Shown here: in pieces, positions 1 through 59,397 of the stretch
Position numbering within the stretch: position 1 is the first letter of the stretch
Layout: the number at the start of each line of letters is the position of its first letter
DNA from: Nesterenkonia alkaliphila
Lineage (GTDB): Bacteria > Actinomycetota > Actinomycetes > Actinomycetales > Micrococcaceae
DNA: 59,397 nt
Direction: 5' to 3'
Assembly (NCBI RefSeq): GCF_009758175.1
Contig: NZ_WRPM01000088.1
Coordinates: 1-59,397, forward strand
Position numbers and translations under genes: made by a program
The notes under the pieces: model-generated
Seen by the model: only the letters and a program-made list of their open reading frames with translations
What the model was told of the DNA's origin: nothing
Databases searched by the model: none

Positions 1-57
1 GAACGAGCCATACCTCATTCTACAACCCAACCGCTTAACTATTTACGAGACACACCA
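1..57. other. AT-rich window edge, no gene seen
   Basis: These 57 bases lie downstream of the minus-strand priA stop and are more AT-rich than the neighbouring genes. No reading frame, strong hairpin or promoter is evident. The neighbouring gene lies outside the window. Confidence 0.5.
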
Positions 58-2040
58 CTAGAACTCCAATGAGGCCACATCGTCCACGGCGATGCGCAGC
101 GCGCGGCCGGTGCCTGAGTGCTGGGCCGAGCCGGTGCGGCGGGCCCTGGATACCTCTGCGATCAGCTCCGCGGCCTGGGCGTAGGTGAAGAACAGCAACC
201 AGCGCTGGGCGTTCTCACCGGCTGGCGCCGGGCCCACCCAGTCCAGGCCGGCGGGCAGGCTGATCTCGCGCAGCAGGGCGTTGGCCTCACTGGGCTGCCC
301 GGTGATGCTGAGCATCCGCACTGCCGGCGGCAGGTTCAGCTCCAGCCGCCGGTAGAGCTCCCGCCGGGCGTAGCCTGCGGGGTCCCAGCGGACCAGGGCT
401 CCGGTCAGTTCCGGGTCGGCCGCGGTGACCACCACGGCCCCCTGCTCCGCACGCGGCCGGACCAGGCTCGCCGCCCGGAACCAACGGGCCAACACCCGCC
501 GGGGCACGTCGAGGCCCTCGCGGGCCAGCTGGGCATCCCCGTCCAGCAGCAGGGCTGCGGCGTAGCCGTGCTCAGCCGCCGGTTCCACCCCGGGGGTGCT
601 GACCACCAGCGCTGGCCGGTCCCGGACCTCAGCCACCGGATGCTCACCGGTGGAGGAGATCACCGGAATGTTCGGGAAGGCCCGGCCCAGCTCCTGGGCG
701 GTGCGGTCGGCCCCCACCGCGCCGGCCCGGAAGGCGGTGCTGCCGCATTCGGCACACCGGTGCCCCCGGTGGTGCAGCCCGCACCAGCGGCAGCGCAGGG
801 TGTCCGACTGTTCGAAATGCCCGGGGAGGGCCAGGGGTCCGTGGCACTGTGGGCATTGCTGCCGGGCACGGCACTGCTGGCAGCGCACTGCGGGGATGAA
901 CCCGGACCGGCCCACCTGGATGAGCACCGGGCCGCGCTCCAGCCCGTCGCGGGCGGTCCGATAGGCCACCTGCGGCAGCCGGGCCCGGCGGGCGTCCGGA
1001 TCGCGCTCCTGCTGGTAGGAGTCGGCGGAGGCGGTGACCAGCGGAGCCGCGGCGGTGCGTGCCCTGCGCTCCGGGCTGCGCTCGGCCAGCCAGCCGCGCT
1101 CCACCAGCCGCTGAACCTCCAGGCTGCGGTGGGTGGAGATGAACTGGATGCTTGCACCGGTGGCCACGCTGCGCAGCAGAGCCACCTCCCGGCTGTGCTG
1201 ATAGGGAGCCCGGGGCTCCTGGTGGCTGGGGTCGTCGTCGTCCACCACGATAATCCGACCCAACCGGCTCACCGGGGCGAATGCGGCCGACCTGGTGCCC
1301 ACTGCCACCTGGGCCTGGCCGAATCGCAGCCGCAGATAGGAGCGGTACCGCGGGGTTGGGCCCATCCCAGCGCTCAGCGCAGCGATGGCCTCGCTGCCCA
1401 GCTGCTCCTGAAGCTGAGGCAGCAGCAGATCCACGTCACGCTGGTCCGGCAGCACCACTACGGTGCAGGCTCCGGCGCGGTGGGTCTCCCGAACCGCATC
1501 GGCCACCAGGTGCGGCCAGCCCTGGGTCCCATAGGACTTCATCGCCAGCACTGCCTCCCGGGCGCCGGGCTGCTCAGCGGCAGCCGGGTCGGCCGGGGCG
1601 CTGATCCCTGAGTACTCCTTCTCCACTGAGGCAACACGCTGCGGGATCGCGGCCCGCAGCACATCTGCTGTAACCCCGGCGTATCGCTCAGCCACCCGGC
1701 TGGAGAGGTCCAGCACCTCGGCGGAGAGCAGCGGCAGGGGGGTGACCACTTTGCGGATCAGGGCCAGCTGATGCGCTTGCGTGGCGGCACTGCGCTGAAG
1801 CACCCAGCCGCTCATCTCCCGGCCGGAGAACGGGACTTTGACCCGGGAGCCTGCCATGATCTGCTGATCCAGGTCTGCCGGGACGGCGTAGTCGAAGGGC
1901 CGGTCAAGATGCGGAACCGGGGATTCCAGCAGCACCTTGGCAATGGGGTCTCGGGGCGCGGCTGACGCCGGGAGCTTTGGCTCGGCGCGCGTCTCAGCGA
2001 TCCCGATCAGGGCAGGCTGCTCTGCGGCCCGCTCACTCAT
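58..2040 (-). CDS. priA: Primosomal protein PriA, helicase-dead actinobacterial form
   Basis: PriA recognises stalled replication forks and nucleates primosome reassembly. The 660-residue product has the N-terminal DNA-binding domain (roughly residues 30-135) and a helicase-like core. Eight cysteines between about 387 and 432 (CQQC, CPQC, CRWC, CAEC) form the zinc-binding module. No GxxGxGKT Walker A motif is visible, and the Walker B region reads VVDDDD near 265-270, as is usual for actinobacterial PriA. The protein is therefore probably a structural loader rather than an active ATPase. The ATG start shares one base with the metK TGA (TGATG), so translation is probably coupled. Start choice and family are secure; lack of helicase activity is inferred from the missing motif. 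Confidence 0.93.
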   Translation of the reverse strand: MSERAAEQPALIGIAETRAEPKLPASAAPRDPIAKVLLESPVPHLDRPFDYAVPADLDQQIMAGSRVKVPFSGREMSGWVLQRSAATQAHQLALIRKVVTPLPLLSAEVLDLSSRVAERYAGVTADVLRAAIPQRVASVEKEYSGISAPADPAAAEQPGAREAVLAMKSYGTQGWPHLVADAVRETHRAGACTVVVLPDQRDVDLLLPQLQEQLGSEAIAALSAGMGPTPRYRSYLRLRFGQAQVAVGTRSAAFAPVSRLGRIIVVDDDDPSHQEPRAPYQHSREVALLRSVATGASIQFISTHRSLEVQRLVERGWLAERSPERRARTAAAPLVTASADSYQQERDPDARRARLPQVAYRTARDGLERGPVLIQVGRSGFIPAVRCQQCRARQQCPQCHGPLALPGHFEQSDTLRCRWCGLHHRGHRCAECGSTAFRAGAVGADRTAQELGRAFPNIPVISSTGEHPVAEVRDRPALVVSTPGVEPAAEHGYAAALLLDGDAQLAREGLDVPRRVLARWFRAASLVRPRAEQGAVVVTAADPELTGALVRWDPAGYARRELYRRLELNLPPAVRMLSITGQPSEANALLREISLPAGLDWVGPAPAGENAQRWLLFFTYAQAAELIAEVSRARRTGSAQHSGTGRALRIAVDDVASLEF

Positions 2041-3224
2041 CAGGCGCCGAAGTAGGATTTCAGGGCGTCCACCCGGTTCAGCTGCTCCCAGGGGAACTGT
2101 TCACCGCCGAAGTGCCCGTTCTTTGCGGTCTCGGCGTAGATGGGCCGCTTGAGGTCCAGATCTTCGATGATGCCCAGCGGGCGCAGGTCGAAGACCTCAC
2201 GGATCGCCGCCGGGATGGCGGCGGGGTCCACCTGTTCGGTGCCGAAGGTCTCCACGTAGACGCCCACCGGCTGGGCCCGGCCGATCGCGTAGGCGATCTG
2301 GATCTCGGCGCGCTCAGCGAGTCCGGCTGCCACGACGTTCTTGGCCACCCAGCGCATCGCGTAGGCCGCGGAGCGGTCCACTTTGGAGGGGTCCTTACCG
2401 GAGAAGGCGCCCCCGCCGTGCCGGGCGAAGCCGCCGTAGGTGTCCACAATGATCTTCCGCCCGGTCAGGCCGGCATCTCCCACCGGTCCGCCGATCACAA
2501 AGGGCCCCGAGGGGTTGATGATCTCCTTGACCCCGGCCAGCTCCAGCCCCGCGGTCTCCACCACCGGCTTGATCACCTCCGCGGAGATATCAGCACGCAG
2601 CTGGGGCTGGCTGATATCCGCGGTGTGCTGCCCGGATACCACCACCGTGTCCAGGCTGACCGGGCGGGCCCCTTCATAGCCGATGGTGACCTGGGTCTTG
2701 CCGTCCGGGCGCAGGTACTCCAGAAGGCCCTCCTGGCGCACCTCGGTCAGCCGGGCAGCCAAACGGTGGGCCAGGGCGATCGGGGTGGGCATGTAGCTTG
2801 GGGTCTCATTGGTGGCATAGCCGAACATAATGCCTTGATCGCCGGCGCCCTGGGCGTCTCGCGGGTCCTCAGTCTCCGCACCCGGCTTGAACACGCCCTT
2901 GAAGATCTCTGGGGACTGCTGCCCGATGCTGATGTTGACCCCGACCCGTTCGCCGTCGAACCCGTTGGCCGAGGAGTCGTAGCCGATGCCCACCAGGGTC
3001 TGGCGCACGATCCGGGGGATCTCCACATAGCCGCTGGTGGTGACCTCTCCGGCCACCTGGACCAGACCGGTGGTGGTCAGCGCCTCCACGGCCACCCGGG
3101 AGTCTGGGTCCACGGCCAGTAGGGCGTCCAGGATGGAGTCGGAGACCTGATCGCAGATTTTGTCCGGGTGCCCGATGGTCACCGATTCGGAGGAGAAAAG
3201 CCGCAGCGAGTCAGAATTCGTCAC
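2040..3224 (-). CDS. metK: S-adenosylmethionine synthase
   Basis: MetK makes S-adenosylmethionine from methionine and ATP, a cytosolic reaction releasing phosphate and diphosphate. The 394-residue length is normal. The signature motifs are intact: GHPDKICDQ near residue 19, [16 protein letters not shown] near 120-135, and [16 protein letters not shown] in the second half. The start is a GTG. Upstream lies TAGGAT followed by six bases and then the GTG, which can be read as a weak Shine-Dalgarno (AGGA) or as a -10 element of a leaderless transcript. priA follows in a one-base overlap. The order coaBC-metK-priA is conserved in actinobacteria such as Mycobacterium. Confidence 0.97.
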
Positions 3225-3230
3225 CGACTC

Positions 3231-3236
3231 ATCCTA
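3231..3236 (-). promoter_or_regulatory. Candidate -10 element for leaderless metK mRNA
   Basis: Minus-strand TAGGAT lies six bases before the metK GTG. A TANNNT hexamer at this distance would place the transcription start at or next to the start codon. The same bases could serve as a Shine-Dalgarno, so this is a suggestion only. Confidence 0.4.
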
Positions 3237-3278
3237 ACCCCGGGTGCCGAACTCTCAGTCTGCGGCGGTCATATGTGT

Positions 3279-4532
3279 TCACGAACCGGCAGCGGCACTG
3301 CTGAGCAGAGTGGCCGCGCAGTCTACGACGACGCCGGCGGCCTGGAGTTTGCCCCCGGCGAAGTGCACTGGCACGTCCTGGCCCAGGACTGCTTGGGCGG
3401 ACTCGGAGGCAAGGATGTGGATCTCGGTATCTTCCCGGCCGAAGACCAGGTTCTCCCCCACCCGGTTGAGCACCAGCAGGTCGCAGCCCTTGCGGGCCAG
3501 CTTCTGCTGGGCCAGCGCCAGGGGCTCGGCGCGGTCGTCTCCGGTCTCAGCGGCGAAGCCGATGATCACTGCTGGGCCGGTGCCGGTCTCGGTTCGCCGC
3601 TGGACTGTTTCGGCGAGGATATCCGGGTTGCGGCTCAGAGTGATGGTGGGGGCGGCGTCGTCGTTGTTGTTCTTGATCTTGGCCGCGGCGTATTCGGCGG
3701 GCCGGAAGTCAGCCACTGCCGCAGCCATGATGAGCACATCGGCGTCCGCGGCCCGCCGGTGGACAGCCTGCTGCAGCTCGGCGGCGGTCTCAATGCGCTC
3801 CACGGTGATATTGGGATGCCCTGCGGGCGGCTGACTCTCGGTGATCCCGGCGATGAGGTGGACTGCGGCACCTGCGGTGGCCGCCTGTTCGGCCAGGGCG
3901 AATCCCTGTTTGCCGGAGGATCGGTTGCCTAGGTAGCGCACCGGGTCCAGGGGTTCACGGGTGCCGCCGGCGGTGACCACCACGCGGCGCCCGGTCAACG
4001 GACCGCTGGGTGCCAGCAGCTGGTCGATCCGGGCTTTGATCTGCTCGGGTTCGGGCAGCCGGCCGGGGCCGGAGTCGGTGCCGGTGAGCCGCCCGGAGGC
4101 AGGCTCCATCACCTCTATGCCGCGGCCGCGCAGCACCTCGACGTTCTCGACGGTGGCCGGGTTGCGCCACATCTCGGTGTGCATGGCGGGCACCAGCAGC
4201 TTGGGCGCCTCGGAGGCCAGCAGCGTGGAGCTCAGCAGGTCACCGGCCGTCCCGGCCCGGGTCCGTGCCAGAAGGTCGGCAGTGGCCGGAGCTACCACGA
4301 TCAGATCGGCCTGCTGCCCCAGCCGGACGTGCCGGACCTCGTCAACACCCTCGAACACGCTGGTGGTGACCGGACGGCCGGTAATCGCCTCCCAGGTGGC
4401 CCGGCCCACGAACTCCAGTGCGGCCGGAGTGGGGATGACCTCCAGCTGGCGGCCGTCCTCTGTGAGGAGCCGGGCCAGGATCACCGCCTTATAGGCGGCG
4501 ATGCCGGCCGAGACTCCTAGGACGATGCGCAC
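3279..4532 (-). CDS. coaBC: Bifunctional phosphopantothenoylcysteine decarboxylase/synthetase
   Basis: CoaBC carries out two consecutive steps of coenzyme A synthesis: ligation of cysteine to 4'-phosphopantothenate (CoaB) and decarboxylation to 4'-phosphopantetheine (CoaC). The N-terminal flavoprotein CoaC half shows VSAGIAAYK near residue 8 and the actinobacterial substrate motif PAMHTEMW near 115. The C-terminal CoaB half has DPVRYLGNRSSGKQG near 205-220. The length of 417 residues is typical. The start is a GTG, 13 bases after the rpoZ stop. Unusually, the gene holds two copies of the dispersed 11-mer GGCGTCGTCGT, encoding GVVV near the C-terminus and DDA further upstream. Confidence 0.96.
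   Translation of the reverse strand: MRIVLGVSAGIAAYKAVILARLLTEDGRQLEVIPTPAALEFVGRATWEAITGRPVTTSVFEGVDEVRHVRLGQQADLIVVAPATADLLARTRAGTAGDLLSSTLLASEAPKLLVPAMHTEMWRNPATVENVEVLRGRGIEVMEPASGRLTGTDSGPGRLPEPEQIKARIDQLLAPSGPLTGRRVVVTAGGTREPLDPVRYLGNRSSGKQGFALAEQAATAGAAVHLIAGITESQPPAGHPNITVERIETAAELQQAVHRRAADADVLIMAAAVADFRPAEYAAAKIKNNNDDAAPTITLSRNPDILAETVQRRTETGTGPAVIIGFAAETGDDRAEPLALAQQKLARKGCDLLVLNRVGENLVFGREDTEIHILASESAQAVLGQDVPVHFAGGKLQAAGVVVDCAATLLSSAAAGS
3325..3335 (-). repeat. Dispersed 11-mer, site 1
   Basis: GGCGTCGTCGT on the minus strand, in coaBC coding for G-V-V-V (GGC GTC GTC GTA). Confidence 0.8.
3654..3664 (+). repeat. Dispersed 11-mer, site 2
   Basis: GGCGTCGTCGT on the plus strand, antisense in coaBC, where it codes N-D-D-A. 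Confidence 0.8.
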
Positions 4533-4545
4533 GTTCTGCGCCTGG

Positions 4546-4809
4546 TTACGCTGCTGCCTCGGCGGCGGGCTTCTTGACCAGCAGGTCCTGGTTGATCTCG
4601 CGCAGGGCGATGGAGAGTGGCTTCTCGTTGAGCTTGGTATCCACCAGGGGGCCGATGTGCTCGAAGAGGCCCTCGTGGAGCTGGGCGTAGTAGTTGTTGA
4701 TCTGGCGGGCCCGCTTGGCGGCGAAGAGGACCAGGGCGTACTTGGACTCCGCCTTGCTCACCAGTTGGTCGATGGGCGGGTCAATGATGCCTTCAAGCTG
4801 CTCAGTCAC
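4546..4809 (-). CDS. rpoZ: DNA-directed RNA polymerase omega subunit
   Basis: Omega is the small RNA polymerase subunit that helps fold and hold beta-prime. The 87-residue protein has the characteristic core [24 protein letters not shown] with the conserved YALV and AKRAR segments near residues 24-35. An alanine-rich tail ends the protein. The start is GTG with GGAA just upstream, eight bases after the gmk stop, so gmk-rpoZ-coaBC are surely co-transcribed. The position between gmk and coaBC is the standard actinobacterial arrangement. Confidence 0.95.
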
Positions 4810-4817
4810 AAAGTTCC

Positions 4818-5402
4818 TTATGCGTTGGTGGTCAGTTCTATGCCCATGCGGGCGATAAGCTCTCTGGCGGCCCGGTCGACATCGTCATTGATGATGGTGA
4901 CGTCGAACTCCGGTTCTGCCGCAAGCTCTATTCTAGCGGTTTCCAGCCGGCGCTGCTGCTCCTCCTCAGATTCGGTGCCGCGGCCGATCAGCCGGTGCAC
5001 CAGATCCTCGAAGGTGGGCGGGGCCAGAAACACGAACTGGGCCTCGGGCAGCTTCGCCCGGACCTGGCGTGCGCCCTGGAGGTCAATTTCCAGCAGCACG
5101 TTCTTGCCCTCGGCCAGGGCGTCCTCGACTGTGCTGCGCAGGGTGCCGTAGCGGTGCTTCTTATGCACCACCGCCCACTCCAGGAAAGCGTCGCGCTCCA
5201 GCAGCTGGTCGAACTGCTCCTCACCCAGAAAGAGGTAGTCCTCGCCGTGGACCTCGCCGGGGCGCGCCGGGCGGGTGGTGGCGGAGACGGAGAAGTGCAC
5301 CTGGGGGAAGGTGCTGCGGATGTATCTGCTCAGTGTGGATTTGCCCACCGAGGTGGGGCCGGCGAGCACGGTCACCCGCGGCGTGGAATCAGTGTTCGGC
5401 AT
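4818..5402 (-). CDS. gmk: Guanylate kinase
   Basis: Gmk phosphorylates GMP or dGMP to the diphosphate with ATP. The 194-residue product has the P-loop GPTSVGKST at residues 15-23, the GMP-binding [17 protein letters not shown] region, and the lid arginines around [17 protein letters not shown]. The ATG chosen shares its A with the mihF TGA (TGATG); a TTG directly in front would add one residue. Overlap with mihF implies translational coupling in the mihF-gmk-rpoZ-coaBC cluster. Confidence 0.96.
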
Positions 5403-5722
5403 CAAGCCAATTCTGCCAGATACTCGGTCAGTGCCCGGCGCTGCTTGACGCCGAGTCCGCCGAGCCGGCGGTTGACCGAGACGCCCAGATCCTCCAGAAT
5501 CCGGGTGGCGGTGACCTTGCCCACTCCGGGCAGCGCCTCAAGCAGCTCGATGGTCTTGAGTCTGGCCACTGCCTCGGAGGAGTCTGCGCGCTGGAGCACC
5601 GATTCGAAGCTGAGGGTTCCGGCACCGAATCCTCGTTTGACCTCGGCGCGCTCGGAGCGTGCCGCCAGCGCCTTCTTCCGTGCGGTGTCCCGCTCTTCCT
5701 GGGTCAGATCTCGCAGTGCCAC
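5402..5722 (-). CDS. mihF: Integration host factor, mycobacterial type (mIHF)
   Basis: mIHF is an essential nucleoid-associated protein of actinobacteria, unrelated in fold to E. coli IHF, that bends DNA and helps phage integration. The reading frame is open further upstream, but the GTG at 5722, preceded by GGAGATAGCT, gives 106 residues, close to the family's roughly 105. The conserved centre LLEALPGVGKVTATRILEDL near residues 62-80 contains the helix-hairpin-helix-like DNA-contacting segment, followed by RRLGGLGVKQRRALTEYL. Its place before gmk and after pyrF matches Mycobacterium. A sigma-70-type promoter about 50 bases upstream of the start probably drives this cluster. Confidence 0.93.
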   Translation of the reverse strand: MALRDLTQEERDTARKKALAARSERAEVKRGFGAGTLSFESVLQRADSSEAVARLKTIELLEALPGVGKVTATRILEDLGVSVNRRLGGLGVKQRRALTEYLAELA

Positions 5723-5774
5723 AGCTATCTCCTTCACTTGCGTTGCGCCCAGCCGGACTTTTCCTATGTGCCAG

Positions 5775-5803
5775 AATGTAGCGGCAATTCCTGAATGGGA
5801 CAA
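5775..5803 (-). promoter_or_regulatory. Candidate sigma-A promoter for mihF-gmk-rpoZ-coaBC
   Basis: On the minus strand TTGTCC (-35) is followed after 17 bases by TACATT (-10), each matching the consensus at four of six positions with ideal spacing. It sits in the only gap between pyrF and mihF. Just beyond, at 5811-5842, TGACAC and GTGTCA arms form a weak inverted repeat over the pyrF stop. Confidence 0.5.
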
Positions 5804-5839
5804 TAGGACGTGACACTCATGCAGGGTGAGTAGACGGTG

Positions 5840-6703
5840 TCATTGCAGGTCAGAGCGGGATGACTCGATTGCAGAGATTAGATCTGCCTGGCGGGGGCCG
5901 GCGCGGAGAATACCTCGGGAAGAGCTGACCAGCACCTGGGGCCAGGCCGGACCAAAGCCGCTTCGCAGCTGCTGTGCGGTGGCACCCTGAGCGCCGTATC
6001 CCGGAGCCAGCAGGGGTGGGGAACCGGTAGTGAGGTCGATGCCGTGCTCACCGGCCAGATGCGCGGTGGTGGCCCCCACCACCAGTCCGATGCTGCCCAG
6101 CGGCTGGTCCTGGTACACAGCGTTCGACGACGCCGCCTGGGTGACAATGCTGCCGGCCACAGTGCTCTGCTCCCCATCGGAGTGTCCCTGGGCCAGCTGC
6201 AGCTGCTGTCCCTCGGGGTTGGAGGTCAGGGCCAGCACGAACAGTCCGGCCCCGTACTGCTGGGCGGCTGCCGCTGCGGGGTCCAGCGAGCCGTAGCCGA
6301 GATAGGGGCTCACTGTCAGCGCATCGGCTCCGAAGTCACGCTCCGGGTTCAGCCAGGCCTCGGCATAGGCGGCCATCGTGGAGCCGATGTCCCCACGTTT
6401 TGCGTCGGCCAGGACCAGCAGCCCGGCCTGCTGGGCGGTGCGGATGATCTGGGCCAGTGCTTCCATTCCGGCGATCCCGTAGCGCTCGAAGAACGCCACC
6501 TGGGGTTTGACCACACCGACCCGGTCTGCCGAGGCCTCGATGATCCGGGCACCGAACTCCTGGAGTCCGGCCCCGTCATCGCTCAGACCCCAGTCCTTGA
6601 GCATCCCCGGGTGGGGGTCGATGCCCACACAGAGCTGGCCATAGCGGTCCATGGCCCGGGCCAGCCGTGCGCCGAACGGCGGGCGGGGCCCGGCGCTGCT
6701 CAT
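5840..6703 (-). CDS. pyrF: Orotidine 5'-phosphate decarboxylase, type 2
   Basis: PyrF converts OMP to UMP, the last step of UMP synthesis. The 287-residue protein belongs to the longer type 2 family found in actinobacteria. The catalytic motif reads [13 protein letters not shown] near residues 96-108, with the Lys/Asp/Lys/Asp catalytic array represented by DAKRGD. The ATG overlaps the carB TGA by four bases (ATGA). It is the last gene of the pyrR-to-pyrF operon, so it should respond to PyrR and uridine nucleotides. Confidence 0.95.
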
Positions 6704-9700
6704 ACGGCTGCCGCCACGGCCAGGCCTGCGGCGTGAAGAGCAGCGGCATGTTCCTGCAGGGAGGCCACTGACCAGCTGTGGGTACGCTGGGCCTCGATGG
6801 CCTGGATCGCGGCTCCGAACTCAGCGATGGTGGTGATCACCGGAACCCCGAGGCTGGTTGCTGCGGCACGGATCTCGTAGCCGTCGCTGCGGGCATCGCC
6901 TCCGCTGGGAGTGTTGATGATCAGGGCAATCTCCCCGGCCTCCACCAGGGGCAGCACGGTGCCCTGGGCCTCGGGGGTATCGGCAATCTTGTCCACCACC
7001 TCGCAGCTGATCCCGTTGCGGCGCAGCACATCGGCGGTGCCGCCGGTGGAGATGATGCTGAAGCCCAGATCGGCGAGCCGCTTCACCGGCATGATGACTC
7101 CGCGCTTATCTCGGTTGGCCACTGAGACGAACGCCTTGCCCGAGGTGGGAAGCGGGTTGTTGGCGGCCAGCTGGGATTTGGCGAAAGCGGTGTCGAAGTG
7201 GGTGTCGATGCCCATCACCTCGCCGGTGGAGCGCATCTCAGGGCCCAGCAGGGAGTCCACCACCCGGCCCTCGGGGGTGCGGAACCGGGCGAAGGGCAGT
7301 ACGGCTTCTTTCACCGCCACGGGTGCTGCGGGGGGCAGCAGGGAGCCGTCGCCGGTGCCCGGCAGCAGCCCTGCGGCGCTGTGCCCGGAGCCGGCGCGCA
7401 ACTGCGCGATGCTGATCCCGGTACCGATCAGTGCCGCAGCCTTGGCCAGCTGTACTCCGGTGGCCTTGGAGACGAACGGCACGGTGCGTGAGGCCCGGGG
7501 ATTGGCCTCGATCACGTAGAGCACATCCGAGGCTACGGCGAACTGGATGTTGATCAGCCCGCGCACACCGACTCCTGCGGCGATGACAGCCGTAGCCTCC
7601 CGGACCCGCTGCAGCACATCGGGGCCCAGGGTGATCGGCGGCAGCACACAGGCGGAGTCGCCGGAGTGGATCCCGGCCTCCTCGATATGTTCCATGATCC
7701 CACCGAGGTAGAGGTCGGTGCCGTCGTAGAGGGCGTCGACGTCCACTTCGATCGCGTCCTCCAGGAACCGGTCCACCAGCACCGGATGCTCCGGGGTGAC
7801 CTCGGTGGCATTGGCGATATAGCGCTCCAGCCCCGGTTCGTCATAGACGATCTCCATACCGCGCCCGCCCAGCACGTAGCTGGGGCGGACCAGCACCGGA
7901 TAGCCGATGGCGTCTGCCACTGCCTTGGCGTCGTCGAAGCTGACTGCGGTGCCGTTCTTGGGTGCGATCAGCCCGCCGGCCTGCAGCACCTGGTCAAAGG
8001 CACCCCGGTGCTCGGCCAGGTCGATGGCCTCGGGGGAGGTGCCCATGATCGGCACCCCGGCATCGGCCAGCTGTTGGGCCAGCTTGAGCGGGGTCTGCCC
8101 GCCCAACTGCACGAACACTCCGGCCACTCCCCCGGTGCGCTGTTCGGCGGCGATGACCTCCAGGACGTCCTCAAGGGTCAGCGGCTCGAAGTAGAGCCGG
8201 GTGGAGACGTCATAGTCGGTGGAGACCGTCTCCGGATTGCAGTTGACCATCACTGTCTCATAGCCGGCTTCGCGAAGCGCCATGGTGGCGTGCACGCAGG
8301 AGTAGTCGAACTCAATGCCCTGTCCGATCCGGTTGGGCCCGGAGCCCAGGATGATCACCGAGGGCTTCTCATGCTGCTCGATCTCATCCTCCAGGTCGTA
8401 GCTGGAATAGTGGTAGGGAGTGAAGGCGGGGAACTCGGCAGCGCAGGTGTCCACTGTCTTGAACACCGGGCGGACTCCCAGGGCATGCCGCACCCCGCGC
8501 ACCACAGCCGGGTCCATATTGCGCAGCTGGCCGATCTGGACATCGGAGAAACCGTGCCGCTTGGCGGTGCGCAGGGTCGCCTCATCCAGGGACTCTGCCG
8601 AGCCGATGGCCCCAGCCGTCTCGTTGATCAGCTGGATCTGGTCCAGAAACCAGGGGTCGATAGCGGTGATCCGGTGCACCTCTTCCAGATCGGCCCCGGC
8701 CAGCAGGGCCTGCTGCACCTGGTAGAGCCGCTCCGTGGTGGCGGTGGCCATGCCCTGAAGCAGCTCCTCCACCGGAGCGGTCTGCGGCGCGAAGGAGAAC
8801 TCACTGCCGCGCTGCTCCAGGGAGCGCAGCGCCTTCTGCAGGGCCTCGGTGAAGCTGCGTCCGATCGCCATCGCCTCGCCCACCGACTTCATGGTGGTGG
8901 TCAGTGTGGGATCAGCCGCCGGGAACTTCTCGAAGGCGAAGCGCGGGACCTTCACCACCACGTAGTCCAGGGTGGGCTCAAAGCTCGCCGGGGTCTTCTG
9001 GGTGATGTCGTTGGGGATCTCATCCAGGGTGTAGCCCACCGCCAGCTTGGTGGCGATCTTGGCGATCGCAAAACCAGTGGCCTTCGAGGCCAGGGCGGAG
9101 GAACGGGAGACCCGGGGGTTCATCTCGATGACCACCACCCGCCCGGTACCCGGCTCCACAGCGAACTGGATATTGCAGCCGCCGGTGTCCACACCCACCT
9201 CGCGGATCACGTTGATCGAGATATCACGCAGCCGCTGATACTCCCGATCGGTGAGCGTCATCGCCGGGGCCACGGTGATCGAATCCCCGGTGTGCACACC
9301 GACTGGGTCCAGGTTCTCGATGGAGCAGACGACGACGACGTTGTCATTGGCATCGCGCATCATCTCCAGCTCGTACTCCTTCCAGCCGAGGATGGACTCC
9401 TCCAGGAGCACCTCGGTGGTGGGCGAGTACTGCAGGCCGGCCCCGGCGATGCGGTGCAGGTCAGCCTCGTTGTAGGCCATCCCGGAGCCGAGCCCACCCA
9501 TAGTGAAGCTGGGCCGGACCACCACCGGGTAGCCGAGCTCCTTGACGGCCTCCAGGGCCTCTGCCATGGAGTGCACGATCGCAGACTTGGCGGACTCAGC
9601 GCCTGAGCGCTCCACCACGCCCTTGAACTTCTCTCGGTCCTCGCCCAGCTCGATCGCAGCGATATTTGCCCCGATCAGCTCCACACCGTACTTCTCGAGG

Positions 9701-10020
9701 GTGCCGTCCTTGTCCAGGGCGATGGCGGTGTTCAGCGCGGTCTGTCCACCCAGGGTGGGCAGCAGGGCGTCCGGGCGCTCCTTGGCGATGATCTTGGCCA
9801 CCACCTCGGGGCTGATCGGCTCCACATAGGTGGCGTCGGCGAACTCCGGGTCGGTCATGATGGTGGCCGGGTTGGAGTTGACCAGAATCACCCGGATGCC
9901 CTCCTCCTTAAGCACGCGCAGGGCCTGGGTGCCGGAGTAGTCGAACTCGGCGGCCTGGCCGATCACGATCGGCCCTGAGCCGATGACCAGTACGGAGTTG
10001 AGGTCGGCGCGCTTAGGCAT
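6700..10020 (-). CDS. carB: Carbamoyl-phosphate synthase large subunit
   Basis: CarB makes carbamoyl phosphate from bicarbonate, ammonia supplied by CarA, and two ATP, for pyrimidines and arginine. At 1106 residues it has the full duplicated architecture: an N-terminal synthetase half beginning [21 protein letters not shown], a second half with [19 protein letters not shown] near 560, and a C-terminal MGS-like allosteric domain from about residue 965 ([20 protein letters not shown]). ATP-grasp segments such as [14 protein letters not shown] are intact. The ATG start lies inside the annotated 3' end of carA, a 58-base overlap. Confidence 0.97.
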
Positions 10021-11297
10021 GGGCGGATGGTCTCCTGTCGTTCGGGGGGGAGGGTCTCGGCTCCGGTGGCGCTGCGGCCGGCCTGATGGGCGGCGATGAG
10101 CTCGGTGAACCGGTCGAAGAGGTAGGCGGAGTCATGCGGGCCGGCCGCGGCCTCCGGATGGTACTGGACACTGAATGCCGGGATGTCCAGGCAGCGCAGG
10201 CCCTCCACCACATGGTCGTTCAATGAGCTGTGGCTGACCTGGACCCGGCCGTAGCGGGATTCCGGAGCGGTGACGGTCTCACCCACCGGGGCGTCCACTG
10301 CGAAGCCGTGATTCTGGCTGGTGATCTCCACCTTTCCGGTGGCATGGTCCATCACCGGCTGATTGATGCCGCGGTGGCCGAAGGGCAGCTTATAGGTGCC
10401 AAAGCCCAGGGCGCGGCCCAGGATCTGGTTGCCGAAGCAGATGCCGAAGAACGGGGTGCCTGAGTCCAGGACCTCGCGCAGCAGCCCGATCTGGGCGCTG
10501 GCGGTGGCCGGATCTCCTGGCCCGTTGGAGAGGAAGACCCCATCCGGGTCCAGCGCCTGGATCTCGGCGAAGCTGGTGGTGGCCGGCAGCACATGGACCC
10601 GCAGGCCACGTTCGGCCATCCGCACCGGGGTCATGGTCTTGATGCCTAGGTCGATGGCGGCCACAGTGCCCAGCGGCTTATCCCGCCAACCGTGCTCGGC
10701 GGGCTCGATGACATAGGCCTGCTCTGTGGTGACCTCCTCGGCCAGCCGGGCGCCGAGCATATCGGGCTGGGTGAGCACAGCGTTGACCAGCTCGGTGTGG
10801 GACCGTGGTGCCCCGGCGTCGTCGTACAGGGCCTCCCCGGAGAAGATGCCGGCCTTCATGGCACCTTTATCGCGCAGGTGCCGGGTGACCGCCCGGGTGT
10901 CGATGTCTTTGATGCCGATGATGCCCTGGGCGGTGAGCTCCTCCTCCAGGCTGCGCGCACTGCGCCAGTTGGAGGGGCGCCGGGAGGCGTCGCGGACCAC
11001 ATAGCCGGCCACCCAGATCCGGCGGGACTCGGGATCCTCATCATTGATCCCGGTGTTGCCGATATGCGGGGCGGTCTGGACTACGATCTGGCGAGCGTAG
11101 CTGGGGTCGGTGAGCGTCTCCTGGTAGCCGGTCATCCCGGTGGCGAAGACGGCCTCACCCAGGGTCTGGCCGGCGGCTCCGTAGCCGCTGCCCGTGTAGA
11201 CGGTGCCGTCCTCCAGCACCAGCAGGGCGGTGCCGGTCCCAGTGTTGCCTTCTCGTCCGGCTGCAGTGGCGCCGGACTTCACGCCTAAAGTACTCAA
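9963..11297 (-). CDS. carA: Carbamoyl-phosphate synthase small (glutaminase) subunit
   Basis: CarA hydrolyses glutamine and channels ammonia to CarB. The class I glutamine amidotransferase triad is present: Cys in [14 protein letters not shown], and the His and Glu of [12 protein letters not shown]. The N-terminal domain carries [15 protein letters not shown]. The frame gives 444 residues, longer than the usual 375-410. It has a low-complexity N-terminus, possibly over-long because the first start is a TTG at 11297 and a GTG follows at 11282, and a tail of about 50 residues after the last family motif that runs 58 bases into carB. Whether the tail is real or reflects a sequence error near 10020-10080 cannot be decided here. 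The TTG overlaps the stop of the preceding gene. Confidence 0.93.
10815..10825 (+). repeat. Dispersed 11-mer, site 3
   Basis: Antisense within carA, coding Y-D-D-A. Confidence 0.8.
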
Positions 11298-11917
11298 AGG
11301 GAAGTCTCACTTTCAGTCAGTGCGGTCAGCTCAGCAAGGAGGGTGCGGCCCTCCTGGACCCGGCGTGGCCGGAACCCGGTGTCCAGGGCATGCTCTCCCA
11401 GGGTCCAACCCAGGATGATAGCCCCGTCCTTCTCCACGAATTTGCCCACCATGCCGCGGTCGGTGCGGGCATAAGCCAGATCTGCGGCGGGAATGAAGAG
11501 GTTGCGCGCACCGGCCCGGAAGATGGCCACACCCTGTTGGTGCACCTCCACCCGACCGGTGGTGCGCAGGCCCAGCTGGTGTACTGCGATCCGGTCCAGG
11601 TACTCACCGCCGGTGACCGAGCCGATCACCATGCCCTCGGCGGCGGCACGGGGTTCCAGATCCAGCAGCTCGGCCGGGATGTCTTCAGGCTCCGGGACAT
11701 CGGACTGGCGGCGCTTGCGGTGCTGCCAGCCCAACCAGATCAGCAGACAGAAGAGTACGACGCCGCCACCGGCGATCCACAGATAGTTCAGGTAAGTGCC
11801 GGTCATCTCTGGGTTCCGGGTCAGAGCGGGAACTGGGTGGCCCAACCCCGGAACCTGAGGTGACACTGCCTGAAGGGCCAGTGCTTGAAGAGACAGTGCC
11901 TGAAGCTCGGGGCTCAT
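11294..11917 (-). CDS. Single-pass membrane protein of pyr operon (PH-like domain, Rv1382 type)
   Basis: This 207-residue protein occupies the slot between pyrC and carA that in Mycobacterium tuberculosis holds Rv1382, annotated there as a probable export or membrane protein. One transmembrane segment ([20 protein letters not shown]) lies near residues 44-65, followed by a basic stop-transfer HRKRRQ and a soluble C-terminal domain of about 140 residues resembling a PH-like fold. The N-terminal 30 residues repeat LQAL/LQAV. The ATG overlaps the pyrC stop (ATGA), but an internal ATG ([10 protein letters not shown]) would give a protein starting just before the membrane segment. Function is unknown; operon membership is clear. 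Confidence 0.75.
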
Positions 11918-13260
11918 TCGGCGCTCCTTCCGCTGCGGCTTGTGGTCAGCTCCCCCTGGGCGAGCACCTGGTGCCCACCCAGGAAGGTGTGAGTGACCCT
12001 TCCCGGGAGCTCCAGGCCGCGGAAGGGTGAGTTGCGCCCCTTGGTGGCGTGCTGCTCCGGGGTGATGGTGGTGCTTGCGCTGGGGTCGACAAGGATGAGG
12101 TTGGCCGGCTCCCCTGCCGCCAGGGGACGGCCCTGGTGCGGGTGTCCGTAGATCTCGGCGGGGCGCTCTGAGGTGATCTCGACGAAGCGCCGCCAACTGA
12201 TCAGCCCGGTCTCCACCATGGCGTGCTGCACGGCGTTGAGTGCAGTCTCCAGGCCGGTCATGCCCATGGCCGCCTGGGCCCATTCGCATTCCTTGGCCTG
12301 ATCAGGGTGCGGTGCGTGATCGGTGCCCACGGCGTCGATGATGCCCTCGGCCAAGGCTTCCCGCAGCGCCTGGGTATCGGCCTCAGTGCGCAGCGGAGGG
12401 TTGACCTTGTACACCGGGTTGTAGGTGGCCACCAGCTCATCGGTGAGCATCAGGTGGTGCGGGGTGACCTCCGCGGTGACCTGGATGCCGCGGGCCTTGG
12501 CCCAGCGCAGGATCTCCACTGAGCCTGCGGTGGAGACGTGGCAGATATGCAGCCGGGCGCCCACGTAGTCGGCCAGCAGCACGTCCCGGGCGATCACCGC
12601 CTCCTCAGCCACGGCCGGCCAGCCGGGCAGCCCGAGGGTGGCCGAGACCCTTCCCTCGTTCATCTGCGCGGGCTGCTCGGTGTCCCAGGCCGTGAGGTCG
12701 GCATCCTGCGCGTGCTGGGCGATAAACCCGTCAATGGTCTTCACATACTCCAGGGCACGGCGCATCAGCTGGGCGTTGTTCACACAGTGGCCGTCATCGG
12801 AGAACATCCGCACCTGGGCTGCCGACTCGGCCATGGCGCCGAGCTCTGCGAGGGTCTTGCCCGCCAGGCCTTTGGTGATGGCTCCCACGGGGTAGACCTC
12901 GGTCCAGCCGGAGTCCAGTCCCAGCCGGTGGACCTGTTCCACCACCCCGGCGGTGTCAGCCACCGGAGAGGAGTTCGCCATGGCGTGCACGGCGGTGAAG
13001 CCGCCCTTGGCCGCAGCCCGGCTTCCGGTCTCCACGGTCTCAGCGTCCTCCCGGCCCGGTTCGCGCAGGTGAGTGTGCAGGTCCACCATGCCGGGCAGCA
13101 GGATCTGGCCCTGGGCTTGGACGGTCACTGCATTCTCGGACCCTGGAGCCCGGCCGGCATCGGGCCCAAGCTGCGCGATGCGCCCTTCGGTGATCAGAAT
13201 GTCCTGGGGCTCCTCCCCGTAGGGCCGGGCGCCGGTGATGAGGTAGGCGGGGGTGCTCAT
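11914..13260 (-). CDS. pyrC: Dihydroorotase
   Basis: PyrC cyclises carbamoyl aspartate to dihydroorotate, using two zinc ions. The 448-residue protein is the long class I form. The metal-binding [10 protein letters not shown] lies near residue 61, and further ligands are in [23 protein letters not shown] and VGTDHAPH. Its ATG overlaps the pyrB TGA (ATGA) and its stop overlaps the next gene in the same way, so the whole block pyrR to pyrC is translationally linked. Confidence 0.96.
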
Positions 13261-14249
13261 GCGTGGTCTCCTGTCAGCAGCAGGTGGAGGACGGCCATCC
13301 GTACGGCCACGCCGTTGGTGACCTGTTCAGTGATGCGAGTCTGGGGTGCATCGGCAGCCGCCGCCGAGATCTCCACTCCGCGGTTCATCGGCCCAGGGTG
13401 CAGGATCAGCGCCGGGGACTGGGTCTCACCAAGGGTGAGGTCAGCAACGGTGGCCAGGCGTTCATCGGTGAGCCCCCAGCGGCGGGTGTACTCCGCGGCG
13501 GTGGGGAAGAAGGCTCCGCCCATCCGCTCGGCCTGCACCCGCAGCATCATCACCGCGTCCGGGGCGGCGGCCAGGGCCTGGTCCAAGCTGTAGTGCACGG
13601 TGACCGGCCAGCTCTCCACACCGAGCGGCAGCAGGGTGGCCGGGGCGGCGAAGTGCACTTCAGCCCCCAGAGTGCGCAGCAGCCACAGATTGGATCGGGC
13701 CACGCGGGAGTGCAGAATGTCTCCGACAATCAGCACCCGCATACCGGCCAGGTCGGTGCCGCGGGGGCTGGTGCTGCTGCCGCTGCCCCGGTGGGCAGCA
13801 TGCCAGTCCCGGCGTAGGGTCAGCGCATCCAGCAGCGCCTGGGTGGGGTGCTCATGGGTGCCGTCCCCGGCGTTGACCACTGCGGCCTCGGACCAGTCGG
13901 AGGCGGCCAGCTGGGCGGCAGCTCCGGCGGCGGAGTGCCGGATGACGATCGCATCAGCACCCATCGCATCCAAGGTCTGCACGGTGTCCTTGAGCGACTC
14001 TCCCTTGGACACGGAGGAACCTTTGGCGGAGAAGTTCACCACATCGGCGGAGAGCCGCTTAGCGGCAGCCTCGAAGGAGACCCGGGTACGGGTGGAGTCC
14101 TCGTAGAACAGGTTGACCACAGTGCGTCCGCGCAGGGTGGGCAGCTTCTTGACCTCCCGGGAGGTGACCGCGGCCATCTCCTCAGCGGTGTCCAGGATGG
14201 TGAGGGCGTCGTCGTAGGTCAGCCCCTCCGTGGCCAGCAGATGCCTCAT
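13257..14249 (-). CDS. pyrB: Aspartate carbamoyltransferase catalytic subunit
   Basis: PyrB condenses carbamoyl phosphate with aspartate, the committed pyrimidine step. The 330-residue protein carries the carbamoyl-phosphate loop [12 protein letters not shown] near residue 50, the second loop [12 protein letters not shown] near 79, [13 protein letters not shown], and the aspartate-binding RVQAERMGG. No regulatory subunit pyrI is nearby, as expected in actinobacteria. ATGA overlaps join it to pyrR and pyrC. One copy of the dispersed 11-mer codes for the YDDA at residues 12-15. Confidence 0.96.
14205..14215 (+). repeat. Dispersed 11-mer, site 4
   Basis: Antisense near the 5' end of pyrB, coding Y-D-D-A. 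Confidence 0.8.
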
Positions 14250-14809
14250 CGGGTGATCACCACCTCTTCGGCCTCACGGGCTATGCCGTCAATCTCAGCC
14301 AGGCGCACGGCTACCCGTTCATGGCGTGCGGTGGGGATGTTCTTGCCCACGTGGTCGGCCCGGATGGGCAGTTCCCGGTGACCGCGGTCAACCAGGACTG
14401 CGAGCCTGACCACCGCGGGGCGGCCGTAGTCGGCCAGGGCGTCCAGGGCTGCGCGGACGGTGCGCCCGGAGTAGAGCACATCATCCACCAGTACGGCCGT
14501 GGCACCGTCGATGCCGGCAGTGGGTAGGCTGGTGGGCTCGGGGGTTCGCGCTGCGGTGGTGCGCAGATCATCCCGGTACATGGTGATGTCCAGTGCGCCA
14601 AGGGAGCTTTCGGAATCGAAGCCGGGGTCGATGCTGGCCAGTTTCGCGCCCAGGCGCTGGGCCAGCGGAACACCGCGGCGCGGGATGCCCAGAATGATCA
14701 GGCCCTCAGTGCCGCGCTGGGCCTCCACGATCTCGTGGGCAATCCGAGTCAGGGCGCGGTCAATGTCCGGCGCTGCCATGACTTGAGCAGTCTCAGATGA
14801 GTGACTCAT
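14246..14809 (-). CDS. pyrR: Pyrimidine operon regulator PyrR
   Basis: PyrR is an RNA-binding protein of the phosphoribosyltransferase fold that senses UMP/UTP versus PRPP and represses the pyr operon; many members also have uracil phosphoribosyltransferase activity. The 187-residue protein shows the PRPP motif [20 protein letters not shown] near residues 108-127. Basic residues around the dimer face and the [11 protein letters not shown] segment near 45 fit RNA binding. The ATG has GGAG eight bases upstream, and that Shine-Dalgarno is the 3' arm of a leader hairpin containing a PyrR-type loop. Confidence 0.95.
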
Positions 14810-14817
14810 CGTATCGA

Positions 14818-14854
14818 CTCCTTCCTCGCCTCACAGGACGATCCGTTAAAGGAG
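14818..14854 (-). promoter_or_regulatory. PyrR-binding leader hairpin that can hide the pyrR ribosome site
   Basis: In the minus-strand transcript CTCCTT (14849-14854) can pair with AAGGAG (14818-14823), the pyrR Shine-Dalgarno. Between them lies GTCCTGTGAGGCG, matching the known PyrR loop consensus UCCNGNGAGG. This is the arrangement described for mycobacteria, where PyrR bound to the leader blocks translation rather than causing transcription attenuation. A TAGAGT hexamer (14871-14876, minus) is a possible -10 but has no good -35. Confidence 0.8.
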
Positions 14855-14879
14855 TGCTTATGTCGGGTCCACTCTATCA

Positions 14880-14896
14880 GCGCAGGCAGCCTGCGC
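14880..14896. terminator. Short GC-rich hairpin in nusB-pyrR gap
   Basis: GCGCAGG and CCTGCGC arms are separated by CAG. It lies downstream of nusB and upstream of the pyrR leader; no T-run follows, so termination is only a possibility. Confidence 0.3.
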
Positions 14897-14940
14897 CGTC
14901 CAGCGCGGCGGCCTGTGAGGAGTGCAACAACGGCTTTGGT

Positions 14941-14974
14941 GGGGCAGCCGGCCCCTGAGGTCCGCACCCCGGAC
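14941..14974 (-). terminator. Tandem hairpins 3' of nusB
   Basis: Two stems lie 45 to 78 bases past the nusB stop: GGGGC/GCCCC with a five-base loop (14941-14955) and GTCCG/CGGAC with a five-base loop (14960-14974). They could end the efp-nusB transcript. Neither has a T-tract, which is common for high-GC terminators. Confidence 0.4.
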
Positions 14975-15018
14975 GGGCCCGTGAACCGGGCGAGGCAGGC
15001 CAGGCGTGCCCGTGGAGA

Positions 15019-15429
15019 CTAACCGAGGCTGGGCTTGAGCTTCTGGAGCCGCCCCAGCAGGCCGTGGACAAACCGCGGGGACTCGTCAGTGGAGAACTCC
15101 TTGACCAGCGCCACGGCCTCATTGACGGCCACCTCGTCGGGAATCTCCTCGTTGTGCAGCAGTTCCCAGGCGCCGATCCGCAACACCACCAGGTCTACCG
15201 GGGGCATCCGGTCCAGGGTCCAGCCCCGGGCGTAGGTGGCCAGCAGCTCATCGATCTCGTCCTGCCGCTCGGTCACGCCGCGGACCAGGGCGCGGACGTA
15301 GTCGTTGAACTCGATCTGAGACTTCTCGGCACGGTTGGTGAGCACCTCCTCGGCGGGGGTGCCGCGCTGCTGTGCCTCGAAGAGGACCTCTAGGGCCCGC
15401 TGCCGGGCCTTGCTGCGTGTGCGTTTCAC
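15019..15429 (-). CDS. nusB: Transcription antitermination factor NusB
   Basis: NusB binds boxA RNA with NusE (S10) to keep polymerase processive on rRNA operons. Choosing the GTG at 15429 gives 136 residues, starting with the basic run VKRTRSKARQRALEVLFE that is typical of the family N-terminus. The conserved C-terminal segment PDEVAVNEAVALVKEFSTDE lies near residues 97-116. It follows efp by 25 bases, the usual actinobacterial pair. No clear Shine-Dalgarno precedes the GTG; instead one copy of the dispersed 11-mer lies in the gap. Confidence 0.92.
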   Translation of the reverse strand: MKRTRSKARQRALEVLFEAQQRGTPAEEVLTNRAEKSQIEFNDYVRALVRGVTERQDEIDELLATYARGWTLDRMPPVDLVVLRIGAWELLHNEEIPDEVAVNEAVALVKEFSTDESPRFVHGLLGRLQKLKPSLG

Positions 15430-15437
15430 GGGAGTTG

Positions 15438-15448
15438 GGCGTCGTCGT
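15438..15448 (+). repeat. Dispersed 11-mer, site 5 (intergenic)
   Basis: In the 25-base gap between efp and nusB, so not explained by any protein sequence. Confidence 0.8.
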
Positions 15449-15454
15449 AGGTAA

Positions 15455-16018
15455 TCAGTCGGTGACCCGGCCGAGGTATTCGGAGGTCGAGGTGTTGACC
15501 TTGACCTTGGTGCCCTGCTCCACGAAGAGCGGCACCTGGATCTCGTGACCGGTCTCCAGTGTGGCTGGTTTGGTGCCGGCCTTGGAGCGGTCGCCCTGCA
15601 GGCCGGGATCGGTCTGGGTGATCTCCAGCACCACCGAGGGGGGCATCTCCAGGTAGAGCGGAGTGCCCTCATTCATGGCGATGGTGACCTCCTGGGACTC
15701 CAGCAGGAAGTTCGCGGCCTCGCCCACCACTGCCGCCGGGACGGTGATCTGATCGTAGTCGCGCAGGTCCATGAAGACGTAGTCCTCACCGTTCTGGTAG
15801 AGGTACTGGTAGTCCGAGCGATCCACAGTGGCGAACTCAACTTTGGCACCGGCGTTGAAGGTCTTATCGACCACCTTGCCGGAGGTGATGTTCTTCAGTT
15901 TGGTGCGGATGAACGCCCCGCCCTTGCCGGGTTTGACGTGCTGGAAGTCGATCGTGTTCCACAGCTGGCCCTCCAGCTTGAGCACGGCGCCGTTCTTGAT
16001 GTCATTCGAGGTAGCCAC
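15455..16018 (-). CDS. efp: Translation elongation factor P
   Basis: EF-P relieves ribosomes stalled at consecutive prolines by contacting the peptidyl transferase centre. The 187-residue length and three beta-barrel domains fit the family. The tip loop reads [10 protein letters not shown] near residues 27-36, with lysine at the position that is beta-lysylated in E. coli; no epmA/B genes are in view. The start is GTG with only a weak ribosome site. Co-transcription with nusB is likely. Confidence 0.96.
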
Positions 16019-16094
16019 AGGTTGGAGCTTTCTTGTCGGTCGTCTTCAGAATCACCAGCTGACCATCCTACCTGGTGCCGGGCTCAGTCCAGTC

Positions 16095-17396
16095 CTAGGG
16101 GACCGGATTCCGGGAGTCATACCGGAGGAATCCGGGCAGCCACCGGATGAGCAGGGCGGCGATGAGGGCGCAGGCGATGCCTCCCACGATCATGACCCAG
16201 TGCTCGCCGATGGCCTCTCCCACCGAGCCGGAGACCATATCGCCCACCCTGGGGCCGCCGGCGACCACCACGATGAAGACGCCCTGCAGCCGGCCGCGCA
16301 GATGATCCGGCGTGGCCGACTGCAGAATGGTTGAGCGGAAGATCATCGCCACTGAGTCTGCGCTGCCGGCCAGCAGCAGGAAGATCGCAGCGGGCCATAC
16401 CCACCAGGTCAGCGAGCCGCCCTCGGGTAGCGGGTCTCGGGAGGCCAGGAGTACGACGACGCCGAAGCCGCTGACAGCCAGCCCATAGCTCACCACGGCC
16501 CAGAAGGTGGCTGCCCCGTGCCGGTTCATCCGCGTCAGCGGTCCGCTGAAGACCCCGGTGAAGAAGGCACCTGCGGCCATGGCGGCCATCAGGATGCCCA
16601 CGGTCAGTTCCCCGCCACCGATCATCAGGGCACCGATGGCCGGCAGAACCGCCCGGGGCGCGGCCATCACCATGGCGTTGATATCCAGCAGGAAGGTCAT
16701 CCGCACGTTCTTCCGGGTCGAGAGGAACTGGAAGCCCTCCAGGACGGATCGCAGCCCGACCCGGCGGCTGCGTTTGGGGTCCAGCTCCCCCGCTGATCCG
16801 GGCGGCAGCGCGGGCAGCAGCCACAGCGCCCAGAGCGCGGCCAGGAAGGTGACGACTTCGATGGTGTAGGTCCAGGCGTAGCCCACGGTGAGGACCAGGG
16901 TCCCGGCCAGCAGCGGGCCGGCCATCATGGCGATGGAGGCGGTGAGCATATTCAGCGCATTGGCTGCCGGTAGCAGCTCCCGGCCCACCAGGGCAGGGAT
17001 GATCGCGCTTCTGGTGGGCTGATTAACGCCCTGGGCTGCCGAGTGGAGGGCCACCAGCAGGTAGAGCACCCATACATTGCCCAGATCCAGCCAGGCTTGG
17101 GCGGCGATCCCGGCTGCCGAGAGCCATAGGGCCAGCCCGGAGATCAGGGCCACCTTCCGCCGGTCGAAGTTGTCCGCGATCGCCCCACCGTATAGTCCAG
17201 CCGCAACCAGGGGCACCAGCGCGAAGAGTCCCACAAGTCCCACATAGAGGCTTGATGCGGTGAGCTCGTAGACCTGAAGGCTCACCGCAGTCAGGGTGAC
17301 CTGGACTCCGACCGCGGAAATCGCATTGCCCAGCCAGAGCCGGCGGTATGCCGGAGAGACTCTCAGCGGGGTGAGATCAGCGAGCAGGCGGGACAC
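16095..17396 (-). CDS. MFS transporter, EntS-like
   Basis: A 433-residue membrane protein with about 12 predicted hydrophobic segments. It resembles the MFS_3/EntS-type exporters: a start with LRVSPAYRRLWLGNAISAVG, then the loop motif GGAIADNFDRRKVALI near residue 70-85, equivalent to the MFS A-motif between helices 2 and 3. Substrate cannot be read from sequence; relatives export siderophores or drugs. The start is GTG, with TAGACT seven bases upstream suggesting a leaderless transcript. It stands alone between efp and the AbiEi/DUF559 gene, which is transcribed divergently. Confidence 0.82.
   Translation of the reverse strand: MSRLLADLTPLRVSPAYRRLWLGNAISAVGVQVTLTAVSLQVYELTASSLYVGLVGLFALVPLVAAGLYGGAIADNFDRRKVALISGLALWLSAAGIAAQAWLDLGNVWVLYLLVALHSAAQGVNQPTRSAIIPALVGRELLPAANALNMLTASIAMMAGPLLAGTLVLTVGYAWTYTIEVVTFLAALWALWLLPALPPGSAGELDPKRSRRVGLRSVLEGFQFLSTRKNVRMTFLLDINAMVMAAPRAVLPAIGALMIGGGELTVGILMAAMAAGAFFTGVFSGPLTRMNRHGAATFWAVVSYGLAVSGFGVVVLLASRDPLPEGGSLTWWVWPAAIFLLLAGSADSVAMIFRSTILQSATPDHLRGRLQGVFIVVVAGGPRVGDMVSGSVGEAIGEHWVMIVGGIACALIAALLIRWLPGFLRYDSRNPVP
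16453..16463 (-). repeat. Dispersed 11-mer, site 6
   Basis: Sense in the MFS gene, coding G-V-V-V. Confidence 0.8.
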
Positions 17397-17403
17397 CTGC
17401 GAA

Positions 17404-17409
17404 AGTCTA
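17404..17409 (-). promoter_or_regulatory. Candidate -10 element for leaderless MFS mRNA
   Basis: Minus-strand TAGACT lies seven bases before the GTG start, with no Shine-Dalgarno in between. Confidence 0.45.
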
Positions 17410-17462
17410 GCCCCACCGGCCCATCCCCCCGGCCTGCTCCGTCCACCCGTATTCTGTATGGC

Positions 17463-17516
17463 TTTGCGCTCTGCATAGGGTTATATCCCGATGCAGAGTG
17501 CAAAACCTCATGCAGG
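17463..17516 (+). repeat. Palindromic dispersed repeat, copy 1
   Basis: One of three related elements in the window (others at 18775 and 55234). The core TTTGCGCTCTGCATAGGG (17463-17480) and CCCGATGCAGAGTGCAAA (17487-17504) form a near-perfect hairpin with a six-base loop, TTATAT. The trailing CCTCATGC is a degenerate partner of GCATAGGG. It lies in the gap between the MFS gene and the AbiEi/DUF559 gene. Confidence 0.85.
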
Positions 17517-17557
17517 ATGGTCCAAAGGTGAAGCTCCCTGGCAGACCTGGATCCAAG

Positions 17558-17576
17558 TTATCCACAGGCTTGTGGA
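17558..17576. promoter_or_regulatory. DnaA-box-like dyad upstream of the AbiEi/DUF559 gene
   Basis: TTATCCACA (17558-17566), identical to the classical DnaA box, is followed by TGTGGA (17571-17576), giving a TCCACA-GGCT-TGTGGA dyad. It could be an operator for the downstream gene or a DnaA site. There is no replication gene nearby, so an origin is not suggested. Confidence 0.5.
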
Positions 17577-17596
17577 AATTGTCTGCGGAAACCCTA

Positions 17597-18700
17597 ATGT
17601 TCCGCCATCCTTATGTCATGGACACAACGCTAAGCCCGCTGGCCCGGGCCTCGGCTTTGCCGGACGGCAGCCACACAAGTACTGATTTCTCCCGGGCGGT
17701 GGCGCAGGGCCGCCTGTTGCGGCTGCGCCGCGGCGTGTACATCACGCCCCGATTCTGGCTGAATACTCAGCCTTCAGCGCGGTACCGCCTGATGCTTGCG
17801 GCCACCGCGCTGCAGCTGACCGATCCTCTGTTCTGCAAGGACTCTGCTCTGGAACTGCACGGACTCCCGCTGCTGAACCTTCCGAAGTCCGTCCACATCA
17901 GGGCACGCTCACCCGGTGGAGCGCGAACCACCCAACAAACGCCCATGACCGGCAGTCTCGCTGTCCCGGACTTCCTGAAGAAGGCCCGGAACACCGTGCA
18001 CGACGAAGCGGAGGTCCCTGCCGTCGCACTGCGGGGCTTCCCCACTCAGCGGCACCGGCCATTGCCCGGCGGCAATAGTGAAACCACCAGGCTCGATCTT
18101 GAGCTCCCCACCGACCCTGATCAGGCGGTTGGGCCCTGCCCGATGAGCGTACTGGCGGAGAGTTTGGAGCTGGCGCTAGCAGACACAGTCCCGCGCATGC
18201 CCTTCGCTGGTGCTGTGATGGCGCTAGAAGCGGCACTGCGGGGCGGAGACAAGCGAGCCCCGGTCAACGCCGAGGCGCTAAAGAATCGTGCGAAGGCCAT
18301 GCAGCTCGCCCAGCGCAAGCTCTATGCTGTGGAACGCCTGCTCAGCTTCGCCTCTCCCCTCTCTGAATCGCCGGGTGAGTCGCTCCTGCGGGTACGCCTT
18401 CATGAACTGGGCCTCCCTCAGCCACTGCAACAGGTGGTTGTACACGTGGATGGGCGCAGCTATCGGCTCGATTTTCTGTGGGAGGAGCCCAGAGTCGCCC
18501 TCGAGTTCGACGGCTGGATAAAGTACCGCCAGCAGAGAGCGACTTTCGATGAGCTTCACAAGCAGGAGAAGCTCCGGGAGGACGCTATCCGCAGTACCGG
18601 CTGCACAGTAATTCGCGTGTACTGGGAGGACCTGATGGAGCCTGGATTAGTCCGCCTCCGCAGCCTTCTGCAACGCCACCACATCCCTAGGGAAGGGTGA
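17597..18700 (+). CDS. AbiEi-type antitoxin domain fused to DUF559 nuclease-fold domain
   Basis: A 367-residue protein. The first part (about 1-90, LSPLARASAL ... LLRLRRGVYITP) resembles the winged-helix region of AbiEi-like type IV antitoxins. The C-terminal 110 residues match DUF559, a PD-(D/E)XK endonuclease-like fold related to Vsr. Candidate catalytic residues are E261 in GESLLR, D292 in YRLDFLW, and E303/D305 in VALEFDG. The ATG at 17597 was chosen for a GGAA upstream; a GTG at 17498 would extend the protein into the repeat. No AbiEii toxin partner is adjacent. The gene is the only plus-strand gene among minus-strand neighbours and is bracketed by two copies of a palindromic repeat, so it may be a transferred or semi-autonomous module. 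Function is unproven. Confidence 0.78.
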   Translation: MFRHPYVMDTTLSPLARASALPDGSHTSTDFSRAVAQGRLLRLRRGVYITPRFWLNTQPSARYRLMLAATALQLTDPLFCKDSALELHGLPLLNLPKSVHIRARSPGGARTTQQTPMTGSLAVPDFLKKARNTVHDEAEVPAVALRGFPTQRHRPLPGGNSETTRLDLELPTDPDQAVGPCPMSVLAESLELALADTVPRMPFAGAVMALEAALRGGDKRAPVNAEALKNRAKAMQLAQRKLYAVERLLSFASPLSESPGESLLRVRLHELGLPQPLQQVVVHVDGRSYRLDFLWEEPRVALEFDGWIKYRQQRATFDELHKQEKLREDAIRSTGCTVIRVYWEDLMEPGLVRLRSLLQRHHIPREG

Positions 18701-18774
18701 GATCCTGTCGAGGATCTCTGGATCGCCCGGGGTCCCTGGCCGCTCATCCGTCAAACCTCCACACACAACCTGTA

Positions 18775-18831
18775 GCGCTCTGCGCACTGCATAGGGTTAT
18801 TTCCATACGCAGAGCGCAAAACCCTATGCGG
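18775..18831 (+). repeat. Palindromic dispersed repeat, copy 2
   Basis: Two perfect arm pairs interleave: GCGCTCTGCG (18775-18784) with CGCAGAGCGC (18808-18817), and GCATAGGGT (18789-18797) with ACCCTATGC (18821-18829). The order A-B-A'-B' permits either of two hairpins or a pseudoknot. It lies in the gap between the AbiEi/DUF559 gene and aroB, which converge, so it may also act as a terminator. Confidence 0.85.
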
Positions 18832-18838
18832 CGCGGGC

Positions 18839-19999
18839 TCACAGGCTGATCGTGGGGCTGGCCGGCTCGGCGATCTCCTGATACGTGGCGAAGAGGATTG
18901 AAGGATCCGGGATCTCCACAGTGGCCGGTTTGCCGATCCCGGAGAGCAGCACGAACCGCAGCGTCTCCCCGCGATTCTTCTTGTCCCGGCGGATGCCCTC
19001 CAATAGCTGGTTCCACCGGTCATCGCGGTAGCTGACCGGCAGGCCCAAGCTGGTCAGCACCTCGCGGTGCCGGTCGGCATCCCCGTCGGAAAGTCTGCCG
19101 AGGCTGCGCGCCAGCTCAGCGGCGAAGATCATCCCCACCGAGACGGCCGCACCGTGGCGCCACTGGTACCGCTCCGCGTGCTCAATTGCATGCCCCAGGG
19201 TGTGCCCGTAGTTCAGCGATTCGCGCAGCCCGGCCTCGCGGACGTCCTGGCCCACCACTGAAGCTTTGACCCGGATGGCGCGCTCGATCAGCTCGCGCAG
19301 CTCTGCGGACTCGGGGGTCTGGGCAGCCTCCGGATTCTCCTCGATGATCTCCAGGATCCGCTCATCGGCGATGAACCCGCATTTGACCACCTCGGCCAGC
19401 CCGGCCACCAGCTCATTGCGGGGCAGGGTGGCCAGGGTGTCCAGGTCTGCCAGCACGCCTGCGGGCTGGTGGAAGCTGCCCACCAGGTTCTTGCCCTCTG
19501 CGGTGTTGATGCCGGTCTTACCGCCCACCGCGGCGTCGACCATACCCAACAGCGTAGTGGGCATATGCACCACCCGGATGCCGCGCAGCCAGGTGGCGGC
19601 GACGAACCCGGCCAGATCGGTGACTGCTCCCCCACCCACGGCGACCACGGCATCGGTGCGGGTGAAATCGTTCTGGCCCAGCACCTGCCAGCAGAAGGCA
19701 GCCACCTGGATGTGTTTGCCCTCCTCGGCGTCGGGGATCTCCGCAGTGACCGCCTGGTAGCCCGCCTTCTCGAGGTCCTCACGGACCACATCACCGGTTG
19801 CGCGCAGTGCCCGGGGGTGGATCACCAGGACCCGTTCTGCCTGGGCGCCTACCAGTTCGGGAAGCCTGGCCAGCAGACCATTACCCACGACGACGCCGTA
19901 GCCCAGTTCCGGACCGCCAGTACCGTTGCCCTGCCCTACTGTGATCACAGTGGGCTCGGCAGCTGCCGCAGCGCTGCCTTCTGATGCTGATTCACTCAT
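18839..19999 (-). CDS. aroB: 3-dehydroquinate synthase
   Basis: AroB turns DAHP into 3-dehydroquinate using NAD and a divalent metal. The 386-residue protein has the NAD-binding [19 protein letters not shown] near residues 123-141, [19 protein letters not shown] near 150-168, and the metal ligands in [10 protein letters not shown] near 268. An alanine-rich N-terminal stretch precedes the domain. Its ATG overlaps the aroK stop (ATGA). It ends the aroE-aroC-aroK-aroB series, the standard actinobacterial order. Confidence 0.96.
19887..19897 (-). repeat. Dispersed 11-mer, site 7
   Basis: Sense in aroB, coding G-V-V-V near the N-terminus. Confidence 0.8.
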
Positions 20000-20529
20000 A
20001 CCTGTTCCGCACGTCCTTTCCGCATGGCCTCAACGATGGTATCGACTCTGTCTTCAATGCTTGCTTCCTCGGCGCTGACCACCAGGTCCGCCAGCTGCCG
20101 GTAGAGCGGCTCACGCTCTGCGTAGATCCGCTTCCAGCGCTCAATCGGCGGGTCATCTGTACCTTCGGTGAGCACCGGCCGGGTGGCGGCGTCGCCGATT
20201 CTCAGCTCAGCCTGGGCTGCGGTGACATCTAGCATCACCACAAAGTGCTCAGTCAGCAGGCTGCGGGTGGCGGCGGAAGTCACTGAGCCTCCGCCCAAGC
20301 TGATCACCGAGGGGCGTGGGGCATCCAGCAGCTCGGCCACTATCCGCTCCTCCTCAGCCCGGAAAGCCTGCTCGCCGTAAGTGGCGAAGTAGCGGGGAAT
20401 GGGACCGTGGCGGGCGACGAAGAAATGATCGGTGTCCACATGGGGTCGGCTGAGCCTGCGGGCCAGAGCCGCGCCCACGCTGGACTTTCCGGACCCCATG
20501 GGGCCGATGAGCACTATATTGCTGGGCAT
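19996..20529 (-). CDS. aroK: Shikimate kinase
   Basis: AroK phosphorylates shikimate at the 3-hydroxyl. The ATG that shares its A with the aroC TGA (TGATG) gives 177 residues; a GTG directly in front would add one. The P-loop GPMGSGKSS lies at residues 9-17, the substrate aspartate in HVDTDHFF near 33, arginine in [11 protein letters not shown] near 57, the GGG motif in SLGGGSV near 79, and the lid arginine in TRPVL. Length and motifs are normal. Confidence 0.95.
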
Positions 20530-21776
20530 CACGACTGCATGGCGGCCGGCGCCTGGAGGGGGTCGCCCCCATGGCCGGCAGCCTCCGGATCTGCCCCAAG
20601 CTCGGGCAGAGCCGCCAGGTAGGTGCTCAGGTTCCGCTGCACCTCGGCGAGGCTGTCCCCGCCGAACTTCTCCAGTACGGCCTGGGCGATCACCAGCTGG
20701 ACCATGGCCTCAGCCACCACCCCGGCTGCAGGCACCGCGCAGACGTCGCTGCGCTGATGGTGGGCTGTGGTGGGCTCGCCACTGGCGAGGTCTACGGTGC
20801 GCAGCGCCCTGGGGACAGTGGCGATGGGCTTCATCGCCGCCCGGACCCGGATGCTGTCGCCGATGCTCATACCGCCTTCGATCCCTCCGGCCCGGTTGGT
20901 GCTGCGCCGGATGCTGCCGTCCTCAGCGAGTTCGATCTCATCATGGGCGGCGGTGCCGCGGCGGGCGGCGGTGCGGAACCCGTCGCCGACCTCGACTCCC
21001 TTGATGGCCTGGATGCCCATCAGCGCACCGGCCAGCCTGGAGTCGAGCCGACGGTCCCAGTGCACATAGCTGCCCAGCCCCGGGGGCACTCCGTCCACCA
21101 CTACCTCGACCACCCCGCCGAGGGTCTCCCCTGCCTTATGGGCGGCGTCGACCTCGGCCACCATAGCCTCTGAGGTCTCGGCATGGTGGCAGCGCAGCGG
21201 GTCTGCGTCGAGGCTCTGCACATCCTCCGCCGAAGGCACGGGTGCCCCCTCGGGTACGCTCACGCTCCCCACGGCCACTGTGTGCGAGACAGTGTGGATG
21301 CCCAGGGCGCTCAGCAGCTGGTTGGCTGCAGTGCCCAGTGCCACCCGGGTGGCGGTCTCTCTGGCGGAAGCGCGCTCCAGCACGGGGCGGGCCTCGGCGA
21401 ACCCATATTTTTGGATGCCGGTATAGTCGGCGTGGCCGGGCCGGGGCCGGGTCAGTGGGGCGTTGCGGGCCAGACCCTCCAGCTCCTCGGGGTCCACCGG
21501 GTCGGCAGCCATGACCTTCTCCCATTTGGGCCATTCTGTATTGGCGATCTCGATCGCCACGGGTCCGCCCATGGTTACACCGTGCCGAACGCCGCCCAGC
21601 AGCTGGACCTGGTCCTGCTCAAATTTCATGCGGGCGCCGCGCCCATAGCCGAGGCGGCGGCGAGCTAGGGCAGCCTGGACATCGGCGGTGGTCAGTTCGA
21701 TCCCAGCGGGCAGGCCCTCAATGATTCCGACGAGGGCTTTGCCGTGGGACTCTCCAGAGGTGAGCCAACGAAGCAT
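20529..21776 (-). CDS. aroC: Chorismate synthase
   Basis: AroC eliminates phosphate from EPSP to give chorismate, needing reduced FMN. The ATG at 21776 gives 415 residues beginning [17 protein letters not shown], where GESHG is the first signature. RPGHAD near residue 103 and the terminal [16 protein letters not shown] signature are present. The chosen start has AGGA eight bases upstream (also readable as TAGGAT seven bases before a leaderless start). It begins five bases after the aroE stop. The EPSP synthase gene aroA is not in this cluster. Confidence 0.96.
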
Positions 21777-21781
21777 GGAGT

Positions 21782-22717
21782 TCATCCTAACGGTGATCCA
21801 CCGCCGCCAGGCACCGGCAGTCCGATGGCTGCACGCATCCGGTCCACCATTGCCCCGTGATCCTCGAACGGCAACTTGTCGGCGGGGTTGGGAGTTCCGG
21901 TGGTGAAAAGCTCCACCTGTTTCACCGCTTGGTGCAGCAGCATGTCCAGGCCGCTGATCACCGTCCAATCCCGCTCGGCCCAGGCCTGGGCCAGTGCTGA
22001 GGGCCAGGGGTCATAGGCGACGTCGAGCAGGGCCGGGGCTACCGGACCGCCGGGGGGCAGCTGGCTGACCAGGGAGTCAGCTGCCCGCGGCGGCAGGGTG
22101 GAGACCACCACGTCGAGGAGATTGCCGTGCAGGTCCTCGCCCAGCTGGTCCAATCGCCGGATGATCAGGGGTAGGCCGAGCTGTTCTGCCAGGGGCGCGG
22201 CGGCAGCGGCCTTCTCCGGGGAGCGGGCGTAGACCCGGGCTTCGGCGAAGTTCAGTTCCGCAGCGGCAGCCAGCGCAGCGGCCGCGGTTCCCCCCGCCCC
22301 GAGCACTGCGAAGACTCCGGCGGCGGGTTCGTCCCGGGTCACGCCCTGTTCTCGCAGGGCATTGGTGATCCCGTCCACATCGGTGTTCTCACCGTGCAGA
22401 GTGCGGCCGCCCTGCTCGTCTTCGGCGACCACCACAGTGTTGAGCACTCCCAGCAGATCCACCCGGCGAGACACTGTTGTCATATGAGGCAGCATCGCCG
22501 CTTTCAGCGGCATCGTCACCGACCATCCGGCCCAGCCTGGCTCAGCTCCCTCTCCGGAGAGGAAGCCGGTCAGGGCGGACTCGGGCACTTCGATCCTTGT
22601 GTAGCTGAGGTCAACCCCCAGATGTTGATAGGCGGCGGAATGCAACTGGGGCGACTTGGAGTGGCTGATCGGTGACCCGAGCACAGCGGCTCTCAGGTGC
22701 GCCGCCCGGCGGCTCAT
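21782..22717 (-). CDS. aroE: Shikimate dehydrogenase
   Basis: AroE reduces 3-dehydroshikimate to shikimate with NADPH. The 311-residue protein begins [17 protein letters not shown], the substrate-binding motif. The catalytic lysine is in [10 protein letters not shown] near residue 70, ENTDVDG lies near 108, and the Rossmann loop is [13 protein letters not shown] near 137. The ATG overlaps the mltG stop by four bases, so aroE and mltG are translationally coupled, as in other actinobacteria. Confidence 0.94.
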
Positions 22718-24765
22718 TCCTCGAGCTCCTCCTCGGCAGCCTGCTCATCGGCGGGGCTGCAGGCGCCTGGATTGTCCTCACAGAACTGATTGAAGACTGC
22801 CACATCTTCCAGATGTTCGTCATGAGTCCGATTGAACTCGGTCTCGCCGGTGTTCGGGTTAACCGTGACCCAGTAGAAGTAGTCCGTATCTGCAGGGTTC
22901 GCGGCGGCGCGGATGGTGTCCCAGATCGGTGTTCCGATCGGACCCGGCGGCAGCCCCGGGTGCACATAGGTGTTGTACTCGTTGTCCTCATCGAGCCGAT
23001 CCTCATCCGAGAAGTGCAGGTCCCCGGTGCGACCGCTGCCGTAGTGGACCGCGGCATCGATCTGAAGCAGCCCGCCGATGCCGTCATGGTCAGGATTGTT
23101 GATGCGGTTCTGGATAGCCCCCGCCATAATCCGGTAGTCCTCATACCGTTCATCGCGGGTGCGCTCTTCGGGATCGTAGTTATTATTCGCCTCGGCGGTG
23201 ATCAGCGAGGCCACGATGATGGTCTCCCACTGCTCATCAGGGTCCGTGACTCCATTCTCCTCGAGGACCCGGAACGTGGAGGAGATCAGTTCCTGCAGGA
23301 CCTCCTCAGCAGTTGCCTCGTATTCGAAGAAGTGGTCGCCGCCCGCGAGGAAACCTTCCAGGCTCTCTGCTTGCTCCGGCAGGCCGAACTGTTGGGGATC
23401 CTCGGCGAGCTCCTGAAGCTCTTCAACAGTGATATCGAGCTCCTGGACCCCTGCAATCAGCTCGAACACCTCGTCCTGACGCGATCCCAGCGGAACGCTG
23501 AAGGTCGCTTGGCCTTCCCGCTGGGCGAAGATCACCTCCACCGCCTCGGCCGCCGGCATCTGCTCGCGCAGAGGGTAGGTGCCGTCATGATGCACCGCAC
23601 CCGGCTCCAGGTCCGCCAGAGCCTGCTGGAAAGCCTCCGGGCTGGCGACGATGCCCTCGTCCACCAGGCGCTGCTGCACTGACGCCAACCCCTCGTCCGG
23701 GTAGATCTCGAACTCCACGCTCTCGCCGGCCACCTGGTCGTAGTCGGCGACCTCCCCCTGTTCGAAGATGCCCTGGAGGAATGTGACCAGCCAGAACATC
23801 ACACCGCCGAAGACCAGCACCACGATGCCCAAGGTGATGTTCCGGCGGCGACGCTTGGCCTTGCGCTGTCTTAGCAGGTTGCGGTTCACGCGCCCCTCCA
23901 TCGGAGCGACAGTCTGGTATCCGCGCCCGTATCCGGAGGCACCCACCAGTACGGGGGTGCCGTCTTCGTCATACTCGTGCTCCTGGTACTCCTCGTCCCA
24001 GTCCTCCGCCTGATAGCCGTGGAAGTCCTCGTACTCGGGGGGCTCCTCGGTGGGGTGGATCTGATCCGATTCCGGGGAGGCGGCTGAATGTGGGGCCACC
24101 ACATGTTCAAAGGGCGTGGCGGGGGAAATGGCAGAGGGCACCGGTGATGGCTCTGCGGCAGCTGGTGTCTCAGCCAGCCCAGTATGCCCGAACTGTCCGG
24201 GAGATTCCTGCGGCTGCTGCGGCGCCGCGGGGACCTGTTGCGGCTGAGCGGGCACGGCCTGCGTCTGGGGACTCGCAGCATCAGGTGGGGTCTGAGCTGG
24301 CGGCTGGACGGGGGGCACCGCTTGGTTCTGTTGGGTCTGCAGCCTGCGCCGTTCCCGGCGGGAGACGAACCCCTGCTCAGCCGAGGCGGAGGAGGCTGCG
24401 GAAGGGGCTGATGTGCTCCGCTGGCGGGGTGCGGGTCTGGCTGGGGCGGGGCTCTGGGCCGAGCTGCTCTGTCCGGAATTGCTCTGGACCGGCTGCTGGC
24501 GCGGCCGGCGGCTACGCCGCTGGTCCTTGGGTGTGGATGTCTCTTGGTCGAACAGGGCAGGAGACTCATCCTGCTCCACCGCAGGCTGCGCCTGCGGCTC
24601 GGTGCCGCGGCGCCCGCTGGAGGTGGTGTCTGCGGTGGAGGAGCTGCTCAGCCGGCGTACGGCGGACTCGCGCTCCCGCTGTGCGGCGCGTTCCCGTTCG
24701 CGTGCTTCGCGAATCTCCCGGCGGCGGCGCCGGGACCCCGCCTCCGGGGGCTGTTCATCGCTCAC
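22714..24765 (-). CDS. mltG: Endolytic murein transglycosylase MltG (YceG-like)
   Basis: MltG is an inner-membrane lytic transglycosylase that cuts nascent peptidoglycan strands. The GTG at 24765, with GAGGA six bases upstream, gives 683 residues. The first 270 or so form a disordered cytoplasmic tail rich in Gln, Pro, Ala and Ser with basic runs. One transmembrane segment follows (NITLGIVVLVFGGVMFWLV), then the extracellular YceG domain. ASLITAEANNN carries the expected catalytic glutamate, and the family ending DYFYWVTVNPNTGETEFNR leads to an acidic tail. The long tail is a family trait in Micrococcales. It heads mltG-aroE-aroC-aroK-aroB; ruvX and alaS, its usual upstream partners, are not here. 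Confidence 0.92.
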   Translation of the reverse strand: MSDEQPPEAGSRRRRREIREARERERAAQRERESAVRRLSSSSTADTTSSGRRGTEPQAQPAVEQDESPALFDQETSTPKDQRRSRRPRQQPVQSNSGQSSSAQSPAPARPAPRQRSTSAPSAASSASAEQGFVSRRERRRLQTQQNQAVPPVQPPAQTPPDAASPQTQAVPAQPQQVPAAPQQPQESPGQFGHTGLAETPAAAEPSPVPSAISPATPFEHVVAPHSAASPESDQIHPTEEPPEYEDFHGYQAEDWDEEYQEHEYDEDGTPVLVGASGYGRGYQTVAPMEGRVNRNLLRQRKAKRRRRNITLGIVVLVFGGVMFWLVTFLQGIFEQGEVADYDQVAGESVEFEIYPDEGLASVQQRLVDEGIVASPEAFQQALADLEPGAVHHDGTYPLREQMPAAEAVEVIFAQREGQATFSVPLGSRQDEVFELIAGVQELDITVEELQELAEDPQQFGLPEQAESLEGFLAGGDHFFEYEATAEEVLQELISSTFRVLEENGVTDPDEQWETIIVASLITAEANNNYDPEERTRDERYEDYRIMAGAIQNRINNPDHDGIGGLLQIDAAVHYGSGRTGDLHFSDEDRLDEDNEYNTYVHPGLPPGPIGTPIWDTIRAAANPADTDYFYWVTVNPNTGETEFNRTHDEHLEDVAVFNQFCEDNPGACSPADEQAAEEELEE

Positions 24766-24783
24766 GCAGTTCCTCGCTGGGCA

Positions 24784-24850
24784 GATAGACGACAGGACGA
24801 GCCACAAATAGACATACGTCTATCCATAGACCTAACGATTGTAATCTATC
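24784..24850 (-). promoter_or_regulatory. AT-rich promoter/operator region upstream of mltG
   Basis: Within 67 bases ATAGAC occurs at 24785, 24808 and 24825, and its complement GTCTAT at 24818. The middle pair forms a perfect dyad, ATAGAC-ATAC-GTCTAT (24808-24823). The stretch is distinctly AT-rich and is the only gap upstream of the mltG-aro operon. A repressor or activator site is likely; the regulator is unknown. Confidence 0.55.
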
Positions 24851-24856
24851 CGTTAT

Positions 24857-26146
24857 TCAGCTCGAGGTGAGCATCTGCAGCCAGCTCCAGCGCGCCGCTA
24901 ATGCTTCCTCGGCCTCGCGGATGCGCTTATCGTTTCCGCTGGACTGCGCTTCGGCCAGCTCCGCCTCCAGGCCGGCAATGGTGTCCTGCAGCTGAGCAAT
25001 CATCTCCGACTGGCGGTCATTGCGCGCCGACTCACGCGGACTGCGAGCCGCTCCTTCCGCCTCCCGGAAAGCGTCTTGAACTTCACCAATTGCCTTTTCC
25101 ATACGCTTAACATCGCCGCGGGGAACTTTCCCGGCGTTGTCCCACTCGTCAAGCAGCTTGAAGTATCGGTCGCGGACAGCGGCTGGTTTGGTGAAGGGCA
25201 TCAGGTCATGGAGTTTGCCGAGGATCTCCTCCTTCTTCTTGAGATTCTCGGCGTACTCGGCATCAATTTTGGCGTTGGCGGCGTCACGCGCTGAGAAGAA
25301 TACGTCCTGGGCGGCACGGAATCGCTTCCACTGGGCGTCCTCAGCTTTGCGGGGTCCTCTGCCCAGGGCTTTCCACTGGTCCATCAGACGGTGGTAGGCC
25401 TTGGTGGTAGGGCCGTAATCAGTGGAGCTGGAGAGCTTCTCGGCCTCAGCGATGAGCTCCTCCTTTGCCCGCTTGATCTCAGTTGCTTCCTTATCGCGGC
25501 GAACGAAGAAGGCCTTGCGGCTGCGTTCGAAGCTGCTGCGTGCGTCCCGGAACCTCTTCCACAGCGGATCCTCCTGAGCCTTGGACAGCCTCGGCGGGGT
25601 GCGCTGTTCAACCTTCCACTGCTCAAACAGCTCATTGAGCTGCTCCTGGGCCGACTTCCAATGGGTATTCTCGGGATCCCCGGCGGCCAGGGCCTCAGCG
25701 GCGGCGACAATCTCCTCCCGCTTGGCGATCTTGGCCTCAACGGCAGCCTGCTGCTGCTTGTCCTCTTCGGCGGCGATCGCCCCGATGCCCTTCTCGACTT
25801 CGGTCAGCAGCCCGCGAAGGCCCTGCACATCGCCGAGCCAGACTCCGGCCTCCAGCTCTTTGACCAGCTGCTCACGGCTGGAGCGTAGATGGGCCGCAGA
25901 GTCGGCTTGGGTGGCTACTCGGGCGGCCAGCAGCAGCACGCGGTTGTAGAGGTCGTCGAACTTCCGCACGAAGTACTGCAGGGCCTGGTCCTGGTCCCCG
26001 GCAGAGTATTGGCCGATATAGACTTCTTCGCCACCCTCTTCGGCGGGCAGCGCGTAGACATGACCCTCTTCATCGACCCGGGCACGGTCCCGAATCTCTT
26101 CCAGCGGGGTCTTGTGATAGTTCGGCTTGACTGCAGCAGGACTCAT
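24857..26146 (-). CDS. DUF349 coiled-coil protein
   Basis: A 429-residue, mostly helical, highly charged protein. After a short N-terminal domain (IRDRARVDEEGHVYAL ... YIGQYSAGDQDQALQYF), DUF349 repeats run from about residue 170 to 380, each with a Trp-Lys/Arg-x-Phe core such as LWKRFRDARSSF and QWKRFRAAQDVFF. No catalytic motif is seen. DUF349 proteins are conserved in actinobacteria next to hisS or relA, and their role is uncertain. The ATG at 26146 is supported by TAGGCT exactly seven bases upstream, consistent with a leaderless mRNA. It is divergent from hisS. Confidence 0.85.
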   Translation of the reverse strand: MSPAAVKPNYHKTPLEEIRDRARVDEEGHVYALPAEEGGEEVYIGQYSAGDQDQALQYFVRKFDDLYNRVLLLAARVATQADSAAHLRSSREQLVKELEAGVWLGDVQGLRGLLTEVEKGIGAIAAEEDKQQQAAVEAKIAKREEIVAAAEALAAGDPENTHWKSAQEQLNELFEQWKVEQRTPPRLSKAQEDPLWKRFRDARSSFERSRKAFFVRRDKEATEIKRAKEELIAEAEKLSSSTDYGPTTKAYHRLMDQWKALGRGPRKAEDAQWKRFRAAQDVFFSARDAANAKIDAEYAENLKKKEEILGKLHDLMPFTKPAAVRDRYFKLLDEWDNAGKVPRGDVKRMEKAIGEVQDAFREAEGAARSPRESARNDRQSEMIAQLQDTIAGLEAELAEAQSSGNDKRIREAEEALAARWSWLQMLTSS

Positions 26147-26153
26147 GCTCACA

Positions 26154-26159
26154 AGCCTA
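26154..26159 (-). promoter_or_regulatory. Candidate -10 element for leaderless DUF349 mRNA
   Basis: Minus-strand TAGGCT, seven bases before the ATG. Confidence 0.45.
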
Positions 26160-26182
26160 CCGCGAGCTCCGCCCATGCCGCG

Positions 26183-26188
26183 TATGAT
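26183..26188 (+). promoter_or_regulatory. Candidate -10 element for hisS-aspS
   Basis: TATGAT lies 46 bases before the hisS ATG, leaving a short leader that contains AAGGAG. No convincing -35 is seen. Confidence 0.4.
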
Positions 26189-26233
26189 GGTGTGGTTTGG
26201 CAGAGCCCACCTGGTAAGGAGCGTTGAGCATCT

Positions 26234-27583
26234 ATGGCGAGAACCGCCTCTCTCTCCGGCTATCTCGAGCTGCTTCCGGCCGAGCGGCTGGTGGAGCTGC
26301 ATCTGCTGGACACTCTGCGCGAAGTCTTCGAGGCCCACGGCTACTCCAATCTGGAGACTCGTGCGGTGGAGACGGTGGATACCCTGCTGCAGAAGGGCGA
26401 GATCGATAAAGAGATCTACGCGATCTCCAGGATCCATGACGACGACGCCGCCAAGGAGGCCAAACTGGCACTCCGGTTCGACAACACCGTGCCTTTTGCC
26501 CGGTATGTCACCGAGAACGCTGGGCACTTGGCGTTCCCCTACCGCCGCTACCAGATCCAGAAGGTCTGGCGGGGCGAGCGGCCCCAGGCCGGACGGTTCC
26601 GGGAATTCACCCAGGCCGATATCGACATTGTGGGCGAGGGCGCGCTGAGCACCCGCGCCGACGTGGAGATCGCTGTGGTGATGGCCAAAGCACTCCAAAC
26701 CCTGCAGATCGGCGAGTTCACCCTGCGGGTCAACAGCCGCAAGCTCTCAGAGGGGTTCTACCAGGCCATCGGCCTGACTGAGACCGCTGCGGTGCTGCGC
26801 GCGGTGGACAAGCTGGAGAAGATCGGCCCAGACCGAGTGGCTCGGGAGCTCAGCGAAACTGCCGGCGCCACGGAGGAGCAGGCGCGGCAGGCGCTGAGCC
26901 TAGCCCAGATTCGCACTGCTGATACCAGCTTCGCCAGCCAGGTACGTGAGCTGCTCCCCGCTGATGCTGCTGGCGCAGAGCTCCTGGAGGAGGGGCTTGC
27001 TGAGCTGACTGAGGTGGTCGATGAGCTCAATGCGCGGGTGCCCGGCCGAGCTGAGGCCGATCTGTCCATCGCCCGCGGCCTGGACTACTACACCGGCACC
27101 GTCATCGAGACAGTGTTGCGGGGGCACGAGGAGCTGGGTTCCATCTGCTCCGGCGGCCGCTATGAGTCGCTGGCCACCAAGGGCAAGCGGAGCTTTCCCG
27201 GCGTCGGACTCTCCATTGGTGTGACCCGGCTGCTGTCCGCCTTGGTCGACTCTGGTGAGCTGGGGGCTTCGCGCACTGTGCCCACTGCGGTGTACGTGAC
27301 CCTGCGCGCGGATGAGGACTGGGCCGCGGCGCAGGATGTGGCCGATCAGCTGCGCGCCCGCGGCATCAGCGCCGAGGTTGCCTTCAGTGCGGAGAAGTTC
27401 GGCAAGCAGATCAAGTACGCCGATAAGCGCGGGATCCCGTTCGTATGGTTCACTGACGGCGATGGCGGCCATGAGGTCAAGGACATCCGCTCCGGTGAGC
27501 AGACCGCGGCGGATCCGGCCAGCTGGAGTCCTCCGGCGGAGGACCTCACCCCACAGATCATTCACAAGACCGCTGAAGGCTAA
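26234..27583 (+). CDS. hisS: Histidine-tRNA ligase
   Basis: HisRS charges tRNA-His. The 449-residue class II synthetase starts [17 protein letters not shown], the divergent motif 1 region seen in actinobacteria. It has motif 2 [20 protein letters not shown] near residues 99-118, the HisA signature [10 protein letters not shown] near 280, and a C-terminal anticodon-binding domain from about 355. AAGGAG lies some 12 bases before the ATG. aspS begins 14 bases after its stop. An 11-mer copy encodes DDDA in the N-terminal domain. Confidence 0.96.
26439..26449 (-). repeat. Dispersed 11-mer, site 8
   Basis: Antisense in hisS, coding D-D-D-A. Confidence 0.8.
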
Positions 27584-27596
27584 AGGAGTCACCCAC

Positions 27597-29381
27597 GTGC
27601 TGCGCACCCACACCACCGGCCAGATCAACGCCGAGCTGATCGGCCAGACCGTCACCCTCACCGGATGGGTTGCCCGGCGCCGGGACCATGGCGGAGTGGC
27701 CTTCCTGGATCTGCGTGATGCCTCCGGAATCGCCCAGGTGGTGGTCCGCGATGAGGCGGACTTCGGCCCGCTGCGCAATGAGTGGGTGCTGAAGGTCACC
27801 GGTACGGTGGAGCGCCGCCCGGAGGGCAATGAGAACCCCAACCTGGCCTCGGGTGAGGTGGAGATCATCGTGGATGAGCTCGAGGTACTCAACAAGGCCG
27901 AGGCGCTGCCCTTCCAAATTGATGAGCATGTGGAGGTCGGTGAGGAGGCGCGGCTGCGCCATCGATATCTGGATCTGCGCCGTGAGGGCCCCCGGAACGC
28001 AATCCGACTGCGCTCGGAGGCCAACCGGGTAGCCCGCGAGGTGCTGCACGGCGAGGGTTTCACCGAGGTGGAGACCCCCACGCTGACCCGCTCCACCCCG
28101 GAAGGTGCGCGTGACTTCCTGGTGCCGGCACGCCTGGCACCCGGATCTTGGTATGCACTGCCGCAGTCACCTCAGCTGTTCAAGCAGCTGCTGCAGGTCG
28201 GCGGAGTGGAGAAGTACTACCAGATCGCCCGCTGTTATCGGGATGAGGACTTCCGCGCTGACCGGCAGCCGGAGTTCACTCAGTTGGACATTGAGGCTTC
28301 CTTCGTGGAGCAGGAGGACATCATCGCTCTGGTGGAGGAGCTTGTCCGCCGTCTCTGGAAGCTCATCGACGTTGAGATCGAGACCCCCATCCCGCGCATC
28401 ACCTACCGGGAGGCGATGCGCCGCTTCGGCACCGATAAGCCCGATCTGCGCTTCGGCCTGGAGCTCACCGAGCTCACCGAGTACTTCAAGGAGACTCCTT
28501 TCCGGGTGTTCCAGGCCCCGTATGTGGGTGCCGTGGTGATGCCCGGTGGCGCCGACCAGCCCCGCCGCACCCTGGACGCCTGGCAGGAGTGGGCCAAACA
28601 GCGCGGCGCCAAAGGTCTGGCCTATGTGCTGATTCAGGAGGACGGCCAGCTCGGCGGGCCGGTGGCCAAGAACCTCTCGGAGACTGAGAAGGCGGGCCTC
28701 GCTGATGCGGTGGGCGCAGAGCCTGGTGACTGCATCTTCTTCGCCGCCGGGGAGGTCTCCCCCTCCCGGGCGCTGCTCGGCGCGGCCCGCAATGAGATCG
28801 CGCAGCGAATCGGACTCATCGAGGAGGGCAGCTGGTCCTTCGCCTGGGTGGTGGATGCCCCAATGTTCGAATCCGCCGATGAGGCTAAAGCCGCCGGCGA
28901 TGTGGCTGTGGGTTCTGGCAGCTGGACTGCCGTGCACCACGCGTTCACTGCGCCGAAGCCCGAGTTTGCAGACACCTTTGACACTGAGCCCGGGGAGGCA
29001 CTCGCCTATGCCTACGACCTGGTCTGCAACGGCAACGAGATCGGCGGCGGCTCCATCCGTATCCATCGCCAGGACATGCAGGAGCGAGTTTTCAAGGTGA
29101 TGGGGATCTCCGAGGACGAGGCCCGGGAGAAGTTCGGGTTCCTGCTGGATGCGTTCAAGTACGGCGCTCCCCCGCATGGTGGTTTCGCTTTTGGTTGGGA
29201 CCGCACCGTGGCGTTTTTGGCCGGTGAGGAGTCGATCCGTGAGGTCATCGCATTCCCTAAGACCGGCGGCGGGTATGACCCGCTGACCGCCGCACCTGCC
29301 CCGATCACCGCCCAGCAGCGCAAGGAAGCTGGTGTCGATTCCAAGCCCGAGCCGAAGGAGAAGAAGGTCAGCACAGGCTGA
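27597..29381 (+). CDS. aspS: Aspartate-tRNA ligase
   Basis: AspRS charges tRNA-Asp (or tRNA-Asx if non-discriminating). The GTG at 27597 has AAAGGAG eight bases upstream and gives 594 residues, the bacterial length. The N-terminal OB domain contains [20 protein letters not shown]. Motif 2 is [20 protein letters not shown] near 215-234. The bacterial insert domain follows, and motif 3 is [16 protein letters not shown] near 530-545. Whether it also makes Asp-tRNA-Asn cannot be told without knowing if asnS is present. Confidence 0.96.
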
Positions 29382-29404
29382 CCCGCAGGCTCTCAGCGCT
29401 CCTC

Positions 29405-29482
29405 GTCCCCCCCAGGTCATTGACCTGGGGGGACGGCCCCGGACCCCGTCGATACCCGCGGAGGATTCATCGTCGACGGGGT
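29405..29482 (+). terminator. Two strong hairpins 3' of aspS
   Basis: GTCCCCCC..AGGT pairs with ACCTGGGGGGAC (29405-29434), a stem of about 12 bp with one unpaired C. A second hairpin pairs ACCCCGTCGA (29443-29452) with TCGACGGGGT (29473-29482). They separate the aspS unit from the convergent VOC gene and probably act in both directions; neither has a long T-tract. Confidence 0.65.
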
Positions 29483-29533
29483 AGACCCAATCGGGAGAAG
29501 CAGTGCAGTCACGGTCTCGTCAAGGCAGGTGAC

Positions 29534-29911
29534 TCAGTCCTCTGGGGCTACACGCAGTCGGTTTCCGTCCGGATCAGCAGCCACAAAGGTCCGCCCGAAG
29601 ACAGCATCATGGGGCGGCTCAAGGATCTCGATGCCTTTCTCGAGGAATTCACGGTATACGGCCTCGATGGCCGACGGCCCCTCATCCAGGGTGATGCACA
29701 ACTCTGTGGTGGCGGTCTGCGTGGCGGCCACAGGCAAAGGCGTGTGCTCATCCGGCCCGCTCCACAATGCCAGTTGGTGACCGTCGTCCAGCACGAAACT
29801 CACAAAGTACGGGGTATCGAAGGCGGGTTCACGGTCGAACAGCTTGCGATAAAACTGCGTCGAAGCGGCGGTGTTGCGGACGTAGAGAATCGTCATGTCT
29901 GGGGTTTTCAT
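29534..29911 (-). CDS. VOC (glyoxalase/bleomycin-resistance fold) family protein
   Basis: A 125-residue protein with the paired beta-alpha-beta-beta-beta modules of the vicinal oxygen chelate fold: TILYVRNTAASTQFYRKLF at the start and the ending FGRTFVAADPDGNRLRV, where the Asp-Pro-Asp-Gly-Asn turn is characteristic. Metal or substrate cannot be deduced; relatives include lactoylglutathione lyases, dioxygenases and antibiotic-binding proteins. The ATG has AAAGG seven bases upstream. It is divergent from a WYL regulator across 90 bases that hold a perfect dyad, so the two are probably a regulator-target pair. Confidence 0.82.
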   Translation of the reverse strand: MKTPDMTILYVRNTAASTQFYRKLFDREPAFDTPYFVSFVLDDGHQLALWSGPDEHTPLPVAATQTATTELCITLDEGPSAIEAVYREFLEKGIEILEPPHDAVFGRTFVAADPDGNRLRVAPED

Positions 29912-29970
29912 TAGTAACCTTTCCGTTGTCTCTTGGGGACATGAGCAACGCTAAGCAGATAAGGTGACAG

Positions 29971-29984
29971 AAACTGACCAGTTT
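29971..29984. promoter_or_regulatory. Candidate operator between VOC gene and WYL regulator
   Basis: AAACTG-AC-CAGTTT has perfect six-base arms. It lies centrally in the divergent gap, 18 bases before the regulator start, a typical autoregulatory position. Confidence 0.5.
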
Positions 29985-30001
29985 GGAGAGATGATGCTGA
30001 C

Positions 30002-31000
30002 GTGACTCCGGACCGGCTATTTCTGCTGCTGCGGCTCTTGGAACAGAGCCCCACGACGACGGCAGCTGTCTTGGCGTCCCAACTAGGCGTCTCGGTGCGC
30101 ACTCTCCGCCGTGATCTGCAGTGGTTGAGCGAAGCTGGGTATCCCGTGCTCACCAGACCCGGTAAATATGGCGGGGTGACCTGGGTGCCGGGCAGTTTCT
30201 ATGATCTCAGCAGGCTCAGCCCCCAGGAGCAGGAGAGCATGTCAGTGCTGGGGCTGGACGCCTCCCAGCGGAAAGCCGCCGGGTTGGACGTGACTATTGA
30301 CCGCGCCATGGAGAAGTTGGGTCAGTCTGTGCGGCGGACCCCGCAGACTCTTCGCGACGCATATGAAATACCGCTGAGGAACCTTGTGGTGACCGACCAT
30401 CAACCCTGGTTCGCCAGCCGGCAGGATCCTGATATCGGTACCGCTCCGGCCGCGTTACTGGACGACTTGCGCGCCGGATCGAGACTGCGTGTGCTTTATC
30501 GCCGCTCCCAGCAGGGGGTTGCTAGATGGCGCACTGTGGATCCCTATGGACTCTTCGCGAAATCTGGGCGCTGGTACCTCGTGGCCGATCAGTCAGGGGA
30601 ACCGCGTCTCTTCGCGCTCACCAGGGTACAGCGTTGGGAGGCATTGGAGTCCCGCCGCCGTCTGCGGCCCGGGATCCGCCTGGAGGATCTGGCCCATCAG
30701 CTAGTCCGCCAGTGGGAACAGTACGGGGCACTCAGAGTGCAGCTTCTGCTGGCACCACACCAGGTGGAGCGTGCCCACCGGCTGCTCGGCTCACGGTTGG
30801 TGCCGCCGTTAGAGGATGCTGAGCACGGTATCGACGACGGCGCATTGGAGTGGGTGAGGTTGGACTATCACTATCAGGATCTCGAAGAAGTCCGAGGCCT
30901 GCTGCCGTTCGGCCCCGACCTGCTGATCATCTCACCAGCGGAGGCTAAGCAACGGCTGCGTGATCTGGCAGAAGAGACGGCGTCGCTGTACAGCGACTGA
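30002..31000 (+). CDS. HTH-WYL transcriptional regulator
   Basis: A 332-residue regulator. The N-terminal 60 residues form a DeoR/HTH_11-like winged helix (SQLGVSVRTLRRDLQWL, GYPVLTRPGKYGG). The WYL ligand-sensing domain follows from about 155, with the namesake residues in SGRWYLVADQ near 195, and then a WCX-type C-terminal extension. Such proteins usually repress or activate a neighbouring gene in response to a small ligand or nucleic acid. The start is GTG; GGAG lies 13 bases upstream and no in-frame ATG fits. The likely target is the divergent VOC gene. Confidence 0.88.
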   Translation: MTPDRLFLLLRLLEQSPTTTAAVLASQLGVSVRTLRRDLQWLSEAGYPVLTRPGKYGGVTWVPGSFYDLSRLSPQEQESMSVLGLDASQRKAAGLDVTIDRAMEKLGQSVRRTPQTLRDAYEIPLRNLVVTDHQPWFASRQDPDIGTAPAALLDDLRAGSRLRVLYRRSQQGVARWRTVDPYGLFAKSGRWYLVADQSGEPRLFALTRVQRWEALESRRRLRPGIRLEDLAHQLVRQWEQYGALRVQLLLAPHQVERAHRLLGSRLVPPLEDAEHGIDDGALEWVRLDYHYQDLEEVRGLLPFGPDLLIISPAEAKQRLRDLAEETASLYSD

Positions 31001-31020
31001 CCTCGGCACCTCGTTCGGAG

Positions 31021-31035
31021 CCTGGCTCCGCCAGG
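31021..31035. terminator. Compact hairpin between convergent genes
   Basis: CCTGGC-TCC-GCCAGG forms a perfect six-base stem with a three-base loop in the 75-base gap between the converging WYL and methyltransferase genes. Confidence 0.5.
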
Positions 31036-31075
31036 CCGCGATGACTGAAAGCTTGCCCGGACCGCGCTCCTAGTC

Positions 31076-31840
31076 TCACCCGCGTTCAGCCTCGATGAGG
31101 TGACGCGTGGAGTGGGCGACGAACGCGCCGTGTTCGCGGATATGCGTATCCATTGCTCTGAGCTTCTCCCTGAAGCGCTCAGCCGTGAATCCAGGAACCC
31201 ACCAGGGACATTTCCGCAGGGTCCAGACGACGGCGCCCACGTCGTAGAACTCCATGCGGCAGCGGGCGGTGCGGAGGTCACGGATCCTCAACCCGGCAGA
31301 CTCCGCCTCCGCTCTTTCCAGCTCGGGATGCCGGCGTCGTCGTATGTGGTCCGGCTGAGGGCCGAGGAAGAACTCGGTGAGCTCGAAAGCCGACTCGGGC
31401 CCGACGTGCTGGGCAAAGTACCGTCCGCCAGGCCCGAGCACCCGGGCCACTTCGCCCCAGGGAGGATCCACCGGGTGCCGACTGGTTACCAGCTCAAAAC
31501 TGGCATCGGGGATCGGCAGCGGGCCGCCCGGCGCAGCCTCAACCACTTCGACCCCACGCGGCTCCAGGCGCTCACGGGCCAGCTGAAGATTGGCCGGCCA
31601 CCCCTCGGTGGCCACCATCCGGGCGGGGAGCACCGGCACTTCGCTCAGCACCTCTCCCCCGCCGGTATCCAGGTCAAGCGCGGAGCTGACCTTGGCCAGC
31701 CGCTCGCTGAGCAGCCAGGCATACCCCCAGGGTGGGCGTTCCTCGGTGGCTCGCCCCTCCAGCCAGCTGAAGCCCCAGCCGCTGACATCTGCCAGCTCCG
31801 CCTCGGCAACCAGCTGCTCGAAATCCCGCATAAGCAGCAT
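31076..31840 (-). CDS. Class I SAM-dependent methyltransferase
   Basis: A 254-residue protein with a Rossmann methyltransferase core. Motif I is ALDLDTGGGEVLSEV near residues 53-67, an acidic end of beta-2 follows (MVATEGWPAN), and the motif IV/V region is ASFELVTSRHPVDPPWGEVARVLGPGG near 113-140. No substrate-specific domain is recognisable; relatives are often called methyltransferase domain 11 or RlmA-like. The ATG at 31840 has GGTGG upstream. An 11-mer copy falls in the run IRRRR near residue 170, read with ATA and CGA codons that are otherwise rare here. Confidence 0.8.
   Translation of the reverse strand: MLLMRDFEQLVAEAELADVSGWGFSWLEGRATEERPPWGYAWLLSERLAKVSSALDLDTGGGEVLSEVPVLPARMVATEGWPANLQLARERLEPRGVEVVEAAPGGPLPIPDASFELVTSRHPVDPPWGEVARVLGPGGRYFAQHVGPESAFELTEFFLGPQPDHIRRRRHPELERAEAESAGLRIRDLRTARCRMEFYDVGAVVWTLRKCPWWVPGFTAERFREKLRAMDTHIREHGAFVAHSTRHLIEAERG
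31333..31343 (+). repeat. Dispersed 11-mer, site 9
   Basis: Antisense in the methyltransferase gene, coding I-R-R-R with ATA CGA CGA CGC, all but the last rare in this window. Confidence 0.8.
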
Positions 31841-32057
31841 TCTTCCACCTGAAGACTCTTGAGTATGATGGCCTTGGCGATGCGCCTCGCCGAACCTCCT
31901 GCACCTGATACTCGCGCTATCAGGGGCCGCTGCCGCGGCGGAGGCAAAGGGGACCATAAGTGCTCGGCGTGCGGAATGACCGGACACCCGTTGATCGACA
32001 GGTGCACGTGCTCCGGGCGCGAGCCGTTGACGCGCGCCTGAAGAGACGGAGAAACCG
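31841..32057. other. Divergent intergenic region with 21-bp dyad
   Basis: This 217-base gap separates the methyltransferase and DUF4287 genes. CCTGATA (31904-31910) and TATCAGG (31918-31924) are perfect arms around a seven-base loop. TATGAT at 31864-31869 (plus) could be a -10. A plus-strand frame from 31865 to 32041 would encode a short Cys-containing peptide (CSACGM ... RCTC), but no ribosome site supports it. Confidence 0.45.
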
Positions 32058-32732
32058 ATGACCGCACAAGAATCACTGAAGAAGATCCGGGCACGGATGG
32101 TCAAAACCGGGGAGCGCTACACGGCTGCTCGAGCCGCCCTTCTTGCCGCGCCCGAGCCCATACCGAACGGATCCGACTGGGTTTCGGCTCCCCCGCACAG
32201 TGACACCGTCATCCGTGAGAACACCGGCCACAGCTGGAACGAGTGGGTCGCGCTCATCGACGCCGGCCCGGGCCGGGAAGCCGGGCACACCGCCATTGCC
32301 GCCTGGGTCGTGGCGGAGCACGGGGTCGGCGGCTGGTGGGCCCAGGGCGTCACTGTCGGGTACGAACGGATTACCGGGTTGCGGCTTCCTGGTCAGATGC
32401 CGGACGGAACCTTCACTGTCTCCAAGACCAAGAAGCTGGATTTGGACAGCACCGAGTTCCGGGAGCTGCTCAACAACGACGCCGCCCGCGCAGACCTTCT
32501 GCCCGGTCTCACCTCGGCAGCCCGCTCCAAGCCGGGCACCAAAGCGCCCAGGTTCGCCATCGCTGACGCTGTCTCAGGTGAGGACCTCGGCATCCTGCAG
32601 TTCCGGGTCGAGTCTGCATCCTCAGGGGCCAAGCTCGTAGTCACCCATGAGAAGCTCCCAGATATTCAGAGCGCTGAGGTTTGGAAGCAGTACTGGGCTG
32701 ACTGGCTCGAGGACCTAGCTGCCGGGGGCTGA
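32058..32732 (+). CDS. DUF4287 domain protein with SRPBCC-like C-terminus
   Basis: A 224-residue protein. Residues about 55-110 match DUF4287: NEWVALIDAGPGREAGHTAI leading to AEHGVGGWWAQGVTVGYER. The remainder (about 115-220) resembles an AHSA1/SRPBCC-type domain (KKLDLDSTEF, LVVTHEKLPD, WKQYWADWLEDL). Such proteins are common single genes in actinobacteria with unknown role. GAGACGGAG lies just before the ATG. No partner gene is coupled to it. Confidence 0.75.
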   Translation: MTAQESLKKIRARMVKTGERYTAARAALLAAPEPIPNGSDWVSAPPHSDTVIRENTGHSWNEWVALIDAGPGREAGHTAIAAWVVAEHGVGGWWAQGVTVGYERITGLRLPGQMPDGTFTVSKTKKLDLDSTEFRELLNNDAARADLLPGLTSAARSKPGTKAPRFAIADAVSGEDLGILQFRVESASSGAKLVVTHEKLPDIQSAEVWKQYWADWLEDLAAGG

Positions 32733-32836
32733 ATGCCTCTGCCATGACTATCGGCACTTCTGCTCGGTAACCGGCGGTGGTCAGACTGGACTGAGCGGTT
32801 CAGCGCGTGAACCGGCCGGAGCCGAGGGGGAAGAAG

Positions 32837-33424
32837 ATGCTGCTGTGGGTCGGAGTCGGTGGTGCACTGCTGTTTCCTGCGGTGTTCCTCCTGGACGGGT
32901 GGCTGCGGAACGGCTATTCCTCACTGCGCCATACGGTGAGCGCATTGGCCACCGGCTCCCGGAGCTGGCTGCAGACCTGCAATTTCATCCTCTGCGGCAC
33001 CGCGGTTGCTCTCGGGGCGGCCGGCCTGGCTTTCTCCGGGTTCTTTCTTTTCGCGGCAGCGGTGGGGGTCTTTGGTCTGGGTCTGGTGCTCTCCGGGATC
33101 TTCCCAATGGATCCGATGCGCGGCTATCCCCCCGGAACTGACCAGAAGGACCCGGACGAGTTCTCCACTGCGCATCGGCTGCATGATATCGCCGGGGCGG
33201 TGGTGTTCTTAGTGATGCCTGCTATGCCTGCCGTGGTCTTCTTCACCGGCGAGTCCTGGCCTACCCGACTCACCGCGGCCGCAGTAGCGGTCGGGCTCAT
33301 CGCAGGTGTCGCCGGCTTCACCAGGGCATGGGAGAAGGACGGTGCCCTCACCGGCCTGGTGCAGAAGCTGACCCTGACTCTGGCCTGCCTGTGGCTGGCT
33401 GCGAGCTTCGCCCTGGCTGCTTAG
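32837..33424 (+). CDS. DUF998 integral membrane protein
   Basis: A 195-residue protein with about six hydrophobic segments, beginning LLWVGVGGALLFPAVFLLDG. The family-typical loops SLRHTVSALATGSRSWLQ after helix 1 and SGIFPMDPMRGYPPGT after helix 3 identify DUF998. Function is unknown. The ATG at 32837 has AGGGGG six bases upstream; an in-frame GTG at 32807 would add ten residues but has no ribosome site. Confidence 0.78.
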   Translation: MLLWVGVGGALLFPAVFLLDGWLRNGYSSLRHTVSALATGSRSWLQTCNFILCGTAVALGAAGLAFSGFFLFAAAVGVFGLGLVLSGIFPMDPMRGYPPGTDQKDPDEFSTAHRLHDIAGAVVFLVMPAMPAVVFFTGESWPTRLTAAAVAVGLIAGVAGFTRAWEKDGALTGLVQKLTLTLACLWLAASFALAA

Positions 33425-33454
33425 AGCTGTGCGGTCTGCTTCGCTGGGTCTCGG

Positions 33455-33460
33455 TAGTCT
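33455..33460 (+). promoter_or_regulatory. Candidate -10 element for the 60-residue ORF
   Basis: TAGTCT, then exactly six bases, then ATG: the leaderless arrangement seen at several genes here. Confidence 0.45.
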
Positions 33461-33466
33461 TGGCCT

Positions 33467-33649
33467 ATGAGCGATCAGGTGGTCTCAGCAGTGCTGGCGT
33501 TCCTTACCGGCAGCGTACTCGCGGTGGTGCTGTTTGTGCCCTTCGTCTTCGTCAACTACGGGCGGCACGGAAAGCTCAGCGGGACCAGACTCACCGATGA
33601 GGTCACCTATGCAGCCACGGAGCAGAACCGGGTGGGGACCGGCGCGTAA
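33467..33649 (+). CDS. Small single-pass membrane protein, possibly a truncated VanZ-like gene
   Basis: A 60-residue frame with one hydrophobic segment ([21 protein letters not shown], residues about 8-28) and a polar tail [15 protein letters not shown]. The start of the segment and the FVPFVxxxYxRxGKLS pattern recall the first helix of VanZ-family proteins, which are normally three to four times longer. It may therefore be a remnant cut off by deletion before rarA. It has a good leaderless -10 and ends 10 bases before rarA. A functional short protein is equally possible. Confidence 0.45.
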
Positions 33650-33652
33650 GCT
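33647..33652 (+). promoter_or_regulatory. Candidate -10 element for leaderless rarA mRNA
   Basis: TAAGCT ends seven bases before the rarA GTG and overlaps the stop of the preceding small ORF. Confidence 0.4.
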
Positions 33653-33659
33653 GGAATCT

Positions 33660-35030
33660 GTGAGCGATCTCTTCTCCGCACCTGGGACAGATGACGACGA
33701 CGCCCCCTCACCAGAACCGGCGGAGGGGCGGCGTCGTCATACTCCCCTAGCAGTCCGAATGCGGCCCCGCTCCCTGGACGAGGTGGTAGGCCAGCAGCAT
33801 CTGCTCAAAGAAGGCTCCCCGCTGCGGGTACTGACCCAGGGCACCACCGGTCCGGCCGGGCCCAGCTCGGTGATTCTCTACGGCCCGCCTGGTACCGGCA
33901 AGACCACTATCGCCCATGTGATCGCCCGGGGCGGCACCCGGAAATTCGTGGAGCTCTCTGCGATCCGGGCCGGGGTGAAAGATGTCCGGCAGGTGATGGA
34001 CCGGGCCCTGGAGGACAGGGATCTGCGGGGTTTGACCACTGTGCTGTTTCTGGATGAGATTCACCGGTTCAACAAAGCGCAGCAGGATGCTCTGCTGCCC
34101 GGGGTGGAGAACGGCTGGGTGATCCTGGTGGCGGCAACCACCGAGAACCCCAGCTTCAGTGTGGTCGCCCCGCTGCTCTCGCGTTCGCTGCTGCTGACCC
34201 TGACCTCGCTGAGCCGGGAGGATCTGGAAGGCCTGGTGGACCGGGCTTTGACCGAGGAGCGCGGGCTGGCTGGCCAGTTCTCCTTGGAGGATGCCGCCCG
34301 GGACCATATTCTGCGGGTAGGCGGCGGGGACGCTCGGCGAGTGCTGACCACTCTCGAGGCGGCTGCCGCAGTCGCTGCTGGCCGGGGCGCTGAGACCATC
34401 ACCGCGGCTGATGCTGAGCAGGCGGCCGACTACGCGGTGCAGCGTTATGACAAGGATGGCGACCAGCACTATGACATCATCTCGGCCTTCATCAAATCCC
34501 TACGGGGCTCGGACGTGGATGCAGCCCTGCACTATCTGGCGCGGATGATCGTCGCCGGGGAGGACCCCAGATTCATCGCCCGCAGGCTGGTGATCGCCGC
34601 CAGCGAGGAAGTGGCGATGGCTGATCCCACCGCCCTGCAGACGGCAGTGGCCGCGGCACAGGCTGTGCAGCTGATCGGGATGCCCGAGGGGCGGATCATC
34701 CTGGCCCAGGCCACCGTACATATCGCCACCGCGCCGAAGTCCAATGCCAGCTATAAGGCGCTGGATGCCGCGATCGCTGACGTACGCGCCGGCAAGGGGG
34801 CCCCGGTGCCAGCGCATCTGCGTGATGCCCACTACAAGGGTGCGCAGCGGCTTGGGCACGGTCAGAACTATGTCTACGCCCACGACCAGCCGCACCATGT
34901 GGCCGCCCAACAGTATGCCCCTGATGATCTGCTCGGCGTGGACTACTACTCCCCCACCCAGAACGGGAACGAGCGCGCGGTGGCGGAGCGGCTAGTCCGG
35001 CTGCGCCAGATCATCCGCGGCACAGACTGA
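33660..35030 (+). CDS. rarA: Replication-associated recombination protein A (RarA/MgsA AAA+ ATPase)
   Basis: RarA is a clamp-loader-like ATPase acting at stalled replication forks. The GTG at 33660 yields 456 residues. Walker [10 protein letters not shown] lies near residue 75, Walker [17 protein letters not shown] near 125, sensor 1 in AATTENPSF near 160, and the C-terminal MgsA tetramerisation domain from about 270 ([18 protein letters not shown]). The first 30 residues are acidic and variable, and hold a copy of the dispersed 11-mer facing a near copy 26 bases later. It typically lies close to aspS, as here, though about 4 kb of other genes intervene. Confidence 0.95.
33694..33704 (-). repeat. 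Dispersed 11-mer, site 10
   Basis: Antisense near the rarA start, coding D-D-D-A; a near copy (GGCGTCGTCAT, 33730-33740) faces it, making an inverted repeat. Confidence 0.8.
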
Positions 35031-35042
35031 GACGGAAAACAG

Positions 35043-35076
35043 CGGCGCTCCATCCTCGGAAGAGGACAGAGCGCCG
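35043..35076. terminator. Bipartite hairpin terminator between rarA and qcrB
   Basis: CGGCGCTC pairs with GAGCGCCG, and inside it TCCTC-GGAA-GAGGA continues the stem after a CA/CA mismatch. AT-rich sequence follows. It separates convergent transcripts and is probably bidirectional. Confidence 0.7.
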
Positions 35077-35121
35077 TCATTACTATTCAATTCTGTGCGG
35101 TCTGCACCGCACCGGACCAGC

Positions 35122-36852
35122 TCAGTGCCCGGTGCCGGGGCCGATCTCCCCGCGGGACTGAGCTGCCTCGAGGCCTTCGGTGTGCTCGCCGTGACCGTGG
35201 TGCTCCAGGGCCTCCAGGTACTCCTCGCGGGAGACCGGCTCCACACGGTCCTCGAACCACATCCGGTTGAGCCGGGAACGGAACTTCTCCATCGCGGTGA
35301 CCTTACCCTTGGCGTTGGGCCGGGGACCGCTCGGCGCAGCCGCCTCGTAGGAGACCAGGCTCCAGAGCTCGTACTCGCTGGGCAGCTTGTGCTTCTCGCT
35401 GAAGCCGCCCTCTGGGCTGACCTCGATCACACCGGCCTCATGTCCGTGCAGTGCCACCTCGCGGTCCTTGCGCTGCAGCGCCAGGCAGATGCGCTTGGTA
35501 AGGATATAGGCGATCACCGGGCCCAGGAAGAACAGCACTCTGGACCAATAGGTGATGTCGTTGAGACTGAGACCGAAGTGGGTGGCGATCAGGTCGTTGG
35601 AGCCCATTCCCCACATGATGAGGTAGTTGGTCATCACTGCCACGCCGAAGGCGGTGCGGGTGGGGGCATTGCGGGGACGGTCCAGCAGGTGGTGTTCCTT
35701 CTTGTCCCCGGTGATCCACGCCTCGATCCAGGGCCAGATGAACAGGCCCAGGAAGATCAATGCCACCGGGATCATCGGGATCAGCACCGGCAGGGCCAGG
35801 GAATTGCCGCCCCAGGGGGTGGGAATGACCCACTCTAGGGAGAAGTCCCCGATATAGCCGGGCATCAGGCGCAGCACGCCCTCGAAGGGTCCGATGTACC
35901 AGTCCGGCTGGGCACCGGCCTGCACCGGTGAGGGATCATAGGGGCCGTAGTTCCACAGTGCGTTGATCTGGAAGGTTCCGGCGATCAGGCACAGGATGCC
36001 CATCACGATGAAAAAGAACCCGCCGGCCTTGGCCGCGTACACCGGTCCCACCGGGTAGCCCACCACGTTGCGCTCAGTACGGCCAGGCCCCGGGTACTGG
36101 GTGTGCTTATGGGTGACCACCATGAACAGGTGGACAGCGATCAGGATCAGGATCAGTGCCGGAAGGATGAAAATGTGGAGAGTGTAAAGCCTCGGGATGA
36201 CCTCGTTGCCGGGGAACTCGCCGCCGAAGAGGAAGAAGCTGATGTAGGTGCCGACCACCGGGATGGCCTTGAGCATGCCGTCAATGATGCGCAGACCGTT
36301 ACCGGAGAGCACCTCATCCGGCAGTGAGTATCCGGTGAACCCGGCGCCCAGGCCGAGGATCAGCAGCGCGCAGCCCACCACCCAGTTCAGTTCACGCGGT
36401 TTGCGGAAGGCGCCGGTGAAGAACACGCGCAGCATATGCACGCTCATCGCCAGAATAAACAGCAGTGCACCCCAGTGGTGAAGCTGGCGCATGAACAGCC
36501 CGCCACGTACATCGAAGCTGAGCTCCAGTGCAGTCGCGTAGGCCATGGACATCTCCAGGCCCTGCAGCGGCGCGTAGGACCCTGAGTAACGGGTGGTAGC
36601 CATGGACGGGTCGAACCAGAAGGTCAGGAACGCCCCGGAGAGCACGGTGATGATGAAGCTGTACAGCGCCACCTCGCCGAACATGAAGGTCCAGTGATCC
36701 GGGAACACTTTGCGCCCGAACTCGCGGATCATGCCGGTGCCGCCTACGCGGGTGTCCACGTAGTTGGCGATTCGGCCCGTGCGGGTCTTCGGCTGGTACT
36801 GGTCAACCTCGAGGTACTGGGCCTCAGTGTACTTTTCTTTGGAGGCACTCAT
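35122..36852 (-). CDS. qcrB: Cytochrome bc1 complex cytochrome b subunit
   Basis: QcrB is the membrane core of complex III, holding two b hemes and both quinone sites. The 576-residue protein has heme-ligand histidines in LFMRQLHHWGALLF near 120 and LYTLHIFILPALILILIAVHLF near 230-250, and the Qo-site WNYGPYDPSPVQ. The actinobacterial C-terminal extension (about 150 residues, charged, ending in a His-rich tail HHGHGEHTEG) is present. ATG overlaps the qcrA stop. It forms ctaE-qcrC-qcrA-qcrB, whose products assemble the bc1-aa3 supercomplex. Confidence 0.96.
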   Translation of the reverse strand: MSASKEKYTEAQYLEVDQYQPKTRTGRIANYVDTRVGGTGMIREFGRKVFPDHWTFMFGEVALYSFIITVLSGAFLTFWFDPSMATTRYSGSYAPLQGLEMSMAYATALELSFDVRGGLFMRQLHHWGALLFILAMSVHMLRVFFTGAFRKPRELNWVVGCALLILGLGAGFTGYSLPDEVLSGNGLRIIDGMLKAIPVVGTYISFFLFGGEFPGNEVIPRLYTLHIFILPALILILIAVHLFMVVTHKHTQYPGPGRTERNVVGYPVGPVYAAKAGGFFFIVMGILCLIAGTFQINALWNYGPYDPSPVQAGAQPDWYIGPFEGVLRLMPGYIGDFSLEWVIPTPWGGNSLALPVLIPMIPVALIFLGLFIWPWIEAWITGDKKEHHLLDRPRNAPTRTAFGVAVMTNYLIMWGMGSNDLIATHFGLSLNDITYWSRVLFFLGPVIAYILTKRICLALQRKDREVALHGHEAGVIEVSPEGGFSEKHKLPSEYELWSLVSYEAAAPSGPRPNAKGKVTAMEKFRSRLNRMWFEDRVEPVSREEYLEALEHHGHGEHTEGLEAAQSRGEIGPGTGH

Positions 36853-37946
36853 GATTTGGGATAGTCACCTTCCGGATCGGTGTGGCCGCGCTCCCAGTAG
36901 GTGGGGCCCACAGGTTCGGTGAAGTCGCTTGTTGCGATCAGGAAGCCTTCCTCGTCCACTGAGATAGGCAGCTGCGGCAGCGGCCGGCCGGCGGGGCCGA
37001 AGACTACTTTGAAGTTCTCCGCGGCGTCGAAGGTGGACTGGTGGCACGGGCAGAGCAGGTGATGGGTGTGCCGCTCGTAGAGGGCAACCGGGCAGCCTAC
37101 GTGGGTGCAGACCTTGGAGCAGGCGATGATGCCCTCGTGGGTCCAGTCCTCGCGTCCGGGAATCTGATCGCCGAAGTCATCGGGGTGCAGGCGCATCAGC
37201 AGCACCACGGACTTGGCCTTCTCGGAGAGCCGGGCACCGTGGCCGGGGATCTCACGCAGCGTCTCCGGGATCACATGCATAGCTGAGCCGATGGTGAGGT
37301 CGGAGGCCCGGATGGGGGTGCCCACCGGGTCCCGGACCAGCCTCACGCCTTCGCCCCAGAGGGTGTGGCGCATCCGCTCCACGCCGAAGTCCTCACTGCG
37401 GTCCAGATCCCGGAACAGCACCAGAGCAGGCAGCGGCGCGAGCAGAGCAGCAGCGATCAAGGTATTGCGCAGCAGCGGGCGGCGCTTGATCTGGGTCTCG
37501 TCGATGACCTCGGTGACGATCTGCTCGGCCTCCTGCCGGTGCGCCTCGGTGCGCAGCGGCTTGCGGTCCTCGATCACCTCGTGGTCCGGCATCAGGGTCT
37601 TGGCCCAATGCACTACGCCCAGACCGATGCCCAGCATCGCCAGGGCGGAGCCCACTCCGAGGAGCGTGTTCTGTACCCGCAGTGCGCTCATGCCCTCGAA
37701 GTAGTCATCGAAGGAGTCCATCCGGCCCACTGCGAAGTAGCCGATGAAGAAGAGCACCGTGCCGATGATGGAGATGAAGAACAGCACCGACACCTGGCGC
37801 TCACTGCGCTTGGCGTACTTCTCGTCAACATCGGCCAATCGGGGGCGGTGCGGCGGCAGGCCAGGGTTGTCGATGGCGTAGCCGCCCGACTCCCCCTCGC
37901 CGGTGGTGACGACGGCGCCGGTATCGCCGTTACCGTGCTCGGCCAT
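36849..37946 (-). CDS. qcrA: Cytochrome bc1 complex Rieske iron-sulfur subunit
   Basis: QcrA carries electrons from quinol at QcrB to cytochrome c. The 365-residue protein has three N-terminal transmembrane segments, the actinobacterial form (SVLFFISIIGTVLFFIGYF, TLLGVGSALAMLGIGLGVV, NTLIAAALLAPLPALVLF). The Rieske cluster motifs are CTHVGCP and CPCHQS near 290-312. ATG start; the qcrB start overlaps its stop (ATGA). Confidence 0.96.
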   Translation of the reverse strand: MAEHGNGDTGAVVTTGEGESGGYAIDNPGLPPHRPRLADVDEKYAKRSERQVSVLFFISIIGTVLFFIGYFAVGRMDSFDDYFEGMSALRVQNTLLGVGSALAMLGIGLGVVHWAKTLMPDHEVIEDRKPLRTEAHRQEAEQIVTEVIDETQIKRRPLLRNTLIAAALLAPLPALVLFRDLDRSEDFGVERMRHTLWGEGVRLVRDPVGTPIRASDLTIGSAMHVIPETLREIPGHGARLSEKAKSVVLLMRLHPDDFGDQIPGREDWTHEGIIACSKVCTHVGCPVALYERHTHHLLCPCHQSTFDAAENFKVVFGPAGRPLPQLPISVDEEGFLIATSDFTEPVGPTYWERGHTDPEGDYPKS

Positions 37947-38005
37947 ATGGTTCGTGTCCTTTGCTATGTCTCAAGTGCTTCTTGGGTGCGTGTGGGTGCC
38001 TGGGA

Positions 38006-38803
38006 TCAGGACGATCTGGAGGTCAACCAGACCATGGAGCCGATCAGCAGCGCCAGGCCCAGAGTCCAGATGAGCAGTCCCTCAGAAACCGGGCCCAAAT
38101 AGCCCAGTGAGAATCCGCCTGGCGATCCCTGTTGCTCGTATGTCTTCAGGAAGGCGATGATGTCGCGCTTGTCCTCCGGGGGGATGTTCGCGTCGTTGAA
38201 CACCGGCATGTTCTGGGGTCCGGTGGTCATTGCGGTGTAGATGTGAACCGCTTCCACTCCGTGCAGGCTGGGGGCGTACTTGCCTTCAGTGAGCGCGCCG
38301 CCGGCGCCGGCCGCGTTGTGGCACATGGCGCAGTTGATACGGAAGAGTTCACCGCCGCGGGCCGGATCACCCTGGTCCACGTCGAGCCACTCATCGTCCG
38401 GAACGGCTGGGCCTGCGCCCAGGGAGGCCACATAGGCGGCCAGCTGGGTGGTCTGTTCATCATTGAACTGCGGCGGCTTCTGCTGGGCCTGGGGGCCCTG
38501 CATCTGCATGGGCATACGCCCGGTGCCGACCTGGAACTCCACCGAGGCGGCGCCTACACCGACCAGCGAGGGGCCGGCGTCAGTTCCCTCCGCGTTCATT
38601 CCGTGGCAGGTGGCGCAGTTGGCTACGAAGAGGCGTTCGCCCTCGTCAACCTGGTCGGCGCTGTAGCCGTCGGGAACGTTGGAGGCCTGGGCCTGGTTCA
38701 CCGTGGTCGCGGCGGCGTAGAGCCCGCCGGTGAGCAGCAGACCCAGGAGGAGCAGCGCCACAAACGCGAACGGGTGGCGGCGCTTCTGGGAGAGAGCCTT
38801 CAC
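38006..38803 (-). CDS. qcrC: Cytochrome bc1 complex diheme cytochrome c subunit
   Basis: QcrC replaces soluble cytochrome c by bridging complexes III and IV. The 265-residue protein has an N-terminal membrane anchor (FAFVALLLLGLLLTGGLYA), two CXXCH heme sites (CATCHG near 60, CAMCHN near 160), distal methionine regions (GRMPMQMQ, PQNMPVFND), and a C-terminal transmembrane helix GLLIWTLGLALLIGSMVWL. GTG start. A gap of 60 bases from ctaE contains one 11-mer copy. Confidence 0.96.
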   Translation of the reverse strand: MKALSQKRRHPFAFVALLLLGLLLTGGLYAAATTVNQAQASNVPDGYSADQVDEGERLFVANCATCHGMNAEGTDAGPSLVGVGAASVEFQVGTGRMPMQMQGPQAQQKPPQFNDEQTTQLAAYVASLGAGPAVPDDEWLDVDQGDPARGGELFRINCAMCHNAAGAGGALTEGKYAPSLHGVEAVHIYTAMTTGPQNMPVFNDANIPPEDKRDIIAFLKTYEQQGSPGGFSLGYLGPVSEGLLIWTLGLALLIGSMVWLTSRSS

Positions 38804-38851
38804 TTCAGCCGGTTCCTTTTCTTCTCGGTGCGGTGTGCAAGCTTGGGTGGG

Positions 38852-38862
38852 GGCGTCGTCGT
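38852..38862 (+). repeat. Dispersed 11-mer, site 11 (intergenic)
   Basis: In the gap between ctaE and qcrC, two bases from the ctaE stop. Confidence 0.8.
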
Positions 38863-38863
38863 G

Positions 38864-39511
38864 CTAGACGAGCAGGGGCAGAATGTAGACAATGCCGAAC
38901 AGGGCGATCCAGACCACGTCCACAAAGTGCCAGTAGTAGGAGACCACCACTGCGGCATGGGCCTCCCGGGCGGAGAACTTCACGCTGAAATAGGCGCGTG
39001 CGATGACGTAGAGGAAGGCAAAGAGCCCGCCGATCACGTGCAGACCGTGGAAGCCGGTGGTGATGTAGAAGGCTGAACCGAAGGCATTGGCCTGGATGGA
39101 CACGCCATGCGAGACCAGCACTGCGAACTCATAGGACTGCCCGGCAATGAAGATAGCACCCAGGATGAACGAGAGGATGTACCACTCGACCATCCCCCAT
39201 GACTTCACACTCAACATCCCGCCGGTGCGGCGCGGCTGGTGACGCTCGGCGGCGAAGACGCCGAACTGAGCGGTGAAGGAGCTGGCCACCAGGATCACAG
39301 TGATGATGCCGGCCAGCAGGATGTCAAGCTCCTGGCTGTACACGGCCCACATCTCGCCCTGGGTGGAGCGCAGAGTGAAGAACATGGCGAAGAGTCCGGC
39401 AAAGAACATCAGCTCGCTGGTCAGCCAGACCATAGTTCCTACGGAAACCATGTCGGGCCGGTTCGGCAGCGTGCGTGCCGGTGCTGCGGGGGCTTGGGTT
39501 GCAGACGTCAC
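38864..39511 (-). CDS. ctaE: Cytochrome c oxidase subunit 3
   Basis: Subunit III of the aa3 oxidase, a heme-free membrane subunit that stabilises proton pumping. The GTG at 39511 gives 215 residues with five hydrophobic segments, including MVWLTSELMFFAGLFAMFF, and the conserved FYITTGFHGLHVIGG and SYYWHFVDVVWIALF near the C-terminus. CATAAT lies exactly six bases before the GTG, suggesting a leaderless transcript. It heads ctaE-qcrCAB and is divergent from trpD, as in Mycobacterium. Confidence 0.95.
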   Translation of the reverse strand: MTSATQAPAAPARTLPNRPDMVSVGTMVWLTSELMFFAGLFAMFFTLRSTQGEMWAVYSQELDILLAGIITVILVASSFTAQFGVFAAERHQPRRTGGMLSVKSWGMVEWYILSFILGAIFIAGQSYEFAVLVSHGVSIQANAFGSAFYITTGFHGLHVIGGLFAFLYVIARAYFSVKFSAREAHAAVVVSYYWHFVDVVWIALFGIVYILPLLV

Positions 39512-39517
39512 AGAGAC

Positions 39518-39523
39518 ATTATG
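39518..39523 (-). promoter_or_regulatory. Candidate -10 element for leaderless ctaE-qcrCAB mRNA
   Basis: Minus-strand CATAAT, five of six to TATAAT, six bases before the ctaE GTG. Confidence 0.45.
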
Positions 39524-39655
39524 TCCTGAAATCGAGTCGGTTTGCATACGCCGATGGTGGTGTGGCGCGTTGCCGCAATCGGCATGCTTCCGCTGTTCCC
39601 GCGTGTTTCCTGGGATCGGCCGATGGTGGGGGTGATGAAAGTTGCACAAATATTT

Positions 39656-39668
39656 CTACAAGCCGTAG
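39656..39668. promoter_or_regulatory. CTAC-N5-GTAG dyad in ctaE-trpD divergent region
   Basis: CTAC-AAGCC-GTAG, with the flanking T and A runs extending the symmetry. The same dyad occurs twice upstream of ctaC, so a shared regulator of the oxidase genes is inferred. Confidence 0.6.
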
Positions 39669-39702
39669 TAAAAGTCACTCCGCGGGGCAGCTCCATGGTG
39701 GC

Positions 39703-39708
39703 TATTGT
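39703..39708 (+). promoter_or_regulatory. Candidate -10 element for leaderless trpD mRNA
   Basis: TATTGT, then seven bases, then the trpD ATG; no Shine-Dalgarno is present. Confidence 0.4.
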
Positions 39709-39715
39709 GGTCTGC

Positions 39716-40762
39716 ATGAGCACTGAAGAGATGACGTGGGCGGAACTGTTGGAGACCCTGCTGGCTGGGGAGAGCCTCAGCGCGGAAACCTCCGCCTGGG
39801 CAATGGACCGGCTGATGAGCGGAGAACTGAATGAGGGACAGATCGCCGGCTTTCTGGTTGCTCTTCGCGCCAAAGGCGAGACTGGCCCGGAACTGCTGGG
39901 GCTCTCGGAATCGATGATGGCCAAAGCGGTCCCGCTCAGCATCCCCGGCCCGGCGCTAGACATCGTGGGGACCGGAGGCGACCGGCTTGGCACGGTGAAC
40001 ATCTCCACTATGAGCTCGCTGGTGGCGGTGGGCACCGGTGCTCGGGTGGTTAAGCACGGCAACCGTGGTGCCTCCACCACCGCGGGGGCCGCAGATGTCA
40101 TTGAAGCGCTGGGCGTGGATCTTGCCCTGCCTGCGGAACGGGTGGCGGCAGCGGCTGAGCAGGTGGGGATCACCTTCCTGTTCGCCCAGCAGTTCCACCC
40201 GGCGATGAAGCACGTGATGGGCGCAAGGAGAGCTTTGGGGGTGCGCACCGTCTTCAACTTCCTGGGGCCGATCTCCAATCCAGCCCGGCCCGAGGCCCAG
40301 GCCCTGGGATGCGCCAGTATGGAGCTGGCCCCTCAGATGGCCCAGACCCTCGCCGTACGTGGTACCCGTGCTCTGGTCTTCCGCGGTCAGGACGGCCGGG
40401 ATAAGATCACCACCTCTGCGGCCACGGACATTTGGGAGGTCCGTGACGGTGCAGTTACTCATACCGAGCTGCGGCCCGCTGATGTAGGGCTGCCTGAGGT
40501 GGCAGTGAACGATTTGCGCGGCGGCACCGCCGAGCACAATGCTCAGGTGCTGCGCAGTGTGCTCTCCGGCGCGCCGGGGCCGGTACGTGATGCGGTACTG
40601 CTTAACGCCGCCGGCGGTCTGGTGGCGCTGGATGAGGAGGCTGAGGACGCCGACCTGGTCAGCCGGCTCCGCAGCAAGATGGAGTTGGCGGCCGAGTCCA
40701 TTGACTCAGGTGCCGCGGCTGGGGTGCTGCAGAACTGGGTGGACTACTCCTCGCCCTCGTGA
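39716..40762 (+). CDS. trpD: Anthranilate phosphoribosyltransferase
   Basis: TrpD attaches phosphoribose from PRPP to anthranilate in tryptophan synthesis, using chorismate made by the aro genes in this window. The ATG at 39716 gives 348 residues. Motifs are DIVGTGGDRLGTVNISTMSS near residue 82-101, KHGNRGASTTAGAADVIEALG near 113-133, and FLFAQQFHPAMKHV. It stands alone from other trp genes, as in many actinobacteria, divergent from ctaE. Its last 19 bases overlap the 3' end of def on the other strand. Confidence 0.95.
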   Translation: MSTEEMTWAELLETLLAGESLSAETSAWAMDRLMSGELNEGQIAGFLVALRAKGETGPELLGLSESMMAKAVPLSIPGPALDIVGTGGDRLGTVNISTMSSLVAVGTGARVVKHGNRGASTTAGAADVIEALGVDLALPAERVAAAAEQVGITFLFAQQFHPAMKHVMGARRALGVRTVFNFLGPISNPARPEAQALGCASMELAPQMAQTLAVRGTRALVFRGQDGRDKITTSAATDIWEVRDGAVTHTELRPADVGLPEVAVNDLRGGTAEHNAQVLRSVLSGAPGPVRDAVLLNAAGGLVALDEEAEDADLVSRLRSKMELAAESIDSGAAAGVLQNWVDYSSPS

Positions 40763-41331
40763 CCGAAGGGATCTGGGTCCACACCGGGCAGCCAGGAGTT
40801 GCCGGGTTCCCTCCAACCTTCCCGCTTGACCACCTTCTTCCAGCGCTTGGCGTAGCGATCATTGAGCCGGTTGACGTAGAGATAGCCCTCCAGGTGGTCG
40901 TACTCGTGCTGCAGGATGCGCGCGAACCATCCGGTGGCCTCAAAGCTCAGCGGCTGCCCTTCAGCGTCAAACCCGGTGATCTCCACATGGTCACTGCGTT
41001 TGAGCGGGAAGCTGTATCCGGGGGCGGAGAGGCACCCTTCGAGTTCGTTCTCGGGGTCTGGGGCCTCCTGGGAGACTCGGCCGATCAGTCGGAGCCGCGG
41101 GTTGATGATCACTCCCCTGTTGGGTGCAGCGCCGGTCTCCGGGTACTTCCAGTTGAAGATGCGCAGTCCCACCCCGATCTGGGGCGCCGCCAGTCCCACG
41201 CCGTGCGAAGCTTCAAGCGTCTCGTCCATATCAGAGATCAGGGTGCGGATCTGCTGGTCAATGGTCTCCACCTCGGCGGCGCGCCGGTGCAGAACGGGCT
41301 CTCCGTGGATAACGATGGGGTGTACGGCCAT
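40744..41331 (-). CDS. def: Peptide deformylase
   Basis: Def removes formyl from the initiator methionine of new proteins. The 195-residue protein has all three motifs: GVGLAAPQIGVG near 44-55, EGCLSAPG near 103-110, and QHEYDHLEG near 145-153 with the HEYDH metal site. The C-terminus is extended by about 30 residues (WKKVVKREGWREP ...), a form seen in actinobacteria. TAGGAT lies eight bases before the ATG, so the mRNA may be leaderless. Confidence 0.95.
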   Translation of the reverse strand: MAVHPIVIHGEPVLHRRAAEVETIDQQIRTLISDMDETLEASHGVGLAAPQIGVGLRIFNWKYPETGAAPNRGVIINPRLRLIGRVSQEAPDPENELEGCLSAPGYSFPLKRSDHVEITGFDAEGQPLSFEATGWFARILQHEYDHLEGYLYVNRLNDRYAKRWKKVVKREGWREPGNSWLPGVDPDPFGHEGEE

Positions 41332-41339
41332 AGCGGCTT

Positions 41340-41345
41340 ATCCTA
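41340..41345 (-). promoter_or_regulatory. Candidate -10 element for def
   Basis: Minus-strand TAGGAT, eight bases before the ATG. Confidence 0.35.
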
Positions 41346-41401
41346 TCGGGCACGGCGAAGCCCGCCGCAGGTCACTGCGACGGGCCGCGCACAGAAGTGT
41401 G

Positions 41402-41803
41402 TCAGTGGGCGTAAGTCTTGCGATTACCCTCCATCACCCAGCCGGTGATGAAGAACGCCGCGGGGATGCAGGCAATGAGGAATACCCACCAGTCGATAGC
41501 CATCCCGAAGAACAGGAATGCCAGGGTGAATCCCAGACCCAGCGGCCACCAGCTCCATGGGTAGAACTGGCCGTAGTTACCGGCCATATCTGCGATCTCG
41601 CCATCTGCATTATCGCCGTCGAGCACCTCGTGGTTCTTGTCCACTGACCGCAGGTACCACCAGAGCATGAAGCCCAAGCCGGCAGTGCACAGCAGGGCAG
41701 GGAACCCGGCGAGCTCGTTGAAGCCAGTGAGGAACCCGTAGATGAAGGCAACCACCAGAATAAAGACTCCGATGCCGCCGAAGAGGACACTATTGGTACG
41801 CAC
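41402..41803 (-). CDS. ctaF: Cytochrome c oxidase subunit 4, actinobacterial CtaF
   Basis: CtaF is the small fourth subunit specific to actinobacterial aa3 oxidases. The 133-residue protein has four hydrophobic segments (FGGIGVFILVVAFIYGFLTG, FPALLCTAGLGFMLWWYL, WPLGLGFTLAFLFFGMAI, WVFLIACIPAAFFITGWV) and the family loop GNYGQFYPWSWWP near 75-87. GTG start two bases after the ctaD stop, so it is the last gene of ctaC-ctaD-ctaF. Confidence 0.93.
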   Translation of the reverse strand: MRTNSVLFGGIGVFILVVAFIYGFLTGFNELAGFPALLCTAGLGFMLWWYLRSVDKNHEVLDGDNADGEIADMAGNYGQFYPWSWWPLGLGFTLAFLFFGMAIDWWVFLIACIPAAFFITGWVMEGNRKTYAH

Positions 41804-41805
41804 GC

Positions 41806-43530
41806 TCAGATACCTGCCTTGTCTTTCTGATCAGCGGGGCCGAACACCTTGCCTGCCGGAGCGTGCAGGCTGTGCCGCTCGGAGAGCTCCGGATGGTGGA
41901 GGTCCAGGGCGGGCCGCTCGGAGCGAATCCGCGGCAGCGAGTGGAAGTTGTGCCGCGGGGGCGGGCAGCTGGTGGCCCACTCCAGGGAGCCGCCAAAGCC
42001 CCAGGGATCGTCCACCAGGACCTTCTTGCCCTTGCGGTGGGTGATCCATACGTTCCAGAAGAACGGGATGAGGCTGGCGCCCAGCAGCATCGAGAACACC
42101 GTGGAGAACTGGTTCATCGCGGTGAAGCCGTCCTCGACCATGTAGTCGGCATAGCGCCGCGGCATACCCATCACGCCCAACCAGTGCTGGATCATGAAGG
42201 TGCCGTGGAAGCCGATGAACAGCATCCAGAAGCTGATCTTGCCCAGGCGCTCATTGAGCATCTTGCCTGTCCACTTGGGCCACCAGAAGTAGAATCCGGC
42301 GAACATTCCGAACACCACGGTGCCGAAGACCACATAGTGGAAGTGCGCCACCACGAAGTAGGTGTCGGACAGCTGGAAGTCCAACGGCGGGGAGGCCAGG
42401 ATGATTCCGGTCAGACCACCGAAGAGGAAGGTCACCAGGAAGCCCAGGCTCCACAGCATCGGCGTTTCGAAGGTGATCGATCCTCGCCACATCGTGCCGA
42501 TCCAGTTGAAGAACTTCACTCCGGTGGGCACCGCGATGAGCATGGTCATCAGCGCGAAGAACGGCAGCATCACAGCACCAGTGACGTACATGTGGTGCGC
42601 CCACACGGTCACCGACAGGGCAGCGATGGCGATCGTGGCATAGACCAGGCCCTTGTACCCGAAGATCGGTTTGCGGCTGAACACTGGGAGGATCTCGGAG
42701 ATGATGCCGAAGAACGGCAGCGCGATGATGTACACCTCAGGGTGTCCGAAGAACCAGAAGAGGTGCTGCCAGAGGATGGCACCCCCGGACTCCGGGTCAA
42801 AGATGTGCCCGCCGAAGCGGCGGTCCAGGCCCAGGCCGAACAGGGCTGCAGCCAGCGGCGGGAAGGCCATCAGCACCAGGATCGAGGTGATCAGCGTGTT
42901 CCAGGTGAAGATCGGCATCCGCCACATGGTCATTCCGGGGGCGCGCATGCAGATGATGGTGGTGATGAAGTTGATACCGCCAAAAATGGTGCCGAACCCG
43001 GTCAGCGCCAGGCCGAAGACCCATAGGTCTCCACCCACCCCTGGCGAGTATGTGGTGTCAGACAGCGGGGCATAGGCGAACCAGCCGAAGGAGGCCGCCC
43101 CCTGCGGGGTCAGGAATCCGGCCACTGCCACCAGTGAGCCGAAGAGGAACAACCAGAAGGCCAGGGCATTCAACCGTGGGAATGCCACATCCGGTGCACC
43201 GATCTGCAGCGGCATGATCACATTGGCAAAGCCGGCGAAGAGCGGGGTGGCGAACATCAGCAGCATCACTGTGCCGTGCATGGTGAACAGCTGGTTGTAC
43301 TGCTCCTTAGTCTGCAGGAACTGCATCCCCGGCTCGAACAGCTCGGCACGGATGATCAGTGCCATCACGCCACCGAGGCAGAAGAACAGGAAGGAGGTGA
43401 TCAGGTACATGTACCCGATGGTCTTGTGGTCGGTGGTGGTGAGCCAGTTGACCACAATCCTGCCCTTGGAGACCGGCACAGCCCGGGAGACCTCGCGGGA
43501 GTCGTCGGCAGAGTACTCCATGGTCGTCAT
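41806..43530 (-). CDS. ctaD: Cytochrome c oxidase subunit 1
   Basis: CtaD holds heme a and the heme a3-CuB oxygen-reducing centre. The 574-residue protein has 12 transmembrane segments. Heme a ligands are the His of [14 protein letters not shown] near 84 and of [11 protein letters not shown] near 395; CuB ligands are in GHPEVY (with the cross-linked Tyr) and [17 protein letters not shown] marks the K-channel. The C-terminal 50 residues are polar and proline/histidine-containing. ATG two bases after the ctaC stop. Confidence 0.97.
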
Positions 43531-43532
43531 CG

Positions 43533-44447
43533 TCAGTTAGTCCCTCCGGGGAAGTCCTCAGCCTCACGCAGGCTGTCGGAGTCGTGCAGGTTCGGATTGC
43601 GGTTGTATTCGTCACCCATGTGACCCTCGTCCAGGGTCTCCAGGTACTCGACGAACTCCTCAGGCTCCACCACTTCAACGTTGAACAGCATCTCTGAGTG
43701 GTACTCGCCGCAGAGCTCGGCACATTTGCCGTCGAAGCTGCCGGTCTCCTGGGGGTTCAGGTATATGTAGGTGGTCCGGCCGGGGACCATATCGCGCTTC
43801 TGCAGGAAGGCCGGCACCCAGAAGGAGTGGATGACATCACGGGACTTCAGCGCAAAAGTGATGTCATGGTCCACCGGGAGGTAGATGGTGGGCAGCGTAT
43901 CGCGCACGCCCTCTTCACCGGTCAGATGAGCCTGGGTCCCGGTGTCGTGGACCTCGTACTCGGTGCCGTCCTGCGCGGTATAGGTGTAGTTCCAGTCCCA
44001 AGCCCACTGCTTGCCGTAGACCTCGATGGTCATATCGGGGTTTTCGTAGGGCTCATCGATCGAGCGCTGCACCTGATCGGTGTAGAAGAAGAACACGGCC
44101 ACCATGACCAGCGGGACAAGGGTGTACATGATCTCCAGGGGCACGTTATAGGCCAGCTGGCGGGGGTAGCCAGTCTCACCCTTGCGGCGGCGGTAGGCCA
44201 CCATGCACCAGAGCATCAGCCCCCAGGTGACCACACCCACGGCCAGTGCCGCGATCCAGGAATTCACCCAGAGGCTGGTCACCTCCGCGGTGTTGGAGGT
44301 GATGTTCTCATGCTCGCCCGGCAGCCAGCCTCGGCGTGCGGGGTGATCCTCTGCGCAGGCGGTGAGCACCAACAGTGCCACACCGACCAGGGCCAGCGAC
44401 TTGGCCTTGCGGCCAAACCTGCCGGTCTGCTTCTGCGATGAACTCAC
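43533..44447 (-). CDS. ctaC: Cytochrome c oxidase subunit 2 (lipoprotein)
   Basis: CtaC carries CuA, which accepts electrons from cytochrome c. The GTG at 44447 has GAGGAAGG about seven bases upstream and is preferred to a GTG 21 bases earlier; it gives 304 residues. A lipoprotein signal ends in LTAC near residue 30. Two transmembrane segments follow, then the cupredoxin domain with HSFWVPAF and the CuA site [12 protein letters not shown] near 230-241. The tail is acidic. It heads ctaC-ctaD-ctaF, with a 240-base upstream gap holding two CTAC-N5-GTAG dyads. Confidence 0.96.
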
Positions 44448-44561
44448 AGACGGCCCTTCCTCTTTCACTTGTGGGCGAGTGACTCGCGCACCATCACTTG
44501 GGTCTGGACACCGACCATTCAGGCCGGTGTCAGCGACTTCTTTACGCTGGGGATAAGACTA

Positions 44562-44574
44562 CTACGAGTTGTAG
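44562..44574. promoter_or_regulatory. CTAC-N5-GTAG dyad upstream of ctaC, proximal
   Basis: CTAC-GAGTT-GTAG. On the minus strand it is followed immediately by TAGTCT (44556-44561), a plausible -10, so a bound protein would cover the promoter spacer. Confidence 0.6.
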
Positions 44575-44623
44575 AGCACATGGGTGACCACAACACCGCC
44601 GTTGCCCGCACAGAAACGCAGAA

Positions 44624-44650
44624 ACCCGCGTCCCTGTGCGGAACGCGGGT
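44624..44650 (-). terminator. Terminator of erpA
   Basis: ACCCGCGT (44624-44631) pairs with ACGCGGGT (44643-44650) around an 11-base loop. On the minus strand T-rich sequence follows, fitting a rho-independent terminator 38 bases past the erpA stop. Confidence 0.75.
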
Positions 44651-44663
44651 CTCAATATGACTT

Positions 44664-44676
44664 CTACATTACGTAG
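44664..44676. promoter_or_regulatory. CTAC-N5-GTAG dyad upstream of ctaC, distal
   Basis: CTTCTAC-ATTAC-GTAGAAG (44661-44679) has perfect seven-base arms, the best of the three copies. It lies between the erpA stop and its terminator. Confidence 0.6.
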
Positions 44677-44687
44677 AAGCGTGGAGT

Positions 44688-45083
44688 TCAGTGGAAGGAG
44701 TCGCCGCAGGCGCAGCTGCCCCCGGCGTTGGGGTTATCGATGGTGAACCCCTGTTTGGAGATGGAGTCCTCAAAGTCAATCTTGGCCCCCTCCAGGTAGG
44801 GGACGCTCATCTTGTCCACCACTACCTGCACACCGTCGAACTCGCGCAGGGCATCCCCGTCCAGGATCCGCTCGTCGAAGTAGAGCTGGTAGATCAGTCC
44901 GCTGCAGCCGCCAGGCTGCACGGCCACCCGCAGCCGCAGATCGGTGCGGCCCTCCTGCTCCAGCAGGGAGGTCACCTTCTGGCAGGCGGTCTCGGAGAGC
45001 TCCACCTGGTGGGTCTTGAAGTCCTCTACCACTGTCCCGCGGATCTCGGTGGTCTCGGCAGTTTCCTGAGTAGCAGTGCTCAT
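44688..45083 (-). CDS. erpA: Iron-sulfur cluster insertion protein, HesB/ErpA type
   Basis: An A-type carrier that delivers [Fe-S] clusters to target proteins. The 131-residue protein has the three conserved cysteines in QPGGCSGLIY near 60 and GGSCACGDSF at the C-terminus. An N-terminal extension of about 22 residues precedes the domain. ATG start with GGGGAG upstream. Its place next to ctaC, divergent from DUF3043, is usual in actinobacteria and suits supply of clusters to respiratory enzymes. Confidence 0.92.
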   Translation of the reverse strand: MSTATQETAETTEIRGTVVEDFKTHQVELSETACQKVTSLLEQEGRTDLRLRVAVQPGGCSGLIYQLYFDERILDGDALREFDGVQVVVDKMSVPYLEGAKIDFEDSISKQGFTIDNPNAGGSCACGDSFH

Positions 45084-45190
45084 GGTCTCCCCTTAATATA
45101 TGGTCGGCGTCGCAGTGCTCGGTATGCAGGGTATCAACACTGCAACGGGGCAGCTCATTCCCGTGTGACGCGGTGCACCGCAGGCACCAG

Positions 45191-45196
45191 TACACT
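45191..45196 (+). promoter_or_regulatory. Candidate -10 element for leaderless DUF3043 mRNA
   Basis: TACACT, six bases, then the GTG start. Confidence 0.45.
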
Positions 45197-45202
45197 GGTT
45201 CG

Positions 45203-45826
45203 GTGCTTGGTTTCAAGAAGAAGAGTCAGAACGGGATCACTCAGGCAGAGACTGCCGCGGCTCGCGAGGCCGCTGAGGCTGAGCCGGTGCAGCCTAAGAA
45301 GAGCCTCCCGCAGAAGAAGGGCGCCCCGACGCCCAGGCGGAAGGATCAGGAGGCTGCCCGCCGCCGCCCTCTGGTGCACAACGACCGCAAGGCCGCACGT
45401 GAGGCGCAGAAGAAGGCGATGGCTGAGCAACGGGCCAAAATGCGCCAGGCTATGGAGACCGGTGAGGAGAAGTACCTCCCCGTCCGCGACCGCGGCCCCC
45501 AGAAGCGCTGGGTCCGCGACTATGTGGACGCCCGCTTCGGCATCGGCGAGTGGCTGCTGATCATCATGCTGGTGTTCCTCTTCGCCTCCTTCATGATGCC
45601 GCTCGAGGTTCGCGGCATGGTCACTTACTTCATGTTCCTGCTGATGATCGCCGTCTTTGTGGAGCTTTTCTGGGTGGGCCGCAAGGTGCGGAAGGGCCTG
45701 GCCGCCAAATACGGGCCGGAGAACGTGGAGAAGGGTGTGCGGTTCTACGGGGCGATGCGAGCCCTGCAGATGCGCCGCCTGCGCCTGCCCAAGCCCCTGG
45801 TTAAGCGCGGCGAGTTCCCGGGTTAG
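45203..45826 (+). CDS. DUF3043 membrane protein
   Basis: A 207-residue actinobacterial protein. It begins VLGFKKKS, then about 100 residues of charged, Lys/Ala-rich cytoplasmic sequence. After the family motif YLPVRDRGPQKRWVRDYVD near 95-113, two transmembrane helices follow (LLIIMLVFLFASFMMPL and VTYFMFLLMIAVFVELFWV). The ending carries conserved RRLRLPKP. Function is unknown. The GTG fits both the family start and a leaderless -10. Confidence 0.88.
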   Translation: MLGFKKKSQNGITQAETAAAREAAEAEPVQPKKSLPQKKGAPTPRRKDQEAARRRPLVHNDRKAAREAQKKAMAEQRAKMRQAMETGEEKYLPVRDRGPQKRWVRDYVDARFGIGEWLLIIMLVFLFASFMMPLEVRGMVTYFMFLLMIAVFVELFWVGRKVRKGLAAKYGPENVEKGVRFYGAMRALQMRRLRLPKPLVKRGEFPG

Positions 45827-45878
45827 CGGTGCTGGTCCCGCGGGCGGGAAACCCCGCCGCGCTATGGTCGCCGTGACC

Positions 45879-45903
45879 GGCGACTTCAGGTCCTAAAGTC
45901 GCC
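45879..45903. terminator. Bidirectional terminator, DUF3043/pyrD
   Basis: GGCGACTT and AAGTCGCC are perfect eight-base arms with a nine-base loop between two convergent genes. Confidence 0.7.
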
Positions 45904-45920
45904 GAGCGCAGGCACTCCGC

Positions 45921-47027
45921 TCACACGCTGCCTCGCTTCGCTCGCAGCTGAGCCATTAGCTTCAGCAGCTCGCGGTTGATCCGGCGGGCCCACATCGGAC
46001 CCTGGTAGATGAACGCCGTATAGCCCTGGACCAGATCTGCGCCTAGTTCCAGCCTCTGGGCTACATCCTCGGCGCTGACCACGCCGCCCACCGAGATGAC
46101 GACGACGCCCTCCGGGAGCCGTTCACGCAGCCTGCCGAGCACCTCCTTGGAGCGCTGCGCCAGCACCGGGCCGCTGAGCCCGCCAGCACCGGCTACCGAC
46201 ACCTTGGCCGCAGGGGTTTCAAGCCCTTCCCGCGAGATCGTGGTGTTGGTGGCGATCACCCCGTCCAGCCCCAGTTCGGTGACCAGATCGGCCACCGCAT
46301 CAATATCCTCGTCTGCCAGATCCGGGGCAATCTTGACCAGTAGGGGCACATGGCTGCCCGCGGCGGCGTCGGCCTCTGTCTGAACCGCCCGCAGCAGCGG
46401 GCGCAGCGAGGCGATCTCCTGAAGCTGTCGCAGCCCAGGGGTGTTGGGACTGGATACGTTGACTACCAGATAGTCGGCCAGCGGGGCCAGTGTGCGGGTG
46501 GAGGTCAGGTAGTCCTCCACTGCGCCTTCCAGGGGCACGATCTTGGTCTTGCCGATGTTCACCCCGATCACAGGAGCGTGCCGGCCGGCTTCGCGCAGCC
46601 GCTGGACCTTTTGCCGGGTGCGCTCCAGTCTCCGTCGCACCGCAGCGGCACCATCATTGTTGAAGCCCATCCGATTAATCAGCGCCTGGTCAGCCAGCAG
46701 GCGGAACAGCCGCGGCCTGGGGTTGCCCGGCTGCGCCTTGGCCGTCACCGTGCCGATCTCGATATGGCCAAAGCCCAGGCTGCCCAGCGGCAGCACAGCG
46801 GAAGCCCCCTTGTCGAAGCCTGCGGCCAGGCCGAACGGCGAGGGGAACTTTTGACCCAGAACCTGCACCGCCAGCTGCTCCTCCGGGCGGGTGAGCGATT
46901 CGAGGATCCGCCCAGCCCCGAGCCGGTGGGCGGCGCGCAGCCCGCGCGTCACCAGGTGGTGGGCCTGCTCCGGATCCATCCGGGAGAAGACAGTGCGGAA
47001 GGCCAGGCTGTAGAGCGGAGCAGACAT
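45921..47027 (-). CDS. pyrD: Dihydroorotate dehydrogenase (quinone), class 2
   Basis: PyrD oxidises dihydroorotate to orotate with FMN, passing electrons to membrane quinone, so it links pyrimidine synthesis to the respiratory chain encoded next door. The 368-residue class 2 form has an N-terminal membrane-binding helix region (ALRTVFSR... DPEQAHHLVT). FGLAAGFDKGA lies near 63, and the catalytic serine is in NVSSPNTPGLRQLQ near 188. It is away from the pyr operon and probably not under PyrR. ATG start with TAGGAT seven bases upstream. Confidence 0.95.
   Translation of the reverse strand: MSAPLYSLAFRTVFSRMDPEQAHHLVTRGLRAAHRLGAGRILESLTRPEEQLAVQVLGQKFPSPFGLAAGFDKGASAVLPLGSLGFGHIEIGTVTAKAQPGNPRPRLFRLLADQALINRMGFNNDGAAAVRRRLERTRQKVQRLREAGRHAPVIGVNIGKTKIVPLEGAVEDYLTSTRTLAPLADYLVVNVSSPNTPGLRQLQEIASLRPLLRAVQTEADAAAGSHVPLLVKIAPDLADEDIDAVADLVTELGLDGVIATNTTISREGLETPAAKVSVAGAGGLSGPVLAQRSKEVLGRLRERLPEGVVVISVGGVVSAEDVAQRLELGADLVQGYTAFIYQGPMWARRINRELLKLMAQLRAKRGSV
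46099..46109 (-). repeat. Dispersed 11-mer, site 12
   Basis: Sense in pyrD, coding G-V-V-V. Confidence 0.8.
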
Positions 47028-47034
47028 GCCCCCG

Positions 47035-47065
47035 ATCCTATCGGCATCGGAACGCCCATTAGACT
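47035..47065. promoter_or_regulatory. Back-to-back leaderless -10 elements, pyrD and hydrolase
   Basis: In a 44-base divergent gap, TAGGAT (minus, 47035-47040) lies seven bases from the pyrD ATG and TAGACT (plus, 47060-47065) six bases from the hydrolase ATG. The gap is too short for untranslated leaders on both sides, which supports leaderless starts. Confidence 0.5.
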
Positions 47066-47071
47066 GGACTG

Positions 47072-48079
47072 ATGGATGTGCTTCACAGTCTGACCACCGA
47101 GCTGCTGGAAGATTCGGCGCCCGGGGAGTGGGTGCCCGACTATCTGGACGGGTGCTCTCGGATGACGCTGCCGCTGGAGGAGGACTTCGAGGGGCCGCTG
47201 TGCGCCACGCTGGTGCGCCTGGACCAGAAGCCGGCTGCCCAGCAGCTGGCCCCGGTGCTGCAGATCCACGGGTGGAGCGACTACTTCTACAACCTGGCCC
47301 TCGCCCGGGACTGGGCTGAGCGTGGGCACCGCTTCTACGCCCTGGACCTGCGCAAGTACGGGCGAAGCCTGCGGGCCCACCAGACTCCGGGCCATATCGA
47401 AGACCTGGCAGAGTACGACGCCGAGATCAACGCCGCCTGTGCCCAGATCGCCCAGGAGAACCCCGGCTCTCCTCCCCCGGTGGTGGCCGGGCACTCCACC
47501 GGCGGGCTGGTAGCTGCTCTGTGGGCTGAGCGGCACCCGGAGCAGCTCTCCGGCCTGGTGCTGAACTCTCCCTGGCTCGAGCTGCCGGGGCACTCCCCCG
47601 CGCGCGCCGCCGCCGAGGGGATCGTCACTCCACTGACCCGGGTCAACCCGACGGCCACGCTGAAGGTGCCGCGGCTGGAGAACTACTGGGAGTCCCTCTC
47701 GGATGAAGCCCATGGGGAATGGCAGCTGCATCCGCTGTGGCGGCCGCGGAAGTCATTCCCGATGACCCTGGGCTGGCTCAAGGCGGTCTTTGCCGGCCAC
47801 CGCCGGGTCTACCAGGGCCTGGATATGGACATCCCGGTGCTGGTGCTGCTCTCGGCTAAGACCGTCTACCGGGCCCAGTGGACCCCTGAGTACCAGGAGA
47901 ACGACGGGGTGCTGGACGTGGAGCTGCTGGCCCGCCGCGCCCCTAAGCTGGGCCGAAGTGTGACCATTGTGCGGATCCCCAAGGCGATGCATGATGTCTT
48001 CGCCTCGGCGGAGCCGGTGCGCAGCACAGCCTTCCGGGAGACCAGCCGCTGGTTGCGCGGCTATGTGGACGGGGTCTGA
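47072..48079 (+). CDS. Alpha/beta hydrolase (monoacylglycerol lipase-like)
   Basis: A 335-residue cytosolic hydrolase of the S33/Hydrolase_4 type. The oxyanion region is [16 protein letters not shown] near 70; the nucleophile Ser is in [14 protein letters not shown] near 140. An acidic residue in the C-terminal strand and the His of PKAMHDVF near 310 complete the triad. The [12 protein letters not shown] segment is typical of lysophospholipase-like members. Substrate is unknown. No signal peptide. Its 3' end overlaps uppS by 19 bases on the other strand. Confidence 0.85.
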
Positions 48080-48876
48080 ACCTTATCGACAGCGGCGCCG
48101 TATCGGCGGTCCCGCTTGGCGTAGATCTCTATCGCCTCCCAGAGCGTGGTGCGGTCCACATCGGGCCAGAGCGTGTCCAAGAACACGAGCTCGGCATAGG
48201 CGGACTGCCAGAGCAGGAAGTTGCTGATCCGCTGCTCCCCCGATGAGCGCAGGAACAGGTCCACCTCTGGTGCATCGGGCTGGTTCAGATGCGCAGCGAT
48301 AGTGGATTCACGGATGTGCTTGGGGTTGAGCTGCCCGGCGGCGGAGCGCTCGGCGATGCTGCGCACCGCATCGGTGATCTCGGCGCGCCCACCATAGTTG
48401 ACGCACATGGTCAGGGTGGCCCGGGTATTGTGCTTGGTCAGTTCCTCGGCGGCCTGCAGCTCTTTGATCACGGAGCGCCAGAGCCTGGGCCGCCGTCCGT
48501 TCCAACGGATCCGCACTCCCCAGGAGTTGAGCACATCACGCTGCCGGCGCAGAACATCGCGGGAGTAGCTCATGATGAAGCGGACCTCCTCCGGGGAGCG
48601 CTTCCAGTTCTCCGTGGAAAACCCGTAGACGCTGACATGCTCCACACCAGCCTCGATGGCACCTGCCATGACTTCCATCAGGCTGTGCTCGCCCGCCCGG
48701 TGCCCCTCAGTGCGCGGTAGGCCGCGCTGGTTTGCCCAGCGCCCGTTGCCGTCCATCACCACTGCCACATGCCGCGGGATCAGCTCAGCGGGCAGCGCAG
48801 GTGCGGTGGCACCGGTCGGATGCGGCCAGGGGTCCTGGTAGGGGGCGTCGTCGTTGGCGGTTCTGCTGGTGGTCAC
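48061..48876 (-). CDS. uppS: Isoprenyl transferase (cis-prenyl diphosphate synthase)
   Basis: This cis-prenyltransferase makes the polyprenyl diphosphate carrier for cell-wall synthesis. The 271-residue protein shows [19 protein letters not shown] near 34-52, with the catalytic Asp, GHRAG after it, the [13 protein letters not shown] motif near 80, and [19 protein letters not shown] near 215-233. GTG start. recO and uppS adjoin in most actinobacteria. Chain length (decaprenyl or shorter) cannot be read directly. Confidence 0.94.
48844..48854 (+). repeat. Dispersed 11-mer, site 13
   Basis: Antisense in the variable N-terminus of uppS, coding N-D-D-A. Confidence 0.8.
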
Positions 48877-48959
48877 CCGCTCATTCTGCCAGGCGGTGCG
48901 GCTGCGGCATCGCTTCTCGGTGCTCGCGCGGCTGAGCAGAGTGGCCTCGCCTCATCGTT

Positions 48960-49709
48960 TCAGTGGGCGTAGGCGCGCAGCGAGGTGAGGCGGCGTTCCA
49001 GGTGGTGCTGGGCGTAGTCGGTGACCACCTCTACCGCCTGGTGCCGGATATCGGGGGCGGCCTCGGCTGTCTGCTCCCAGTTCCCCTGCTGAAGAGCGTG
49101 CAGGAACTCAGGGGTGCCCGCGGGGAGATTCCGGGTCCCGGGTGGCCGGCAGGCTGGGCATACCGGTCCCCCGGCTGAGGCGTGGAAGCCCACATGCGGG
49201 CCGGGCTCTCCGCAGCTGACACACACCGACCAGGTGACCGCCCAGCCGGCGGAGCTCAGCGCCCGCAGCAGATAGGAGCCCAACACCAGGTCAGGTGCGT
49301 GCACTCCACGGGCCAGGGCTGAGTAGCCGCCGTGCAGCAGATCGAACTGGGAACGATCGGCAGTGTCCGCAGCATCGGTGAGCCGCTCGGCAGCCTCGGC
49401 CATCGCTGAGGCCACAGTGTACTTCTCATAGTCGGCGGCAATCATGGTGCCGTAGGCGCTGCGCCCCTGGGCCTGGGTGATGATGTCCAGACTGCGCCCG
49501 TGCACCAGCTGCAAGTCTGCCACCATGAAGGGCTCCAGGGTGGCGCCGAACTTCGATGAAGTCCGGCGCACCCCCTTGGCCACCGCACGGACCAGCCCGT
49601 GGAAGGCGGTGAGCACCGTGATGATGCGATCGGCCTCGCCCAGTTTTTGGGTGCGCAGCACGATCCCGATGTCTCGGTAGCTGCGCGAGGCGAAGGTGGA
49701 ACCGGCCAT
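48960..49709 (-). CDS. recO: DNA repair protein RecO
   Basis: RecO helps load RecA in the RecFOR pathway by binding single-stranded DNA and annealing strands. The 249-residue protein has the N-terminal OB-fold (RDIGIVLRTQKLGEADRIITVLT) and a helical C-terminal domain with four zinc-ligand-type cysteines, CVSCGEPG and CPACRPPG, near 165-190. ATG start 25 bases after the leuA stop; uppS follows 83 bases later. Confidence 0.93.
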   Translation of the reverse strand: MAGSTFASRSYRDIGIVLRTQKLGEADRIITVLTAFHGLVRAVAKGVRRTSSKFGATLEPFMVADLQLVHGRSLDIITQAQGRSAYGTMIAADYEKYTVASAMAEAAERLTDAADTADRSQFDLLHGGYSALARGVHAPDLVLGSYLLRALSSAGWAVTWSVCVSCGEPGPHVGFHASAGGPVCPACRPPGTRNLPAGTPEFLHALQQGNWEQTAEAAPDIRHQAVEVVTDYAQHHLERRLTSLRAYAH

Positions 49710-49734
49710 GGACTCAGGCTACGCCGGCCTGGGC

Positions 49735-51681
<1,947 letters not shown>

Positions 51682-51722
51682 CTAACACAGATCACGACGG
51701 CGCCTACCCACCTTCACATCGG

Positions 51723-52400
51723 TTACGGCCAGAGCGGGGTGAAGGCCGTCTCGGCCTGGGAATCACGGATCCAGTAGCAGGGGGTTTCCACCTGAACCTG
51801 GAACTGTTCCGCACCGGATTCGAGCCGCCCCTGCCACAGCCTGATCTCGAACTCCAGGCCTGAAAGGGCTCCGCGTGCCGCCCAGCTCTGCTCCTCCTCA
51901 ATGGTGGTCTCCTCCACCTGCCAGGCAGGATCAGCCTGGAGCCGTTCGGCGAACAGTTCAGCAGTCTCCAGCACCTGCTCTGCGCTGATGTCCCTGTCCC
52001 ACCGTTCTGCGGGGTCCTCGATCCAGGTCAGCCGGCCCTCGATGCGGGAGAACTCGGGGTCGCTGCCCTCCGGAGCGCACTGGGCCCGCCGGAGAAGACC
52101 CCGCCGGTTCGGCTCACCGGCTGGCGCCTGAGCGAGAAGTGCCGCCAACTGGGCGGAGGTCTCTTCCCCCGCTGCCTCGAGCTCAGCCTCCCGGAGTTGG
52201 GGGTAATCCCGCTGCTGGGCGATCACCCGGGAAGCCTCGAGCTGCTCGTTTGCGCGCTTGCCAGACTGCCAGCTGTCCCAGGCCGGTAATCCCACCCACC
52301 AGAACGCAGTGCAACCGCCGAAGGCCAGCATCATGCCCAGAATAAGTCCCGCCCAGAATGCCGGTTTCTTCCATCTGCTCATACTGCTTGTGGTGCTCAT
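51723..52400 (-). CDS. Membrane-anchored protein of unknown function
   Basis: A 225-residue protein with one N-terminal transmembrane helix (FWAGLILGMMLAFGGCTAFWW, residues about 15-35), followed by a charged helical extracellular or periplasmic-side domain rich in Glu, Gln and Ala with one C-terminal Cys (TPCYW). No domain was recognised. The Cys within the helix does not form a convincing lipobox. The ATG overlaps the stop of the 58-residue upstream gene (ATGA), so both are translated together and may interact. An internal ATG six codons on is also possible. Confidence 0.7.
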   Translation of the reverse strand: MSTTSSMSRWKKPAFWAGLILGMMLAFGGCTAFWWVGLPAWDSWQSGKRANEQLEASRVIAQQRDYPQLREAELEAAGEETSAQLAALLAQAPAGEPNRRGLLRRAQCAPEGSDPEFSRIEGRLTWIEDPAERWDRDISAEQVLETAELFAERLQADPAWQVEETTIEEEQSWAARGALSGLEFEIRLWQGRLESGAEQFQVQVETPCYWIRDSQAETAFTPLWP

Positions 52401-52573
52401 GGGGGGCTCAGCGCCTGTTCGAACAAGTTCATCACCCAGAGCACAAACAGCACGCTGATGATCAGCCCCAGGGCACAGCCGAGGGCGATTCCGCTGCGGA
52501 AATCAGCGCCTTTCCACCAAGGTGCAGGCTCCCTGGTAGCTTCATCGGCCTCTTGCTTCAGCTGATCGCCCAT
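52397..52573 (-). CDS. Small membrane protein (58 residues)
   Basis: A short frame with AGGGG six bases before its ATG. The product has an acidic start MGDQLKQEADEATREP, a Trp-Trp-Lys, and one helix (SGIALGCALGLIISVLFVLWVM) ending NLFEQALSPP. Its TGA overlaps the ATG of the next gene by four bases, strong evidence that it is translated. The helix resembles in length and Gly pattern that of its partner. Unknown function. Confidence 0.68.
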   Translation of the reverse strand: MGDQLKQEADEATREPAPWWKGADFRSGIALGCALGLIISVLFVLWVMNLFEQALSPP

Positions 52574-52609
52574 ATCGGCCCCTTTCCCCTCCGGGTCAAA
52601 CTACCGTGC

Positions 52610-53569
52610 TCAGAAGCCCAACCGGTTGAGCTTTTTGGGGTCGCGCTGCCATTCCTTGGTGACCTTCACGTGCAGGTCCAGGTAGATCGGGGTGCCCAGC
52701 AGGCGGGTGATGCCTTCACGGGCAGCAGCGCCGATCGCCTTCAGCCGGGACCCGCCCTTGCCGATGATGATGCCCTTCTGGGAATCCCTCTCCACATGGA
52801 TAGTGGCATGCACATCCAGCAGCGGCTTCTCCGCCGGGCGGCCTTCCCGGGGGTTCATCTCCTCCACGGTGACCGCGATGGAGTGCGGCAGCTCCTCGCG
52901 GACATCCTCCAGGGCGGCCTCCCGGATGAGCTCAGCCACCATCACCTGCTCAGGCTCATCGGTCAGCTCACCGCTGGGGTAGAGCGGCGGGGAGAGCGGC
53001 ATCATCGCGGTGAGCTCATCAGCGACCAGGCCCACCTGTTCACCCTCCAGTGCTGAGACCGGAATGATCGCGGCGAATCCCTCTGCCTGCTTGCCCTCTC
53101 CGGCCAGGTGCTCACGCCCCAGCTGGTCGACTGCGATGAGCTGCTCCGGCAGGCTCCCGCGGGAGACCTTGTCCGTTTTGGTGACCAGCGCCACCACCGG
53201 TTTATGCGGAAGCTTGGTCAGCTGCCCGGCGATGTACTTGTCCCCCGGGCCGATCTTCTCGTCAGCGGGAAGGCAGAAGCCCACTACATCGACCTCGCTG
53301 AGGGTATCGATGACCAGGTCGTTGAGCCGGGAGCCCAGCAGAGTCCTGGGACGGTGCAGCCCGGGAGTGTCCACCAGTACCAGCTGGGAGTCGGGCCGGT
53401 GCACGATTCCACGGATAGTGTGCCGGGTGGTCTGCGGCTTGGAGCTGGTGATCGCTACCTTCTCCCCCACCAGAGCGTTGGTGAGGGTGGACTTTCCGGC
53501 ATTGGGCCTGCCCACAAAAGTGGCAAACCCCGCCCGATAGGTGTCGTCGTACTCAGGAAACTCGCTCAA
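52610..53569 (-). CDS. era: GTPase Era
   Basis: Era is a ribosome-assembly GTPase that binds the 3' end of 16S rRNA. The 319-residue protein has G1 GRPNAGKST near residue 19, G3 DTPGLH near 66, G4 in VTKTDKVS near 128, and the C-terminal KH domain with GIIIGKGGSRLKAIG near 264-278. The start is TTG with GAGG eight bases upstream. A CBS-domain (CorC-type) gene often sits between ybeY and era in related genomes; here the gap is only 75 bases. Confidence 0.96.
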   Translation of the reverse strand: MSEFPEYDDTYRAGFATFVGRPNAGKSTLTNALVGEKVAITSSKPQTTRHTIRGIVHRPDSQLVLVDTPGLHRPRTLLGSRLNDLVIDTLSEVDVVGFCLPADEKIGPGDKYIAGQLTKLPHKPVVALVTKTDKVSRGSLPEQLIAVDQLGREHLAGEGKQAEGFAAIIPVSALEGEQVGLVADELTAMMPLSPPLYPSGELTDEPEQVMVAELIREAALEDVREELPHSIAVTVEEMNPREGRPAEKPLLDVHATIHVERDSQKGIIIGKGGSRLKAIGAAAREGITRLLGTPIYLDLHVKVTKEWQRDPKKLNRLGF

Positions 53570-53644
53570 ACCTGGACCTCTTCTTGTTCATGACGGCTGT
53601 CCTCGGACTCAGCCTCTGTTCCGAGTCACCCAGCAGTGTGATTC

Positions 53645-54169
53645 TCACGGCAGGTTCTCCTGACCGGCCGCATCTTCGGCGGAATCGGTCTCGGTGGGCA
53701 CCGGGGCGGGCCGGCCCAGGTACTCCTGGAGGAGCTGGGCCTGCAGGCCGAACATCTGGGCCCGCTCCTGCGGCTGGTCATGGTCATAGCCCAACAGGTG
53801 CAGCACCCCGTGGGTGGTGAGCAGGCACAGCTCATCGCTCAGCGAGTGCCCGGCGCTCTCAGCCTGGGCTGCGGCCACGGCGGGACAGATCACGACGTCG
53901 CCCAGCATCCCCTCGGTCACCGGGGCGGCCTCAGTGCCGGGGCGCAGCTGGTCCATGGGGAAGCTCATCACATCGGTGGGGCCGGGCAGGTCCATCCAGT
54001 CGAGGTGCAGCCGCTCCATCGCGGTCGCATCCACCAGGGTCAGGCCCAGTTCCACCTGTTGACCCAGGTGCAGCCGGGCGTAGAGGAAGGCGACCAGATC
54101 GGTCAGCTCGGCGCAGTGCTCTGCGGTGATGAGGTGACTGCCCGAGGCATCGTCGAGGGTCACGGTCAT
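53645..54169 (-). CDS. ybeY: Endoribonuclease YbeY
   Basis: YbeY is a metal-dependent RNase for 16S rRNA 3' maturation and ribosome quality control. The 174-residue protein has the zinc motif THGVLHLLGYDHDQPQE near 115-130 (three His) and the family arginine/Asp region MERLHLDWMDLPGPTDVMSFPMD near 50-72. The C-terminal tail is proline and glutamate rich. ATG overlaps the phoH stop (ATGA), a nearly universal pair. Confidence 0.95.
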   Translation of the reverse strand: MTVTLDDASGSHLITAEHCAELTDLVAFLYARLHLGQQVELGLTLVDATAMERLHLDWMDLPGPTDVMSFPMDQLRPGTEAAPVTEGMLGDVVICPAVAAAQAESAGHSLSDELCLLTTHGVLHLLGYDHDQPQERAQMFGLQAQLLQEYLGRPAPVPTETDSAEDAAGQENLP

Positions 54170-55185
54170 CGCCGCGGCCCACCTCCGCGGCTGTGCTGCT
54201 GGTTCTGGTGCTTCTCATAGGCATCGACGATGCGGCCGACCAGTTCGTGGCGCACCACATCCTGGGAGCCGAACCGGGAGATCTCAACATCTTCCACACC
54301 GTCGAGAATGTCCAGCACGGTGCGCAGCCCGGAATCGGTGCCGCGCGGGAGGTCCACCTGGGTGATGTCTCCGGTGACCACGATCTTGGAGTTGAAGCCC
54401 AGGCGGGTCAAGAACATCTTCATCTGCTCCGCAGTGGTGTTCTGGGCCTCGTCCAGGATGATGAATGAGTCGTTGAGCGTGCGGCCGCGCATATAGGCCA
54501 GCGGGGCCACCTCAATGGTCCCGGCGGCCATCAGCTGCGGGATGGACTCCGGTTCGATCATGTCGTAGAGCGCATCGTAGAGCGGGCGCAGATAGGGGTC
54601 GATCTTCTCGTTGAGCCCGCCGGGCAAAAAGCCCAGCTTCTCCCCGGCTTCCACTGCTGGGCGGGTGAGGATGATCCGCTTGATCTCCTTGGCCTGCAGC
54701 GCCTGCACGGCCTTGGCCATGGCCAGATAGGTCTTGCCGGTGCCGGCCGGGCCGATCCCGAAGATCACTGTGGACTCATCGATGGTATCCACATAGGCCT
54801 GCTGGTTGGCGGTCTTGGGGCGGATGGTGCGGCCGCGGTGGGAGAGGATGTTGGTGGTCATCATCCGGGCGCTGGTGGGAGCGTCCTGGGCGCGGACCAT
54901 ACTGGCGATCTGCTCAACCACATCCTCGGTGGCAGTGGTGCCGGAGGCGGCCAGGGTCTTCAGCTGGGTGAGGATCTCCACCATCTGGTTGGTGTCCTCG
55001 GCTGCGCCGGAGATGGTGATCAGCTGATCGCGCAGCCCGATCGAGGCCTCAGGATAGAGCCCGGCAAGAATGCGCAGCGCCATATCCTGCACCCCCAGGG
55101 TGCGGAACATGGTCTCGGCATCGGCGAAGTGCACTTCGCGCTCAACAGGGGCGGGAGTCAGCGTCTCAGTAATCAGTGGCCTCAC
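54166..55185 (-). CDS. phoH: PhoH-like ATPase
   Basis: A PhoH-family P-loop ATPase, coupled to ybeY and so probably acting in RNA metabolism. The 339-residue protein has an N-terminal KH-like/PIN-adjacent region of about 110 residues, Walker [19 protein letters not shown] near 150, Walker [12 protein letters not shown] near 250, and the sensor [12 protein letters not shown] near 274. GTG start without an obvious Shine-Dalgarno. Confidence 0.94.
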
Positions 55186-55233
55186 AGAAAGTCGGTTTCA
55201 GGTGCACCCAATTGTACTCCCCTCATTCTGCCT

Positions 55234-55291
55234 AGCGTTCTGCACTCCGCATAGGGAAATAACCCCAGGCAAAGCGCAAAGCCCTACGCGG
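55234..55291 (+). repeat. Palindromic dispersed repeat, copy 3
   Basis: Same A-B-A'-B' layout as copies 1 and 2. CCGCATAGGG (55248-55257) pairs with CCCTACGCGG (55282-55291) with one mismatch, and GCGTTCTGC (55235-55243) pairs less well with GCAAAGCGC (55269-55277). It lies in the gap between rsmE and phoH with no nuclease gene beside it. Confidence 0.8.
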
Positions 55292-55319
55292 AAATAGATC
55301 CCGGTGCGGCCCCGGGCGG

Positions 55320-56081
55320 TTATGAGTCCCAGCGGCCCAGCAGCAGCTGCACTGCGGCCAGGGCAGCTGGTCCGGCCGTGGAGCTGCGCAGCACATGGGG
55401 GCCCAGCCGCGCCGTACGGGCCCCGGCGGCGAGCAGCTGTTCGACCTCGGAATCGGTGATCCCGCCCTCGGGGCCCACCACCAGGTGCAGCTCCTGAGCC
55501 TCCTGGACCTCCTCGAGACTCTCCCGCAGCGGCTTCTCCTCGAGCTCGTGGAGCACAATCACGTCCACCCCCTGGTCCCCGCGCACGGCGTGGAGGTATT
55601 GGGCTGTGGTGTGCAGGCCGCGGACCTCCGGGATCACAGTGCGGCGGGTCTGCTTGGCCGCTGAGCGGACGGTGTTGACCCATTCGGCGTGCTTCTTGGC
55701 CTCGCGCCCGGGTTTCCACCGGGCCACTGAACGCTGTGCCTCCCAGGGGATCACCGCATCCACACCCAGCTCAGTGGCGGACTCCACCGCCTGCAGGTCC
55801 CGCTTATCCTTGGCCAGGGCTTGGACCAGCACCAGCTGCGGGCGCAGAGCCGGTTCCAGGGTCAGTTCCTGGACCTCAACGCTGAGCTGTCCGTCACCGG
55901 CACTGAGTACGACGCCACCCGCCCTGATGCCGCGGGTGTCGGAGAGCTGGATCTGCTCCCCGGCTGCCAGCCGCATCACTGTGGCCGCGTGGTGGCCCTC
56001 GGCGCCGGTGAGTGTCACCACAGTGCCTGCCGCGGCGCCGTCGAGCGCCCCGGGGGCCAGGTGGAACAGCGGTGCGGTCAC
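55320..56081 (-). CDS. rsmE: 16S rRNA (uracil-1498-N3)-methyltransferase
   Basis: RsmE methylates U1498 of 16S rRNA. The 253-residue SPOUT-class protein begins with the PUA-like domain (APLFHLAPGAL, TLTGAEGHHAATVMRL) and ends with the knotted methyltransferase domain: LHLVVGPEGGITDSEVEQL near 200-218 and LGPHVLRSSTAGPAALAA near 230. GTG start 13 bases after the dnaJ stop, in the hrcA-dnaJ-rsmE-phoH-ybeY-era order. Confidence 0.94.
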   Translation of the reverse strand: MTAPLFHLAPGALDGAAAGTVVTLTGAEGHHAATVMRLAAGEQIQLSDTRGIRAGGVVLSAGDGQLSVEVQELTLEPALRPQLVLVQALAKDKRDLQAVESATELGVDAVIPWEAQRSVARWKPGREAKKHAEWVNTVRSAAKQTRRTVIPEVRGLHTTAQYLHAVRGDQGVDVIVLHELEEKPLRESLEEVQEAQELHLVVGPEGGITDSEVEQLLAAGARTARLGPHVLRSSTAGPAALAAVQLLLGRWDS

Positions 56082-56094
56082 GGCCGGGCAGTCC

Positions 56095-57219
56095 TCATAC
56101 TGATTCCCAGGCCTCGCGGAGCTTGGCGAAGACCCCCTTGTGCTGGGTATGCGACTCGTTGGCCTCCTCGCCGCGCTCCTCGGCCAGCAGGCGCAGCAGC
56201 TCCTTCTGCTTATCGGAGAGCTTGGTGGGGGTGGCCACCTTCAGGTGGACCTTGAGATCCCCGCGGCCCATCCCCCGCAGGTGGGACACGCCCTTGCCGC
56301 GCAGGGTGATGACCTCCCCGGACTGGGTGCCGGCCTTGACCTCGATCTGCTCCTCACCGTCGAAGGAGTCCAAACTCACGGTGGTGCCCAGCGCTGCGGC
56401 CGTCATCGGCACGGTGACCGTTGCGTGCAGATCGTTGCCGCGGCGGGTGAAGACCTCGTGGGGGCGGATATCCACCTCGATGAACAGGTCCCCAGGGGGT
56501 CCGCCGGCGATCCCGGCCTCGCCCTCGCCGGCCAGGTGGATGCGGTTGCCGCGGTCCACCCCTGCGGGGATCTTGACCTTCAGAGTCTTGCGCTCCCGGA
56601 CCCGGCCCTGGCCATCGCACTCCTGGCAGGGGTCCTCGATGATATTGCCGAATCCGGCGCAGCGGGCGCAGGTCTGAGTCTGGATGACCGTGCCCAGGAT
56701 GGAGCGCATGGGGCGCTGGGTCTGGCCCTGGCCGTGACAGTCCGGGCAGGTGGTGGGGCTGGTGCCCGGGCGCATACAGGATCCGTTGCACTCCGAGCAG
56801 GTCACCGCGGTCTCCACCTGGACCTCTTTGGTGGTGCCGAAAACTGCATCGCCCAGGTCGATCCTGACCCGGATCAGCGAATCCTGACCACGCCGGGTGC
56901 GGGAGGCGGGGCCGGCAGAGCCGCCACCGCCGAAGAACGTCTCGAAGATGTCACCGAAGCCGCCGAACCCGCCTTGGCCGGCTCCGCCGAAGCCGGAGGG
57001 TTTGCCGTCGGGGTCGCCGGTGGCGTCGTAGACCTGGCGCTTCTGCGGGTCGGCGAGCACCTCATAGGCACGGCCAAGCTGCTTGAACTGGTCCTCTGCG
57101 TCCTCCGCGGTGTTCACATCCGGGTGCAGCCGGCGGGCCTTCTTGCGGTAGGCCTTCTTGATCTCTTCGGTGGACGCGCTGCGCTCCACGCCCAGCAGCT
57201 GGTAGTAGTCAGTTGCCAT
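56095..57219 (-). CDS. dnaJ: Molecular chaperone DnaJ (DnaJ2)
   Basis: DnaJ stimulates DnaK ATPase and delivers substrates. The 374-residue protein has the J-domain with RRLHPDVN near 30-37, a Gly/Phe-rich linker ([17 protein letters not shown]), four zinc-finger half sites ([32 protein letters not shown]) between about 140 and 205, and the C-terminal substrate domain. The first finger departs from CXXCXGXG at its last residues. It is the hrcA-linked paralogue, probably under HrcA control. Confidence 0.95.
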
Positions 57220-57232
57220 CAGGTGTCAGTTC

Positions 57233-58264
57233 TCATCCTTCAGAAAGTATTCGGGACAGGTAACGGGCCATTGCGCGCACTGCCGACATCGTGGCGCCAT
57301 AGTCCATCCGGGTGGGGCCCACCACGCCGAGCTTGGCGCCGCGGCCGGATTCGCCTGAGGCGTACTCGGCCGCCACCACTGCGGTCTCCTGCAGCGATTC
57401 ATGGGAGGTCTCCTGGCCGATCCGCACCGAGAGGCCCCGCTGATCCTGCTGCATCTCATGCAGCAGCCGCAGCAGCACCACCTGCTCCTCGAGGGCTTCG
57501 AGGATCGGCCCGATGGCTGGTCCCAGATCACCGCCGGACCTAGCGAGGTTAGCAGTCCCGGCCATGATGATGCGATCCACCCGCCCGGACTCCAGGATGC
57601 TGGTGACCGCATTGGCCACCACCGCCATAGTGGCCCGCAGGGCCGGCTCCACGGAGCTGATGAGGGTGTCCATCGGGATCGGCAGGGCCGAGGCCGAGCG
57701 GTTGTGCAGCTGTTCGGAGAGCTTCTGGCCGATCCGGTGCAGATCCTCCTCGGCAGCCGGCTCGGCCAGGGTGACCATCCGCTGCTCCACCTTGCCGGTG
57801 GAGAGGATCAGGATCACCAGCGCCTTCTGCGCCCCCAGCAGGACCACATCGATATGCCGGATCTTCGCCGAGCTGTGCTGCGGGTGCTGGATGACTGCTA
57901 CCTGGTTAGTGAGCATAGCGAGCAGCCGCACGGTCTGTTCCAGCATCGCCTCGTGGTCATCGGAGGTCTCAGCCAGGATCTCCATGGCCCTGCGCTCCGC
58001 TCGGGTCAGCGGACGCACCTCGGAGATTCGGTCCACGAACAGCCGGTATCCCAGGTCGGTGGGGATGCGCCCGGCCGAGGTGTGCGGGGCGGCGATCAGC
58101 CCGTCCTCCTCCAGCTGGGCCATGTCATTGCGGATGGTGGCCGGGGAGACCTCCAGGTTGTGACGCTCCACCAGGGCTTTGGAGCCCACCGGTTCCCGGG
58201 TGTGGACATAGTCCTCCACGATGGCACGCAGCACCTGCAGCCTGCGGGTGTTGGTATCTGGCAC
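57233..58264 (-). CDS. hrcA: Heat-inducible transcription repressor HrcA
   Basis: HrcA represses groE/dnaJ-type operons by binding CIRCE; GroEL activates it and heat relieves it. The 343-residue protein has the winged helix (RRLQVLRAIVEDYVHTREPV, SPATIRNDMAQLEEDGLI) in the first 65 residues and the HrcA dimerisation/GAF-like domain after. GTG start with AGGAGG five bases upstream. A CIRCE copy lies directly upstream, so the hrcA-dnaJ unit is autoregulated. Confidence 0.96.
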   Translation of the reverse strand: MPDTNTRRLQVLRAIVEDYVHTREPVGSKALVERHNLEVSPATIRNDMAQLEEDGLIAAPHTSAGRIPTDLGYRLFVDRISEVRPLTRAERRAMEILAETSDDHEAMLEQTVRLLAMLTNQVAVIQHPQHSSAKIRHIDVVLLGAQKALVILILSTGKVEQRMVTLAEPAAEEDLHRIGQKLSEQLHNRSASALPIPMDTLISSVEPALRATMAVVANAVTSILESGRVDRIIMAGTANLARSGGDLGPAIGPILEALEEQVVLLRLLHEMQQDQRGLSVRIGQETSHESLQETAVVAAEYASGESGRGAKLGVVGPTRMDYGATMSAVRAMARYLSRILSEG

Positions 58265-58282
58265 GGCACCTCCTCCAACCGG

Positions 58283-58309
58283 TTAGCACTCGACGTTTTC
58301 GACTGCTAA
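58283..58309. promoter_or_regulatory. CIRCE operator upstream of hrcA-dnaJ
   Basis: TTAGCACTC (58283-58291), nine bases, GACTGCTAA (58301-58309): the CIRCE consensus TTAGCACTC-N9-GAGTGCTAA with one mismatch in the right arm. On the minus strand TAGAAT (58309-58314) abuts it and can serve as the -10, so bound HrcA would block initiation. Confidence 0.92.
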
Positions 58310-58449
58310 TTCTACGGCCGATTGAGCCTAGTGACGAGCTGCCGCCAGGCGTGTTCGTCCGAGGCGATTGAAGGCAGTGAGTGCGGCAGCGCGAACCCAA
58401 TGCGGGGCTGCTTGCCATGTCGCAGCACCCAGCAGCAGGCCCGGATTGC

Positions 58450-58455
58450 TAGGCT
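58450..58455 (+). promoter_or_regulatory. Candidate -10 element for DUF3097 gene
   Basis: TAGGCT, nine bases before the ATG, with no Shine-Dalgarno between; a leaderless or nearly leaderless mRNA is suggested. Confidence 0.4.
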
Positions 58456-58464
58456 CACACCGCT

Positions 58465-59337
58465 ATGAGCGCATCCTTCCCCACAGACTGGAGCTCCTGG
58501 GGCGCCCAGGACGTAACAGAACGACGACGCCGTACCCAGCGCACCCTGCCCCAGGTTCCTGCCGCTGTGGGCACCGAGGTGGAGGAGCGCGCCTCCGGGT
58601 GGGTGGGCGTCGTCGTGGGTGTGGAGGCCTCCGGAGGGATCAAGCTGGTCAGGCTGCGTGACTATGACGGCACTGAGCGCGCCTTTCCGCTGGGCTTCGG
58701 CTTCCTGGTGGAGGGTGAGCCGGTGGAGCTGGTGGCGCCGGCAGCCACCGCCAAGCAGGCCGGGCCGCGGCGGACCGCATCAGGGTCCTTCGCATCTGAG
58801 CAGCCCATCCAGGCCCGCACCGCCAGAGCCTCACGGATCTGGGTGGAGGGCACCCATGACGCCGAGCTGGTGGAGAAGGTCTGGGGCGATGACCTGCGCG
58901 AGGTGGGGATAGTGGTGGAGCCGCTGCACGGCGCCGATGATCTTGCTACAGCAGTGCGGATGTTCCAGCCCGGCCCGCAGCGCAGGCTCGGGGTGCTGCT
59001 GGACCATCTGGTGGCAGGCTCCAAGGAGTCGCGGATTGCTGAGCAGACGATGGCACTGCCCGGGGCAGCCGGCAATGTACTGGTGCTGGGTCACCCCTAT
59101 GTGGATGTCTGGCAGGCGGTGAAACCTGAACGGGTGGGCCTGAAGGCATGGCCCCATGTTCCCCGCGGCACGGACATCAAAGTGGGTACTCTGCGGGCCC
59201 TGGGGCTTCCGGCGGCTAACCAGCGGGACATCGCCCACGGCTGGAAGCAGATCCTCTCCCGGGTGCGCAGCTACACCGATCTGGAGCCGAGCCTGCTGGG
59301 CCGGGTGGAGGAGCTCATCGACTTCGTGACGTGTTAG
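58465..59337 (+). CDS. DUF3097 protein
   Basis: A 290-residue protein conserved in actinobacteria. An N-terminal basic segment (TERRRRTQRTLPQVPA) leads to a small beta domain (WVGVVVGVEASGG, RAFPLGFGFLVEGEPVELV). From about residue 120 a TOPRIM-like region follows, with IWVEGTHDAELVEKVWGDDL, GVLLDHLVAGSKESRI and LGHPYVDVWQAVKPE; the conserved Glu, Asp and DH residues suggest metal and nucleic-acid or nucleotide binding. Biochemical role is unknown. The gene often follows hrcA and hemW; hemW is missing here. It contains two copies of the dispersed 11-mer in inverted orientation, one spelled with CGA-CGA-CGC arginine codons. Confidence 0.9.
   Translation: MSASFPTDWSSWGAQDVTERRRRTQRTLPQVPAAVGTEVEERASGWVGVVVGVEASGGIKLVRLRDYDGTERAFPLGFGFLVEGEPVELVAPAATAKQAGPRRTASGSFASEQPIQARTARASRIWVEGTHDAELVEKVWGDDLREVGIVVEPLHGADDLATAVRMFQPGPQRRLGVLLDHLVAGSKESRIAEQTMALPGAAGNVLVLGHPYVDVWQAVKPERVGLKAWPHVPRGTDIKVGTLRALGLPAANQRDIAHGWKQILSRVRSYTDLEPSLLGRVEELIDFVTC
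58521..58531 (-). repeat. Dispersed 11-mer, site 14
   Basis: Antisense in the DUF3097 gene, coding E-R-R-R with GAA CGA CGA CGC. Confidence 0.8.
58606..58616 (+). repeat. Dispersed 11-mer, site 15
   Basis: Sense in the DUF3097 gene, coding G-V-V-V, 74 bases after site 14 and inverted to it. Confidence 0.8.
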
Positions 59338-59345
59338 TCCCGGCG

Positions 59346-59386
59346 GCGGGCGGAGCCCGCTCGCCTCTCGCTCGGCTTCCGCCGAG
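59346..59386 (+). terminator. Tandem hairpins 3' of DUF3097 gene
   Basis: GCGGGC-GGA-GCCCGC (59346-59360) and CTCGGC-TTCC-GCCGAG (59371-59386) are perfect six-base stems starting nine bases past the stop. Confidence 0.65.
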
Positions 59387-59397
59387 CTTCACGCCTA

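Follow-up and report, generated by a model that had tools for sequence, protein, structure and literature searches.

A two-form GGCG[G/T]CGTCGT motif dispersed through the genome of Nesterenkonia alkaliphila, with apparent lineage dialects, as a possible DNA-uptake signal

The 59,397-nt stretch of Nesterenkonia alkaliphila DNA analysed here (the window) carries coaBC, carA, pyrB, aroB, rarA, pyrD and uppS among its genes. Scattered through it is an 11-base word, GGCGTCGTCGT (the T form), in 15 exact copies, eight on the plus and seven on the minus strand. The sequence-only reading that had drawn attention to this word gave all copies and orientations correctly, and the GGCGTCGTCGA near-copies it had placed at about 6125 and 7927 were found at 6124 (minus) and 7927 (plus). 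A second form that it missed, GGCGGCGTCGT (the G form), occurs six times in the window, and merging of overlapping forms leaves 19 sites (Table 1).

Table 1. Sites of the two forms in the window, with their conservation as judged against the relatives G005, G013 and G020
Feature	Position	Strand	Context and conservation
T form	3325..3335	-	in coaBC gene 3279-4532 (-); unchanged in G005
Overlapping G form (3651) and T form (3654), GGCGGCGTCGTCGT	3651..3664	+	in coaBC; G form unchanged in G005
G form	6127..6137	-	in called gene 5840-6703 (-); not kept in G005, G013, G020
T form	10815..10825	+	in carA; unchanged in G005
G form	11757..11767	-	in called gene 11294-11806 (-); T form in G005, G013
T form	14205..14215	+	in pyrB, near start; unchanged in G013, G020; lost in G005
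T form	15438..15448	+	intergenic (called genes); G form in G005
T form	16453..16463	-	in MFS-type transporter gene; unchanged in G020
T form	19887..19897	-	in aroB; unchanged in G013; lost in G005, G020
Overlapping T form (26439) and G form (26442)	26439..26452	-	gene strand uncertain, two gene callings disagree on frame; G form at T-form place in G005
T form	31333..31343	+	in called gene, strand uncertain (two gene callings disagree on frame); unchanged in G020
G form	32476..32486	-	in called gene 32058-32732 (+); T form in G005, G020
Inverted pair: T form minus 33694-33704, G form plus 33727-33737	33694..33737		hairpin arms
T form	38852..38862	+	intergenic (called genes); unchanged in G005
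T form	46099..46109	-	in pyrD; unchanged in G013; lost in G005, G020
T form	48844..48854	+	near uppS start; unchanged in G005
T form	58521..58531	-	upstream of called gene 58567-59337 (+); unchanged in G013
T form	58606..58616	+	in called gene 58567-59337 (+); unchanged in G020

The proposal that the word is a genome-wide signal is borne out by 399 T-form copies in the whole genome, compared with 34 copies (17 forward, 17 reverse) of the reversed word used as a control. The G form is present in 453 copies. In a 447-kb sample of the same genome the T and G forms number 66 and 68, while the remaining 32 single-base variants are rare at 0-11 copies each, including those altered only in the final base. 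Because both forms are abundant and the other variants rare, the unit is better written as GGCG[G/T]CGTCGT, followed three bases downstream by a preference for T; the 11-mer originally proposed is real and enriched but is just half of the signal. A G or C precedes the T form in 15/15 window copies, as had been noted, but this preference is not absolute (58/65 in the 447-kb sample). Both forms together give 121 sites in the sample, approximately one per 3.7 kb, dispersed with a mean of 2.67 and a variance of 2.94 per 10 kb. A palindrome, GAAGTGCACTTC, that seemed to be repeated in the window was dropped after only two copies were found in 447 kb.

Sites for polar recombination or segregation signals of the Chi or KOPS type follow the direction of replication, and although the motif is likewise short, abundant and dispersed, such an identity is hardly credible given the even orientation of the T form in the genome (195 forward, 204 reverse) and along one almost complete chromosome from the genus (38/32 over its first 1.53 Mb, 31/30 over the remainder), neither of which shows replichore polarity, as the earlier description of a balanced, non-polar motif had it. 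An apparent strand polarity in genus g10 was withdrawn, the full site list of G198 being mixed in orientation. G198 belongs to the family of N. alkaliphila and matches Arthrobacter sp. Leaf337 at 83.6%, which places it in Micrococcaceae.

The composition or codon-pair habits of a high-GC genome might also inflate the count of such a word. For the T form in the window, composition alone predicts 0.08 copies, close to the 0.1 estimated by the sequence-only reading, the mean over 100 dinucleotide shuffles is 0.02, and 4th- and 5th-order Markov models predict 0.13 and 0.83, all against 15 observed; the T form is the top 11-mer of the window, where non-overlapping words reach at most five copies. 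Shuffling of synonymous codons yields 8.0 T-form and 7.5 G-form copies, compared with 60 and 54 observed, so that the claim of a signal survives both the 4th-order Markov and the codon-aware comparison. The preferred reading frames are nevertheless codon-friendly, with 31 of the 60 T-form copies in nAC GAC GAC GCC and 15 in GGC GTC GTC GTN. Counts are also raised in other high-GC groups, for example up to 2.0-fold in genes of Microbacteriaceae, in a comparison where Microbacteriaceae(10) comprises 9 loci, Intrasporang(4) comprises 3 and the Nocardioides group takes in one locus from Terrabacter. Streptomyces, however, has no genic excess. The excess of the motif in intergenic DNA (6 observed against 0.02 expected, and 14 against 0.05) exceeds that in genes. 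The shuffles, Markov models and rare single-base variants, those of the last base among them, rule out chance and composition as the cause, and the synonymous shuffles and larger intergenic excess rule out codon usage as the sole cause, leaving this explanation very improbable.

Sites are also retained between relatives. Orthologous sites are kept in 10/15 aligned cases in G005, 5/12 in G013 and 6/14 in G020, compared with a background retention of 12-21%. Overlapping forms are merged in these figures, and a site with G and T exchanged still counts as kept whereas the background must be identical, which slightly favours the motif. Exchange between G and T is itself seen at conserved sites. Sister lineages prefer other bases at the same place, so that the motif can be written CGNCGTCGT with a lineage-specific third base. 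These dialects around a constant core are clean in G000, G005, G035, G048 and G198 but not always so, being blurred in G053 and G212, where all four bases at N are raised in genes. Genera g22, g23, g12 and most of g3 contain few or no copies.

By gene boundaries that are codon-score calls made in this analysis rather than curated annotation, 103 of the 121 sites in the 447-kb sample fall within genes, mostly singly, with 66 opposite to the host gene and 37 in the same orientation. Any bias to gene ends is weak (21/103 in the first tenth of genes, KS p 0.15). Close pairs in non-coding DNA are arranged differently: 18 of 22 are divergent (inverted), three convergent and one in the same orientation, and 17 of the 18 divergent pairs lie within 50 bases past a called gene end and form stable folds. 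The inverted pair in the window lies 44 bases past a called gene, with the rarA call (33759-35030) a further 21 bases on, and its hairpin has a folding energy of -33.1 kcal/mol (z -5.2). Few hairpins in this genome match the general pattern, 9 compared with 4 in the control, in counts that score overlapping matches repeatedly, carry no codon correction and include outside the family many matches that are not hairpins. The position and folding of these pairs, together with the T-rich bases that follow the motif of this genus in intergenic DNA, could suggest an element of transcription termination acting in RNA, with the coding copies as a by-product. Placement after genes as hairpins holds for the close non-coding pairs, but the sites as a whole are mostly single and genic, occur within genes in both orientations, and are conserved there too, making a terminator a rather improbable origin for the motif.

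A more serious alternative, which we still consider unlikely, is that the motif is bound by a nucleoid, bridging or condensin-related protein that organises the chromosome, with dialects arising through co-evolution with that protein. Its dispersal, presence on both strands and conservation would all suit such a role. Neighbouring sites in the N. alkaliphila genome also alternate in orientation, in 72 of 100 adjacent pairs compared with 50 +/- 4.8 under a gene-context null, and this could suit looping between sites. Across genomes, in a comparison whose 16 control 9-mers include words overlapping the motif, G000 (68/28 at distances above 100 bases) and G055 (35/9) show strong alternation, and in G005 it is short-range (12/2 at 100-2000 bases). 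It is absent in G002, G013, G016, G048 and G198 and therefore is not a rule of the family; its absence in G002, G013 and G048 counts against an organiser, which also does not predict hairpin pairs after genes. For the T form alone, orientation changes at 32/69 steps in G018 and about 44/79 in G000 (hand count). We know of no binder for such a site.

The reading we favour, by a slight margin over its being wrong, is that GGCG[G/T]CGTCGT, together with the T preferred three bases on, is a DUS-like uptake signal of Flp-pilus transformation. The motif would serve as a short "self" tag for which a surface DNA receptor in a Flp-pilus/ComEA/ComEC machine has a preference, the tag would cause DNA of close kin to be taken up more readily, and copies would build up because tagged alleles were imported and recombined more often. 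The existence of this receptor, its identity as a pilus component or ComEA, and a stimulation of uptake by the motif are all inferred. Transformation machinery is represented by ComEC and the DUF4244 (Flp-type) pilin family, both found in this genome and in 29/30 genomes of the genus. In Micrococcus luteus, which probably belongs to the same family, transformation proceeds via Flp pili, ComEA and ComEC, as described in PMC6370729.

The DUS of Neisseriaceae come in dialects that share a constant core, and they occur as inverted pairs at terminators (PMC3630211). The present motif resembles the DUS in being short, far above codon-aware expectation, dispersed on both strands without replichore polarity, genic and intergenic, able to form stem-loops after genes from inverted pairs, and apparently divided into dialects. 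It differs in sequence, phylum and pilus, has fewer copies, and is not expected to have the DUS receptor, the minor pilin ComP. The USS of Pasteurellaceae comprise hundreds to thousands of motifs in two dialects, with one reading-frame orientation commoner (PMC2346458, PMC12616744); orientation in genes is uneven here as well, while sequence and machinery differ and the gene-end bias is weak. Intrinsic terminator hairpins share the inverted pairs directly after genes, but most copies of this motif are single and genic.

Several observations weigh against the uptake reading. ComEC is present in 245/245 genomes of the family, including several genera with few or no motif copies, and being universal it therefore offers no contrast between motif-bearing and motif-poor lineages. 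The site density is lower than that of DUS and USS, for which PMC3630211 gives thousands of copies per genome, and the blurred dialects of G053 and G212 and the small hairpin excess in this genome point the same way. The likeness to uptake sequences, suggested from the window alone beside a nucleoid or recombination site, has gained apparent dialects, inverted hairpin pairs and conservation with G/T exchange, but not a separation of motif-bearing lineages by ComEC.

Uptake signals are given in PMC12616744 as known only from Neisseriaceae and Pasteurellaceae, two proteobacterial families, and are considered independent origins. The main texts of two M. luteus papers (PMC4322843, PMC8467076) nowhere contain the term "uptake sequence", and titles and abstract openings in the open-licence literature yielded no report of an actinobacterial one. 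With a little less than even confidence, we propose that Micrococcaceae, and perhaps families close to them, may use CGNCGTCGT, with its lineage-specific base as dialect, as a third independent kind of uptake signal. No Gram-positive phylum would have had one before, and none would have been linked to a Flp/Tad pilus. Where sites alternate, as in certain lineages, each strand may carry tags at roughly regular spacing, as though the receptor read one strand and both needed a tag.

Should the motif prove to have another role, it remains a strong signal, conserved and spread across the genome, that we found nowhere described in the literature covered, and its dialects call for a binder. If it does serve uptake, it would be a third case of self-recognition, using a different pilus, which would imply that such tags arise repeatedly, and the question of the receptor would become testable in a transformable Gram-positive.

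The 11-mer GGCGTCGTCGT (the T form), which a sequence-only reading had counted 15 times in the window, eight on the plus and seven on the minus strand, is found at exactly those positions, where dinucleotide shuffles expect 0.02 copies and an order-4 Markov model predicts 0.13. The proposal that it is enriched beyond the window also survives: in the host genome (3.32 Mb in 103 contigs, the window being contig 92) it occurs 399 times (195 forward, 204 reverse), against 34 for the reversed word, a control that matches base composition and not codon usage. The T form exceeds that control in all 30 genomes of the genus (30 to 399 copies versus 8 to 35). A 447-kb sample of the host genome, made up of the window and 388 kb in 20 stretches of six other contigs, has 66 copies against an order-4 expectation of 0.89, and 32 of the 33 single-base variants occur there 0 to 11 times. 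The exception, T5G, is GGCGGCGTCGT (the G form), with 68 copies in the sample and 453 in the genome. Because the two forms swap at orthologous places, the motif unit is GGCG[G/T]CGTCGT, and merging overlaps gives 121 sites in the sample, approximately one per 3.7 kb. For both forms the third base 3′ of the motif is mostly T (64% and 63% of copies), as it is at 39 of 63 intergenic core sites in four genomes of the genus.

Codon usage alone does not account for the motif excess. Synonymous-codon permutation (30 runs per form, maximum 12 copies) gave means of 8.0 for the T form and 7.5 for the G form versus 60 and 54 observed in genes; the reversed word was observed 4 times versus 1.5. The 46 kb of non-coding DNA contain 6 T-form copies versus 0.02 and 14 G-form copies versus 0.05 under an order-3 model of that DNA. 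Codon fit does shape the placement of coding copies: read along the gene strand, 31 of 60 T-form copies are nAC GAC GAC GCC and 15 are GGC GTC GTC GTN. A second group of words also exceeds codon expectation in the same sample: TCGGTGAGC (55 vs 11.6), TCGGTGACC (53 vs 14) and GGTGCTCACCG (16 vs 1.9). Elsewhere the genome has a CRISPR-like array whose repeat contains CTATCGAGGAGTGG, in 24 exact copies, with a spacing of 64 bases in all ten among the matches listed.

The nearest relative (G005), 84% identical across the window, keeps the motif at 10 of 15 separate aligned sites, in the same form at six of them and in the other form at four. Background identity is 21% over all 11-mers (binomial p = 1.7e-4) and 16% over compositionally similar ones (p = 1.5e-5). 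Retention in two further genomes, G013 and G020, is 5/12 and 6/14 against a background of 12-13%.

Replichore polarity is absent from the near-complete chromosome of G018, where T-form copies divide 38/32 over the initial 1.53 Mb and 31/30 over the remainder, the latter obtained by subtracting from totals. Neighbouring sites of both forms alternate in the host sample, direction differing in 72 of 100 adjacent pairs (gene-direction-preserving null 50 ± 4.8; 72 reached in 0 of 5000 runs), and same-strand neighbours less than 1.5 kb apart are avoided (11% vs 19%). Alternation is also seen in G055 (35/44) and at short range in G005; it is absent in G002, G013, G016, G048 and G198. The figure for Streptomyces is 83/160, and control 9-mers average 48%. 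Even, separate tagging of each strand would yield such alternation and may explain it.

Among 22 adjacent non-coding site pairs no more than 80 bases apart (13 genomes), 18 are divergent (ACGACGNCG...CGNCGTCGT), 3 convergent and 1 in the same direction; close pairs with a coding site number 17, 10 and 16, respectively. The divergent non-coding pairs have predicted folds of 8 to 21 base pairs, that in the window reaching −33.1 kcal/mol (z −5.2), and 17 of the 18 lie within 50 bases 3′ of a called gene end.

An inverted-pair search allowing any N, with counts raw for codon usage, found many matches in several genera of the family, the Micrococcaceae (Table), where the reversed pattern gave at most 3 per genome in g7, g19, g20, g6 and g14. 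The host genus has 2-30 (16 genomes; host genome 9 vs 4 control), and g22, g23 and g12 have 0-3. Genus g3 is divided, five genomes having 8-24 and twelve 0-3, and the five (G107, G142, G214, G223, G248) are also its 11-mer-rich ones. In a wider survey of 40 genomes reached via named loci, the arrangement probably extends beyond the family, on raw counts in which many of the matches listed outside it form no hairpin. The L059, L034, L041 and L046 genomes have 49-92 matches each, and clear hairpins are among those listed for Sediminihabitans.

Table. Positions of features, inverted-pair matches per genome (raw for codon usage) and intergenic copies (observed/expected) by N
Feature or genome	Position	Inverted pairs	A	C	G	T
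Divergent pair, window	33694-33737					
G/T-exchanged sites, G005	15438, 26439, 11757, 32476					
CRISPR-like array	contig 21 (L026), about 1230-2770					
Genus g7		99-205				
Genus g19		148-185				
Genus g20		77-118				
Genus g6		0-135				
Genus g14		4-87				
Arthrobacter		71				
Paenarthrobacter		48				
Citricoccus		11				
Rothia		1				
Outside family: Xylanimonas (L059)		92				
Sediminihabitans (L034)	e.g. C1:37183-37223	62				
Three Cellulomonas (incl. L041, L046)		20, 49, 60				
Blastococcus		37				
Terrabacter		32				
Frigoribacterium		24				
Four Streptomyces		3-15				
Mycolicibacterium		4 (control 4)				
Host genome			0/0.2	1/0.5	18/0.5	11/0.2
G002 (host genus)			4/0.2	0/0.3	15/0.4	12/0.3
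G035 (g7)			1/0.2	13/0.6	1/0.5	0/0.3
G048 (g20)			0/0.5	11/0.8	1/0.9	8/0.7

Across 19 genomes, sampled at 77 to 447 kb each, the core CGNCGTCGT is shared, and the preferred N appears to vary with lineage. Within genes, C ranks first or close to first in enrichment in G016 of the host genus (where T equals it in strength), g7, g20, g25, g31 and g10, but all four N are enriched at least 3.4-fold in G053 (g25) and G212 (g31). G010 and G029 show little excess in genes, 2.2-fold at most (G029 intergenic C 6/0.6); in G030 it is 1.6 to 3.3-fold, with zero intergenic copies. Cellulomonadaceae and kin reach about 1.4 to 1.5-fold in genes, Microbacteriaceae at most 2.0-fold, and mycobacteria and Streptosporangiales at most 1.4-fold. 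Streptomyces (364 kb) gave 19/39, 59/62, 66/61 and 42/60 observed/expected in genes for A, C, G and T, with 3, 1, 3 and 0 intergenic copies.

ComEC is encoded in the host genome (contig 103), in 29/30 genomes of the genus and in 245/245 of the family. DUF4244, the actinobacterial Flp-type pilin family, is likewise in the host (contig 46) and 29/30 genomes of the genus; completeness is 82% in G028 and 79% in G009, the genomes lacking a ComEC or DUF4244 match. Since ComEC is universal it does not discriminate motif-bearing from motif-free lineages, and ComEC-bearing lineages without the motif count against a simple motif-machinery link. Micrococcus luteus, which possesses ComEA and ComEC, is transformed via Flp pili (PMC6370729).

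What stands is a genome-wide motif that is specific, conserved and independent of codon usage, with apparent lineage variants; its function we infer. Like the DNA uptake sequences (DUS) of Neisseriaceae and uptake signal sequences (USS) of Pasteurellaceae (PMC3630211), it is abundant on both strands, non-polar, present inside and between genes, arranged in inverted pairs after genes, and apparently varied in dialects around a constant core, although its density is lower. This agreement makes us lean slightly towards reading it as a DUS-like signal for Flp-pilus transformation, by its anatomy a putative rather than an established member of the DUS class. The rival readings are a chromosome-organising site, which we regard as rather unlikely, and a terminator element, which we think improbable. 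The split within g3, with five rich and twelve poor genomes, all with ComEC, offers a natural contrast for finding what the motif depends on.
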